Position numbers and translations under genes: made by a program
Notes under the pieces: generated by a model
Databases searched by the model: none
The model's input: only the letters and a program-made list of their open reading frames with translations
Told to the model about the DNA's origin: nothing
In this document: positions 1 through 64,000 of the stretch, one piece after another
Layout: each line of letters opens with the position of its first letter
How positions within the stretch are numbered: the stretch's first letter is position 1
From: Utricularia gibba
Lineage: Eukaryota > Streptophyta > Magnoliopsida > Lamiales > Lentibulariaceae
Reading direction: 5' to 3'
Length of the DNA: 64,000 nucleotides
Assembly: GCA_002189035.1 (NCBI GenBank)
Contig: CM007990.1
Span: 1,736,001-1,800,000, forward strand

Positions 1-488
1 AATTCGCACCTTCTCCTTCTTTCCTGCCTGTTGCTATCCGCAGAATGCGTATACTAAAACATGCCGTGTTTTCCCTCTGTTCCCCTCCCACCCCACCATT
101 CATTCGCAGAAAAGATGGGATTTTTTAGGAGACTTAAAAGCAACTTCGAGCCCTCCAAATCCTCACGTTGTTGTTGTTGATGATGTTGTTTGTGCAAACC
201 TCGCCACCCGACAAGCAATAAATATCATCGAAGATTGGGGCTTTTGATTTAAAGCATGTGTAGTTTGTTCTAGGCTGAAAGTCCAATGAAAATTTTGATG
301 TAAAAGAAGGCAAGACTGCAGAGCAAAATATGCTTGAAAATCTTATCCCACAAGAGATCACAAAGATGAAATCTTTTTTTAAAAAAAAACGAATGAAATT
401 GGGAAAAAGAAACAAAAGATAGGACAAGTTTTCCAATGGCATGCCAACATTAACTCGTCCCATTGAATGCTGTACATCGCCGCCATGG
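1..488. other. 5' flank of the GIR-like gene, no gene seen
   Basis: I see no coding region supported by a family match. A 135-codon reading frame on the minus strand here has no recognisable domain and overlaps the promoter of the downstream gene, so I treat it as chance. The stretch probably holds the upstream promoter of the gene at 544. Confidence 0.5.
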
Positions 489-489
489 C

Positions 490-497
490 TATATAAA
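490..497 (+). promoter_or_regulatory. TATA box of the GIR-like gene
   Basis: TATATAAA lies 47 bases before the proposed start codon at 544. With the usual 25-35 bases from TATA box to transcription start, the 5' leader would be very short, about 15-25 bases. This supports a start near 544 rather than one further upstream. Confidence 0.6.
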
Positions 498-543
498 TGC
501 CCCCAGGCACCCCTCGTCTTCCTACTAAAACAACTCTCCAAAC

Positions 544-953
544 ATGCAGCACCTCAGTTGCCTCTCCGACAAGTAAGAATCCTCAACGAGACTTTTTCGA
601 ATCCCCTTTTGTCTGTTCGCGTGTCAATGTCAATGTCGATGATGATCCCCTCCCTCTTCTGTCTGCTTTTCAGGTTGAACAGCAAGCCCTGTAAGATGGA
701 AATGGAGCACATGGACAGCAATCTGCAGCTTGAGCTGAAGCTGAGGCTATCTCCACCCGGAGAGCATCGGGATCGAATCCTTTCCATAGCCGCAGCCGAG
801 GTCGATGCTGCAGGCAGCTCGATGATGTTGGTAGGGTGCCCCAGGTGTCTCATGTATGTTATGCTGCTAGGGAGTGATCCAAAGTGCCCCAAGTGCAAGA
901 GCACTGTTCTGCTTGACTTCCTAAGGGAAGACAAGCACTTCATCAACACTTAG
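544..953 (+). CDS. GL2-interacting-repressor-like small EAR protein (GIR1/GIR2 family)
   Basis: Spliced model: exon 1 at 544-572, intron 573-673 (GTAAGA...TTTTCAG), exon 2 at 674-953, giving 102 residues in one frame. Near residue 30 is the repression motif LQLELKLRLSPP, which contains the LxLxL EAR core. The C-terminal half has the family signature GCPRCLMYVML...DPKCPKCKSTVLLDF with two CxxC pairs. In Arabidopsis, GIR1 and GIR2 bind GLABRA2 and recruit TOPLESS co-repressors in root-hair control; that role is known for the family and only inferred here. An unspliced frame from 441 would add residues unrelated to the family and bypass a good intron, so the TATA-proximal ATG is preferred. A start inside exon 2 at the MEMEHMDSN sequence remains possible. 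The gene is tail to tail with the IF-2 gene, about 200 bases away. Confidence 0.85.
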
Positions 954-1153
954 AGCAACACTGTGCGCCTTCTGTGTTAGCTTGTTGCACCAACAAAAAC
1001 CTCTATAGTTTTTCGCCATTTGCAGCTTTTCTAAGAGGAGTTCCTTTCGTGTATAAATTAGTTTGGACCCAAAAATTTCCACCTGTTCAGAAATCAACTG
1101 ACAAAACTAAGTACCGCTGCTGCTTATATGCCAAGAGTTTGGCTCGCTTTCTA

Positions 1154-4100
1154 TCAGCATTCTATGCGGACACTGCCGCTCTCTGATGAGATGAACTTGG
1201 GCTTCCGAGTGACCTTCACGAGGCACTGAATGACGTCTCCTACCTGGAAGTCATGGCAACCGTCGATCACGAGCCCGCATTCGTTCCCCTGGCCAACAGC
1301 CTCCACATCCTGCAGCTCACGCTTCAGAGAAGCGCAGATGCCTTCGAATACGGTTTCTCCACTTCTGAGGAGTCTCAGTGTCGCTGACTTGGAGACACGG
1401 CCATTGGTCACGCGGCAGCCGGCGATCTTGACGTCTTCTCCCTTGGCCTTGCTCCTTCCCTTGAGTTCAAAGATGTTGAGAACCTGGGCCTCGCCAGCAA
1501 CCTTGGTTTCAAGTGTCCCTGGGGCCTTTTCAACGATGAAGTTGCCGATATCCTCCAAGAGATGGTAAATCACACGGTGCAATTTTATCTGGAATCGAGA
1601 TCCATGCGATTGTGATGTTAGAAACATGTTAAAAAAATGAAAAATAAAAAGCACTGCCTCAGAGTGGCTGATTCGTACCTGCACCTTTGCTTGTGCAGCA
1701 GAATTGCTGATTGCAGCAGGAAGATCCCGAACATTGAATCCGACAATGCAAGCGCCACAAGCTTGTGCCATATCAACATCGGACTGTGAAACGGGACCAA
1801 CTCCTGAATGGATAACCTTCACAAAAACCTACCAAGGAAAAGCAGAAACGGCAGGAAGAGGTTAAACACTGGAGAAGCGTAGAAAATCAATCACGTCTGA
1901 GAATCAGGATGATAACCTGTGGACTGTTTAAGCATCTCAATGCATCGCTGACTGCTTGGACGGTGCCCTGCACATCTCCTTTGACAATAACCGGGACTTC
2001 AACTCTATTAGTTTTCTCCGCGCCATCCTCATTCTCATCCTCATCCTCATCATCTTCCAACGCTTTCTGCTTCTCCTCTTCCATTTTTATGAGCCTATCC
2101 CTTTCAATTTTCTTTTTCCTTCCTTCACTGAGCATTCTTGCCCTTTCCTCAGACTCAACAGCCACAATGTCATCACCTGCCATTGGGAGCCCCTTCAGAC
2201 CTTCGATTTCAACAGGCATGGCAGGGGTAGCATGGGAAATTGTTTTTCTGGACATGTCCCTAATGCATCTAATTTTTCCCCACTCAGCACCTACTACAAC
2301 ATGCTGTCCACAAGCAATGGTTCCTGCCTTTACTATTGCCGTGGCAAGTGGACCACGGCCCTTATCAAGCCTTGCCTCCACAACATACGCCTGAGCTGGT
2401 CCATCAATTCGTGCTTTCAAATCCATTAGCTCGGCCTGGAGCAGCAAAGCATCCTCGAGCTTGTCCAGTCCAGTCTTTTTAAGAGCTGAGACTTCAACAA
2501 CTTGAACATCACCACCCATATCCTCTAAGGCTAAGCCTTCACAGCCCAGCTGGATTTTCACTCTTTCAGGGTTTGCATCTGGTTTGTCGCACTTGTTGAT
2601 AGCAACAACAATGGGAACATTGGCAGCTGTAGCATGAGACATGGCTTCGAGAGTTTGAGGCATCACCCCATCATCTGCAGCTACCACTAGCACAACTACA
2701 TCCGTAATTGCTGCACCCCTTGCTCGCATCGCACTAAAGGCTGCATGGCCAGGTGTGTCAAGGAATGTAATGGATGCCCCAGATTGCATGCCAACAACAA
2801 ACGCTCCTACATGCTGGGTTATGCCTCCAGCTTCCTTAGCAGCTAAAGATGTTTGACGAAGGGCATCCAACAGAGACGTCTTGCCATGATCGACATGGCC
2901 CATGACTGTTACAACTGAGGGGCGTGGTAACACTTGGGCTCCTTCATCTAAGTGCATCCTGCGAACCTTGAGACCAACTTCCTACATACGATAAAACATT
3001 AGTGAAAACTGACAGACAATTCGGAAGCATGTGCTTTTTGTGTTTGGCATACAGGTCAACTTCAAAATACTGACAGGGGTCAAGTAAATACCATTGCCAC
3101 TAATTCCGCTACGTCAATACTGAGAGAATCAAACTCTGAATCAGCTTTCTCCCCAACATTTATTATCATATTCTGAATAAAAGATGTGGATTCTCCACAA
3201 CGCTTAGCAAGCTCCAAAATTGTCATGCCTTCAAAAATCTCAATTGTTTTATCATGGGAGGACATTTTGGCTCTTCTCAACTTCGGAGGTACATACGGGG
3301 TTTCCACAGGAGGTTGAGCCTCTTTCTTTTTCTTTGAGAACTTCCCACTATTTGTAGCCTTCACTCTCCTCGATAACTTTAGGCCTAATGATTCTTCCTC
3401 TTTAAACCTAGCAAGCACTGGACTTGCATGAAAGTGCCTGAAAAAAGTAAGGGTCATGTACGCAAAGTAATGCTTGAGAAAATCATCACGGAAGATCAGG
3501 GGTAAAAATCGGTTTTTAAAGATCTATGCAAGAAATAAATAATCTCCTGCTGATATGCTTCTCACTGCCTGATCCTCTACAATATGATGAAAAATTTATT
3601 TATACAAAAGCCAATTTACTACTTATAAATCAATGAACATATGAAGACTTCAGCTTCCAGGGATTTGCCCATACTAGTGAACTGGAGGATTGCTGTCAGT
3701 GTTTAAAGATTTCCCATCAAGGCCTGATAAAAATAGCCCCATTTCATTTCTTCAGTTATTTTATTTTCAAGATATTCCATCCTCCAAAGGAAAAGCAAAA
3801 TCAAGAGAGAGCATCATGAAAATTTTAATCAGCTTATAATGTAAAAGAAATACACTATGGTTAAAAAGAATGATGGTTCCATGTGATTATTCAGCATTGA
3901 CTCCTAGCAAATAAATATTCTGCTTCTTCATTTTAGCAGGCAGATTTCATGATAGAGCAAGTGAATGGTAGAACGCAGGTTTGAGAAATTAAAATTAAAA
4001 CATAATAAACACGAAAATGACTACCTCATCAAGCATCTTTCAGATGAAAAAGTGGAGTTCCCATCATCCCCATGAAACCCTATGGAGTGGAGACATCCTG

Positions 4101-4667
4101 AATTGATTGCACGCCATTGCAGCAGGCAAAAAGATGAATATAACATCATTGACGAGAAAACAAATCATAAGAAAAACCCTGTTAAACATGGCATCCCCTA
4201 CGGCCTCTAATATCAGGGTACACGCATAGAAACGTACAATGTTCATCAACAACGAAATTTAATAACTTCAAACTTACCACGAAACTGTCTAACTGAACCT
4301 GAGAGCGTTCTCGCAGCATCCAGAAGGGAAGAATCTTTACATACCACAGTCATGGCATTACCATGAGTTACGGGAAGGCCCTGCAAGCAATTGAACGCAT
4401 TTACACTAAATTTCCATGCCACTCCAAAACAGAATCAGGGTGAAACAGTTCAACATCAAGAAATACACAATTCACAAATAAAATTACTCCACAACACTGT
4501 TAGTCCCCAATTCACACACAATAAGGGCTACATTGAAATGCTTATCGACTCAGATTAAGAAATAGAAAGGTGGAATTTTAAGAATAAAAGCAAATTATCT
4601 ACTCTTATAAGGCGGAGATTGGAACAATAAAAGCACTAACCTTTCTTGCGATTGCTCTCCAGGCCAT
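1154..4667 (-). CDS. Translation initiation factor IF-2, organellar (probably mitochondrial)
   Basis: Seven exons read on the minus strand: 4641-4667, 4278-4380, 4025-4097, 3092-3437, 1917-2981, 1679-1828 and 1154-1588. All junctions are GT-AG and frames join exactly, giving 732 residues. The short exon 4025-4097 is not obvious as an open frame, but it is required to keep phase and joins ...RCLMRHFHAS. GTPase motifs are complete: GHVDHGKT (residues 211-218), DTPGH (258-262), NKCD (312-315) and SALK (348-351). An acidic linker rich in Asp and Glu follows domain II, and the C-terminus ends ...[13 protein letters not shown]. The factor brings initiator tRNA to the small ribosomal subunit. Its length and the short start MAWRAIARK resemble plant mitochondrial rather than chloroplast IF-2, which has a much longer N-terminus. 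The gene looks intact. The last intron is only 90 bases and has no stop in frame. Confidence 0.93.
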
Positions 4668-5169
4668 CTTGGGGCGCCAATTTCCTCAGCTCAGCCTGGA
4701 CCCTATACAAACCATTAACTCAGTCTGTCAGCCAACGATAAGCGGTGGAAATAGGACGGCCGACGACGGCAGCGTAACCAGTAGCTTAATTCGGCACTCC
4801 TGAAAATGTTCGACGTATCTACCGGAAATTGCCGGGGAGAAAAGTTAAAAAAGGGGGTTGAATAAACATAATGGAGATAAAAAAACGCAACTTTTTAACT
4901 TAACAGTAAAATTAGTTATCGCTATTGACATAATTGATTTCTAAAATTTTATATACTGGATATATTAATCTTCAACATTTTTAATGTATAGAATATAATT
5001 AATCTATGTAATTCCATACCTTAGGCATTTTTAATCTCTAATATAGTTGAAAAAATGCTTTTCACAATCATTCAAATTTTAGGTATGTGTTTTGGGCATG
5101 GTTTATTTTTATGAAATAGTAAGAAAAAAACATGAGTAGTGATATCAAAAAAATGAGAAAATCGAGACG
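4668..5169. other. Upstream region of the IF-2 gene, no gene seen
   Basis: This stretch holds the 5' leader and presumed promoter of the IF-2 gene, read leftward, then AT-rich sequence up to the MULE-1 target duplication. I recognise no coding sequence or clear TATA box. Confidence 0.5.
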
Positions 5170-5180
5170 TCTTTTATTCA
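5170..5180. repeat. Left target-site duplication of MULE-1
   Basis: TCTTTTATTCA at this position is repeated exactly at 9247-9257 on the far side of the element. Mutator elements usually give 9-11 base duplications. Confidence 0.85.
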
Positions 5181-5406
5181 GAGAAATCATCAAATTGGTC
5201 CTCAATTTCATGCAGATTTTATTTCGTCCCCCTTTTTAGTGTGGATCCAATTGAATCTTTTTTTGTCTATTCTCGTGTTACTTTGATCCTCTCTGTTACA
5301 AAACCGTGTATTTTAACGGATTGACCCGGCCCTTTTAACAAACCTGACTCAAAAAATGATATATGTTGACCCTGTAAATTGGTGAACCCTAGTCGAAGAA
5401 TTGCGA

Positions 5407-5811
5407 ATGTCGAGTGGTAAGTCTCAAATCGGTGCAGCATCCGGCAAGAAGTCGAAAAAGAGGAAGGCAGGGAAAGACGTGGGTGGTGAAGAGCTATGGA
5501 CGCAAGTGAAGAGGGCATCCACGACCAATGCTAACAGGACTATCGATGAAACTATCAATCAGCTTGTGTCAACAGTAAAGAAGTTGAAGGAAGAGTTGGG
5601 TTTGGAGTCATCTGATGGGGTAAAAAATAATTCCTTGACTCCCTCTAAAGTGGAGCAGCAGGTTAGGTTTCTTTCGATTAAAATTGATGTTCATATTGAT
5701 TCCCAAGAGTGATTACAGACCATGTGTTTTTAATTCCAGATTCGGGCATTAGAGGAGGTTAATATGGATCTTGTGGAGAAAATCTGTGAAGCACAAATGC
5801 GTGTTGAGGAG
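5407..5811 (+). CDS. Small Lys-rich coiled-coil protein of MULE-1, unknown function
   Basis: I do not recognise a family. Exon 1 (5407-5661, 85 codons) and exon 2 (5740-5811, 24 codons) join in phase across an intron with GTTAGG and TTCCAG borders. A GT donor at 5812 implies at least one more exon; 6122-6142 (AVSQKAK) is a possible but weak candidate. The N-terminus has a basic run, KKSKKRKAGK, that could be a nuclear signal. The rest (TIDETINQLVSTVKKLKEEL, then IRALEEVNMDLVEKICEAQM) has heptad spacing typical of a coiled coil. It sits just inside the left end and faces the transposase gene, the position of mudrB in MuDR, but I see no sequence likeness to MURB. It is either an element accessory gene or a captured host fragment. 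No stop occurs within the two exons. Confidence 0.45.
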
Positions 5812-6175
5812 GTAGGAATGTCTTGATATATTTGAGATTGAATACGATTAATTCTTAGAATTGAATGATTTATGATTTGTAAAATCTAATCATTTCCTAA
5901 AATTGTTTCAGTATCGTACTAATCTACAATAACATCTCGAAAGGTTGATTGGCTAAAAAAAAGTGCTTAGCATTGGAAGCTTATGTTGAAGAGGGTTCTT
6001 AGTATCGTGTTTTTTATTTTGAAGTAGTTTATGTTGTACAATTAATGTGTTTTAAAGAACACGTTTGTTAGTTTTAGTGGACTTGATTTTATTAAAATGC
6101 AAATTGCTGTTGCTTTAACAAGGCAGTATCACAAAAAGCCAAGGTAACTTCGAATTACAAAAGATATGCTTGACA

Positions 6176-6293
6176 TTACAACATTTTCAAAAACTAACGC
6201 CTTAACAGGCCATTACTACATATGCCTTAGCAAGTGCCTTAACAAGCCATCACAAAAAGCCATTACTACATATGCCTTGACAAGTGCCTATGC
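6176..6293. repeat. Short tandem repeats at the 3' end of the MULE-1 transposase
   Basis: Units of the form GCCATTACTACATATGCCTT followed by AACAAGTGCCTT recur two to three times, just beyond the transposase stop. They lie between the two convergent genes of MULE-1 and could affect 3' end formation; that role is a guess. Confidence 0.5.
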
Positions 6294-6335
6294 CTTTGAT
6301 GCCTTCTTCTTTCCCCTCTTCCTTTTAGTGCCACT

Positions 6336-8883
6336 TCACTGTGACTGTGAATCCACCTGTGTGTCTTTTTTAGGACAATTCTTCTTGTTGTGCCCTTTGG
6401 CCCTGCAAATGGAGCATCTATAGGCACTGATGCTTGTGTACCTTTTGCGCGGTTCATCTTTTCGTCGACGCCAACTTTGCTTCGGTCTGCCATTTCACCT
6501 AACAGGAACCAATGGTGGCAAAGGTGGATCCCCCTCATCTAACGGCCAGTACAAGTTGCCATGCATAGGTGGGATAGGCATGCTGTAGCACATTTCATAG
6601 GCAATCACACTATAGTGAGGACTTATGAAATTGTGGATGGCTTCTTTCTTTGCCTTCAATGCTACTAATACATGTTTGCACGGTATGCCTAGAAAAACAC
6701 AAATTAGAAAAAGAAAGTATGTGCTACACTTATTAATATCAGTACCTATTAGTTGAAATTGGTGACAAGTGCATGTTTTCCTTGCAAGATCCACACAGTG
6801 CTGATCTTCGCCATCCGTGCATTCTCAATTCCATCCATCAGATGGAATAACTCTTCCAATGCCTTGTTTTTCCTCACTCAGTTGGACAATTTTCCATATT
6901 TGAGGGCATATTGAAGTCTTCCATTTTAGGTAGGCACAGAGATTTTTTGTAAAACATTCCACAAGTTTCTTTCTGATCCCCTCTAACATTGGCACCAGAG
7001 GTAACTTTCTTGCGGGCAAAATCATTGAGTTCAAGGTTTCAGCCATGTTATTTAGCAAAATATCACAAGTGGTGCCCTCTGAAAATGTGTACCTAGCCCA
7101 AAAATGCCGAGGTATATTACACATGTAAGCATAGGTACCTTCACTAACCTTCTCAAGTTCAGAAAAGTGAAGGTCGAATGCTTGTTTAGTTGCTGTTCGA
7201 GCAGCACATCATACAATGCTTTGAATCGCCATAGCCCCGTAGTCATTATCTTTTAAATTTTGGATCATATGTCTAACACAGTGCCTTACCTGGAATCAAG
7301 AGTCATATGTTAATGTGACAAAAAATAAAAAAAAACATTACAAAGTAAAAAATGTAAATCTGGATATTGGGAAGAATAATTGTGATAGCATACTTCAATC
7401 ATTTATCTCGATCAGACATGATCACATACTCTTACATGCTGTCATCCGTAATGCCAATATCCTCCTTTAAATAGATAGAAACCAGCTCTAAGCCTCTTTA
7501 TTTTATCCTTCAACAAGTGCATATGTTATTGGGTAAACTCCATTATTTGCATCTAGAACTACTGCAGTAAGCAACTCGCCCCCTACATTTTCAATCAAAA
7601 AACATCCATCTACGCTGAAAATTTTTCTACAACCAAGCCTAAAACCATTTTTACAAGAACCTAAGCAAATGTACAGCCTTCGGAATCGTTTGCGGCCTAG
7701 TTCAATAGAATCATCAACTAAATCTAATTTAACAGTCGAACCTGGGTTGGTGGCTTCTAATTGTTGGCAATAACCCATTATCTTGTTAAATTGTGTCTCA
7801 TATGTTGCCTTAACACAATCATGAACAATTTGTCTAGCCTTCCGTGCTTGATTGTAGCTTATGCAAACCTGCAATTTCCTGTTTAACTCATTTCTAAAAC
7901 TGTCTATGTCCAAGTTTGGATTTTCACAGAACCTATACATGAACCTTTGAGCCAACCATGAAGTAATGATCGTACTATTGGACAACACCTTCCCACAGTT
8001 AGATGCATGGTTGGGGTTAACTAACCTCTTAACTAACCATCCATTACCATCCTTGAGTTTACGAGCATAGACCACCCAGCCGCAATCTGGTGTTGCACAC
8101 TTAGCCTAAATGAAAAAAAAAATGTTATCCAATGCAACAACAAAAACAGAAAATAAAACAATATAAAGTTACATACTCTCAAACGGATTGAATCATTTTT
8201 TTTCCATTGAATCTCCTTTCCATTCTCAATTGCATGCCTAATAATGGCTTCTTGGGCATGTGATTTTCCAAAAAAATGAAGCCCTTCCTTAAGTTCTACA
8301 TACTTAAATCCATGTTTAGGATTGTACACTGGTTTGTGGCTACCTTCCTGAATATCGTCATTACCATCACCTATGTTTACATCTAATTCATCATCTGAAG
8401 CTGCACAATTAGGATCATTAACTTGTACTTCGTCTTCATCTTCCTCACTTACATTTTTCTGTTGTTCGTCACTAGGTTGCGAAAGCTGCTCATGATTAGA
8501 CTCTATATCGGACAACATGTAATAATCATCTTCAAGAACTATCTTATCACTGTCCTTATTAAGCTCATCATCCAAAGGTATATCTTAGAGACTAGTATCA
8601 TTATATTGTTCAAGCTCATAACATATAGTATCCAAACCCCCTTTGATCACATCATGATTGAAATACTCCAAAAAAAAAAAATACTAGCACGCCCCATAAA
8701 CTTCATTCTAACTATATCACAATCTGCCTCATTAGAAATAGTCTTCCAAATTTTATTCCTCCCTTCAATATACTTAACCCAAAAACACATACGAGTAGGA
8801 ATCGTAAACCCGAAAGGCCTTACCAAATTTAATAACATACCCACTGATAAATCGAAACCCTTGGCATCACGCAGAGCTTCCAT
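6336..8883 (-). pseudogene. MURA-like transposase of MULE-1, disrupted
   Basis: Read right to left: an N-terminal segment (from 8883), an acidic stretch, then a MuDR-type DNA-binding domain near 8330-8170 with GLHFFGKSHAQEAIIRHAI. Next comes the catalytic core, with KIFSVDGCFL near 7620 holding the first Asp. The second catalytic region reads MSDRDK near 7410, with stops on both sides. A SWIM zinc finger follows (TCTCHQFQLIG, then GIPCKHVLVALKAKK across an intron). A CCHC knuckle lies at about 6375-6415 (CSICRAKGHNKKNC). An in-frame TGA separates LVPVR from NGRPKQSWRRRK near 6490, and several stops lie between 7250 and 7500. The copy cannot make a full transposase, though its parts keep the normal MuDR order. 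Confidence 0.85.
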
Positions 8884-9246
8884 ACCTGTTCCTCATTAGT
8901 TTTGAGGTCCATCATATGCCATGAACCCACTATGACGCAAGAATACAGTTTTACACCCCATTTTGCAACCTTGCCCACAAGCAATTCCCAGTCGCAATTG
9001 ACAGAGGAACGGAAAAGATGAAATCAAGAAACGAACCTCTGAAAACGGAACATATGATTTTCGCGGCACAAATGTGTGAAATTACACGTTTAGCCTTCGA
9101 TTTAACGGAGTCAAACGACACTTCACGTTGAGGGACGCACATGAAATAACATTCACCTAATGAGGATTAAATTGGTATCACTTTAAAAATGGGGACAAAA
9201 TCGCCGCAACATGGGAAGCACTAGGGATCAAATCGGCTCGTTGGCC

Positions 9247-9257
9247 TCTTTTATTCA
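9247..9257. repeat. Right target-site duplication of MULE-1
   Basis: An exact copy of the 11 bases at 5170-5180. Confidence 0.85.
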
Positions 9258-10560
9258 CGTCACAAAGTAAAATGTACTAATGATAAAAAAAGAAGTTTGT
9301 AAATAAAAGATAATTGACAATTGTGATGGATTTTAATAGACAATGATAGAAGGAAAGTATGTTAATAAAGATCTTAGGAAGTCTTCCAATAACTTGAGTG
9401 AATTCAAAGAATACAATATGTCCTTGTATGTTAGATTTGATATATTTTTAAAGATGAGTTTTTATATTTTGGAGAATCTTTCTATCTATTGATGATTTTA
9501 TATATAAAAGGATATACAAATGATATTATCCATATATTATTTTAGAAAAAATATCTTTTTATGAAAATTATTTCCTTTTTATTTTTTGGATCATTGTTAT
9601 TAGAATTTTCAAGGTTGTTTTTTGGTTCTTAAGGCTTCTTGAGCTCATTATGACTTTTCGGGTGTTTGTTGGACTTTAGGTATTGGTGTGATGCCACTTG
9701 TTGGATATTATTGTAGTCTTCTATAAACCTTTTTTCCTAAGTTTTCTATGAAATTACCCCAGACATTGTATACTTAAATGTTCCCTTTCTAAGAAATATT
9801 TTCATAGATGGTGCATTATATAGTCTTTTCTAATGGTAGGTTGAGTTAGACATATTGTGCCTCCTACTTGAGACCATTATGAGACCTTCTTTTGAGCACA
9901 TCCTACGTGTGCCTTGTCCATCCAATAATGCCACCTAGGCATTTCCTTCTCGGGGCATAACTCTATTTAGATTCCTTGTTTACAAATTCATTACAATTGC
10001 AACACTAGCCTCTTTGGATAGCAATGATCTTCAGAGTGTTGTTGGACAAATACATGTTTGAGTAATGAATTTATAGACAAGCTTTGATGATTACATGTGA
10101 AGGAGAATACATCCATTTTTGGATGAGATGAGAGCACCTTCACTTGTTGATTAGTTCATATCTTTTTAGATAATATAAAATTGAGAGCCACCAATATGCT
10201 AAGCTGTTAGAAGGTCATAGAGTTCACCCAAGATGATTTAATATAGACAGCCTTGAAAGGGAAGTTTCCCTTGACAAGAGCCATATTGTCCTGATGGAGA
10301 AGTTTGATTTGTGATGTTTCTTGAGTTCTCTAAAAAATGAAGGTGTGAGTTGCGTTAGACACACGAAGAAGCATGATCCAAGTCATTGCTTGAACTCCCT
10401 AAGCCTTCAGCAAAGCTGAAACTTTCTCTAATAGTGAATATGATATCAGAAGAACATGCTGATTCTTGGGTTGAATAGTCATTGAGGAGAAAGAGAACCA
10501 CTCATTAAATATAGTCAAGTAATAGAGATCTTTGTTGGCATCTCACTTGAGAGATGGTCT
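9258..10560. other. No gene seen; possibly the decayed 3' part of the adjoining gypsy element
   Basis: The sequence is AT-rich and has no frame with a recognisable product. It lies just downstream, on the minus strand, of the gypsy integrase remains, where the 3' LTR would be expected. I could not find a matching second LTR, so this is unproven. Confidence 0.35.
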
Positions 10561-10599
10561 TCATGTCTCAGAATTCTTGAGCGACGTTTTCTTTCCTTT

Positions 10600-12118
10600 T
10601 CATCACCTTGATATAGTCCTTTGGGGTGCATAATATGCGTAATATTTCTTCAGGTGATGGATGTTCCCAAACATTAGAAGTTCTTCTCCATTGAGTGTCT
10701 CTAGCTTGTATGCTTTGGCCTTTGAGTGATACCACTTTCTTAACCTGGTAGGATCCTTCCCACTTACTTTTGAGTTTTTTGAGCTTCCTTGCGGCTACAA
10801 TGCTCTTAAGTACTATGTCTCCTTATAAAATCCAAAGTTATACCTTTAGTTGCATGCTTGCTAGACTCTTTTTTTATACATAGTTATTAATGCCTGGATT
10901 TTTTTCTTTTCCATGTTCCAATAGAAGAAGCTCCAAGCATCTTAATTCTTCATTCATTTCCCTGTCATAGGCTTGTACCTAAGCACTCTCCGATTGTAGT
11001 TCTATGGGTAATAATGCCTCTATGCCATACACTATCATAAATGGCATCTTTTGGGGTGGTGGTTCTAGGCATTGTTTTGCAGCCCATAGAGTATCTATGG
11101 GAGTAGTTTGTCAATTCTTACCCAAGTCTTCCAATTTGCTCTTCAAACTTTTGAGGATACCTATTATGGTTTTCCATGTGCTTGTTAGTTTGTGGATATG
11201 TGATAGAAGTGAACTTCTAATGTACTCCAATATCATTGCATATCTCTTTCACCTTGCTTTCGATAAACTAAGTCTCATTGTCAAAAAACCAAATTTTTAG
11301 TTTATATTCATCTAGTCAAAGACTAGAATAGTATTTTACTTCAATCTACTTAGAGAAATACTTGATAGTTACAATGCAGAATTTTCTCTATCCAAAAGTC
11401 ATAATACCCATCCAGATTGAAACATTTGAGATCACAAATCCACATGTGTTTGATCCGGATGAACCTTCCATAGCCAAGAGTGATGAATTGATGTTCTTAC
11501 ATGGTTGAATGGCTCGTTGATTGAAGGTTTATAGGTTTCGGAAGAATGGTAGGTAGTTCATTGCGAGAACTCTTGGTTGGGCAACTACTTCCTCTTGAAT
11601 GAGGTTGCAAGAGCTTCCTTGATCCATTAAGACTTGGTGAACTTTGGGCATTTTTTGAGATGATAAGCGAGTCATAAACGATAGGCTATTTGAATCAAAA
11701 TTGATAAGAGATTCATAGATGGGTGAGGCCTTATAAGGTGCTTTCTCTGGGTGAAACTCCTTTAGAAGTTGTAGATTTGATACTATCGTTTCCTTTATTT
11801 TCCAGAGGAGTCTATGAACGTTTCTCTTGAGATAAAATTGATGGCCCATTCCCTTTTGGATGAATATTAACAGAATGAATTTCTGAAAGGTATAGATTAG
11901 ATGCTCTACTCCCATAAATCTTGACCGTATTTTTTGAGTGGAGGGAGATTTTTGGGAAAGGCTAGGCTATCCGGGATAATATTGTTAGCTTCATTGAAAC
12001 ATCCAGGAAGAGAAGGATCATAGAAGATGTTATAGAGCCTATGTATGTGTTTTTGGTTCAATGGCACTACCCAATTGATCTTGATCTTATTGCCTACTAA
12101 ATGAAATTTTCTTATCAT
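10600..12118 (-). pseudogene. Ty3/gypsy gag-pol remains (protease and integrase), minus strand
   Basis: Read right to left. At about 11640-11560 the frame KVHQVLMDQGSSCNLIQEE resembles the retroviral-type aspartic protease region around D(S/G)GSS. From about 11360 to 10900 the integrase core is recognisable despite stops: KYFSK.IEVKYY, FFDNET.FIESKVKEICND and FTSITYPQTNKHMEN. It continues with KMPFMIVYGIEALLPIEL and VQAYDREMNEELRCLEL, typical of the integrase C-terminal part in gypsy elements. From 10820 to 10630 come GDIVLKSIVAARKLKKLKSK WEGSYQVKK and, in a shifted frame, AKAYKLETLNGEELL. Reverse transcriptase is missing, so an internal deletion is likely. Many stops and frameshifts show an old copy. 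Confidence 0.75.
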
Positions 12119-12540
12119 GATGCAACATGTGATTCATTCCCATAGTATTTTGACTCCGAATCACATAGTCTTAACTCATCAAGGAGGTTTAGAAGATGAG
12201 GTCAGGAGACTAGGGCATGTTATGAGTCCCTAGTGTGCCTATGCAAGATAAAGGAGATCAATGTGCATATGCTTGTGGAGTTACACTTTAAAATTTCGGA
12301 GATTATTGATTCCAATCCTATGAGTTTGAACTAAAATAATTGTGAGATAGAACTCATCATGGGTAACCTCATGTCTGATCCGGACTATGATCCATTTGTT
12401 GTGAACTTCTGTGGTTGTGGACATAGCTTTGTGCATGACTGAAAACCTTTCTTTTGGCGTGCATTTGCACATTTTATGCTACGTTTCGACGACCGGTTAA
12501 AGATGGCGGCCGAGATGGCATTGTAACCTAGTCGCCAACC
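12119..12540. other. No gene seen between the gypsy remains and the DNAJ gene
   Basis: Short frames here match nothing I recognise. This could be the gypsy leader and LTR remnant or a 3' flank of the DNAJ gene. Confidence 0.35.
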
Positions 12541-12697
12541 AGTAACGTGGGTATGCGATGCACATGCTACAAGTTTCTTGTCTCACCCTTTGTATTCGGG
12601 CTGACCCATCAACACCAGAGAACCAGAGTACAAGCAGCAACATCAATTTCAACAGTCGTCTCCCAAGACATGATCAAAGAAGAACAGCATCAGCCTC

Positions 12698-14705
12698 CTA
12701 CTGTTGGGCGCATTGCACCCGCTGGGCGCCACCGTGCATGTCTTCGTCCTCCTCGTAGGCTTCCTGATGCTGTGCTTGCTTTCTCCTCAGCTCCTCCTCG
12801 ATGTTGTTGACATTATGAAGGGTCGTCTCCTCGCAGTCGTCCAGCTCCATGTCCGTCAGCTGGGGCTGCGCCTTTGGAGGAAGAACTTTCACAAGGGCAT
12901 CCACCTGATCTGAGCTCAAGGAATCCGGGAACTCCACATTGAAGTGGATGTACAGACTACCCTTCATGAAGGGCCTCTGATACATCGGCATCCCTTCATC
13001 ATTCACCGCCTTGAAGGAACCTGTAGTGTTCAGACATAATCAGCATGGAAATGGACGAGATGCAATGCTCCACTCAATACTCACCAGGCTTCACAACTTC
13101 CCGTGGTTCTGATTTTATGAGCAGGCGTCTTCCGTCTAGATGGATCATTACAAACTGGAAACCGCACAGAGCCTCAGTAAGTGAAAGTGCGTGCTCGATG
13201 AAGAGATCATCACCCTTCCTCTTGAACTTCGAATGGTCTTTTTGTTGGAGTACAAAGACTATGTCTCCTGTAACTGTGTCTGGCTGCAAAAAGTATAATT
13301 GCACCAAAGCTCATGAGTGTGTGCACTCTCATGTACAAGAGGAAGAGATCAATTAAACTGAAAGTCAGCATACCGCTTCATCTGCTTCACCGGGAAACGT
13401 AATACGTTGTCCATTCTGCATCCCCTTCTCGACGTGAACCTCCAGAACCTTCTTCTCCTGAACAACTTTCGCTCCCTTGCAATGAGGGCAACGGTCTCTG
13501 TCGTTTATGGTTTCCCCCGTCCCCTTACACTCATTACACGCATGCTGCATTTGCTGAATCATTCCAGGCCCAAGCTGCCTGATCGAGACCTTCATACCGC
13601 TTCCTTGACACCCTGAGCACTTCATCGATGCTCCAGATTTTGATCCTTTGCTGCAAGCACCCAAAGAGTATGAATGCCTGCCCTAATCCCATCAAAATAC
13701 CAGCAGTAAACAATGGCCAGAGGCTCACCCATCACACTTGGTACAGATCACATTACGCGATAAAGATAGCTTCTTGGTGGTTCCAAGATATAAATCTTCA
13801 AGAGAAACCTTCAGCTGATGCACCACATCCTCGCCTCTTCTTTGCCTCCTTCCTCTGCTACTTCCACCTCCTGGTCATAACCCACAAAGTTTTAGGCTGA
13901 GGGTTATACTTGGCTACCAGACAATCGTAATAGCACAAGCCACAGCGATGAAGATACAGAAAGCTATCTTCAATTGTTCCTTACCTCCAAACGGGCTGCC
14001 ACCAAAGAAGGATGAGAAAATGTCGAATGGGTCGTGCATGCCACCGGCTCCACTGCCCATTCCTTCCTTGAGTGCATCTTCGCCATACTGATCATATATA
14101 TCACGTTTCTCAGGATCACTGAGGACCTCATACGCGTGTGCAAGTTCCTTGAACTGTAGCAAACAAGTTTTTCTTCTGTTAGTTGTCAATGATTAGAGAG
14201 ATCTCTAGCGCACCATATACGAAACGAGTGGTTGCTGCCATACATTAAGAGCAATAAAGTACGCTTACACCTCTAATTCCTCTAAACTACCCCCCACGGA
14301 ATCAAAGACTGCTGATGCCAAATGACTCACTGATACATAATGAGACATAATTCTGACCACGATTCATTTCTTTTGGCATGAGGAGCCAAAAGGCCGTCTC
14401 TAGTGAACAAATTGCACCTATTTAAAATATACCCGCTACATCTACCCGATTTAAATCACTTCCAGAATCACATGGGTAGAAAAGATCAAGCACCCATTCT
14501 ACGAAAGAAACTCTTACGCAAACATTACAAAAAAAGATGGGAAAAACCAAGATACCTTCTCCGGATCACCACCCTTATCGGGATGGTTTTTGATAGCTGC
14601 TTTCTTGTACGCTTTTTTCAGATCATCGGGCGATGCTGTTTTGGGCACTCCGAGGATATCGTAGTACCTAGTGCTGTCGCTCTTCTTTGGCGCCCTCCCA
14701 AACAT
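12698..14705 (-). CDS. Type I DNAJ/HSP40 co-chaperone (DNAJA; ANJ1/AtJ2/AtJ3-like)
   Basis: Six exons on the minus strand: 14556-14705, 13985-14153, 13729-13870, 13374-13650, 13085-13283 and 12698-13020. Phases match at every GT-AG junction, giving 419 residues, the usual length for this family. The J domain holds the HPD triplet at residues 41-43 (IKNHPDKGG). A Gly/Phe-rich linker follows ([21 protein letters not shown]). Then come the four cysteine repeats: [24 protein letters not shown] and CPHCKGAK. The C-terminal substrate-binding part includes [20 protein letters not shown]. The protein ends VQCAQQ, where CAQQ is a CaaX farnesylation box, known in plant AtJ2/AtJ3 to direct membrane association. 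It stimulates HSP70 and delivers clients in the cytosol. The start [10 protein letters not shown] is the conserved family N-terminus. The gene looks intact and functional. Confidence 0.95.
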
Positions 14706-15040
14706 GTTCACTCTCAAGGAACCCTAACTGGGCAACCAAGGAATTTGCGGACCGACAGAGAGAACCAGGCACAAGATCTCGGCGACGGTAACGCACACGG
14801 AGAGCCAAGAGAAGCAACAGACGGGTGGATACCGGCTGTGGCCTCACATACATATAAAACCTACAGACGGTGATGATTAGATCCATCAAATAATGGACGG
14901 CCAGGAAATTTATTCTAGACAGTTCTAGGGGTTTCGCGTTGAACCATTTGTTCAATACATAAATAATACTATTTCTGCTTTGGGGGTGTCTTGTGAACAT
15001 TGGTTGCCATTTCTGACTCCAGCTAGCCTCCAATAATAAA
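14706..15040 (-). promoter_or_regulatory. Upstream region of the DNAJ gene
   Basis: Leader and presumed promoter of the DNAJ gene, read leftward. A possible TATA box on the minus strand is TTATATGTATG near 14848-14858, about 145 bases before the ATG. I see no clean heat-shock element. Confidence 0.35.
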
Positions 15041-16279
15041 TCAATTTATTTTTATTCTTAATAAATGAATTTTATTTCATAAAAACATCAATTTGCATCA
15101 ACTGACTCTAGAGGAAGGAAAGACATAGCATATGTAGGACGAGGGTGAAGGGAAGTTTCTATCATCTTGGCCTATGAACAAAATCGGTGTGACCCATCGT
15201 TGGAGCAAAGAATGGATGTACAAGAAGAAAAGGTGCACCACTTAGTCATGAGTTTTGAGTAATATGTGCTCTCAAGGGAGGGATCACCATATCAAGAGTG
15301 TGGTTTTTCGGTCTCGTAAGACTTCGTAACAATGGATTAGGGGATCAAATTAGACATTATTCTGTAGATCGACAATGGGAACATGGTATTTGTATTGATA
15401 TTTTTGAGTTTCATGGGAGGTTCCAGATATAGAATTTTCTGGGCTACTTAACGAATGTGGAGTGGGTTTTGGAATATAAGTTTGGGAGGAATATTTGGTG
15501 GCCCTAGTAGAGCATCGGCCTAGAGGGAACAAGTGAAGATGATTCAGCATCATATGGGTATTCCAACATTGTAGACCTGGAATAAAATGAAGCATTTGAG
15601 AGTAGTCTTTCTGTACTAAAATTATCATTGGCAACTCATCCAACAATTGGTGGGACTTCAACAGGTATTCAAATGAGTAGAAGAACACACTCAAGATTTT
15701 CTTTCATTTAATTATGAGAGTTGACCTGAAAGTAAGTAGAGATTAGTACATTAAGAGCTTGGAGCCAATCATTCATGAGAGATTGACACATGTTCTATTG
15801 ACAAATGAAAATTTCGAGTTGTTGTAAAATATTATTGTTTAATTAAATAAAATTTATAAAATATTATTGTACATGAATCTAGAAATTCACAGAAAATGCA
15901 TAATAGTTTGGGGTCAAACTCAAGTATTATGGATAAAAATCAGCTTAAGGGTGACTGTCAATATGAGAGGGAAAATCGATAATTGGCCAATTTACTAAGA
16001 TCGTTTCTAGTTTTAATGGCTTGAAAAACAATAAAAAAGAGATGAAGATTTTTACATGGAAATTGCCATAACGAAAAATCATAGAACTGGAGGAGCTCCT
16101 CCGGAGAAGATGAGTTTCACTAATATGAAAATAGAAAACTACAAAAGAGGGTAGTGGGTGCAGAATGCCGTCGCCCTATTCCCCCAATTTGAGTTCATAT
16201 CTATAGAGAAGATTTTGGATGGATCACGTACTTTTGTGTCTGACAAAATATGTCTGATCCTATTTGTGGTTTTGCTGGT
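15041..16279. other. No recognisable gene
   Basis: A 114-codon minus-strand frame at 15350-15694 contains no domain I can identify and looks like a decayed repeat. The right part leads into the MULE-2 target site. The sequence resuming after MULE-2 at 29089 should be its original continuation. Confidence 0.4.
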
Positions 16280-16289
16280 GGATAACAAC
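16280..16289. repeat. Left target-site duplication of MULE-2
   Basis: GGATAACAAC, repeated exactly at 29079-29088. Confidence 0.92.
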
Positions 16290-17058
16290 GGGTCCATTTG
16301 AAAAGTACCCATCTCTCTCCTACCTAATTTGAAAAATATCCATCATCTCAAAACCTTTTGCAAAGTACCCATCTTTAATATTGTATTTATAAATAAATGC
16401 TAAAAAAACGAAATACATTGACATATCAGTGTATTTCCTGATTTTGTTTTTTTATATATGAGAATATATATATATGTATATAACTATATGCATATTCATT
16501 ATTTTATTAAAATTGTATGAAACAATAATTAATAATATACTATAGAATGTAAATTGTATACTATTGAAAAACGTTGTAATAAAATTTGATATATAATATT
16601 ATTAAATCTAAAAGATATAAAATAAATAATAATATAAATATTAGGTAACAATTATCCATATATTGTAATATTGAATCATTTCGTAAAAAATATGTAAATA
16701 TTATTTTTAATTATTATATTAAATGATTTCATCATATTATGTTTAATTCTAAAATATTGGAAATATGTCTCTATTAATGATATAATTGATATATATAACA
16801 ATTTATTTGAAACATATATTTTTTATAAAATAAATAAACATAAATATTTCTCGAACGCTTTTTAGAATCACAATTAACGTCCAACACATTTTGGACGCTG
16901 TTTCGAGTAGGAAGCCACGCCTAGGAAAGGTCTCATAAGTGAACACATATTGCATCACTCTTTCCAAACATGCGTATTCCGATAGAGTGATAGATCAACA
17001 ACCTCAGGGTTGTCCCCAAAATATTTTCATCCATTAAAACAACAAAATCTTTGTGTGT
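16290..17058. repeat. Left terminal inverted repeat of MULE-2
   Basis: It matches the reverse complement of 28397-29078 along its whole length, including an AT-rich middle and an inner segment with the hexamer-rich text ATCACTCTATCGGAAT. The left copy holds about 70 extra bases near 16400-16450 that the right copy lacks. Confidence 0.88.
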
Positions 17059-17363
17059 TGGACGGTGCTTACAATAATAAGTAGCGGCAAACATATTTTT
17101 GGGCATCACTTCCAATTAGAAGTAGCGCCCAGGAAAGGTCTCATAAGTGATCCATACTGCATAACTCTTCCGGAACATTAGCATTCGAGTAGAGTGATAC
17201 AGTTTTCAATTTATACATATGAGATCAACAACTCAAGATTTCTCCCTAAACCGAAAGTGTAGTCATACACAAAACATTCCAAATAACCAACCAAAAAACC
17301 AAAAGTCTGTCACTACTACGAAATATCCATAAAAACATTCAAAATAAAGATCATGGCCATCTC

Positions 17364-18533
17364 CTACCATTTCTTCTCCTTTCCCTTCCTTCTTCCTTGA
17401 TTTCTACATGGCTCTTCCTCGGGATAAATTACTTGGATTGGGATTGGAATATCTTCAAGAGGCACATTCAAGCTTTGAAGTGTAGTCATGTAAGTGAAGA
17501 TTTGTCCTTCCTTTTCTTTCAGAAGGTGGTTGACATTATCTAGCTGCTTTTCCAATCTTTTATTTGCTGCATTGCTAGCCCTTACTTGTGACCTTTGAAC
17601 CGTGAGCTCCGCATTCAGTTGTTGTGCTTGTTTTCTCATTTCTTCAACTTCATTCTTGAGAGTAGCAATCTCGAGTCTAGCATTCTTGAGGTCCTCAACA
17701 ACACCTTCATTTTCCTTCACCAATTCTCGTAGTTGTTCTATCTCTTGTTGCTCAGAAGCCATCACGTCTTCCCCCATCTCCTCATTTTCACTTTCTTCAT
17801 CTATTTGTCTCTACTATGCTCTTTTCCTTCGACGTCCCCATCTTGCTTCCTCCTCTGCATGACTCCACTTTGGAACTCCATGAATATGCTGTAAACCTGC
17901 ATTAGATGTATTTGTAACAACAGAAAAGGAGCATGAATGATAACACAAAATTTACCTCGAACATTCCTAAGCACATGAGTAGTATTAAGCTCTTTTATTT
18001 GTTGCCATTGATAGTTTTTCCCCTGAAGACACTCCATCATATCATCATAGTCCTCTTTAGGCAGTTTGGATAGGACAAGGGAAATGTCCAATTGGCATAT
18101 GACGGTGGTATAACAATAATATTATACTTATACCAATTGGAAAATGCTCTTGGTGCCACATAGAGTAAATGTTGGTGATTGTAAGACTGAAAATACCAAC
18201 CACGAGTTCGGGGTTCTTGCTTCATCCATACAATGCAAAGGAAATGAATTATAGTAGGTTCGATTTCTTCTTCAGTGCAAAATTGCAAGAAAGTAAATGC
18301 TATAAGCAATGCTGATGGTGTAAGTGCACCCAATGGAAGATTCAAGTGAGTGAGTAAGTTGATAAAAAACGGATTCAAAGGAAATTTTATGCCAATTTGA
18401 AATGCCTTCACTGGGATTACCGTCCCTGCCTCATACTTAATGAGAATGACATAGCAGGAGTAGATTCACCACTTGGTATTTCAAGAGTATAATCATGTGG
18501 AATACCATATTTAGCACGAAATAGGTCCACCAT
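17364..18533 (-). pseudogene. Cargo A of MULE-2: Transposase_28-like domain plus coiled coil
   Basis: The minus-strand start at 18533 reads MVDLFRAKYGIPHDYTLEIP, like the start of the cargo A copy at 60718 (MDRFRVKYFIPTDW). A frameshift near 18440 leads into KAFQIGIKFPLNPFFINLLT HLNLPLGALTPSALLIAFTFLQFC. This pattern (RxPLxPF...L..L..P...LTP....L..F..LC) resembles the plant 'putative gypsy type transposon' domain, Pfam PF04195. Next is a conserved junction segment, KEDYDDMMECLQGKNYQWQQI, then after an intron a long heptad-rich coiled coil (EQQEIEQLRELVKENEGVVE onward). The tail NQGRRKGKEKKW is basic. Function is unknown. It is transcribed away from the transposase toward the left end. Only one frameshift is clear, so decay is modest. 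Confidence 0.65.
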
Positions 18534-19327
18534 TTTATCTGAAAATGCATCATATCAGCAAGATACGCATGAATAGCAATATATTTTGTTGAATGTAGCT
18601 CAACTAATATTTCATTTTTCTCACAACAATGTCAACAGAAGTACATATTCTATCATCACTACGAATGAATAAGCCATTACACATTAACATGGACGACAAT
18701 TGTGTAAGAAGCGAGAAATTGCAATGTAATCTTAAAAATCGAAAAGCACCACCAGAAATCAGCAACATTGAAGTTACCTAATGGAGAAGGTCTATCTAAC
18801 ACCTATATTTTCCCAGAGCTTCACATTCGAGCACAATTGTATTGGCGCTGTGTGGTATGCGCTCGCGCAGAAGAAACCCCCAATTTTGATTGGTTTATTT
18901 CAACCTAATTTGCCTCTGTTGAGTAATTTGCGAAACCGGCTGTTTTATTTTTTTAGACATTGTATTACTCTTTCGGATTATACACAATCCAGAAGTGTCA
19001 TACCGTATGTTCGGGACGCTGCATGTAATGAGAAGTAGCGTCCAGGCAAATATCATCCTAAGTAGCGCCCTTCTATCCTTTGAGTGGAAAACATGATATG
19101 ACATAAAGCTAAAGTAAAATGTAATGTAGATTGTACGATTTAATCCAAACCATCCACTTGATGGAGATCCACCGGTCTAGATCTCATGATTTGCTAGCAC
19201 TATTTTGCTTCACCTTTTCAACTTGCTAATAAAAGGGCGTATTCTCATACTTCTTCATCTTTCACTCAAAGCTAGACTCTCATTTATAAGCAAGTCTGTG
19301 AGTGCTGCAAGCTTTGCAAACAAGGAG
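18534..19327. other. Divergent spacer between cargo A and the MULE-2 transposase
   Basis: No gene is recognised. The spacer must hold the promoters of two diverging genes. Near 19033-19070 it carries AGTAGCGTCCAGG and AGTAGCGCCC, the same motif found in the terminal repeats and in the array at 23625-23895. Confidence 0.5.
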
Positions 19328-20452
19328 ATGAATACCAACAGCATCCTCGCAAAGATCTTTTATGGAGGTAACACAATTGAATACCCCAACAATTATAGGG
19401 CATATGATCGGCCACCAATATCCATATGAAGATTTGAGAGTTGTATTTCACTAAATTCTCTTCATGAAGAATTGTATTTGGTTTGTGGTATAGACCCAGC
19501 ACAAAACGAAATCCGAGTAATAATACAGGTTTTTGATTCTTCTTCTAACTGTACTCGAGTTTTGCGGATTACAGCAAACTGTGATTTGTTGTATGCTTAT
19601 AATCCAAGCCATGCACAAATGGGTTTCGACATTTTCGTGGAACGCATTTCAAAGAAAGTCCCTGAAGAAGTCTTTAACGTGGATTTAAATGTTTGCTATG
19701 CTGAAGAAGAAATGAATGAAGGTATGGTGACATAGAGAGAGAAGGGATTTTTTAATGTGTTGTTCCTGAAATTTAGCTTGACCATTATATAATCTATATG
19801 TGCGTAGGTGAGGAAACTCATGAGTACGATGTATACGCTTCTGATGATCCTGTAGGTTGCAATGATATTCCAGTAGATTATATGCAACACTGTGACGTCG
19901 ACTTCGATGTTCAGGGCAATGAGCCACTTGACGAAGATGACAATGGAACTGAGGAAACACAAGAAGAGGACGAGATGATCATGTTTGAATCATCAAATAG
20001 GCGATCTAATGTTGGAGATGGACGATGGATACCTCCATCTTTTATTACCAATAATATGGAAGATGAAGACGAATACTCCATGGATGTCACAGACCCTCTT
20101 CATGTGATAAGCTCTCCTTTTTCTAAACATCAGAGATTTGCATCAAAGGACGCCTTTCATAATGAAATGGTGATGTACACAATCAAAATTGGACGTGAAT
20201 TTAGGACATACTAAGTGCAAGATGGGATGCATATCGAATATCGTTGTTACAAGATGAAAGAGCAAGGATGCAAATGGCGGATTCGCTGTGCATACTTCAT
20301 TCGTGATGCTATTTGGAAGATAACTGCCCTAGAGGAGCCACACACATGTAAACGTTTGGTTCCAAAGTCACTATCTCATTGAAATATCACACCGGCGTAC
20401 ATAGCAGAATATGCAAGACCTTTTCTTGAAGTAGACTTCGGTATGAAAGTCA

Positions 20453-20457
20453 GCATT
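20453..20457. repeat. Target duplication of solo LTR A1, left
   Basis: GCATT, repeated at 21872-21876. Confidence 0.8.
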
Positions 20458-21871
20458 TGATAAACGAAAATTCCAAATGTCGTTGCAAAAATAGAAATTT
20501 CGTTATCAAATAAATTTATAAGCCTTAGTCTACACAAAATACAAATTTAGAAAACTTGTATAGTGGATGTCGAGGTCGATCACAAGGAGATGGTGCTTGC
20601 TAAGTGTTTTAGTAAATGTATGATTTCGGATAACAATAGGTCTTAGTCTAAGCTCGGACCAACAGTGGTAAACAAGTTCGGTAAATAGGATCAGTAAACA
20701 ATATCAGGTCTTAACGCTAAGGTAACAGGTACTGGTTTTAAATCAAAATAAAACTAACATGCCTTAAGGATCTACAGGTGGTGTGGTGCCAAAATTCCTA
20801 ATTTAATCTACCATGTTTCTATACTCACAACTTGAAATAACCTAAGTCTACCCAGGTCATTCACCATATTTTCGGCTAAGTTAGTCCTCCATATCATCAC
20901 CAACCTTACAATTAGGTCTACCCGCATGCAAAGCATATAGAACTAGGTCTACCCGGTTCTACTGGTTCTACCCCGGACTAACACCTACTGCTCCTGTCTT
21001 GATTTGTTGGTTTACCTCTAAACCAAGCATTTAAGTTGTGAAGCTACTTGTTCCCCTCCTTAGGTCTACTCATGGTTTGATAGAAACAAGAGCTAAGGAA
21101 CAATGGTCAATTTTATTAAAACTCCTAGACCCATACCACCATGGCTTACCTTAAGGCACTCATAGGGTTTAGCTACTTATGCTTTGAAGGTAAAAAGTAG
21201 TGGCATTAACAAAAAGAAACGAAAATGTTGAGAACATCGTGCAAAAGTTTGTTGCAGAAACTAAAAACATCAACAAGGTAATATAAAGCAGTAAACAGTC
21301 TGGTTTCCGTCTGCTACTGTTCCTAGACCGGAACAGTAGCGCTGAACTGAGTCTTGATCTTCTTCCTTCAAGCTGGAGGTTCTTCTCCAAAAAAATTCCT
21401 TTTCTTCTTCCTTCTCCTTCAGTTTCTTTGTGTTTGAGTTGGGGTTGGGGGAGAAACCCCCTCGTGTGTGTTCTTTGAAAATTCTAGGGTGAACTCCCTT
21501 TTTGGAACTCTCTCTCCTCATCTTTTCTCTCGCCTCCCATTGTCCAAGGCAAGTACATTCTCTAATAGATCTGTTGCTCCAGGCCCTGACTTGTAGACTG
21601 CCGCCATGACATTGTACTCATTGCCCCCCCCTGCACCTTGGTTACTTGCACGAAATCCAGATTTTTCCTTGATTCTTGGGTTGCTGCTAGACTCCAAAAT
21701 GAGGTTAGATATGGGGTGGGCTAAATCCTTTGATTTAGCCCACTAATTACACTAAAAATCACATTTTCCTAAATTGCCTAAAAACACTTAAAATTATAAA
21801 ATAAACACTTAAAAATAATTAAAAATTTATGATTTTCATATCCTAAAAACATGAAAATTTGTGTGCTATCA
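20458..21871. mobile_element. Solo LTR A1 (family A), 1.41 kb, inside the MULE-2 transposase
   Basis: It starts TGATAAACG and ends GTGCTATCA, so the tips form the short inverted repeat TGATA/TATCA. It is flanked by the 5-base duplication GCATT. Removing it plus one GCATT restores the transposase reading frame exactly, which proves the bounds. It is related to the LTR at 29440-30587: both have TATCAAATAAATTTATAA near the left end and a shared GATC...AAG.AG.TGGTGCTTGCTA segment. There are no internal genes, so it arose by LTR-LTR recombination. Confidence 0.9.
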
Positions 21872-21876
21872 GCATT
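21872..21876. repeat. Target duplication of solo LTR A1, right
   Basis: GCATT, as at 20453-20457. Confidence 0.8.
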
Positions 21877-23624
21877 GTTCAACAAGTTATCAAAGAGAAA
21901 ATCGGCTATACTGTCTCCTATTATTGGTCATGGTATGACATGCCAAAAAGCTATGAAATTATTTATGGGATATGGGAGTCTTCAGTACCCCTTCTACCTC
22001 AATTTCTTTTGGAAGTACAACTTAGAAATCCAGGCACCATTGTGGAATATCAACATAGGCAGCCGGACATATATGAAACCAAGGTACTAAAATACGTATT
22101 TTGGTCTTTTGGACAATGCATTCAGGCATTCCATTTTTGTCGACCTGTGATCACGGTGGATGCCACCCACCTGTATTCGCGATACTCTCATAAATTATTG
22201 ATTGCCGTAACAGTAGACGCTTCTGGTCTCCTTTTGCCTCTTGCATTTGCGGTTGTAGACAGTGAAAATGATGACTCGTGGTATTGGTTTTTTCAGTTAC
22301 TGGATCAGCATGTGGTTGCTAACAGGGCATGTTGCATTATATCAGACCGGTGCCCCTCTATAGAAAATGCGACATCAAAAGTTAGGGCATTCATGCCTTA
22401 CAAAATACACCTAGAAGCATGGGAGTACCTAAATCGATTACAATCTGAATCCTGGACTCTAGCATATGATGGAGGAGCAAGGTGCTGTCACAAATATTTT
22501 AATGCTCATCTAATGTTTAATCAACATGATTGCATATTATGTAGGTGCGGGACCTTAACAATAAATCAATTTGAAGGCATGAATGGAGTATTGAAGAGCG
22601 CGAGACACCTACCCCTGTGCTCATTGGCACAGGTACCATTGATTCTAGATGCATATCCACAAATATAGTTACCAATGCTTTCCTTTTTTATGAGCAGGCT
22701 ACATTTGCGCGATATGAGCACTACTTTTTTGATAGACTACAAAAAGCACTACATCAATGTCAGCGACACATTATGTTCGCAGACCAACCTCATAAACTAT
22801 ACTCAAATTGAGATAAACCAATCCCTCATGCATCAATAAAGATAGTTAGAAAATGTTCAAAAGAAGATTCTGGTTACTACTCGTAGGAAAAATGGAAAAC
22901 AAAAGAAGTTCATAGTGATGGTTAGTCAAGGCACGTGCGAGTGTAGGAAGTGGCAAAATTTTGGAATTCCATGCTCCCATGCCCAATAGGTACATGCTCG
23001 ATTCCGTTGATTATGTATTTTATCTTTTGCATTATACTCACTTGTAACTTCATGTTTGAAGGCATCCCGAATGCTAAACATTGATCCTAAGGATCTGATC
23101 GATTCCATGTTACATCTTGACCAGCAGATTCGAATATATGAGAATCAAATTCAGCCATTGCAATATGAGGATAGATGGCCACCGGCACCGTTTTTAATGG
23201 TCCATGACTCCAATCGTAAAAAAAATGTCTACCGTGGGAGACCCCAGTCAACAAGGTTTACAATGACAATGGATTATCAAGGTAGAAAATCGGGACGATA
23301 TACGGGTAGACGGGACGAGTCACTTGAAACAGAGTTCACTCAAGAAAGTCAGTCATAGAGACATCGTGCATCATTTCAGGCATCGTACCATCCGAACCAA
23401 TACCCCATCGATGTGCAACCTAGATCATCGATGCATTATTCTACGACACAAGGAATGTATGATACACATGAGTCCGGTACCTCTACTACACAGAGTGTTC
23501 GTGGGAAAAAGTTATGGGGTTTTTCTTTGTAAGTAAAAAATGAATTAGCATGTCATTATCATTGTATTGTAAAGAATGTCATATAAATTATTTTACACTA
23601 TGCCATACACAAAACAACACTCTT

Positions 23625-23895
23625 TCACCTCTTGGGCGACGCATAGACACGTAAATAGCGCCCAAGGATGCTGAAGGTGTCGTTTATATCCATAAGCAAC
23701 GCCCATAGCATCCTTGGGCGCCGCTTATACATCTAAGTAGTGCCCATGACATTATGAACCAATGCCCAATGCATTTCTGGGCGTCGCTTATATCCATAAG
23801 CAACACCCATAGCATCCTTGGGCGCTGCTTATGATTTGTAAGTGACGTCCAGGAATGTCTAGGCGCTGCTTAACATAGCAAACAACGCCCTTTGC
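23625..23895. repeat. Imperfect repeat array with GGGCGxCGCTTA motifs, MULE-2
   Basis: Units of about 40-80 bases alternate the motif CTTGGGCGCCGCTTAT with its inverse, ATAAGCAACGCCCATAG. The array lies between the end of the transposase and cargo B. The same core, AGCGCCC or its complement, recurs at 17115, 19035 and 19065 and, as GGGCGTTGCTT or AGCGGCGTCC, in the right terminal repeat near 28560-28600. The density of CG-containing cores in otherwise AT-rich sequence is striking. It may be a protein-binding array. Confidence 0.7.
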
Positions 23896-24374
23896 TTAGA
23901 GAGTCAGAATTTTGTAATAATAAACTGTTAATTATTTACTTCTTTGCAATTTGTAGTCATAATGTTCTATTTTGTTAGTAAAAATATACTCAAGACCTTG
24001 TAAAAAAAAATTCTAGTTAATTTTTTCAAATATTGTTGGAAAAATACAAAATACTTCAAAAAATTAAATATATACCTACCTCACTTAAATATACACCAAC
24101 TCCCTTTTCAAACCCTATACCCTCTTATTCTCTTCTCCTCTTCTCCTCTTACCCTCTTCCATCGCATCTTCACCAACTTTCACCTTCAAAATCTCCACCT
24201 TCTTCTTCACTGTGTATGTAAATTTTTCTTCACATAACTGCTTCATCTTGAGAAAAATCTTCTTTTGATAAGCACAACATTTCAAATCCAACCAACTCAT
24301 TCAAGGTATATGATGTCTTTCTGTTTTTTATATTTATTACTAACTCCACTAACATTCGTAATGATAGATGACTT
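23896..24374. other. Spacer and leader of cargo B in MULE-2
   Basis: AT-rich sequence, then a CT-rich stretch (24110-24210) typical of a plant 5' leader. I see no separate gene. A splice acceptor close to 24367 is possible. Confidence 0.4.
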
Positions 24375-25480
24375 TTGGAGACAAGATTAGACAAAAGATA
24401 CTTAGTTCCTGAAAATTTCGTTATATCAGAGAAAGAAGAAGATGAACAAATTTCAGATCAACCACCACAACGTGTTGGCACTCGTGCTTTTGCAGTTAGC
24501 ACCGAACATTTTAGATGTGGGTTAAGGTTACCTATCCAACCCTTTGTAGAGTCCGTGCTTCGTTCGGTGCGGCTTCCATTATCTCATTTAACACCAGCTT
24601 CTATTGGAAATAGTATTGCATTCATGAGGTTATGTGAAGATGATGGATATCCGCTTAGTGTTGGTGCATTGTTTAGCATTGCAAAGTGTTCCAAGGTTGC
24701 TCACACAAATCATTTCACAATATCATCAAAGGCAGGAATTAAAATAGTCATAGGTTTATGAGATTCTTATGGAGATTGGTGGACTAATTTTGTATGAGTC
24801 ACTCCACCGAAAGACATGCAAATAAGAATACCTAGACATCTTTCAACCTCATCCATTGTTGGAAAACCAACAGGTAGAAAATGCTTCCTTTGCAAGACTC
24901 TTTTAATTTTCTTAACATTTTGTATGTTTTCAACTAATAGTTTTTTTTAATATTATAAGGTATCCAACTATTGGATGAAGATGACAAACAGTGTCTTAGA
25001 GCATTACTAATAGCAAAAGACATGAGATGGAGAGATATTGAACCACCAATTTCAAATGTCAGAGGTGCAATACGTATTTGGTGTGGCACTCCTTGTAGGA
25101 TAAGAACAGTGCAGACTCATCTCGAAAAACATGATGTAGAAGAAGAACATACAACACATCATGATGTTTATGAGGAGGAGATGGTTGGTTCATCGGCTCC
25201 ACAACAAGTAGAGGATCATGATGTTGTGCAATTGCGTTCTGAGCTTGAGGAGGCCAGAAAGGAAATAGACCAATTGAAGAAAACCATCTACCAATATGAA
25301 ACAAGATATCCAATGTTCACTTTGCAGTAAATTGATGCTTCAAGTCCAAAGAAACTAATCATTTTAGATATTAACGGTCTACTTGCAGATGTTGTGTACA
25401 TGGACAAGGGACGTGCAGCAAGAAAACCTAACTGCATCATCGAGCGAAGAGCAAGTAAGTAGTACAATTTTGTCACTCTA
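24375..25480 (+). pseudogene. Cargo B of MULE-2: Transposase_28-like domain fused to an FCP1/NIF-like phosphatase, truncated
   Basis: The N-terminal part reads RYLVPENFVISEKEE, then FAVSTEHFRCGLRLPIQPFV, then RLPLSHLTPASIGNSIAFMR LCEDDG. This is nearly the wording of the copy at 56925. In-frame stops follow (TGA before DSYGDWWTNFV and another after it). Past an intron, EDDKQCLRALLIAKDMRWRD is the conserved junction, then a coiled coil (QLRSELEEARKEIDQLKKTI). After an in-frame TAA at 25328 the phosphatase begins with KKLIILDINGLLADVVYMD, the HAD motif I region. It carries DxN where classical FCP1/SCP enzymes have DxD. The Athila-like fragment starting near 25585 removes the remainder. The first listed codon only opens the visible frame; the true start is probably upstream. 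Confidence 0.75.
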
Positions 25481-25584
25481 ACTACTTGTGCAGTGACGAC
25501 ATTCTTTTTTTTTATTACAGTTTATTTAATACCAAATTGTAGCGAATTTATTAAAGGGCACCTGCTCTTTTAGTCTTGAACAGG

Positions 25585-28271
25585 TATTTGGGAGGCTGTT
25601 AAAGTGCCACTCGACAAGGCACCAGCATCATTGCCAAGGTGATCGTGTTCTTTTTGTGGGCGATGATGAAGAAGCTCCCATCAATTTGGGATGGTGAATT
25701 GCAACCCAAATGCACTTCATCACCGCTAAAAATGAAAGAGTGCTGCCATTTGCTTCTCTCATAACCAAGCTCGCCCAACATCTCAAAGTGAACCTTGACA
25801 AGCAGACCCCTCAGGTAGACAATTATTTTCGTTATCTAGATTTGGATGACCTGTTTTCTAACAGCTACCTGAAGGAGGTTGAGGGGAAGGCCATATTTGT
25901 TTAAGCGGGTAACAAAAGTACCATTACTTCTATGCCTCCCTCAATTGTGAATCCATATGGTGCGCCAACAGACTTTCCTCTTAGCACTACACCTTCAAGC
26001 CCCACCAAACACACCCTTCTGCTAGCTATTCAAAGTCTCTAGGAACAGGTTTCTGCACTTTCAACGAAACTGGACACTCTGATGGCTATTGCTTCACACT
26101 CCAGCGTGCCCCATGACTAAGGTACCCTCCGCTGCACTTGATGATGAGGACATCCTCAAAATTAAGTGTGGGGAGGAGTTTATGTTTCTTTTTATTTTCT
26201 AGTATTTTCTGGGCATTAGGACTTATGTGTTGAACTGTGTTGAATTTTTTTTATGTTTTCATGCTTCATGTTTTGTTTTTCTTTTGTTTTTTGTTTGTGA
26301 AAAATCCCCACTATGCTCCTCAAGTACATTTGCTTCCATGAATAAGGCTAGAATTTTAAGGATTGATCATGCTTAGATTCATGAATGTCTTGTTGCTAGG
26401 AAAATACTTCAATTATTTTTCCTTCTAGATATCAAGCTTTTGTTGCATGTTTTAGGAAAGATTATGCCGTGGCTATGATTATATTTTCAGTCCTTGTATA
26501 TATTATGTTGTGAATAATTTTTTGCTGCTCATATAGTGACCTGACCGAGATTGAAAAAAAAAGAGAAGAAAAAATACAAGGGGTGCCAAAGGTAAGGATG
26601 TTTGGCGAAGCCGTGGTTAACACCACACATAAGGTTTCATAATTCAAGCTCTCTTCCCCAAAGCGGGGACCTCTATCAAAAAAAAAAAAGAGAAAAAAAA
26701 AGGTCTTGAGTCACTATAGCATATGTTCTTTGCTGTTTTTGCCTTGATGATTTTAGTGTATAAGTAGTCATTAGTTGAGTCTTATCCTGATGCATGCAAA
26801 CTTAAGTGGGCTGCCTTAATTTGATTGAAGGATAGGAAAAGAATTGGAGTAAATGCCTGCTGTAGGAATGAACGTACCTTATTCGTGACTTAGGTTCTAC
26901 CCTTTTTCGTGGATTGCTATGATTTTCATATTTGAGGACAAGCATGATTTAAGTGTGGGGAATATGTTAAGTGTCATTTTCTAGTTAATTATTAGATATT
27001 ATTATGTGTTAATTATGTATGAAGTTGCCCAAATTAAGAGTCTTATTATTACGTATTTGATTTTTACTAGAAAATTCTTATTTTCCCGTTTTATGTACAT
27101 TTTATGCCTTTTTTTTCACACTTTAACCGAGACATGTCAGGAGACTGTCATGGAGTGTTGCAGGAGGGTGGTCAGAGTTTGACTTTTCGTGCCTTGTACG
27201 CGACTTGGAACGATTGTGGGCGGAAGACTTACACTAATCAAGGCCCCTGACTTACGGCATGTCAGAGTTTGCAGCAATGATTGGGCGCAAACTTGCACGC
27301 AAAAAAAGTCTGGTGGCACACGCAAGACAGAAGGAATTATGGGAAGGGGACCCAATGGAGTTAATGCACGTGCGGAGTGATATAAAAGCCACTTGGAGCA
27401 CTTAGTTTCGAACTTTTACCATTTTTCCTTTCTAGACTTAGACCTTTTGAGTTCTTCCTCCCCTCAAGGAGGAAGAACACTTAGCTTACTTTTCGTTTCT
27501 GTTTTGATGGCCCTTTTGGGCTAAAAACCTTTAGTTTTTTGGGAAGTAGATGAAGTTTCCTTCTAAGTCCTGAGCAATACACTCGATTCTTCGTTGAATT
27601 GATTTCGGATTCTGCATACTTCCATGCGTATTGTTGTAGTCTTTTTGTAATGAACTCTTAGTCAAGGTTCATGAGTAGCAGGCCACTCCTCGCGGATTTT
27701 GGTGAAGATCAAGGTGAAGAGCACCAATTCCAACCCCGTCGGTTCAAGGGAAGTAGCGGATTGTTTGTGGCCTAGGTACCACGATAGTGGACAGGTTGTG
27801 ACCTCGGACGTGCCACTGGCCATTGGCAGCAGCTGGGCACACGCGCGCAATTCGGTTTTGAAGGCAATCGAAGGCAATCCTCTTGTATTCCTCATCGTCC
27901 AAGGGGGAATCACATGAGGCTATTCCCGTGCCTCCTTGTCAATCAGAGTGTAAGGGAGAGTAGGCTATTCCTTACTCTTATAACCAGCTATTAGGAAGAA
28001 ATCAGTGAAAACCGAGGCAAGGATGGACAAAGGCCGGAGATGGAGTCTTATTCCCAGGAACTACGTCCCGTAATCAAGGCCCATCACTTAGGTTGTAACT
28101 TTCATTTCTGCATTTTAAAAACACCCTTTTATAAAACCATGACATTTTGTGGAAGTTTCTTACAAAACACTTTTCACGAAAAACAAATCCCTATGATCGA
28201 TACTCGTACTACGCTTTCTAGTGTCTTACGTTTTAAATATTTAAAATTTGTTGAGGAAACGACGCGCAACA
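25585..28271 (+). mobile_element. Athila-like Ty3/gypsy fragment: 3' internal region plus 3' LTR
   Basis: The left edge is approximate. The frame at 25710-25904 (HFITAKNERVLPFASLITKL, then NYFRYLDLDDLFSNSYL) resembles the plant transposon-protein domain found after pol in Athila elements (Transposase_32-like). Further on, CCTCAAAATTAAGTGTGGGG near 26155 and AGCATGATTTAAGTGTGGGG at 26941-26960 are polypurine-type sequences; the second lies directly before the LTR. Gag, protease, reverse transcriptase and integrase are absent, so the element is 5' truncated. It interrupts cargo B. Confidence 0.75.
26965..28271 (+). repeat. Athila-like LTR (family C), copy 1
   Basis: It begins TGTTAAGTGTCATTTTCTAG and ends GACGCGCAACA. 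It aligns along its length with 46701-48001. It contains a likely promoter, GTGATATAAAAGCCACTTGG (27376-27395), shared by both copies. Confidence 0.85.
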
Positions 28272-28396
28272 ACACCATAAAATATATCTCATTTTATTAC
28301 AAAGTGTTTTTAATAATATATAGTTTAAATACAAATCAAGTTATATTTATGATTGTTGTTTAAATTACTAATATACACAATGTACTTTTATCATGA

Positions 28397-29078
28397 ACAT
28401 AAAGATTTAGTTTGTTTTAATGAATGAAAATATTTTGGGGACAATTCTAAAAGTTGTTGATCGAAACTGTATCACTCTATCGGAATGCTCATGTTTCCAA
28501 AGAGAGATGCAGTATGTATTCACTCATGAGACCTTTGTTGGGCATCGCTTCTTATTCAAGCGGCGTCCAGAATATATTGGGCGTTGCTTGTGATTTCAAG
28601 AAGCGTTCGAAAAATATTTATATTTAGTTGTTTTTTAAAAATATATATTTCAAATAAACTATTATACACCAATTATATTATTAATAGAGATATGAAATCA
28701 TTTAATATAATAATTAAAAATAATATTTACGTAATTTTTTATGAAATGATTTAATATTACAATATATGAATAATTGTTACCTAATATTTATATTACTATT
28801 TATTTTATATCTTTTAGATTTAATAATATTATATGTCAAATTTTATTACAATTTTTTTCAATAGCATACAATTTACATTCTATAGTATATTATTAATTAT
28901 TGTTTCATAAGATTTTAATAAAATAATGAATATGCATATAGTTATATATATATATATATATATTATTAGAATTTATTTATAAATACAATATTAAGGATGG
29001 GTACTTTGCAAAAGGTTTTGAGAAGATGGGTATTTTTCAAATTAGGTAGGAGAGAGATGGGCGCTTTCAAATTAACTC
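28397..29078. repeat. Right terminal inverted repeat of MULE-2
   Basis: Reverse-complement match of 16290-17058. It includes a run of alternating T and A near 28944-28966 that is longer than in the left copy. Confidence 0.88.
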
Positions 29079-29088
29079 GGATAACAAC
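29079..29088. repeat. Right target-site duplication of MULE-2
   Basis: GGATAACAAC, as at 16280-16289. Confidence 0.92.
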
Positions 29089-29434
29089 CATTTGCTCTGA
29101 ATTTCTGCAGGTCAGCAGCCGTTGTTAGGTGCAGGTTGTCAATATCTCTTTTTTGTCCACTTCATGATTGTTTCCGATTTACCAAGAACATCTGGGATTT
29201 ATTATTCATAGGATAGTTCGTGGTCTTTATTCTATTTATCCGGCTTGGGTCTTTATTCTGATTTATATCTCCTTGCTAATATGTGAAGACTCCTCCCAAT
29301 TCATTTATTTACTGATTTAGTATCCAAGCTGGCTCTTCCAATTTACTTCCTGAATTCCATGATTTGGAACCATCTTTTTTGTGTTTTACCTTCTCTATGC
29401 TGCATGCCGAATTTCAATACCATCATCAATGAAT
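29089..29434. other. No gene seen; continuation of the pre-insertion sequence
   Basis: This should join directly to the sequence left of 16280. The CT-rich text ATTTCTGCAG near 29101-29110 looks like a splice acceptor, but I find no exon I can support. Confidence 0.35.
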
Positions 29435-29439
29435 GGAAT
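29435..29439. repeat. Target duplication of solo LTR A2, left
   Basis: GGAAT, repeated at 30588-30592. Confidence 0.8.
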
Positions 29440-30587
29440 TGATACACAAAAATTTACACGTCGTAAATGTGAATCTTCCTATCAAATAAATTTATAACCT
29501 AATACACATTCTAGCATAAAACAATTATGAGCATAGTGATTAGGATCGAACACGAAGAGCAGGTGCTTGCTATGTGAAAGTTAATGCATGAAATCAGTGT
29601 CACGTTGGTAAAATTGGTCTTAACTAGGACTACGGATGGAATGCAGTAAAGAAAAGTAACAAGTTCTGGAGCTCAGTTGTTTCTGGAATGGAATGGCTGA
29701 TGCCTTGGGAATCCTAGGGGATACATGCTTATCACTAAACAAGCTCACACAAACCACAAATCATACAACTAACTCGCAAGATCTAGGTCTACCCGGATTC
29801 TTGTTTTTCCCCCTAATCTTTGGTCTACCTCTAATTAGGGTTGTTAAGTTGGGTTTCACTACTTCCTCTTCCTGGATCTATCCTGGTTTGTTAATAAAGT
29901 GGCGTGACTTATGGTTTATTAAGTGTAAGGATGGATTAGCATATTTCTCCCCTTTTCACCCCAAGTCACCCCCCTAAGTGCTTAGCCACTAATGCTTAAG
30001 GTGAACGAAAGTGGAAAAGAAAAGATCACCCACAGTATGCTCATTTCACAGTCGAATACTAGAAAGCAAACAAGTAATGTGAAATGTCGACAAAAACTAA
30101 AAACGTCGCTAGCTACTCTTAGCTAAGAGTAATATTCTTCGAAAACAGAAAATAGTCTTGAACTTCAGCTTCGTTCCTGTTTGTCTTCCTTCTTCTTCCT
30201 CCCTAGAAAAATCTCCATAAACTTGTCGTGAGTCTCTAATGGGAGATCTGCCTTCTCTCTCCTCTTCCCTCCCTTTTTGTCCAAAATCTCACTTTTTCAC
30301 CTCCTTGGATTTTGTGCGTACTCTTTTTCAGACTTCTGCCACCTTCTCTACCACTACACTGTTCATATTCGGCTCCTTGGGATTTGTGTTGCGACCTTTG
30401 CTGCATTGCTCGAAGGAAACTATTAGAAGGTTGGAACTAAATCGCAAATTTAGTCCCAACTAAGACTAAATTGGCACTACTATGGTACTTATGTGCAAAA
30501 ATATAGAACTAGGCAATAAAGCTTGATTTTTGTAGCACAAAATGAGTTAATTCCATGCATTAAGTCACTCAAAAATATGCGTTATCA
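29440..30587. mobile_element. Solo LTR A2 (family A), 1.15 kb
   Basis: It starts TGATACACAAAAATTTACAC and ends ATGCGTTATCA, with TGATA/TATCA tips and the 5-base duplication GGAAT. It shares several blocks with LTR A1. It lies 351 bases outside the right MULE-2 duplication and has no internal genes. Confidence 0.88.
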
Positions 30588-30592
30588 GGAAT
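30588..30592. repeat. Target duplication of solo LTR A2, right
   Basis: GGAAT, as at 29435-29439. Confidence 0.8.
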
Positions 30593-31199
30593 ATTTGTTA
30601 TCCTAAACTTCATGTATTTTGATGTCGAATACAATTTTTAGTCTTAAAACAACTATCATAAATTCAATAACAATGTGAAAATAAAAATACAATGTAATGC
30701 CCAAGGGTTTCATGAGTGGAATGCTCACTCAATTTGAACAAAGTCTATCAAGAACGATCTCTATTATTTTTTGGTTTCTATTTATTTAGGTTTCCTAAAC
30801 TAGATTATATTAAAGTTTACTATTTTATAAAATTAATAAGACTAGATCTATTTGATTCTGTTGATTTCTACTTAAAAAAATTATATATGTAAGTAAATTC
30901 CAAACCCATTGGTAAACCTCTAGGTTAGGTCTCCTAAAATATGATTATTTTCCTCTTTCACTTCTGAATTTATCCTGAATTGTTAAAAACATTTACATAG
31001 GTATATTATCACTTTTAGAGTTAGACTAAAATGAGTACTTCTTTCCCTTCTTTCCAAGGCATCACTCTTAACTCAATATTCATGTTATATATAAGTAAAA
31101 TATTATCACAAAATGAAAAAAAGTAAATAGAAACAAAAAGTAATGTGTATTCCTAAATGTTAAATAGTCGATTCGATTTCCATAGCATTATTCTTAGTT
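30593..31199. other. AT-rich, no gene seen
   Basis: No frame with a recognisable product. It may be eroded gypsy sequence upstream of the reverse transcriptase remains. Confidence 0.35.
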
Positions 31200-34100
31200 G
31201 GGAGCAATAAATCATGGAATTGAGTTGAATTCTTGAGTTGGGTTGAGATTTTTAAACAAGATCATCATGAAGTATCACTTCTCCATTAACCATTTTGATG
31301 ATTGGTTGAACCACATAGTAGGCGCCTCTGTATTTTCAAAATTAGATTTAAAGAATGGTTATAAAAGATTTGTATTTGACCGGATGATGTGTGGAAGATG
31401 ATGTTCAAAATGTAAGAAGGACTTATGAGTGTTTGGTGATGCCATTTGGATTGTCAAATGCTCCTAACACTTTCATACATGCAATGTATCACTTGCTCCA
31501 TCCCTTCATTGAAAAATTTTTAGTTGTATATTTTAATGATATTTTGATCTTCAACATCAATAGAGCTTCTCATTCTTATCATTTCCAATAAGTTTTGAAT
31601 GTGCTTCAGTAAACACATTTCTTTTTAACAAAAACCAAGTGTTATTTTTTGTAGAGCTAGTTTTTATCCTTGGGGTTTATCATCTCCAATTATAGCTTGT
31701 CAAGGGACCTAATGAAAGTCAATACTATTAAGTAATGATTGGTGCCCTAAATGATTGATTTCATGGTTTGGCTTCTTTTTATCACTACTTTATACCAAAT
31801 TTCAATCAAGAGATGTTGACCATTACGGATTGCTTGAACAAGGCTCTTTTACATGATCCAAAGAGTCTCATCGAGCTTTCCACTAGTTCAAAAAGAAGTT
31901 GAAAACCACCTCAATATTGGCCATTTTGGATTTTAACAGCCTTTTGAACTCCATTTCAATAAAGGGGTCAATCAATTGTTTATTTCAACAAAAAAACTAA
32001 GGGATGCTTAGATTTATTATGTTGCTTATGACTTATTATTTGCTCTAGTGAGAGCAATTGGGTATTGGAATCATTATTTGCTACATTAGGACTTTATATT
32101 ATGGACAGGTCATGACTTGAAGCACCTGAACAATTAAGAAAAGATACTGGTTTGTCATGCCTATTGGACTGCATTTTTTACAATAATTTACATTCACCAT
32201 TAAACACACAAGTGGAGTTCACAACCATGTAGCTGATGCCCTTGGTCACAAGTGAAGCCGTTTATCCACTATGTGCATTCAAGTCACGAGTTTTGAATCA
32301 ATGAAGGAGTTATATGCTGAAGGCCTATATTTTAGGTGAATCTTGGATAAATTTTTGATTGGGCAGAATGGTGATTATACTCAAATGGATATCCTCTTAT
32401 TTAAAGGGCATGATTGTGTGTATTTGACTCTAGTATTTGACTTCAATTAATCCAAGAGTTACATTGTGAAGGACATGTGAGCCGTGATCAAACACTATTT
32501 TTCGATGAGAAATGCTTAATTTTTGCCAGAGCACTAGAGGTAGGTGACACATTTCATGAGGGGATGCCAAGTGTGTCAACGTAGCAACAATGAGGCCACC
32601 AATACAAACTTGTATTTCCCTTAGACAATTCCACAACACCCTTGGTTGGATATCGATGTAGATTTTATGCAGGGTTTGATGCTACTTTTATGGTAGTGGA
32701 TCTTTTTCGAGATGTCTCATTTACTATTGTGCAAGCAAACCATTGATGCTAGCCAAATGACATAATTATTTTTCTGAGAGATATAACATCTTCATGGGTA
32801 ACCACTCTTCATCGTCTTTGATTGCAACCCTCGTTTTGTGGGATATTTTCGGAGAAGTCTTTGGAAACTCATTGGAACCACATTAAAATGCAACTCTATC
32901 TATCACTTGGAAACATATAGTCAAATAAAGATGGTCAACCACTTCTTTGGTAATCTACTTTGCTTCCTTGTTAACAAAGATCACAAGTTATGGGAATCAT
33001 TGATCATTCTTTCTAAGTATGCGTACAATCACACAAGCAACCATAATACTGGATTGATCCCCTTTTAGGTAGTATACTCAATTCAACCTCAAGGATTGAT
33101 GCGTGTCATTTTCACAACAAATTTTAAAGATTTTTAAACTCGTAAAACACAAATTGCATAGTACGAGTGTCGAACATAGAATGTTATTTTTCAGTGAAAG
33201 ATGAAATAACACCAAATTCAAGTATCGCAATTTGTAAAGGGTTCGGAAGTAAAAGGTGCAAGAAACGTAAATGATGAAGCTTGAGTAAGGAAGTAAGGGG
33301 GGTTGCAAACAAACAATAGAAATAAACGTAAGCGATGAACCTCAAATAAAGAGAATGTTCTTGGGATTGGAATTCGGCCCAGCTATGTTTATCGTGTCTT
33401 CACTCTTCTCTGATCTTCTCGAGTACTCGGTTATAAGAATAAGGAATTGGCTACTCTCCCTTACACTCTCTTGCAAGAAGGCATGAGAATAGCCCGATGT
33501 TGCTCCTCCTCGGACGAACGTAAAGATAAGAGGTACTGCCATCATACCCTCATGGTCGAATTGCGTGCATGTGCCCAAGTGTTGCCAAAGACCCAATGAG
33601 TCTAGATACGAGATCACTATTTTTCCATTGATCCTGAGGTATAGCCACAGACAAAATGTTGTCTCCCTCCTGCTAAAAGAGCATGAATTGGTGCTTTCCA
33701 CATTGTTCCTCTTCAAAACTCGCGGGTAATAATTAGCTAATCATGAATCTTGAATAATAGGATTGTTACAGAAAGACTGTAACATAGTCATATGAAGACA
33801 TATAGAACTCAATCAGATTCAAAGGAAAAATGAAGATTAACTAACAAAACATAGAATTGGGAGTCTCCCAACCCAAAAACAAAAGTTTCTAGCTGCGAAC
33901 GGTCATACAAACTAAGGAAAATGGAAATAAGGTTCTAGAGAGAAGCTAGAGGAAAAATCCTCTAGAGAGGGAAACTAAGTCTAAACTAAAACTGGGAAAG
34001 TGAATGCTCAATGTTTGAATTGAACTAAAATGAATTACTTTGTCTGAGTTTTCATGTCCCCTTGGTCTTGTTATGAATTAGAGTGACTTGCAAGAAAGTT

Positions 34101-34830
34101 CTTCTCTGATACTTATATGCTAATAATTTTATCTGTCAGAGACTCACGCGTACCGCACGTCAAGGCTCATCATTAGGCGTCTACAATATTCCGGAAATCA
34201 AGGAGATTTCAGTTCGGAAAGATCCATTTTGTCGCCATTTGCTGCCTTCTTTCTTTCATTTCTTATCATGTGTTTGCCTCTAGAAAAACTTAAACAAAAC
34301 TAACAAAAATATTAGATAAAATATAGGATTTAGGATAATTACCCTAATCTACATAAAAACCTAAATCTTATATTATAAACTCCTAGCTCAATAACTTTAA
34401 TCATATTTAGATATAAAAACGACATAAAAGATAATGAGAAAATGACATTTAACAAGGACTACCCCGCTAGACTCAATGGAAAAGTCGAGGATTTCGTAGG
34501 GTTTGCATCACACCTAAGAAATGGTCAAGTTGCATCTCACAATGACCAATGCAGCCTACAAACATCGAGTTGATCAAAAGTGCCATCATTTGGAGATTAC
34601 GATTGCAAATTTAGTTTTGGTGATATTATTAAATGAGTGATATTTAACTCATGAGTATCATACGTTGGTAGCCAAGAAGATCTAACCTATAGAAGTGTTG
34701 GCTTACATAAATTTCAATGTCTATAAGGTTTGATTACTATCTCATATCTACTATGCAGATGTCTCAAAAATTCAACATATGATTCCCTATCATTCACTTG
34801 TTCTATACTTGGAGGAGAGTTGTTCTCGAG
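31200..34830 (+). pseudogene. Ty3/gypsy pol remains (reverse transcriptase to integrase), split by an LTR
   Basis: Reverse transcriptase: FSINHFDDWLNHIVGASVFS and KLDLKNGYKRFVFD (31275-31385), then [20 protein letters not shown] and [13 protein letters not shown] (31430-31560). The catalytic pair normally written YxDD reads YFND, so the active site is lost. Integrase remains lie near 32560-33065, with NHFFGNLLCFLVNKDHKLWE recognisable. After the LTR at 33097-34454 the pol C-terminus resumes: MTNAAYKHRVDQKCHHLEIT, LVAKKI, then PIEVLAYINFNVYKV and MIPYHS (34530-34800). Numerous stops occur. The element's own LTRs were not found. Confidence 0.75.
33097..34454. mobile_element. LTR B1 (family B), 1.36 kb, probable solo LTR
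   Basis: It starts TGATGCGTGTCATTTTCAC and ends ATGACATTTAACA. The flanks AGGAT (33092-33096) and AGGAC (34455-34459) match in four of five bases. It aligns with LTR B2 at 42227-43479; both carry AAGCTTGAGTAAGG, AAACGTAAGCGATGAACC and a GGAATTGGCTACTCTCCCTT-type block. It splits a decayed gypsy pol. Confidence 0.82.
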
Positions 34831-35910
34831 TTAGTGGGGATGATGTAGACCTAGTAATAGGCCCAATGGACCTTGATCTTGTTTGCATAAAAGCCTAAAT
34901 GGAATCTTAAAAACCTCAACAACACTTGATGGAAGCACCTCTTGCATTTCTAAATAATTTTCAAGTCTTCTCTATCTACTCTTTGCTTGGACACGGGAGT
35001 TGCATGTATTCAACCTGATTATTGTGTGTTTCATGTGGAAGTGAGTTTCATGTTCTTCTTTCATTAATCCTTGAGAGTTTTATTCATTTGTTAAAGGTTT
35101 TCTAACATTGAGTGTTTTCTCATTTGTTACAATAAGCAGATACGATCACATTCCAAGAAAAAAAAAGATCAAAAAAAGATATGAGGAAGAAGCAAATAAT
35201 GAAAAAAATATGGAAGAAAAAATAGAAAACATAGAGGGAAAAAGTAGAAGAGGAGATGAAGGAGAAGAATAAGATCTTTCACTTGCTCGACTAAGAAATC
35301 TATCACGGGAACACTATTTATTGCCAAGAATAAACTAGAAATTTATCATCTAACTTTCTTTTAAAACCCATTCTATTGAAGTTACTATTCATCTTTTCTT
35401 TTCGTTGCCTGATACTACAGAAAAGGATGAATTATTCTTTGTCTATTAATTCATAACATAAGCCTTTTATTCTTTTTCTATCAAGAAAAATTGATTCAGG
35501 AGAAGCAAAGAGTAATATGTTTATCCAAACAAAATCTAACTAGCAATAGACTAAAGTTAAGGTAGAAATAAGATTTAGGTAGATTTAAATCTCTTATGGA
35601 ATAAAATGTGTTTACGTTTAGCTGAAATGAAAATAGTGTGGAGTATTCTATCCCTTTAACCTTGAGGTGTTAACTTATCTTTTATGCATTTTAATCTAAT
35701 CTATTTCATCATATGTATTTATTGTAAATTGTGTTCATGATTTATTAGTTCAAGCATAGATTTTACCTTTTATCGTGACAAATATAATTCATTACACCTT
35801 TATGTAACAAGCACGTCATTTTTTATGATCAATCTTGATTTATTATACAATTTCGTCTGATTTGTATTTGTTAAGAATTAGACTATATAAATTTAGTTGA
35901 TAGAAAAAGT
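34831..35910. other. No gene seen; downstream of gypsy pol
   Basis: AT-rich sequence with no recognised product. An A-rich stretch at 35155-35260 could be a remnant of the 3' end of the element. No LTR was matched. Confidence 0.35.
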
Positions 35911-36420
35911 CTAATATTGCAATAACATGGATTTTCTGTTTATCACATACACATCATTCCTCAATTCCTCAAACTCAAAAAGTTTAAGCTTCCTATGATT
36001 TGCAATAAGGCTTTTGTCTAAATTCAAGCTTTTCACTACCTGCCATTTCTTATGCTCAAGTGATGCTGCTAAATATATAAGGTTTCCTATAGATGAATTG
36101 GAGTGATGATTTTCCAATTGGGATCTTCTATATTGTCTATATCACCCAATATATCTTACAATCTCATGCTTTAGTCTTTCATGCTTGAGTTTACAATATT
36201 CTCTAAAATTTGCATGATTTTCTTATTAGAAACTTCAATTTGACTATTAGTTTGTAGATGATATGCTCTTGAAGATTTGTAATAAATATTCAATTGCTTC
36301 AGGATACTTCTCAAGGTCTCATTCAAAAAATGAATTGAATGATGGTTGATTAGTGCTTTGGCACAAGAATATTTCACAAGAATATTGAATTGGGAAGTCA
36401 TATCACACAAGAATATTGTT
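35911..36420 (-). pseudogene. Athila-like integrase fragment, minus strand
   Basis: From 36410 down: KQLNIYYKSSRAYHLQTNSQ IEVSNKKIMQILENIVNSS, which fits the integrase core YHPQTNGQxEVSNRxIKxIL. Then from 36117 down: LEHKKWQVVKSLNLDKSLIA followed by KLKLFEFEELRNDVY, the Athila integrase C-terminal part. Stops separate the pieces. The right edge of this fragment recurs next to the second GT14 copy (CATATCACACAA near 63245). Confidence 0.75.
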
Positions 36421-36758
36421 GCCTAGAAAACTTACAACCATCATACTACTAATTGATTCAATTCACTTGGCACACATTGAATAGTAGCCAGAATAACTTA
36501 AATTATATTATATTTAGACTTTTATTATTAATTCTCGGAAATTAATTGAAAAGTCAATGCCTACGTGGTTTGAATTACTCAATTGACCATGATGAAAATA
36601 AATAATCTTCCTTGTTTGTGCTTTTGTTTTTCCATTGCAGTTTCTCGTTCTCGACGTCCCTGCCTCCGCCGTGAAAAAAGCTTTCCCCTCCGCCGATATA
36701 ACTTTCAGTTCGGCGCTCCCCCTAAGTTCTTAGCCGGTTTTCATTGTCGTCACCTGAA
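36421..36758 (+). promoter_or_regulatory. Upstream region of the GT14 gene, duplicated at 63250-63552
   Basis: The stretch from ATTATATTATATTTAGACTT onward is closely matched upstream of the second GT14 copy, including GATGAAAATAAATAATCTT and TTTCTCGTTCTCGACGTC. Relative to copy 2, copy 1 has extra bases near 36570-36590 and 36670-36690. The text TTTTTCCATTGCAG near 36625-36640 looks like a splice acceptor, so a 5' leader intron is possible. Confidence 0.5.
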
Positions 36759-37829
36759 ATGGTCTCCTCAACTCTCTCCGCCGTTATTCCTGCGATTGTG
36801 CTCGTTTTCTGCTTGCCCCTTTTCTACTTGTTCTCACTGCACTTTCATCCGTCCCCCATAACCTCCATTTTTGTCCCCGATGATACGTCTCTTCTTCACA
36901 GAGCTGTCGCGGTGGATGCCGGCGGTTTTACCCCCCGCAGCTCCAGGCGCCACCCTCCCGTAGTATCCCGTCTTTCCAACTCCGTGAACTCTCCCAAAAT
37001 TGCTTTCCTGTTCCTCTCTAACTCGGAACTCTATTTCGCTCCTTTGTGGGAAGAGTTCTTCCAGAATGCAAACGTTGAACAGTACAACATCTACATCCAC
37101 CTCGATCCTGACGTGAAAATTCCTCCTCCGAAAGGCGTTTTCGAGGGCAAACTCATCCATTCGAAGAAAACATACAGATCTTCACCCACACTCATCTCCG
37201 CCGCGCGCCGCCTTCTTACCACGGCGATTCATGATGACTCAGCCAACACCTACTTCGCCCTCATCTCTCAGTACTGCATCCCACTTCACTCTTTCCCCTA
37301 TTTATACAGCTTCCTGTTTGATCAGAAGAAACTGTCGAGGGATTCAGCTTTCCAAAGCTACATTGAGATCCTTGACAAGGAACCCACATTATGGAGCAGG
37401 TACAACGCTAGAGGTGAGGGCGTAATGATCCCTGAAGTTCATTTCCATGAATTCCGAGGGGGTTCTCAGTTTTATATGCTCACTCGAAAGCATGCTTTGA
37501 TGGTGATTAATGACACGAAGCTATGGAGCAAGTTCAAGCTGCCATGTTTGAATGTGCACACATGCTATCCAGAGGAGCATTATTTCCCTACACTGCTGTC
37601 CATGAAGGATCCAGACGGCTGCAGTCACTACACCTTAACGAGAGTCAACTGGACCAACAGCGTAGATGGCCATCCATATACTTATCAGCCTTCTGAAGTC
37701 TCCCCCAGTCTTATTTACAACCTCAGGAAATCAAGTTTCACATACTCTTACATGTTTGCAAGGAAATTCTCTCCGGACTGCTTGGGCCCTTTGATGGAGA
37801 TTGCAGGTTCTGTTATTTTCAAGGACTAA
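36759..37829 (+). CDS. GT14-family glycosyltransferase (Core-2/I-branching enzyme-like, BC10 type)
   Basis: Intronless frame of 356 residues starting MVSSTLSAVIPAIVLVFCLP. The in-frame TTG upstream at 36744 is not needed. Residues about 9-28 form one hydrophobic segment, giving a type II membrane topology expected in the Golgi. Plant GT14 (Pfam Branch) features in order: KIAFLFLSNSELYFAPLWEE FF, YNIYIHLDP, LISAARRLLTTAIHDDSANT YFALISQYCIPLHSF, FRGGSQFYMLTRKHALMVI, and CYPEEHYFPTLLSMKDPDGC. Rice BC10 is a known relative needed for cell-wall strength; donor and acceptor are not settled for most plant members. The length is near the usual 360-400 and no damage is seen. A close second copy begins at 63553. 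Confidence 0.9.
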   Translation: MVSSTLSAVIPAIVLVFCLPLFYLFSLHFHPSPITSIFVPDDTSLLHRAVAVDAGGFTPRSSRRHPPVVSRLSNSVNSPKIAFLFLSNSELYFAPLWEEFFQNANVEQYNIYIHLDPDVKIPPPKGVFEGKLIHSKKTYRSSPTLISAARRLLTTAIHDDSANTYFALISQYCIPLHSFPYLYSFLFDQKKLSRDSAFQSYIEILDKEPTLWSRYNARGEGVMIPEVHFHEFRGGSQFYMLTRKHALMVINDTKLWSKFKLPCLNVHTCYPEEHYFPTLLSMKDPDGCSHYTLTRVNWTNSVDGHPYTYQPSEVSPSLIYNLRKSSFTYSYMFARKFSPDCLGPLMEIAGSVIFKD

Positions 37830-38799
37830 CTTTACATGATAAGTCATTACTGTCGCTGATGTCGCTGATGTCGCTGCTACGTGAAATTCGAGTTGTATTG
37901 TCTTCTTGCATGAAGCACATCTCTTGTGTGATAAACTGGGAATTGGTGATTCCCGGGTAGTTTTTCTTTAAATTTAATAATAAATATTTATTTATTTAAT
38001 TAACGAATCAAAATATTAATTTATTTATTTGATTTCCTGCATGAAGCACATCTCGTCATTTATTTGTTATCGTATTAATTTTTGTATTGTTTTTTTATGA
38101 ATATTTAATTTTGATTAAAAATTATTTTATTTTAGTATTTTTAACAATAATTAAATATAATTTAAATATTATTATTTGAATTTTTGAAATCACATATCAA
38201 CACATTCGAATCCATAAATCAATGAATCCACATATCCTCACCTATACATCGTAGATAATAAAAGATTTCCTTGTAGTCTCTTGTTGCTATTGTAACTAAA
38301 CATGAATGGATCTCAGTGGTATTTGAAGGCAATGTTATGGTTGTTTAGGTGGGACAATTGTTCAGTTTGTGGTCACCATTTAGGTTCTTTATGTGGAACT
38401 GTACTTTTGGAATCTTAGGCCACCATTCTAACCAACCCTAACCCTTAGCCATTTGTGTTTACTCCATATTGCTCCCGTCTGCTCATTGAAAATAATGTCT
38501 ACCCTTCCCTTTGCCTACTAACTTTGCAGACTCTAAGAAGCAGCATGTAAACTTTTTGGTTACTTCTGATGACCATCTCTGACTCATTCAACTACCAGCG
38601 ATTTATGTGTGCTTCAATCCTGCAGTAAACAATATTTGCTAGATAAAACATCAATCCTAGCATCATCTTTCAATTTCTTCACAAAAATAAGGTTATATTT
38701 GAAATGGGTATCAACAAAGTATTTAAAAGCTGCAAGTTATCCGTTAGACTTATATTGCCAACACCTTGCACTGGGACAGAACTTCCATTCAGTAAGTTA
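37830..38799. other. 3' flank of GT14 and AT-rich spacer
   Basis: It begins with a small triplicated unit GTCGCTGAT at 37853-37875. AT-rich sequence follows to about 38200. Past 38500 the sequence probably belongs to the minus-strand copia element whose protease begins near 38886, but I cannot read a continuous product. Confidence 0.4.
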
Positions 38800-38886
38800 A
38801 CTTGCATATTCATCACTAGTTTAAGCAAATGAAAGTGTTCTATTGGATATCCAATATGAGTGGTTGCACCTGAATCTATTATTCAC
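38800..38886 (-). pseudogene. Ty1/copia protease fragment, minus strand, part 3
   Basis: Read leftward from 38886: IIDSGATTHIGYPIEH, the copia aspartic protease motif (D-S-G-A with the H of TxHI). It continues the gag at 40645-40953 once the copia element 38887-40174 is removed. Confidence 0.65.
38882..38886. repeat. Target duplication of the nested copia, left
   Basis: TTCAC, repeated at 40175-40179. Confidence 0.8.
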
Positions 38887-40174
38887 TGTAGTGGGCCATC
38901 ATGCATCAAGGCCCAAAGCCAGCTGACCCACCCACAAAAAGGCCCACTGCAAATAACGGCTAACCATTGTGAAATCCCTGAGGCTAAGCTATGAAGAGAG
39001 CAGAAGGGGGACTCAAAACAAGAACATAGCACATTCTGGGAATTCAAAGAAGAAGAGTTTTCTTTCTTTTCAAGAATACGATCAAGGAAGAATCGAATTA
39101 GAAGTTGGCTGTAAAGAATTCTGTTTTGCTCTGTAAAGAATCCGTGTATGTGAAGTTGGCTGAACCTAGCTGTGATTGTTCGGTTCAGAAAGCCTGTTCT
39201 AGGAGCTGTAGATGTTCCTGTAATTCATTGAAGATCCTGCTTGGCTATGGTGAAGATAAAATGGGGTACAGACTGTGGGATCCGATTGAAGACAAGATTG
39301 TGAGATCAAGTGATGCAAAATTCATTGAAGATCAGACCATCCTTGATATTCATGAGAACTCGGACAACAAATCAGTCACACTTCCCCTCAGAACAGAAGC
39401 AGAATGGATAAAGGACCTGGAAGAAGAGACCCCTAATGATATATGGAGACCCCACATCAAGACGAGATAGACTTTGAAAGAGCTCATCCAGTGATCAGAA
39501 GATCAGGGATTGAATCTGAAAGAAACATTGCTGATGCCCTGACTAAATTGCTGCCATCAGCGAAGTTCATGTTCTGCATACAGGGCATGAGCATGTGCAA
39601 TGGAGAAAACATCTCTGTAGGTGAGTTCAGCTGGAGGGGGAGATTTGTAGTGGGCCATCATACATCAAGGCCCAAAACCAGCTGACCTACCCATAGAAAG
39701 GCCCACTGCAAATAACGGCTAACCGTCGTGAAATCCCTAAGGCTAAGCTATGAAGAGAGCAGAAGAGGGGACTCGAAACAAGAACATAGCACATTCTAGG
39801 AATTCAAAGGAGAAGAGTTTTCTTTCTTTTCAAGAATACGATCAAGGAAGAATCGAGTTAGAAGAGGTTTCTTCTTCTTTGGGGGAATTTTGTTTTGCTC
39901 CGTAAAGAATCCGTGTATGTGAAGTTGGCTGAACGTAGGTGTGATTGTTCAGTTCAGAAAGCCTGTTGTAGGAGCTATAAATGTTCCTGTAATTTCATAT
40001 CGGTGATAGTGGATTCTTTAACTTGGTGTGAAGCACCCGAGGTTTTTTTCCACAAGGGTTTTCCTCGTTAAAATTGCTTGTTCCATTCTTGTTCATGCTC
40101 TGTGCTCGCAAGATTCTATAGTCGTATGCTTGTATTTCGTGAAGTCTAGGTTACATTGTTCAAAGATCCTGTCA
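38887..40174 (+). mobile_element. Nested Ty1/copia element with a large internal deletion
   Basis: LTR copies start TGTAGTGGGCCATCAT at 38887 and 39646. The second runs 529 bases to CCTGTCA at 40174. The first is cut after about 340 bases (near 39225), where it joins pol directly. Remaining coding parts: LLGYGEDKMGYRLWDPIEDK IVRSSDAKFIEDQ (39235-39330), the strand-transfer end of integrase, and ESERNIADALTKLLPSAKFM FC (39507-39575), the end of RNase H. The polypurine tract CTGGAGGGGGAGATT at 39631-39645 directly precedes the second LTR. It is flanked by TTCAC on both sides. Confidence 0.88.
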
Positions 40175-40976
40175 TTCACTCCCATGATTGACACGTAATA
40201 TCGTTATGTGTATCACTTGTCAAGGAGAACTCTACAAGTGACACACCTGAAAATTCCAATTTGGAGAGATTGACAGCTGCTTGTCTCAATGTGGGAACTT
40301 TCTAATGAGTCCTTCCTTGTTGTAGTTTACGTAGCTCACGTTCGATTAACTACAATGAATCAAGATATGTACCAGAGTTCTCAACATTCTTGACTGAAGG
40401 GATATGCTCCTCTAGTGGAGCTTCGACACAATGAGCCATTGGTTTATAACTCTCATAGTTCACGGTCTGTTGAGAGGGAACATATGAAGTTCACAGCTAT
40501 TGTGAATATCCATAGTTTTGTGTAGTGTTCCTTAGATATGATACCTTTCTTCCTACTCCAAGGGGGTGGTTCCTTGACAAAAAAACAATTATTCTGCGTA
40601 TGACCGGATTTCTTATAGATGACACATTCTCTAATATCTTTTTTCTACCTTGTATTGAAATTTACGTCGCTGCACTGAGGTTTACTCACTGCTGAATTTG
40701 TATGAATGTTAGCCCCTTCTAGTATCCATTGATTCATCTGCTGCTCGACATTCAGCAGCATTGCATATGGTCTAGAAACGGACATAGAGTCATCTATGGC
40801 TAAGATTTGATTTCTGGTAGTGTCAAATTTCAAATCAAGGTCAATCAAAAAAAGGCTAAGTTTCGTTGGTGCAAAGAACTTATCAATACAGACAGGTATA
40901 TGACACTGTTCACATCTAATTTCTTGAAAGAGCACATCAAAATTTTCCCACAAAGTATCAGCTTAGTATAGTATTG
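40175..40976 (-). pseudogene. Ty1/copia gag, minus strand, part 2
   Basis: At 40953-40645 the frame reads MWENFDVLFQEIRCEQCHIP VCIDKFF, then FDTTRNQILAIDDSMSVSRP YAMLLNVEQQ. This fits copia gag (LxxLWxEL... then VRxQILxMDPLPSxxxAYxxVxxxE). A CCHC knuckle is not clear. The gag continues on the far side of the hAT element at 45980. Confidence 0.7.
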
Positions 40977-40984
40977 ACCAATGG
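40977..40984. repeat. Left target-site duplication of hAT-1
   Basis: ACCAATGG; the right copy at 45972-45979 reads AGCAATGG, seven of eight the same. Eight bases is the standard hAT duplication. Confidence 0.82.
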
Positions 40985-40989
40985 TAGAG

Positions 40990-41165
40990 GTGTGATAGGT
41001 TCGAATCGGAATCGCGGTTCGAACTGGAATCGACGGTTTCGGTTCCGATTCGGTTCCTGTAGATCTACATTTGTATAATTTCGGTTTCATTTGAGAGACA
41101 TTGAACCGTGGAATTGTTAGTTCCGACCCATGTGGACCGTCACAATCGATGTTTCCGAACCGTGA
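40990..41165. repeat. Left subterminal CGGTTCC-rich region of hAT-1
   Basis: Repeated GGTTCGAA, CGGTTTCGGTTCCG and GAACCG elements in both orientations. They probably serve as transposase-binding repeats, as known for hAT elements. Confidence 0.7.
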
Positions 41166-41459
41166 GCCATACGGTTTGGAATAAAACATTCTACAATTCT
41201 AAATATTCAACAAATGTATATAAAATCAAAAAATGGTCATTTTTTAAAAAATATGAAAATTTTTGTAAAAGACTATGAATAATTATTGGATTAATATTAT
41301 AAAATTATAAAGAGATTATTCAATATAAAATATATTATTTCAATAGAAAATTATTAAACAATCCTAATTTATTTAATAATTTCGATAGTTCAACCAAATA
41401 CATATCTTAACACTTTGCTATTTATATGTTTATCCCAACGACTAGTCACATGTTGCCAA

Positions 41460-41930
41460 TGTTACTAATTACCTCAGTTTTTTCAAACTAGATTATGTTT
41501 AAGGTGTGATAATAGTGTAGGATTATCCAATTTTATTTTTAATTATAATTTTTTTCAAATAACTCTGGTGCGTTATTGGATATTTAATGAATTTTCTTTT
41601 TCATTAGTGGAAAAACCTTTATTCGATGGCATGTTAAAACAAGCTTAACCAGGGTACAAATTTTTTTATAGAAAAACCGTGCATGATATTACACTTGACA
41701 ATTTTAAAAACATGTGTGACTCTTTAATTTCTACTTTTAAATCTCTACAATGTATTTTTTGTTATTTGTGATGATTGGAAAGATTGTAACAATGAAAGTT
41801 ATTGTTATTACTTGTTCTTGGATGGATAATTTTTGGTGTATGCAAAATGAATTTTATCTTTTGAACAATGGCTATCACCACATAATAATTTTTCCATTAC
41901 AAAAATGATAGAAAAAGTAACAGCATTTTT
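41460..41930 (+). pseudogene. hAT-1 transposase remnant
   Basis: It aligns at DNA level with 53660-54120 of the hAT-2 transposase (CCTCAGTTTTTTCAAACTAG, GACTCTTTAATTTCTACTTT, GATGGATAATTTTTGGTG). The BED finger, most of the core and the C-terminal dimerisation domain are gone. The remnant ends at AACAGCATTTTTG near 41933 and jumps straight into cargo B, so one deletion removed the rest of the transposase and the spacer. Confidence 0.82.
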
Positions 41931-41944
41931 GTTTAACTTGTGAT

Positions 41945-44915
41945 GGTTCTTGACACCGAATGAATATAAGATTTGAGACAAATAACCCGATGAGTTGATT
42001 GACATTGAATTTCCAACCCGTGTGGGCCCAATGAGATTTGCATTGAGCACGAGGTATTTTTGTTGTGGTTTGCACTTACCATTAGTGTCATTTTTAAAGA
42101 GATATTAGAATGTTTAGAGATTCTTTTGTCTCATTTGACTTCAAGATCTATTTGCTATGAGTGTATGCTCTAGGACTTGCGACACAAACCAATAAGAGGT
42201 GATAAGAGGAAAAAAGGGTTGATGCTTGATGCTTGTCGTTTCCACAATTGTCACAATTTGTAAGGAATTTTTGGAAGTAAAGGTGCGAGAAACATTAATG
42301 ATGAAGCTTGAGTAAGGGAATAAGAGAGGTTTTGAACAGAAAACTGAAATAAACGTAAGCGATGAACCTTAAATAGAATGGATGCTCCTGGGTTTGGAAT
42401 CCTGTCCAACTATGTTTGTTGCATTTTCACTCTTTTTTGGTCTTCTCGAGTACTCGGTTATAGGAGTAAGGAATTGTCTACCCTCCCTTACACTCTCTTG
42501 CAAGAAGGCATGAGAATAGTCCGATGTTGCTCCTCCTTGGACGAACGTGAGAATAAGGGGTCCTGCCAACATACCCTCATGGCCGAATTGCGCGCGTGTG
42601 CCCCGAGTGTTGCCAATGATCCAATGAGTCTAGATACAAGGTCACTACCTGTCCATTAATCCTGAGGTACGACCACAGACTAAATGTTGTCTTCCTCCTA
42701 CCAAAAGGGCACGAGTTGGTGCTCCCCGCCTTGCTCCTCTCTAAAACTCGTAGGTAGTGATTAGTTAATCATGAATCTTGAATAAGGGGACTATTACAGA
42801 AAGATTGCAACATAGTCGCGTGAAGACGTATGGAACCCATTCGGATTCAAAGAAGAGATGAAGATAAGCTAACGAAACATAGATCAGGAGGTGTCCCAAC
42901 TCAGAAACGGAAGTTTCTAGCCACAAACAGCCATACAAACTAAAGAAAATGAAAGCAGATTCTAGAGAGAAGCTAGAGGAAATTCCTCTAGAAAGAGAAA
43001 CGAAAGTCTAAACTAAACTAAAAGTAAAACTAAACTTGTCCAAACCGAATTGAGCTGAACTATTTTGTCTGAGCTTTCATGTTCCCGTGGTTCTGCTGGA
43101 CTTGGCATAACTTGCAAGCAAACGTCTGCTCTGACACTAGTACGCTAATGATACCGCCTGTCAGAGACTCCCGTGTTCCGCACGTCAAGGCTCATGATTA
43201 GGCATCTACAGTCTTCCGGAAATTAAGGGAATGTCAGCTCGAGACGATCCAATTTTTCGTCATCTACTGCCCTCTTTCTCTCACTTCCTGCCATGTGTGC
43301 GTCTTTAGAAAAACTCAATTAAAACTAGCAAAATTATTAGATAAAATACAAGATTTGGGATTATTACCCTAAACTAGATAAAAACCTAAATCTCATATTA
43401 TAGACTCTTAATTAGGCATTTCTAATCACAATTAAGCTTAAAAATAACCTAAGAAATAGTAAAAAATTGACACTTAACAGTGCTTATGAAAAAGGTGATA
43501 TAAGAATTTGAAAAATGATGGACAAGTTTTTTTTGGATACGTTCTCCAATGAAACATAAGTTTTCTCAAATACACCCTAATTTTAATGAAGTAGGTAAGG
43601 TAAAAGGTAAATCTTTTATTGTACATTTAGAAAAAAATGTGAACAAAAATATTTAATATTTTATTCAATATTTTTATTTCTCCATTTTAATGACAGATTT
43701 GATACCTTGCACAAGAGGATATGCAAGATCTCATACTCCTCTTTTTAAGTACGCAAAGGAATTTTAGTGGCATATTACCACCCTTTGTGGATGCACTGGG
43801 GATTAAACGCGATTGGTGTGGTGTGTTGAAGAATCTTAGAGCACCTAAGAAAAATGAAGATGAGTCTAGAGATGAGAGGACACATGATGATAATGATGCT
43901 GAAGGGAAGTACACGCATGATCTGAATGATGTAGATGATAGACTTGCATTCATAACAAAATAGAATGAAGAACTTCGATACAAGTTGGTATGAGAGCCAT
44001 TGGGCGTATATCGGATCCTCTTTGAATGCCTCTGAGTCACAACAAAAGTTGATTATATTGGACGTAAATGGTGTGTTCACAGACATCATATAAAATGTTG
44101 GACCATCAAGGTCACGAATACCTCTAGACAAAATCATATATGACCAATCAGGTACCTTAACACAACACTTATTTTTATCTGTTATATGCATTAAAACTGT
44201 GTGAGATATCATAAATAATCTTTGGCATAATTTATACAGTCTTTCTACATCCATATGCACGTGACTTTATTAGGGTGGTGTGCTGCATCTTTTTTTTTTT
44301 TTTTGGTATTTAGAATTGCACAAATACCTTGCAAATACTTTCTTTTGTAGGGAAATAGCTGCAAGCAATCACTAAATGAGTCTTTCAACCTTCATTATTT
44401 AATAAACTCAATTTCATGTGGAACTAATTGATGACTACAGACACAAGTGTACGTGTTCACAACAATCCTTGCAACACGGTCTACATGAAGGAGTTGAGTC
44501 GTGTTTAGGCTATGAATAATGGGTTGAACACAAGATATGATCGTTACGATATTGTATTGATTGATGACTCACCTCACAAGTTAATGAAAAATCCGATAAG
44601 CCATTTTTCTATTTTCGTCTAACATATACTTGGTTATATATCAAAACTAACCTTGTATTTTTTAGGAAAATAATGTTATTTTTCCAATCCCCTATTCGCA
44701 TACCAATAAGGATGATGCATGACTAAATATTGATGGTGAGATACAGACTTTTCTTAAAGGATTACGGTTTGCTTATGATGTTTGAAGCTATGTTAATGAC
44801 AATCAAATTAGACAGCCCCCCATACATAAGAGACATGTCTTATGGGATTATTATGCGTGCCTACAGGATAATTAGAGGCAGTCTCTATATTAGTTCTTGT
44901 GAACAATTATATTGA
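41945..44915 (+). pseudogene. Cargo B of hAT-1: Transposase_28-like plus FCP1-like phosphatase, heavily decayed
   Basis: 41945-42220 aligns with 56935-57290 of hAT-2 (GTGGGCCCAATGAGATTTGC, TAGAGATTCTTTTGTCTCAT) apart from a short deletion. After the LTR at 42227-43479 the gene resumes. At 43721-43963 it reads RNFSGILPPFVDALGIKRDW CGVLKN, then KLIILDVNGVF near 44050 (motif I). Motif IV is seen as DDSPHKLMKNP near 44565-44600, and the tail NNVIFPIPYSHTNKDDA starts near 44670. Stops are frequent. Order and spacing match the hAT-2 copy, so both descend from an element that already carried this gene. Confidence 0.8.
42227..43479. mobile_element. LTR B2 (family B), 1.25 kb, inside cargo B of hAT-1
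   Basis: It starts TGATGCTTGTCGTTTCCAC and ends TTGACACTTAACA. The flanks ATGCT (42222-42226) and GTGCT (43480-43484) match in four of five bases. It aligns with LTR B1. It interrupts the cargo gene between AAAAAAGGGTTG and the sequence matching 57280 onward. No internal genes. Confidence 0.85.
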
Positions 44916-45744
44916 AGTTTTAATACTTTTGTTGTTGACTTTTTTTCCAAAAGATAATTAGACCATTGTTTGGATGAAATTCATCATATTTTCATGCTAA
45001 TCATGTGAAATATGTTCCAGTGAATAGTGATCCATGAAATCACTTCTCATGCACTCATAATGATTTCTAAGGATGCATCTGATCACTTACGGACACGTAT
45101 AAGCTCTATTAAGTGTGCCTGGGCAGCGTATTCTTTTATCGTTTTGGTTGTTAAATTTCTAGACATTCATATCTATTTTTCACGATGTTTAGGATCTTCT
45201 CTAGATACCTTAATGATTGTTAAGGATATCTTAAAATGGTTTCGCAAAATATATGTGAAATGTGATTTAATTTTATAAATCTAATTTATTTAATCATTTT
45301 TACTTTTGGTTTGAAAAATAGATGAAGTTTAGAAAAAGTTTATGAAATAGAGATGTTTTGATTTTAATTTGGAAAATACACAATGTTATATTTATTTCAA
45401 AAAATTAAATTTTATCATAGATATTTTCAATTGCAGCTAATTTCATCATTTTAATCATTTATTTCATTAATTTAATTTAGAGGTATCATATGTATTATCA
45501 TATCGGTTCACAAATCATATTGATTTCATTTATAATTTATTGGGTATTTTACTAAGTACTCTAAATTAAAGTATTTTATAAATTAACATTGTATATCATA
45601 TAATATATCTAATGAAATACAAAAATTAATATTGTTATATATCATTTACTAATGACAAAACATACAAAATTAAAAATTGTTGAAAACTTCACTGCTAGAC
45701 TCCCACAATGGTTCATATGGGTGCTGAAAAATGCATTCAAATAG
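44916..45744. other. AT-rich spacer of hAT-1, no gene seen
   Basis: No reading frame with a recognisable product. In hAT-2 the matching interval holds a second cargo gene; here it is absent. Confidence 0.45.
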
Positions 45745-45971
45745 TAACCGCTCGGTTCCGGTTACACTTTAATTCGAGATTATCGGTTCTAATTTTGAAC
45801 CATAAGCGTCCGTACAGTTCCAGTTCTGGTTGGTTCAAGGTTTCAGAATCCGGTTCCAAACTTAAATTGGAACTATGGTTCACGGCAAACCGTGGTTTTG
45901 GAACCGAAGGGTCGCTAGAACCGTATGATTTCGAATTGAAACCGTACGGTTCAGAACCTGTTGCACCACTA
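45745..45971. repeat. Right subterminal CGGTTCC-rich region of hAT-1
   Basis: CTCGGTTCCGGTTACA, GTCCGTACAGTTCCAG, AATCCGGTTCCAAAC and AACCGTACGGTTCAGAACC. It closely matches 63037-63241 of hAT-2 (CGCGGTTCCGGTTACAG, GTCCGTACGATTCCAG). Confidence 0.75.
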
Positions 45972-45979
45972 AGCAATGG
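45972..45979. repeat. Right target-site duplication of hAT-1
   Basis: AGCAATGG, compare ACCAATGG at 40977-40984. Confidence 0.82.
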
Positions 45980-46660
45980 TCATATCGCCTTCTTTAGATT
46001 ATATAAATCAAGCTGCACTTAGTAGAACATGCTCTTATTCATTTGTCCATAGTGTGCATCGTGTGTTGTCCATAGGCCATAGGAACTCACAGAACCAGTG
46101 AAGTTCATCACTAGATCACGGGAAATGGAATTTAACAACCATGACATTACCATATAATCATTCCTCATCCAAAAGGTTGTGTGTAAGCTCATTCGGAGAT
46201 GGTTTAGCATTATTGTCATATGTGATTCCTAACTTCTTCTTAGCTCCTAAGTTCAGGCGTACTTCTATTCGTCAATCAAAATAATTGCATATTGTTAGTA
46301 AATCACTTACAAGCGATGTATTAGGATGATCAGATCCGCTCAGGTGTAAGGCATTTGCTTTGTCCGTCTCAATATCAGCAGCTAATGGTCAAATCAATGA
46401 TGAGTTGCCAATGCTCATTTTCATCCTTGTTGTTGAACTAAGATGGTATTGCATGTTTGATCCATACTCACTCCACCATAAACAAACAATGGATTGATCA
46501 AAAGTTTAATCAGATGGATTCAGAGAGTAGTAGAAGAGAAGCAAAGAATGTAATTGCTTGATATTCAAATTCTACAATCGTATTTAAAGCAATAGAAAGA
46601 ACATCCTAAAACCGTTATGAAACTAACAGCTAAAAATATGTGTAACTATAAGATCCCCTG
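45980..46660 (-). pseudogene. Ty1/copia gag N-terminal part, minus strand, part 1
   Basis: Within 46219-46019 the frame reads NDYMVMSWLLNSISRDLVMN, the copia gag segment normally written W..cN.mV.sWLlNSvs.di. After a stop, VQLDLYNLKKAI follows, like the IFQLRKAI gag motif. Past hAT-1 it continues at 40976 with QYYTKL. This places hAT-1 inside a copia gag read leftward. Confidence 0.68.
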
Positions 46661-46700
46661 CAATGCACTCCATCATATGACCATCTATCCACTCAATTGG

Positions 46701-48001
46701 TGTGAAGTGTCATTTTCTAGTTATTTATCAGGTATTATTATATGTTAATTATGTATTAAGTCGCCAAAATTAGGAGTCTTATTATTAAGTATTTGATTTT
46801 TATTAGAAAATTCTTATTTTCCTATTTTGTATATATTTTCTGTCTTTGTTCTACCGAGGCATGTCAAGAGACTATCGTGGAGTGTTGCAGGAGTATTGCA
46901 GGTGGTCAGACTCTGAGTTTTCGTGTCTTGTACGCGAGTTGGAACGATTGTGGGCAGAAGACTGACACTAGTCAAGGCCCCTGACCTACGGCATGTCAAA
47001 GTCTGCAGAAATGATTAGGCGCTAACTTGCACACAAAGGAAGTCTGGTGGCGCACGCAAGATAGAAGGAATGATGGGAAGGGAACCCAAATGAGTTAATA
47101 CACGTGGAGAGTGATATAAAAGCCACTTGGAGTACTTAGTTTCTAACTTTTGAACCTTTCTTTTTAGACTTAGCACTTTTGAGTTCTTCCTCCCCTTCAA
47201 GGAAGAAGAATACTTAGTTTCCCTTTTCGTTTTTTGTTTTCATGGCCTTTTGTGGCTAAAACCCTTTAGTTTCTGGGAGAAGCTGAAGTTTTCTTCCAAG
47301 TCCAGAGCAATATACTCGATTTTTCGCTGAATTGATTTCGGATTTTGCATACTTCCACGCGCTTTGTTGCAGTCTTTCTATAATGACTCCTAGTCAAGGT
47401 CCATGAGTAGCAGGCGACTCCTCGCGGATTTTGGTGAAGGTCAAGGTGAAGAGCATCAACTCCAACCCTACCGATTCGCGGGAAGTAGAGGATTGTTTGT
47501 TGCCTAGGTACCATGACAGTGAACAGGTTGTGACCTCGGACCTGCCACTGGCCATTGGCAACAGTTGGGCACACGAGCACAATTCGGTTTGAAGGCAATC
47601 GAAGGCAATCCTCTTGTTTTCTTGATCGTTCAAGGTGGAATCACATGAAGCTATTCCCGTGCCTCCTTGTCAATCAGAGTGTAAGGGAGAGTAGGTTATT
47701 CCTTGCTCTATAACCAGCTATTCAGAAGAAATCAGTGAAAACCGAGGCAAGGACGGACAAGGGAACGAGATGGAATCTTATTCCCAGGAACTGCGTCCCG
47801 TAGTCAAGGCTCATCCCTTAAGTTGTATCTTTCATTTCTGCATCTTAAAAACCCCCATTTACAAAACCGTGATATTTTGTAGAAGTTTCTTACAAAGCAC
47901 TTTTCACGAAAAACAACTCCCTGAGATCGATACTCGTACTACGCTTTTTGGTGTTTTACGTTTTAAATATTTAAAATTTGTTGAGGAAACGACACGCAAC
48001 A
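46701..48001 (+). repeat. Athila-like LTR (family C), copy 2
   Basis: It begins TGTGAAGTGTCATTTTCTAG and ends GACACGCAACA. It aligns throughout with 26965-28271, including the promoter-like GTGATATAAAAGCCACTTGG at 47110-47129. Confidence 0.87.
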
Positions 48002-48007
48002 AATTTT

Positions 48008-48025
48008 TGGCGACGTTGCCGGGGA
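48008..48025 (+). promoter_or_regulatory. Primer-binding site of the Athila-like element
   Basis: TGGCGACGTTGCCGGGGA, six bases after the LTR. It differs at one base from TGGCGCCGTTGCCGGGGA, the Athila site attributed to tRNA-Asp. Confidence 0.75.
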
Positions 48026-48138
48026 TTTGTGTATTTTTGTGTTTAGTGTCATATATAGTTTTTCTTTTTCTTTTCTTTTTCATTCTTTCTTCTTGTTTTT
48101 CTTTTGTTTCTATTTTACTGCTGTTTTTCTCTGTTTTT

Positions 48139-49968
48139 ATGCATTCAGCTCCACCAAAGGGTCACCGAAGCTTGAGATCATACCGAGACATCTTGTGCTC
48201 CTTAGATCCGGAGATTGAGCGCACATTTCTGGCGAAAAAGAGGGAACAAACTTCAAATTTATTTCATGACGAAGAAATGGATGCTCAACCACCTACTGGA
48301 GTCCCTACAATGCACGGAGAATAGGAGCAACAGCATCTGCAATTTTTACCAGTCCTGCCAATCACTAATCATGGCCTAGCACTAAGGACCATCAAAGAAG
48401 AAATCACCGCCAACCATGCTGACCGATCACTTTGTATCATCTTTGACGTGGAAGACTTTGAGCTTCGCCCATATCTGTTCAAGACCCTTCCTAAGTTCGC
48501 TGGGAGAGAAAATGACGATCAATGGCCCTTGTATCCATGCGGCCAAAAGGTGCTACGGAGAACCAAGTCAAGCTGTGGGTCTTCCCTTTCAGTCTCACTG
48601 AGTGAGCCTTGGAGTGGCCGTATGGACTGCCACCATCCTCTATTGCAACCTAGGAGCAAATGGTTCAGAATTTTCTTGATCGATATGCACCCCTAGGGAA
48701 AAGCCTTCGCAGGAAGAAGAGCTTTAGCTACCATGTTACAAAGTGAAGGCGAAAATTTACAGGAGTATTATGACAGATTCAATCGGATCTGTAATACTTA
48801 TCCACAGCATGGACTTACCAAAGGTCAAATTTTACAACATTTTTATGAAGGACTGACCCCTATGATCAGAGGACAAATGGATGTCACTTGTAATGGGTCA
48901 TTACGAGAGAACCGCCACAGCACTGACGCCCGAAGATTGATAGAGCAAATGGCTGCCAATTCTTATTCTACTTCCAATCGTTATGACTACTCATACTGAG
49001 CATCTGGAGGAAATTCTCAGCCTATAAAATCAGTGCATGAAGTGGATAATTCTGAAGTTTTAGCCCAACTTGCTGCTATGAGTGATACCTTGAAGTTTGG
49101 CTTCCAATCACTTCTCCAACAACAAGGAAGGTATCAAGGAGCTTCAACCTCTTATCATTCTGATCCAGGACCTATGACACATGAGATGCCAACAGAAGAG
49201 GTGAACACATTTTTCCAAAACCAAGGAGGAACCTACAATTACGGAAACTACCAAATGCCGAGAAGAGATCATCCTGGTTTCCGCTGGAGATCAAGCCCCA
49301 TTACTAGGAAACCCTTCTACTGTTACTCAAAAAACTCTCACTGCTCCACCTCAGCCTTTGCAAATCACTGGAGTTCAAACCAACCTCTCGTTCCTTATAA
49401 GCCGAATCATAATCTGGAGTCCATGGTGAAGTCTCTTGTCGAGAGCACCACCAAGATGCATGCCGCGCAAAAAGATATGGATGGACGAATCACAAGCATG
49501 CAAACCCAGATCACCCAGCTGGTGCAACCCATGAACCAACTGGAGACGCAAGGAGCACTGCCATCACAGCCAATAAAGAACCCAGAGCGCATCAACGCTA
49601 TATCTTTAAGAAGTGGGAAGGATCTACCGGAACCTTACCCATTGTTCATGACTAAGGCGGACAGATATGAAGAAAAAGAATTAGAAGTCTTGGACAACGA
49701 TGATGACGTGGATGAGGAGATTATTTTAGAGAATCCTGATGATTCTCCAGTCCAGAACACTGTTGTACCGATGCCACCTGAAGAAGTGAAGGAGAAGGAG
49801 CCACAAGAAGTTGATCAACCCAAGTCTTTAGTCATTCCACCTCCTTTTCCTATGAGACTTCGAAGGAAGAGCAAGGACAAACGTGGACTGAAAGCATTCA
49901 TGGAGGTGATGAAGAAGGTGAACGTGAATATTCCCTTGCTGGACAAAATGGCTGGTGAATGTGCGTAG
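48139..49968 (+). pseudogene. Athila-like gag, frameshifted
   Basis: It opens with MHSAPPKGHRSLRSYRDILC and stops at about 48322. FELRPYLFKTLPKFAGREND follows near 48460, then in other frames WPYGLPPSSIATW and FLDRYAPLGKSLRRKK, the retrotransposon gag core. A frame at 48733-48999 has GENLQEYYDRFNRICNTYPQ HGLTKGQILQHFYEGL. It stops, then resumes at 49033 through 311 codons with INAISLRSGKDLPEP and the gag end RLRRKSKDKRGLKAFMEVMK KVNVNIPLLD. At least three breaks. No CCHC knuckle in the expected place, as is usual for Athila. Confidence 0.85.
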
Positions 49969-51102
49969 ATTACCGAAAATTGAACGCAGCCACCAAGAAA
50001 GACCACTACCCACTTCCATTCATTGACCAAATCCTGGAAAGACTTGCTGGAAGGAGCCATTATTGCTACTTGGATGGATACTCCGATTTTCATCAAATAC
50101 CCGTGGCTCATGAGGATCAATCTAAGGTTGTTTTCGTTTGCCCTTTTAGAACTTTTGCTTACCATAAAATGCCTTTTGGACTTTTCAATGCACCAGCAAC
50201 ATTTCAGAGATGCATGGTTAGTATTTTTTCTAAATATGTTGAGAATATTATCAAGGTTTTTATGGATTTTATTGCTTACCATAAAATACCTTAAGATATC
50301 TCCTCATCAAGAAGGATTCGAAGCCTAGACTCATTAGATGGATTTTATTGCTTGAAGAATTCGACCTGGAGATCAAGGACAAGAAAGGATGCGAGAATCT
50401 AGTAGCCGACCATCTTAGCCGCATCACCTCTGAAGAAAAATCAAGTCTTATCGATGAAAGCTTCACGGACGAGCACCTATTCATGATCCATGATGAGAGC
50501 TTCGCTGACATCATGAATTTTTTAGTGACTAGATAATTTTCTGCAGATTTCCAGCACTATGAAAAGGAAAAATTGAGGAGCGACAACTTGAACTTCATCT
50601 GGGACGATCCATATCTCTGGAAAATCGGAACTGATCAGATTATTAGGAGATGCATCCCCCAAGATGAAGTGCACTCTATTCTTTCATATTGTCATGAACT
50701 ACCTTGCGGTGGACATTTTGGTGCAAAAGTTACTGCAAAGAAGGTCCTGGAGGCTGAATTTTATTGGCCTACAATATTTAAGGATGCCTGCATTCATTGC
50801 AACACATGCCCAAATTGTCAAAGAGGAGGAAATTTGGGATACAAGGATCAAATGCCACTTCCACTCATTATCATGGGCGAGATCTTTGATGCATGGGGCA
50901 TTGACTTTATGAGACCATTTCCCCTTCTCAAAGGAAGCTCTACATCCTTCTTGTTGTTGATTATGTTTCTAAATGGGTGGAAGCCATTGCTTGTTAAAAG
51001 GATGATGCCAAAACCGTGGGTAACTTCTTGACTAACATCTTGTTTCCTAGGTTTGGACATCCAAAAATTATTATTTCAGATCATGGCACTCATTTTGTAA
51101 AT
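49960..51102 (+). pseudogene. Athila-like pol remnants: reverse transcriptase, RNase H end and integrase
   Basis: Reverse transcriptase is present in part (CVDYRKLNAATKKDHYPLPF, then YHKMPFGLFNAPATFQRCM). A jump near 50280-50345 lands in the RNase H end ([26 protein letters not shown]). The integrase zinc region reads HELPCGGHFGAKVTAKKVLE and CNTCPNCQRGGN, followed by AWGIDFMRPFPLLKGS. The sequence stops at ISDHGTHFVNH where the next repeat starts at 51103. Frameshifts occur near 50530 and 50960. Confidence 0.85.
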
Positions 51103-52600
51103 CATGTTGGGTTTCTCGTAGACATCGTATGTCTCAAAAGCAGCGGAATTTTAAAAATTTTGAGAAACCTCCAACGCAGATCTTAGAATACGGTATACAT
51201 CAGACATAGAGATGTTCAAAGTACCTTTCAGATGACTCCATTGTTCACCAACCGCCAATAGCAGATGGACTCTATGGTATCCACACGTGGAGCACTCCGT
51301 CGATAACCTTTTCAAGGCTCTTGAATGCTGGTCGAATTTCTCAGGTGCTAGTAGAGAAAAACGTCTCCTTGTGGATTAGTCTCAGAGAGCATGAACACCT
51401 TCGAGCACAACTCAAGATCTAAATCTTTTGATGATAGATATTTTGTGACATATCAAATCATATCTATATGAGATCTTTTATTTTGAGTTTAATCAATATT
51501 AATCTCAAAATAATTCTCTATTTAATTTATCCACTTTACCAATTACATCTCATGTAATTGTGTCATTCTATTTTATATCGATGAGTGACTCCACTATTGT
51601 GTGTGACCCTATAGACTTCCTCAATCAAGACCGTAATAATGGATTTATTAATTAACTCTTAATTAATCAAATCCATCATTATCGATCATAAGTGATGTCT
51701 AGCAACATATCATGATCCCTAAGATTAAAGAATAATCAGGTGAATTGATTGAGCCTTTCCATGACTAGCCATCATCACCATGCAATGAACAGCTTTCATC
51801 ATACTTATATCTCATTCGGTACCAGAACATGGGTGTGTGTCTTTTTGATGTATCGAACTTATAATTGCATTCAAGTACTAACACTCAATGACCTACTCAA
51901 ACAATTCGAGTGTCATTACCCTGGGCCCAGGACTTACTATTAGGCTTTGACGCAATTACTTGAGATATGATCTCATCGCTAACATGAGTGATGAATCCTT
52001 TATTGATCAATCAACTATCTCCAACCTTAAGGAGTCACATCCCTACTCATCCATACTAGGCAAGCCATGGTTAGGCTCCCATTAATAATGAGCAAAAATG
52101 TGAGCTTAAGATCAAGATAACTTTGTTGACCTCAAGTCTAAGCTTACTTGCAAAGCTGTCATATTTGAGATCTTGCTACTGACACTTGGTTAGTATCCCA
52201 TAGTAGCATCTCGAAGATGAGTCATCCAGTTAATTGATTCTCTAATCGACACCCACACATAGGTTCTAGTAATCTCATTACATCAATTGTGAGAACCATT
52301 GCCTAAACTGTTTAGGGAACTCAATGTGTGCCAGCTTATCTGTATTTGTGATATCCTAATTTCACAAATACTCTAGCCAGGGAGATTTAACTTGATCATG
52401 AGTGCTTAAAGAATTTCACATTATGATCTCATCATAATTTCTATAGCACATAGATCAAGTAGAGGATTTTATCAATGATATAAATTTGATTACAATTCAA
52501 AGTAAATATCAAAAGATAAGATTTTTCAATGAGTTGATTGTCTCATTGAATGTTTAAAAAATTTAAATACATAAATCAAAGTTTATGTTGAATGTTGTTT
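51103..52600. repeat. LTR-like sequence, probable solo or truncated LTR, right edge uncertain
   Basis: It begins TGTTGGGTTTCTCGTAGACA and continues CATCGTATGTCTCAAAAGCA, a start seen in plant LTRs. It interrupts Athila integrase at AAATCA|TGTTGGG. I find no coding content and no convincing CA end with a repeated AATCA, so the right border is a guess. Confidence 0.45.
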
Positions 52601-53287
52601 TTTGTTGTAAAACAGATTAGTAAAAAAAATTAATATTTAAAAAATTCCAATTTATGTGATTATTCGAGAATGAAATATATGTTTTATATTATTCACATAA
52701 AAATAAATTATTAATTTTTGATGTAGACATATATTAAGCTCACTTGTTTATTGAATTATAACTCAATAGATTTATATGCTAAAATAGAATAACAATAATT
52801 CACAAAATATTTTAACATTTCATTATCTATATATTTTTCTCAATAAATAGTTATGCATTGCCAAACTAATGTATTCATATTGGTAACGCAATGTATATTT
52901 AAACATAAGTATATATTTAAAATGTTCATGTGAAGACTACTGTGGCAGCATCATGTCTGAAATTTTTATTTAAAATATATTTGTTATGTATATTTTTATT
53001 TCAACGGCTAGTACAAGCATTTGTGACTGTGCAGACTATGGAGTTGCACATGGTTTTGAAAGTAACAGTTGCTATTACTTTATTAATAAAATTTGTCTAT
53101 ATATATGATATGGTTATCTTATAGTTTTCCACTACTTTATCTTATTGTCTCATCACTCATTACTAGAAATAATTCTATTTCAACTTCTACGTGATTGGAG
53201 GTACTCTCAAGTGTCAAGTTTCAGATTTCCACTTGGACGACATTGGTGAAGCCTACAAGGTAATAGGTTTTTTTTATTTTTTATAGA

Positions 53288-55401
53288 ATGGAGGGGTCTG
53301 GTTTGCAAAATTCTTCTCAAGCTTCTCAAACTGATTCTACTATACCTTGCGTTTTTGAAAATGAAAGAGAATTTTCTTTTGGGGAAGACCTTCAATTTTT
53401 ACAAGAGCTTGAATGTGATCCTTTACCCGAACAAGATGATTTTTCTAGTCCTCAAGAAGTGGGTTCTTCTACCTCATCGAGTCTCCTTTGTCATAAAAGA
53501 TTGAAAAACACTAGTAATGATTCTCTGGATATTCAAGAGCATTTTGTTTTTTGTAATCCCAAAAAAATTTCTTGCAAACATTGTGGTAAAGAGTACAATT
53601 TCATAAAGGGTTGGGGAACCGGTACATATAAGAGGCATGTTAAGGAGAAGCATAATGATAAATTACCTCAGTTTCGTCAAACTAGATTATGTTTAGGGGG
53701 TGACAATAGTGTGGGATTATCTAATTTTTTTTTTAATTATAAACTTTTTCAAGTGTGGTGCGTTATTTGATACTTAATGAACTTCTTTTTTCATTAGTTG
53801 AAAAACCTTCTTTTAATGATATGTTGAAACAAGCTCAACTGGGATACAAAAAATTTTCTAGGAAAACCGCACATCATATGGCACTCGAGGATTTCAAAAA
53901 TATACATGACTCTTTAATTTCTACTTTTAAATCTCTACATTGTAATTTTTGTTTGACTTGTGATGGTTGGAAAGGTTGTAACAATGAGAGTTATATTGTT
54001 ATCACATGTTCGTGGGTAGATAATTCTTGGTGTATGCAAAAATGAATTTTAGCTTTTCAAGAATGACCATCACCACATAATGGTTTTTCTATTGCTAAAA
54101 TCATTAAAAAGGTCACAGCATTTTATGGAATATCTGATAGGATTTTTTCTATTTCTTTGGATAATGACTTTGCAAATACAAATGCTATAGACATTTTGAA
54201 AAGTAGCATGAATCCTATGTTAAATAGCATTTTTTTTTCCACACTAAGTGCACTTGTCATATATTAAATTTGTGTGTTCAAAATGATTTGAAAGAATGCG
54301 AAAATTTTTTAACTCCTATTTATGATTTAATTAGTATGATTAGAACTACTCCTAATAGAAGAGAAGATTTTAAAAGGATTTGTCAAGAAAGGAACATCTC
54401 TTATCGTAAATTCAAAAGTGATTGTTCAACTAGATGGAATTCTACATATAACATGTTACAATTTTTTATTCCTTATGAACATGTTCTTATTGAATTTTGT
54501 GAATCTGTCACAGGTTACAATTTCTTGACTCATTCTATTTTTGAAAAAAATAAGAGGTTTAGTAAATTTATTAGAAATATTTTATTCTTGTACTAAGATT
54601 TTGAGTGTTATTTACTACCCAACTTCTCAACTTGTGCTTTCATGTATTTGTAAAATTTCGTTTGCTTTTTATGACCATCAAAGTGATTGTGATTTTTTGG
54701 GAGATGTAGTGCAAAAGATAAAAAATAAGTTTTTGAAATATTTTGATGAAATCCCACATTTGTTTCTTATTGCACCTGTTTTGGATCCCCGGGTTAAGTC
54801 TAGAAGTATGAAAACATTACTTGAATGTATTTCGGAATCATTTAGTGCGGATGATGTTGCTTTTTCCATTAAAAATTGTGAAGAAATAGATGTTGATGCC
54901 AATAATGTTCTACGTGTCATGTATTCCCTTTATGCATCTAAATATAGTGATCCTAGTGTTCCTATTCCTAAAGCATGTAACAATTCGACATTTGATAGTC
55001 GCAATCCAATGGACATTATTCGTAGGAAGCATAGTTCATTTGTGTCCTCCTCTTCATCATCTTCATTAAACTCTGTTGATCAAATTACACTTTACAATAA
55101 TACTCCTATTGTTGAGGGTGTTGATGATGACAACTTTGATATATTGGGTTGGTGCAAGACAAATTCTACTACTTACCCTGTCTTGGCTAGAATGGCCAAA
55201 GATCTTCTAACACCTTCAGTATCTACAGTGGCATCCGAAAGTGCATTTAGTGCAGGGGGACGAGTTCTTAATCACAAGCACTCCAAATTGAACGAAGAGA
55301 CTCTGGAGGCATGCATTTTTCTAAAGGATTGGGTGGAGGCTGTGAAAAGAAATCAAACCTTATCCTCAAGTTCAAGTGAAGATGAAGTTGAAGACTCCTA
55401 A
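53288..55401 (+). pseudogene. hAT transposase (zf-BED, hAT dimerisation), frameshifted
   Basis: The start MEGSGLQNSSQASQTDSTIP is followed by a BED zinc finger near 53575-53655: ISCKHCGKEYNFIKGWG then TYKRHVKEKH. Core parts: KPSFNDMLKQAQLGYKKFSR, LTCDGWKGCNNESYIVIT (a catalytic Asp region), RIFSISLDNDFANTNAI, and KFKSDCSTRWNSTYNML. VLDPRVKSRSMKTLLE follows. The C-terminus has the hAT dimerisation signature YPVLARMAKDLLTPSVSTVA and SESAFSAGGRVL, then an acidic Ser-rich tail. Frameshifts or stops occur near 53760, 54045, 54070, 54240 and 54595. Domain order is complete, so decay is recent compared with hAT-1. Confidence 0.9.
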
Positions 55402-55469
55402 TTTGGAAACATTTAGTGCTCCATGAAATAATATTACTTTGTAAGAAAATGTTGTATTCATGTTTTTAA

Positions 55470-56230
55470 TTAAAAGTGGGTGCCTGGAATTCGATCACAG
55501 ACTCGCAAACATCCTCCCAAGGCACCCACATGAGGGAAGAGGGTGTCTGGAAAACTGTCTCAAATACTCATTCCCAAGCACCCATATAACAGAGGTGGGT
55601 GCCTAGAAATCACTCTTCTCAGACACCCACACAATGCATTATTTTGTAGGTGCCATCCAACTATCTTTCTTGGACACTCTCCCGAGGCACCCACATGAGG
55701 GAAGAAGGTGTCTGAAAAACTGTCTCAAATACTCCTTCCCAGGCACCCATATAACAGAAGTGGGTGCCTGGAAATCACTCTTCCCAGACACCCACACAAT
55801 GCATTATTTTGTAGGTGCCATCCAACTATCTTTCTTGGACACTCTCCCGAGGCACACACATGAGGGAAGAGGGTGTCTAGAAAACTGTCTCAAATACTTC
55901 TTCCCAAGCACTCATATAACAGAAGTGAGTGCCTGGAAATCACTCTTCCCAGACACCCACACAATGCATTATTTTGTAGGTGTCGTCCAATTATCTTTCT
56001 TGGGCACTCTCTCGAGGCACCCACATGAGGGAAGAGGGTGTCTAGAAAATTGTCTCAAATACTCCTTCCCAAGCACCCATATAATAGTTGTAGGTACCTG
56101 GAAATGGCCTTACTCACTCTTTCTAGACACCCACACAAGGCATTATAGGTGCCTCGAAAAGGATATCTGACTCTCTTTCCAGACACCTACACGAGGCAAT
56201 GTGGGTGTGTGGAAAATGGTCTAAGCAATA
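55470..56230. repeat. Tandem array, about 165-base period, with GGGTGCCTGG and its inverse
   Basis: The phrase AGACACCCACACAATGCATT starts at 55621, 55786 and 55951, exactly 165 bases apart, with a diverged unit at 56125. Each unit contains GTGGGTGCCTGGAAATC, AGGCACCCATATAAC, GAGGCACCCACATGAGGGAA and GTGTCTGGAAAACTGTCTC, so the same 8-10 base core appears in both directions. It lies between the transposase stop and cargo B. Confidence 0.9.
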
Positions 56231-56924
56231 GGTGAATATTCTTTATTTATTGAAATTAATTTGTAGTAATTAGGATATATAAAATCATTTCATTTTCAGA
56301 TTTTTATATTCCAATTAATGCACCAAAAAAATTTTATATTTATGAAAATTAAGAATACCTTCAAAGATTGCACAATCCCCAAATTTCGGGTACGGGTGCC
56401 TAATTTTTCATTTCTTCTGCCAGTCGCCCACATTAGCGATTCTGGGTGCTTCAAAATTGGAGTATTAATTACACGATGGATTCGCATCAATTCAAACAAA
56501 CGGCACACACCTTGTCTGAAAATAACGGAAGCTATTACCGACAACCTACGAAAGTAGGGATATCATTGCGCGTAATCATTAGCTTATGATTTGGTGTATT
56601 AAACCAAATCCCCACGCACCCATACACAGCGCTACACATCACCACCCCACTCCCCACGTTGTCAATTAAGACAACCCTAATCCCCACCCATGTGGTAAGA
56701 AAATTTTCTTACCTCTTTCCCCCTCCCCCCAGCCGAAAGCGACCGGACGCCCCCACAATCCCATCACCTACTTGGAGTGTTCTTTAAATTAAACAAGGTA
56801 AGTGATTTATTTTCCACCATGGGTTGCTGATCTATGTTCCAATTTGTAGTACCTTGTCGAATTATTGTAGTTTGAATTTTTATACAATTCTTATGAGTGT
56901 TTGTAGATACACACTTCTGAAAAA
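56231..56924. other. Promoter and leader region of cargo B in hAT-2
   Basis: No separate gene supported. A CT/CA-rich, C-rich stretch at 56600-56760 looks like a leader, followed by a possible intron (GTAAGT at 56799, acceptor near 56905). Confidence 0.4.
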
Positions 56925-58896
56925 TTGAGAACTAGATTCTTGATACCGGATGAATATGATATTTGGGACAAAGAACCGGATAAGTTGATTGAGAATGAAA
57001 TTCCAAAATGTGTGGGTCCAATGAGATTTGCCTTAAGCACGGAACATTTTCGTTGTGGTTTGCGCTTACCATTATTGCCCTTTTTAGAAGAAATATTAGA
57101 ATGTTTAGAGATTCCTTTATCTCATTTGACTTCAAGATCTATCTCATATGTGTTGGCCTTTATTAGTATTTGTGAGGAGTTATGTCTTGAGGTGGAACTT
57201 CACTATTTTTTTGCTGTGAGTGTATACTCTATGACTCTAAATAAGAACCACTACACCCTAAAGGAGAAAAAAGGGTTGGTACCAGTAAAGGATGTGAGAA
57301 GAGGATTTGAAGAATGGTAGACAAGTTTTGTTTGGATATGTCCTCTAAAGGAAACCAAATTTCCTCAAATTTATACTAATTCGAGCGAAGTAGGCAAGGC
57401 GAAAGGTAAATCTTGCTTTGTATTGTTAGAAGAAATATGAATAAAAATATTCCATATTTTTATTGAAATATGGAATATTTGTATTGAATGTTTTTATTGA
57501 AGATATTATGATTGAGTGTTTTTTTTAATCTACTCTTATTAAAACTATTGTGATTGAATATTTTTATTCAATATCCTTTTTGAATATTTTTACACTTATC
57601 ATGTTGAATATTCTTATTCAATATTTTTGTTAAATATATTGTTAATAAATTTACTTTTATTGTAGGATTTGATACCTTGTCCAAAAGAGATATACAAGAT
57701 ATTATTATCCTCTTCTCAAGTATGCAAAGGAGTTTTGTTGACATTTTTCCACCATTTATGGATGCACCGGGGACAAAACGCTATTGGTGTGGTGTGTTGA
57801 AAAATCATAGAGTCTTCCAAAAGAATGAAGACTTGTCTAGGAATGAGAGTACACAAGATGGGAATGATGTTGAAGGGGACGAGATCACACATGGTCTCGA
57901 TGATGTCGATGATAGACCTGAATTTATAACAAAGGAGAATGAAGAGCTTCACTACAAATTGGATTGGTATGAGAGTCGTTGGGCATATACCGGACCTCCT
58001 TTTAGTGCCTCTGAGCCTCAACGAAAGCTGATTATCTTGGATGTAAATGGTGTGCTAGCAGACATCGTTTACAGGGCTGGAGCGTCAAGGTCACGAATCC
58101 TCCAGATAAAATCATATATGACCGATCAGGTATGTTAAAACAATACTTATATTTGTGTGTTATGTGCATTAATGATTTGTGAGATCATAGGTAACTTTTG
58201 GTGCAAATTATGCAGTCTTTCTACGTCCACATGCCCGCGATTTTATTAGGTGGTGTTTGGATAATTTTGATGTAGACTTATGGTCATCCCGTGGGGGTAT
58301 GTGTGCTGCATCTTTTTTTTTGTTAGTATTTATAATTGGTGCAAACACTTGCAAGTGATTTATTTTGTAAGGAGCAACTACAAGCAATCACTAAATGGGT
58401 CTTTCCACCTTCGTTATTCAACAAACTCATTTTCGTATGGGACCAAACCATGATGACGGACACCGGCGTACATGTTCACAACAATCATAGCAACACGGTT
58501 TACATGAAGGAGTTGGGTCGTGTATGGGCTGTCAACAATGGATTGAACACAAGATATGACCGTCACAATACCTTATTAATTGATGATTCACCTCACAAAT
58601 CAATGAAAAATCCGGTAAGTCATTTTTTGCTAGTATACTCTTGCATACACTTGGTTATACCTCAAAACTAACCCTTCAATTTTTTGGAAAATAATGTTGT
58701 TTTTCCAAGTCCCTATTCGCATACTAATAGGGATGATGCATCACTCAATGTGGATGGTGAGATGCGGACTTTCCTTGAAGGGTTACAGTATACTAATGAT
58801 GTTCCAAGTTATGCTAATGAGAATCAAATAGGCCAGTCTCCCATACGTGAGGGACATGTCTTATGGGAGTATTATGCATGCCTACAGGATTGTTAG
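56925..58896 (+). pseudogene. Cargo B of hAT-2: Transposase_28-like domain fused to an FCP1/NIF-like phosphatase
   Basis: The best copy in the window. N-terminal domain: RTRFLIPDEYDIWDKEPDKL, then FALSTEHFRCGLRLPLLPFL and CLEIPLSHLTSRSISYVLAF. TAG replaces a Trp codon at 57318 (EEW-stop-TSFVW; the MULE-2 copy has DWWTNFV). After an AT-rich intron, LSKRDIQDIIILFSSMQRSF and MDAPGTKRYWCGVLKN form the junction, then ENEELHYKLDWYESRW. The phosphatase part has RKLIILDVNGVLADIV (motif I, DxN), FLRPHARDFIRWCLDNFDVD LWSSR (58215-58295), VYMKELGRVW, and LLIDDSPHKSMKNP (motif IV). The tail has NNVVFPSPYSHTNRDDASLN and SPIREGHVLWEYYACLQDC. FCP1/SCP enzymes act on RNA polymerase II tails and Smads; here the second motif I Asp is Asn, so catalysis is doubtful. 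The gene has at least five exons. Confidence 0.82.
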
Positions 58897-60717
58897 AAGG
58901 AGCCTCTGATTTCTAAAGAGCCGTCCCATTTATTTTCAATTAGACATACACTTACGAAATGTCACATTTTGATTATGCCATTGAATTTATTTTAAAATAA
59001 ATGAATAAATTAATGACAATACCTACGAAACAACTTATTTATACTGTATGGCACTTATTTTGATTTTTTAAATTAATTTACAGGGACGGCACATACATAA
59101 AAATGTTTCTTGTAGGGGCCGCCAAAATATTGAAATACTATTAAATTTGATTACAGATGTGAATTGTTTATTAAACGATTTCAAATTACCATTGGCATCC
59201 ATATTTTAAAAAATATTTTTTCGTGCATAATTATTTTAAATAATTTTATGCTAAAACACAGAATTATAAGTGTGTTGTTGACGTACAATCACATTCTAAT
59301 TTAAAACATTTTTAGCAAAAATATGATACGAATGTAAGTTCTTGTCTAACTTAACCTTAGATGTTGTGACGTTAAGTAGAGTAAAATATTTGAGATACAA
59401 TATAGATATCGTGTGAAAAAACTTAATTTTTATAATCCTACCTTAAATATTCAGCACATTACAATATTTATGATGATAAACGTCATCATCAAGGACCATT
59501 TATATTAAAGAAAACATAAATTTCCATTTCGTGGTTTAGGGTTTTCAGGGTTTTAGGGTTTATGGTAAATGAAATATCTGAAATATTCCTGTCTTTTTAA
59601 TATGTTGCAAATGTGAAATTTTGGACAACACATACGTAACATTGCATTTTGTAAGGGCGGCAAAAACAATTTATGGAAACACTCTCAAATGTACTTATGG
59701 ATGTGAATTGTTTATTAAATAATTTACAATTCAAATTGACGTCCATTAGATACAAAATATTTTTTGTATCGAATTTCTATTTAAAAAAATTGGTTCAAAA
59801 ATCTGAAATTACAAATGTATAATTCAATTGTAATATAATGACATTAAAGTTTATAAATAATCATCCACATTTACATTAGACACTAATGTATCTTGTTCTC
59901 TAATTTAAATCAAATATTATGATGCTTTATAAAATAAATATTGAACATATATTTGCAAAGAAACGTGGTTTTTATTATTTTTAACGTTACAATATTGGTG
60001 ATGATAAACTTCATTACTATGAACAAAAACTACTAAAATTTTAAATGTGTAGTATAATTAAGGGTTTAGGAAAATTAAATGTGTAATAAATTCTCCTCAT
60101 TTTTTAAAAAAACGTAAGAATAGTTGGATTTTGAGAAGGTACATACAAACACACGTAATGCATAGGTGTTGATGAAATATATCCATAACCTTTTTCGTTT
60201 ATCATTTTTAAAATAATGAAAATTTGAAATTTGGGACGGCACATCAAACAATGAGTATTTTATAGGTGCCGCAATTTTTTAATTATTTTAAACAATTGAT
60301 TTAGACTATATATGGATATAAATTTTTCTATGCAATATGCTTTTCTAAAAAAGTTGGCGTCCACTATATAAGTGTACAACCCTACCTAGTTTACATCGCC
60401 TTTTGCTGCATACAAAGGCTCTTCTTATCATTGTCATCGCGCTCCTGAAAACCCAGAATTCGTCGGCTTAAAATCCGGTAATCTTGTTATTGCAACTTAT
60501 ATTATTTTTTGTGAAATGTATTCCATGCATTTGTTGCTGTAGTATGCGTTATATATTAAGTTGGGTTTAGTTATTAAAAATTGTCTTTTCATATAATTAT
60601 GTATTTAGTTGGGTTTAGCTGCGTTTTTTCATCGTTAATATCATGTTTGTTTTGCTATTTTCCATTTCCTTATGTTTAGAATTTCATTCTTATTATGTAT
60701 CCTTTATTGATTAGGGA
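58897..60717. other. Spacer between cargo B and cargo A with GGGACGGCAC/GGTGCCGC motifs
   Basis: No gene seen. Three similar modules occur near 59082-59120, 59625-59665 and 60234-60280. Each has GGGACGGCACATA or a variant, then 20-30 bases, then TGTAGGGGCCGCC, TGTAAGGGCGGC or TATAGGTGCCGC. The end of the stretch (60400-60480) resembles a 5' leader with a splice donor near 60477 and an acceptor near 60714. Confidence 0.55.
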
Positions 60718-62154
60718 ATGGATAGATTTCGTGTTAAATATTTCATCCCAACCGATTGGTTGACAAGTCCTGCTCCGCAAAACACACCTCTTGATGCCAA
60801 TCCCCCTCATGAACATTCCAATGCTTGGCTTGTGTCTCGTAAAACATTTGATGTTGGTCTTAGGCTACCTATTCATCCCTTTGCTCTTGATGTGCTCACC
60901 TACTTAGATTGTCTATTGGGTTTTTAGCACCATCTTCCTATAGTATCTTAGACTTCTTACACTTGTGTGAAGAAGAATATGTAGAACCTTCCTTGTCAAA
61001 TTTTTTAACTTCCAAAAAAAAGCTCCTACTGGAACATGGTATTTTCAAGGATTACCAAATACTAGATTTTATCAAAACCTACCTAGAACTGTGGCACGAT
61101 GGGATAAACTTCTTTTATGGATTGTACCACCTACATCTTTTGAAATTTCAAGGCATTATCCATTAACATATCCTGGGGATGATGTTATAAATTCTCGTAT
61201 TGAAAAAATCAATGTGAATGAGGAAACTAGACATGCATTAAAAAGTCTTTTGCAATCAAAAAGATATATGACTGAAGACATCATCCCAAAGTATGCTCAA
61301 ATTCGAAGTAAGTCTTGTTAATTTACATTATTTTTCCAATATGTTATTTTACTTATTTATTCAACACTATGACAGCACTTCAAAACATTCATGGTGTCGT
61401 TGAGTGGCGGTCTACACCAACATCAAGGCGAAATCGTCATCAGCTTGTTGTTTATGAACAACCCATTCCGCTAACCATCGATAGCAATGAACAACAGGTA
61501 AATAAAGTAGGAATATTATTTAAATTTTTAATTTTCTCTTCAAATAAATAAGGTTTGCAATATAAAAAAATTTTTGTGTAGAAGAATTCTGAACAAGAAA
61601 ATGGAGATGAGGAGAATGAAGTACCTATTCATGAGAAGGCTGAAGTGTATATTAATGAGGAGCTCTCAGTTGCACGCCAACATGACAAAGAGCTCATTTT
61701 AAACCAATATAAACACATTCAACGGATGGAAAATGAGGTAATAAAAATGAAACTTATTTTGCTAATACATGTGATAGTTGTTTTTTTATGTTTTCTAATT
61801 TAGTTTTTTTTCTTCTTTAGATAACAGATCTGAAGTTTCAGATTCAAAAAAAAAAACAGAATGGATGATTTGGTAGCACACCAATCTGTATACAAGGTTG
61901 AATTGAAGATAAAAGGCGATGAATTGATTGCTGGACAACAAAAATCTATCAACTTTCAATTGGAAATAATGAAGCTGAATGAAAAAATACAGGTGTTAGA
62001 AGAAGAATTACAACTTCACAGATTGCAAGCTCAATTGAATGAAAACGATGTTATCGCAATGGCTCAACAAAGAGACATACCTTCGACAAGTGCGGGCACA
62101 AACAAAGATAAAGGAAAAGGTAGAGGCAGACCCAAAGGAAAGGAAAAAAAATGA
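60718..62154 (+). pseudogene. Cargo A of hAT-2: Transposase_28-like domain plus coiled coil
   Basis: The start MDRFRVKYFIPTDWLTSPAP is followed by SRKTFDVGLRLPIHPFALDV. A frameshift near 60905 leads to FLAPSSYSILDFLHLCEEEY, and another near 61085 to RWDKLLLWIVPPTSFEISRH YPLTYPGDD. The junction NEETRHALKSLLQSKRYMTE DIIPKY matches the other cargo genes. Later exons give VEWRSTPTSRRNRHQLVVYE, a Glu-rich stretch, and a long coiled coil (INFQLEIMKLNEKIQVLEEE). The C-terminus GKGRGRPKGKEKK matches the basic tail of the MULE-2 cargo A. No phosphatase part. Function unknown; a DNA- or chromatin-binding role is a guess from the GRPKGK motif. Confidence 0.7.
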
Positions 62155-63034
62155 AAAAGAGTCATTAACAATGTTGTGTTTTTTTTTTCAAAAGATTTGA
62201 CTTATTTTGTAGTATTATATTTCATTTGTGACAATCTAATTATTTCGAAAATGTCGCTTAATTTTCTAATAACTAATTGACATTTTTTCTAGTAAAATTA
62301 TAAAATTAAACGTAAAAGCAAACATACAAATTACAAAAGAGATAACAACAATATTTGTTTTTTCCAGTAAAATTAAATTATTTCGTATTATTATGGCTCG
62401 CTCATACCTAAACGGCACCTACTTATTTAGTAGGTGCCACTACTAGAAAATTATTTCGTATCATTTTTTTATACGTCCTACTAAATTCTCTAATGTGTAG
62501 GTATCGCTTCAAATTTTTAATAACTGAATCATGTTTTTTCTATTAATTATAAAATTGAACATAAAAAACAATCATACGAATTACAAAATGGACGATAACA
62601 ATATTTATTAATTTTTAGTGAAGTTAACTTATTTCGTATTATATTATATATTGAACATATACCAAATTATTTATTATATATTGAACTTATATCAAATTTA
62701 TTTATTTCATATTATTATATTAAACTCCCACCAAGTTACTTATTTTACAGATGATGTTAATATAATATTATTATGTTTCATTTTTATGTGAAACTGTAAG
62801 ACTAAATTCTTTAAATGTATTCACTTTTTAATAATAAAAAAATATTTTCTCATAAATACTAAAGATTTAAATTAAAAATAATTTATTAGAAATATAGTTG
62901 AAAAAAATAATTTTTCGTATATATATATTAATTTTATTTAAAATAAAAATCAATTCTTTAAATATTTAATATTTATTAAAAATTTCAATTACACACACCA
63001 ATAATTATTCATATAGATGCCTGGAAAGCAACTA
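62155..63034. other. AT-rich 3' part of hAT-2, no gene seen
   Basis: Very AT-rich. It contains one palindrome-like unit, GGCACCTACTTATTTAGTAG followed by GTGCC, near 62414-62438, with the same GGTGCC core found elsewhere in the element. Confidence 0.5.
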
Positions 63035-63241
63035 CAAACAATAACCGCGGTTCCGGTTACAGTTCGGTTTCGTAAATCTCGGTTTCGGTTTTGAACCGAA
63101 ACCGTCCGTACGATTCCAGTTTCGGTTCGGTTCAAACCTTCCGGATACGGTTCCGAACCGAAACCGGAATCGTTGCCCATGACGAACCGTGGTTTTGGAA
63201 CCGACGATTCGCTGGAACCGTTCGAACCGAACCCACCTCTA
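63035..63241. repeat. Right subterminal and terminal repeat region of hAT-2
   Basis: Dense CGGTTCCG, CCGAACCG and CGGTTCGG elements in both directions, ending CGAACCCACCTCTA. Most similar to 45745-45971. Confidence 0.8.
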
Positions 63242-63552
63242 GTTCCATATCACACAAAAATATCGTTGTCTACAAAACTTGTAACCATCATTCAATGCAC
63301 TTGAGACACTCTTATTGGCTAGTAACCAAAATAATTTAAATTATATTATATTTAGACTTTTAGTATTAATTCGCAGAAATTAATTGATAAGTCAATGCCT
63401 CCGACCATGATGAAAATAAATAATCTTTTTTGTTTGTACTTTTGTTTTTCCATCGCAGTTTCTCGTTCTCGACGTCACTGCCTCCGCCGATATGACTTTC
63501 CGCTCGGCGCTCCCCCTAAATTCTTAGCCGGTTTTCATGGTCGTCACCCGTA
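63242..63552 (+). promoter_or_regulatory. Upstream region of GT14 copy 2
   Basis: It aligns with 36390-36758 with small deletions. The hAT-2 tip lies about 310 bases before the ATG, so the element is the upstream neighbour of this promoter. Confidence 0.5.
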
Positions 63553-64000
63553 ATGGTCTCGTCAACTCTCTCCACCGTTATTCCTGCGATCTTCCTCGTT
63601 TTCTGCTTGCCCCTTTTCTACTTCTTCGCGCCGCACTTTCATCCGTCCTGCATAACCTCCATTTCTGTCCCCGATGATACGTCTCTTCTTCACAGAGCTG
63701 TCGCGATGGATGCCGGCGGTTTTCACCGCCGCAGCTCCAGGCGCCACCCTTCCGTCGTATCCCGTCTTTCCACCTACGTGAACCCTCCCAAAATTGCTTT
63801 CCTCTTCCTCTCTAACTCGCAACTCTATTTCGCTCCTTTGTGGGAAGAGTTCTTCCAGAATGTAAACTTTGAAAGGTACAACATATACGTCCACATCGAT
63901 CCTGATGTGAAAATTCCTCCTCTGAAAGGCGTTTTTCGAGGGAAACTCATCCATTCGAAGAAAACTTACAGATCTTCACCCACACTCATCTCCGCCGTGC
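63553..64000 (+). CDS. GT14-family glycosyltransferase, second copy, cut by the window end
   Basis: The frame is open from MVSSTLSTVIPAIFLVFCLP through 149 codons to the last base of the window. It matches residues 1-149 of the gene at 36759 with scattered changes, for example HFHPSCITSISVPDDTSLLH and APLWEEFFQNVNFERYNIYV. Near 63930 an inserted T and a lost C compensate, so GVFEGKL becomes GVFRGKL without a frame change. The membrane segment and the first GT14 motifs are kept. Whether the gene is complete cannot be judged here. Confidence 0.88.
   Translation, partial: MVSSTLSTVIPAIFLVFCLPLFYFFAPHFHPSCITSISVPDDTSLLHRAVAMDAGGFHRRSSRRHPSVVSRLSTYVNPPKIAFLFLSNSQLYFAPLWEEFFQNVNFERYNIYVHIDPDVKIPPLKGVFRGKLIHSKKTYRSSPTLISAV

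Follow-up and report, generated by a model that had tools for sequence, protein, structure and literature searches.

The window, a stretch of 64,000 nucleotides from the genome of Utricularia gibba, raises the question why transposons of two unrelated superfamilies, a Mutator-like element (MULE-2) and a hAT element (hAT-2), should carry the same pair of cargo genes, A and B. An earlier note on this DNA had explained the pair by independent capture or by transfer between superfamilies and had suggested that it serves its carriers as a regulator or anti-silencer.

Transposons and cargo genes in the window

The borders proposed for MULE-2 in the earlier note are upheld by long TIRs, a perfect 10-bp duplication (GGATAACAAC, at 16280-16289 and 29079-29088), and a transposase with the domain PF10551, which represent all features by which a MULE was recognized (MULE transposase, TIRs, and a duplication of 9–11 bp). 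Both cargo genes are located between the TIRs, as the note had claimed. The features of the window are as follows:

16290-29078, no strand: MULE-2 element, long TIRs at about 16290-17205 and at 28386-29078
17364-18533, minus strand: cargo A of MULE-2, with T28 domain, coiled coil, and basic tail
19777-22668, plus strand: MULE-2 transposase region, with MULE domain PF10551 (E 9e-15)
24372-25551, plus strand: cargo B of MULE-2, with T28, coiled coil, and the start of the NIF domain
40985-45971, plus strand: hAT-1 element, tips TAGAGGTGTGATAGGTTCG / TAGTGGTGCAACAGGTTC, duplication ACCAATGG/AGCAATGG
41947-44912, plus strand: cargo B of hAT-1, split by an insertion (about 42163-43486)
52559-63241, plus strand: what remains of the hAT-2 element, with its right tip (CACCTCTA, 63234-63241)
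53267-55401, plus strand: hAT-2 transposase, with hAT dimerisation domain and hAT-like RNase H (PF05699, PF14372)
56907-58893, plus strand: cargo B of hAT-2, with T28, coiled coil, and NIF domain
60715-62151, plus strand: cargo A of hAT-2, with T28, coiled coil, and basic tail

An insertion at 20458-21868 splits the transposase region of MULE-2, and a multi-copy insertion truncates its cargo B at 25551; the remainder of the gene is present in a sibling copy.

The hAT elements were recognized by a hAT dimerisation domain, matching tips, and an 8-bp duplication. hAT-1 and hAT-2 belong to one family, whose hAT-1 subfamily has B without A. The tips of hAT-1 match and enclose B, as described in the earlier note, but its duplication agrees at only 7 of 8 positions (as in a relative, C375), and the middle of its transposase is deleted. 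The hAT transposase, B, and A attributed to hAT-2 are all present, but its left tip, which is intact in relatives, is missing within the window; the similarity to relatives ends at 52559, adjoining a high-copy repeat. Consequently, hAT-2 is identified by its domains and right tip only, with the BED finger of the transposase scoring slightly under the cut-off. All copies in the window are degenerate, and the T28 reading frame of cargo A in hAT-2 is broken.

Domain architecture of A and B

The N-terminal domain that A and B had been said to share is T28 (Transposase_28, PF04195), which scores above the curated profile cut-off of 26.2 bits in A of MULE-2 (27.6 bits, E 3.6e-6, in one exon), B of MULE-2 (37.2 bits, E 3.5e-9), B of hAT-2 (31.8 bits), and hAT A (41.5 bits). 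It is followed by a coiled coil and a basic tail in A, and by a linker/coiled coil and a NIF phosphatase-like domain in B. The latter (PF03031; cut-off, 21.8 bits) was found in B of both hAT (34.5 bits, E 2e-8) and MULE (28.8 bits, E 1.2e-6) and accounts for the phosphatase-like end that the earlier note had seen. A of hAT and MULE match by 31% in the alignment (E 1e-26), B by 33.6% over the full length (E 2e-74); together with the profile matches, these alignments rule out a chance resemblance. B is one gene that unites T28, a coiled-coil-like linker, and the NIF domain: of 129 T28 matches, 61 are followed on the same strand by a B-type NIF exon at a distance of 0.5–3 kb, compared to 8 that are preceded by one and 2 that have one on the opposite strand.

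Every B copy from the motif scan, like two host genes, has D-x-N-G in place of D-x-D as motif I of its NIF domain, and the catalytic DxDx(T/V) is absent from every B copy in that scan, suggesting that the NIF domain of B may bind phosphate instead of cutting it. The two NIF/HAD genes (C4:3539000 and C98:1243000) share with B the motif I sequence LD-x-NG-LL as well as a second NIF block but differ in that they appear to be ordinary host genes; no T28 was detected next to them within the short stretches retrieved. Host genes of this D-x-N-G type are the likely source of the C-terminal domain of B. The structure of T28 predicted from the window exons had a pLDDT of 48.7, which is too low for a structure search, solved structures gave no match to the late NIF block of B, and PHROG yielded no match that would indicate viral relatives.

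Carriers of B across the genome

Genome-wide, A and B occur together in elements of the MULE-2 and hAT-2 types. The presence of the same two genes in two unrelated superfamilies is therefore recurrent across copies, as the earlier note had surmised from the window. B alone is carried also by PIF/Harbinger elements and by one additional family of hAT and one additional lineage of MULE elements, in none of which A was found. T28 or a B-type NIF exon is located near 21 of 28 PIF transposases (at least 75% identical), 19 of 24 hAT transposases (at least 70%), and 8 of 11 MULE transposases (at least 60%), i.e., near about 75% of the closest copies in each superfamily, compared to a chance expectation of 2.6–4.6%. 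B is near-fixed in particular lineages of MULE, hAT, and PIF/Harbinger elements.

The PIF elements that carry B are bounded by TIRs and flanked by duplications of TTA or TAA. In C460, C505, and C413, TIRs and an identical TWA duplication are accompanied by tblastn matches to both genes of PIF/Harbinger elements (DDE_Tnp_4 transposase and Myb/SANT), and relatives of these elements have Pfam matches to PF13359 and PF12776. The second hAT family (C402) has tips and a ATTGAATC/ATCGAATC duplication that agrees at 7 of 8 positions. The CACTA profile PF02992 gave no match here and was likewise silent in control genomes. Homologs lying mostly outside transposons, which the earlier note had named as fatal to its idea, are not what was found: of 18 T28 loci sampled outside both families, 15 are associated with transposons (14 judging from the genes around them, one from similarity), two are hAT-clade A genes without a transposase in reach, and one was assigned to neither class.

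In all carrier families seen, B is encoded next to the transposase. This position and its near-fixation would agree with a role in transposition itself, as a partner or dephosphorylating enzyme of the transposase or as a member of the transposition complex, rather than in transcription or silencing. Such a role seems unlikely, because the transposases of MULE, hAT, and PIF elements are unrelated, which makes a common partner surface improbable.

Evolutionary history and selection

A and B form separate clades, and B changed superfamily at least three times. A common clade of hAT B and MULE B is rejected (AU p 0.004), hence one transfer of A and B together between superfamilies is not the simple history. 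Also rejected were a duplication within hAT that gave rise to A and B (AU p 0.013) and a hAT element nested inside the MULE as the origin of the two genes, the latter because MULE copies retain the relative order and strand of A and B and because B of MULE-2 forms its own clade. One clade comprising B of both MULE lineages is compatible with the AU test (p 0.22); separate gains in the two lineages are therefore not claimed. The proposed capture or transfer of the same pair is borne out insofar as B switched superfamily, but the spreading unit is B and not the pair, since the PIF/Harbinger elements and further hAT and MULE families have B without a detectable A.

B is under constraint between lineages, with dN/dS values of 0.37–0.38 for hAT B and 0.37–0.40 for MULE B; those of MULE A are 0.26–0.32, and most between-lineage comparisons range from 0.26 to 0.47. 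Values between recent copies are mostly 0.5–0.9, which, like the broken copies in the window, is what one would expect if A and B were functionless passengers, acquired as in Pack-type gene capture, that spread through copy number alone; captured gene pieces are frequent in plant MULEs and other DNA transposons (reviewed in PMC13317346). We consider this explanation improbable: whole multi-domain genes have been retained across deep lineages of three superfamilies and are near-fixed in families, the between-lineage dN/dS values are low, and motifs specific to the B lineage occur in the carriers.

Motif copies in the spacers of carriers

The hAT-2 element contains an internal spacer with putative recognition sites:

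55478-56402, no strand: hAT-2 spacer, candidate recognition sites, 15 copies of AG[ACG]CACC[CG]

Part of these copies lie within a tandem array of 165-bp units (55514-56105). AGGCACC(G/C) is present in many copies in hAT-2, hAT-1, hATb, and PIF2 elements, and each of the six PIF1 elements has 8–12 copies of AGCACCG; MULEs and background lack such accumulations of either. Each hAT or PIF2 element has 4–15 copies of AG[ACG]CACC[CG], a count reached by no simulation, compared to 0–2 copies in MULEs and background. The motif came to notice after the tandem arrays, but a count of all 7-mers recovered it too: its words rank first among the 7-mers of hAT-2, hAT-1, hATb, PIF1, and most PIF2 elements. 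It was absent from 3.5 kb of B-free PIF sequence that is mostly coding. MULE elements have B without either form of the motif.

PIF1 and PIF2 belong to one superfamily but have different motifs, whereas PIF2 and the hATs belong to different superfamilies but have a common motif, suggesting that, among the few independent lineages, the form of the motif tracks the lineage of B and not that of the transposase. A candidate recognition sequence for the T28 region of hAT and PIF2 B is CCAGGCACC(G/C)CA. In hAT-2, hATb, and PIF2, the copies are mostly in the internal spacer and not terminal, which again argues against a role of B in transposition itself.

The motif copies are close to B, and their columns are not significantly more conserved among hAT-2 copies than GC-matched controls (0.927 vs 0.909; 52 of 300 as high), as would be the case if they were spacer carried along with B, or host-factor sites, and in either case uninformative on binding by B. 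This is improbable: the motif is embedded in repeat units that vary among families (165, 56, 46, and 147 bp) and agree only in the core and short flanks, and host-factor sites would leave the difference between PIF1 and PIF2 unexplained.

Proposed role of B

An extra T28-NIF gene in three unrelated transposon families, most of them sharing a short spacer motif, points to a portable control device. On balance, B is probably a transposon-encoded regulator that has crossed superfamily boundaries among DNA transposons and owes its retention to a benefit for the carrier. In this role, the T28 part of B, paired via the coiled coil, would recognize the motif copies in the element that encodes it; in hAT-2 and MULE-2, the coiled-coil partner might be A. 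At the bound element, the NIF domain would act on the transcription machinery, e.g., an RNA polymerase tail, by altering its phosphorylation or occupancy, and the element would be transcribed or escape silencing. Both DNA binding and anti-silencing are putative activities; the motif copies that carriers have in common support a regulatory or anti-silencing role indirectly.

More tentatively, the T28-NIF protein and its own motif may form a portable cis/trans module that was passed between hAT, PIF/Harbinger, and MULE elements and has T28 relatives in Ty3/gypsy elements, with new hAT and PIF carriers gaining spacer copies of the motif. If so, unrelated superfamilies would use one switch for de-silencing or transcription, and cross-activation would be possible. 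The AGGCACC-type motif provides a concrete candidate binding site for B. If unrelated transposons have a regulator in common, silencing and escape would be negotiated across superfamilies and not per family, and accessory genes would have evolutionary careers of their own.

Comparison with known systems

T28 is known as TRP28 (PF04195) from antisense ORFs of Retand elements of the Ty3/gypsy type (PMC11963269, PMC7264820, PMC6317226). A 2025 survey of Retand found it in 97% of clusters and nothing similar outside TEs, stated no similarity to other known TEs, and did not report NIF among the ORF domains (PMC11963269). A Retand-like case is present also in this genome (C328), where a gypsy integrase is accompanied by an antisense T28 ORF. 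The cargo genes resemble TRP28 of Retand in their Pfam domain, as extra genes of plant TEs, and as proposed DNA-binding regulators, but their T28 is carried by DNA transposons (hAT, MULE, and PIF/Harbinger) and mostly fused to NIF. With T28 as a conserved gene, these three superfamilies are candidate donors or recipients of the domain.

The plant mobile domain (PMD) of MAIN, MAIL1, and MAIL3 is present in Gypsy elements, has been captured by MULEs, and is tied to TE silencing (PMC5418596, PMC7156037). It resembles B in being linked to a phosphatase, either in trans or within a fusion protein, but differs in the Pfam domain (PF10536, which is not among the Pfam matches of A or B) and in the phosphatase, which is PP7/PPP and not NIF/HAD.

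The function of VANC, an anti-silencing protein whose expression leads to hypomethylation and mobilisation, has been shown experimentally in VANDALs, which are non-TIR MULEs of one superfamily (PMC5735166), whereas that of A and B is inferred. Neither A nor B has a Pfam match to the VANC domains DUF1985 and DUF287. Like VANC, B is an accessory transposon gene with a short motif that is repeated many times, also in tandem arrays, across the non-coding sequence of the carrier, and motif and protein lineage change together; this arrangement appears to be present in the hAT and PIF carriers and not in the MULE carriers. From the evidence of this one genome, B is best read as a portable, sequence-specific regulator that would follow a VANC-like logic without being homologous to VANC.

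Cargo genes of the transposons in the window

Cargo genes A and B are accessory genes carried by the following transposons:

16290-29078: MULE-2, bounded by long terminal inverted repeats and a target duplication
40985-45971: hAT-1, a deleted relative of hAT-2, with B and no A
52559-63241: hAT-2, with the hAT transposase, B, and A all on one strand

The target duplication of MULE-2 is a perfect 10-bp repeat (GGATAACAAC at 16280 and 29079; two occurrences in total and no other in the window) and encloses cargo A on the minus strand, a transposase bearing a Pfam MULE domain, and cargo B. The borders and both cargo genes thus confirm the earlier description of a MULE with a 10-base duplication that carries A and B. 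The transposase is split by a 1.4-kb multi-copy insertion (20458-21868; TCAGCATT flanking both sides), whose empty site is seen in a sibling copy (L017), and B is interrupted at 25551 by a separate 2.7-kb multi-copy insertion (25552-28272); a 1.3-kb part of the latter (~26966-28272) is found at many sites in the genome. The sibling copy at C2:2970300-2983400 has the identical gene order without the transposase insertion and runs on into the remainder of B and then the right terminal repeat.

The cargo claimed for the hAT elements was likewise recovered, with B and A in hAT-2 and B in hAT-1, but the copy of hAT-2 in the window keeps only its right tip. Its missing left tip is adjoined by a high-copy repeat, part of which (51105-52545) has about 40 listed copies with 88-96% identity; the left tip TAGAGGTGGGTTCG is kept in hAT-2 copies on contigs C414 and C199. 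The hAT-1-type subfamily (L021 and relatives at C375:568k, C213:3327k, C328:33k, and C451:4021k) possesses the transposase and B without A, so A is either dispensable or provided in trans. The B gene of hAT-1 contains an insertion (42163-43486) with a 79.6% identical relative at 33219-34454. Upstream of hAT-1 lie a direct duplication (38887-39994; copies ~760 bp apart, 93-96% identical) and an open frame of 367 amino acids (36726-37829), which, judged by eye, is similar to a core-2/I-branching (GT14) glycosyltransferase and is apparently an ordinary host gene.

The N-terminal domain that the earlier note saw in both cargo proteins is Pfam Transposase_28 (T28; PF04195), already matched by single exons from the window alone. 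The note had described the coiled coil and basic tail of A and the phosphatase-like end of B. After T28, A carries a coiled coil and then a tail rich in lysine, and B a linker, a stretch resembling a coiled coil, and a phosphatase-like domain (NIF; PF03031) that is present in the MULE and hAT versions alike; the full sequences scanned are exon-by-exon readings by homology that partly merge copies, and the gene models are approximate. The hAT and MULE versions share 31% identity in A and 33.6% in B across its whole length. Motif I of the NIF domain in B reads D-x-N-G, a form shared with two host genes of U. gibba.

Distribution among transposon lineages

The 100 Mb searched, all from the single genome of U. 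gibba, contain at least 129 T28 matches and 142 matches to the late NIF block of B. In 61 of the 129 T28 matches, a NIF exon lies downstream on the same strand at no more than 3 kb, in most cases at about 1 kb; the control counts are 8 upstream and 2 on the opposite strand. A carrier or clade was assigned for 17 of 18 T28 loci sampled outside the matches to MULE-2 and hAT-1/2. A PIF/Harbinger transposase lies upstream of T28 in nine loci; at one more, that superfamily is represented solely by its characteristic Myb/SANT gene. Two loci are hAT (a hAT-2-like B and A pair and a distinct family), one is a second MULE lineage (transposase 45% identical to that of MULE-2), and two more are A genes that fall in the hAT clade, with no transposase within reach. 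Two are Retand-like, one by its gypsy integrase and antisense T28 ORF, the other by similarity to it; the layout at C328:342500-351200 (L052, L070) comprises a gypsy integrase plus a T28 ORF of 383 aa in antisense. Bounded elements outside the window are:

C402:1730682-1736332: second hAT family (hATb), with tips and a 7/8 duplication
C460: PIF/Harbinger element, terminal inverted repeats GGGCGCGTTTGGTTGCTG / GGGCGTGTTTGGTTGCTG, TTA flanking both sides
C505: PIF/Harbinger element, same tip type as C460, TAA flanking both sides
C413: PIF/Harbinger element, GGCCTCGTTTGTTAGG-type tips, TAA flanking both sides

The gene order in the PIF/Harbinger carriers is transposase, B, and a Myb/SANT gene on the opposite strand; cargo A was not found in C460, C505, and C413. 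T28 or B-NIF lies near 21 of 28 PIF, 19 of 24 hAT, and 8 of 11 MULE transposase copies, taking those closest to the respective query, against a chance expectation of 2.6-4.6%; the queries were taken from B-carrying elements, and the figures hold for those lineages rather than for whole superfamilies. B is therefore a near-fixed component of the sampled PIF, hAT, and MULE lineages. A search of mostly open-access papers turned up no description of T28-NIF genes in elements of the hAT, MULE, or PIF/Harbinger type.

Evolutionary history

The trees, built on degenerate copies from a single genome, two of them on long branches, recover A and B as separate clades with support of 98/92 and 99/96. Each clade contains both MULE and hAT members, so A and B diverged before they were distributed among the superfamilies. 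A clade of hAT B and MULE B was rejected (p 0.004), as were single clades of all hAT B (AU p 0.019) and of PIF B (p 0.012). Within the B tree, the second hAT family joins one PIF lineage (100/99), and the minimum number of superfamily changes is three.

For B, dN/dS between lineages is 0.37-0.38 in the hAT version and 0.37-0.40 in the MULE version, and for MULE A it is 0.26-0.32; between recent copies it is mostly 0.5-0.9; codons were anchored by tblastn, and any intron codons included would push the ratio up. This pattern fits constraint on the genes as long as they are mobile, followed by decay once they have inserted.

Motifs in hAT and PIF carriers of B

Tandem Repeats Finder revealed differing arrays with one common core in several carriers. 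The motif analysis came after these arrays had been seen, and the count of all 7-mers per element was made without use of the array core. The top 7-mers include AGGCACC, CAGGCAC, or GGCACCC in hAT-2, hAT-1, hATb, and two of three elements of one PIF lineage (PIF2), AGACACC and CACCGAG in the third PIF2 element, and AGCACCG and GCACCGC in the other lineage (PIF1); of all 7-mers, AGGCACC alone is enriched in four of 13 representatives. Copies of the motif AG[ACG]CACC[CG] number 8-15 in hAT-2-type elements, 8 in hAT-1, 12 in hATb, and 4-13 in PIF2, counts that are inflated by tandem duplication, yet a hAT-2 copy on contig C1 with no reported 165-bp array has 11. Expected counts in these elements are 0.3-1.0, no simulation reached the observed count, and MULE, gypsy, host, and background pieces have 0-2. 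Each of six PIF1 elements has 8-12 copies of AGCACCG, against 0-2 in the other pieces. The B-free comparison covered 3.5 kb of mostly coding PIF sequence, which has no motif copy.

Motif copies fill the hAT-2 spacer that separates the transposase from B (55478-56402) and are more scattered in PIF1, some within coding sequence. Their flanks are alike across superfamilies (consensus TTCCAGGCACCCACAT in hAT-2, TTCCAGGCACCGCAA in hATb and PIF2); within-family conservation of the motif columns is not significant. Some copies are paired in inverted orientation, an arrangement that a dimer could recognize; inverted pairs are not clearly commoner than everted ones. The form of the motif tracks the lineage of B and not the transposase superfamily, as predicted for a candidate site recognized by B but not for a transposase-binding site.

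Possible function and known parallels

Because of the parallels with VANC and the plant mobile domain, we infer for the binding, partner, and effect of B that T28 may let it bind the motif copies of its element, either as a dimer or together with A, and that its NIF domain would act on phosphorylated transcription machinery, favoring its element. For function, the nearest parallel is VANC. This protein binds short motifs that lie in arrays within the non-coding parts of VANDAL elements, and it strips the elements of their methylation (PMC5735166). By any domain tested, B is not a homolog of VANC. In its parts, although the domains do not match, B is most closely paralleled by the plant mobile domain, which occurs in Gypsy and MULE elements and is connected in silencing with a phosphatase of the PP7 type (PMC5418596, PMC7156037).
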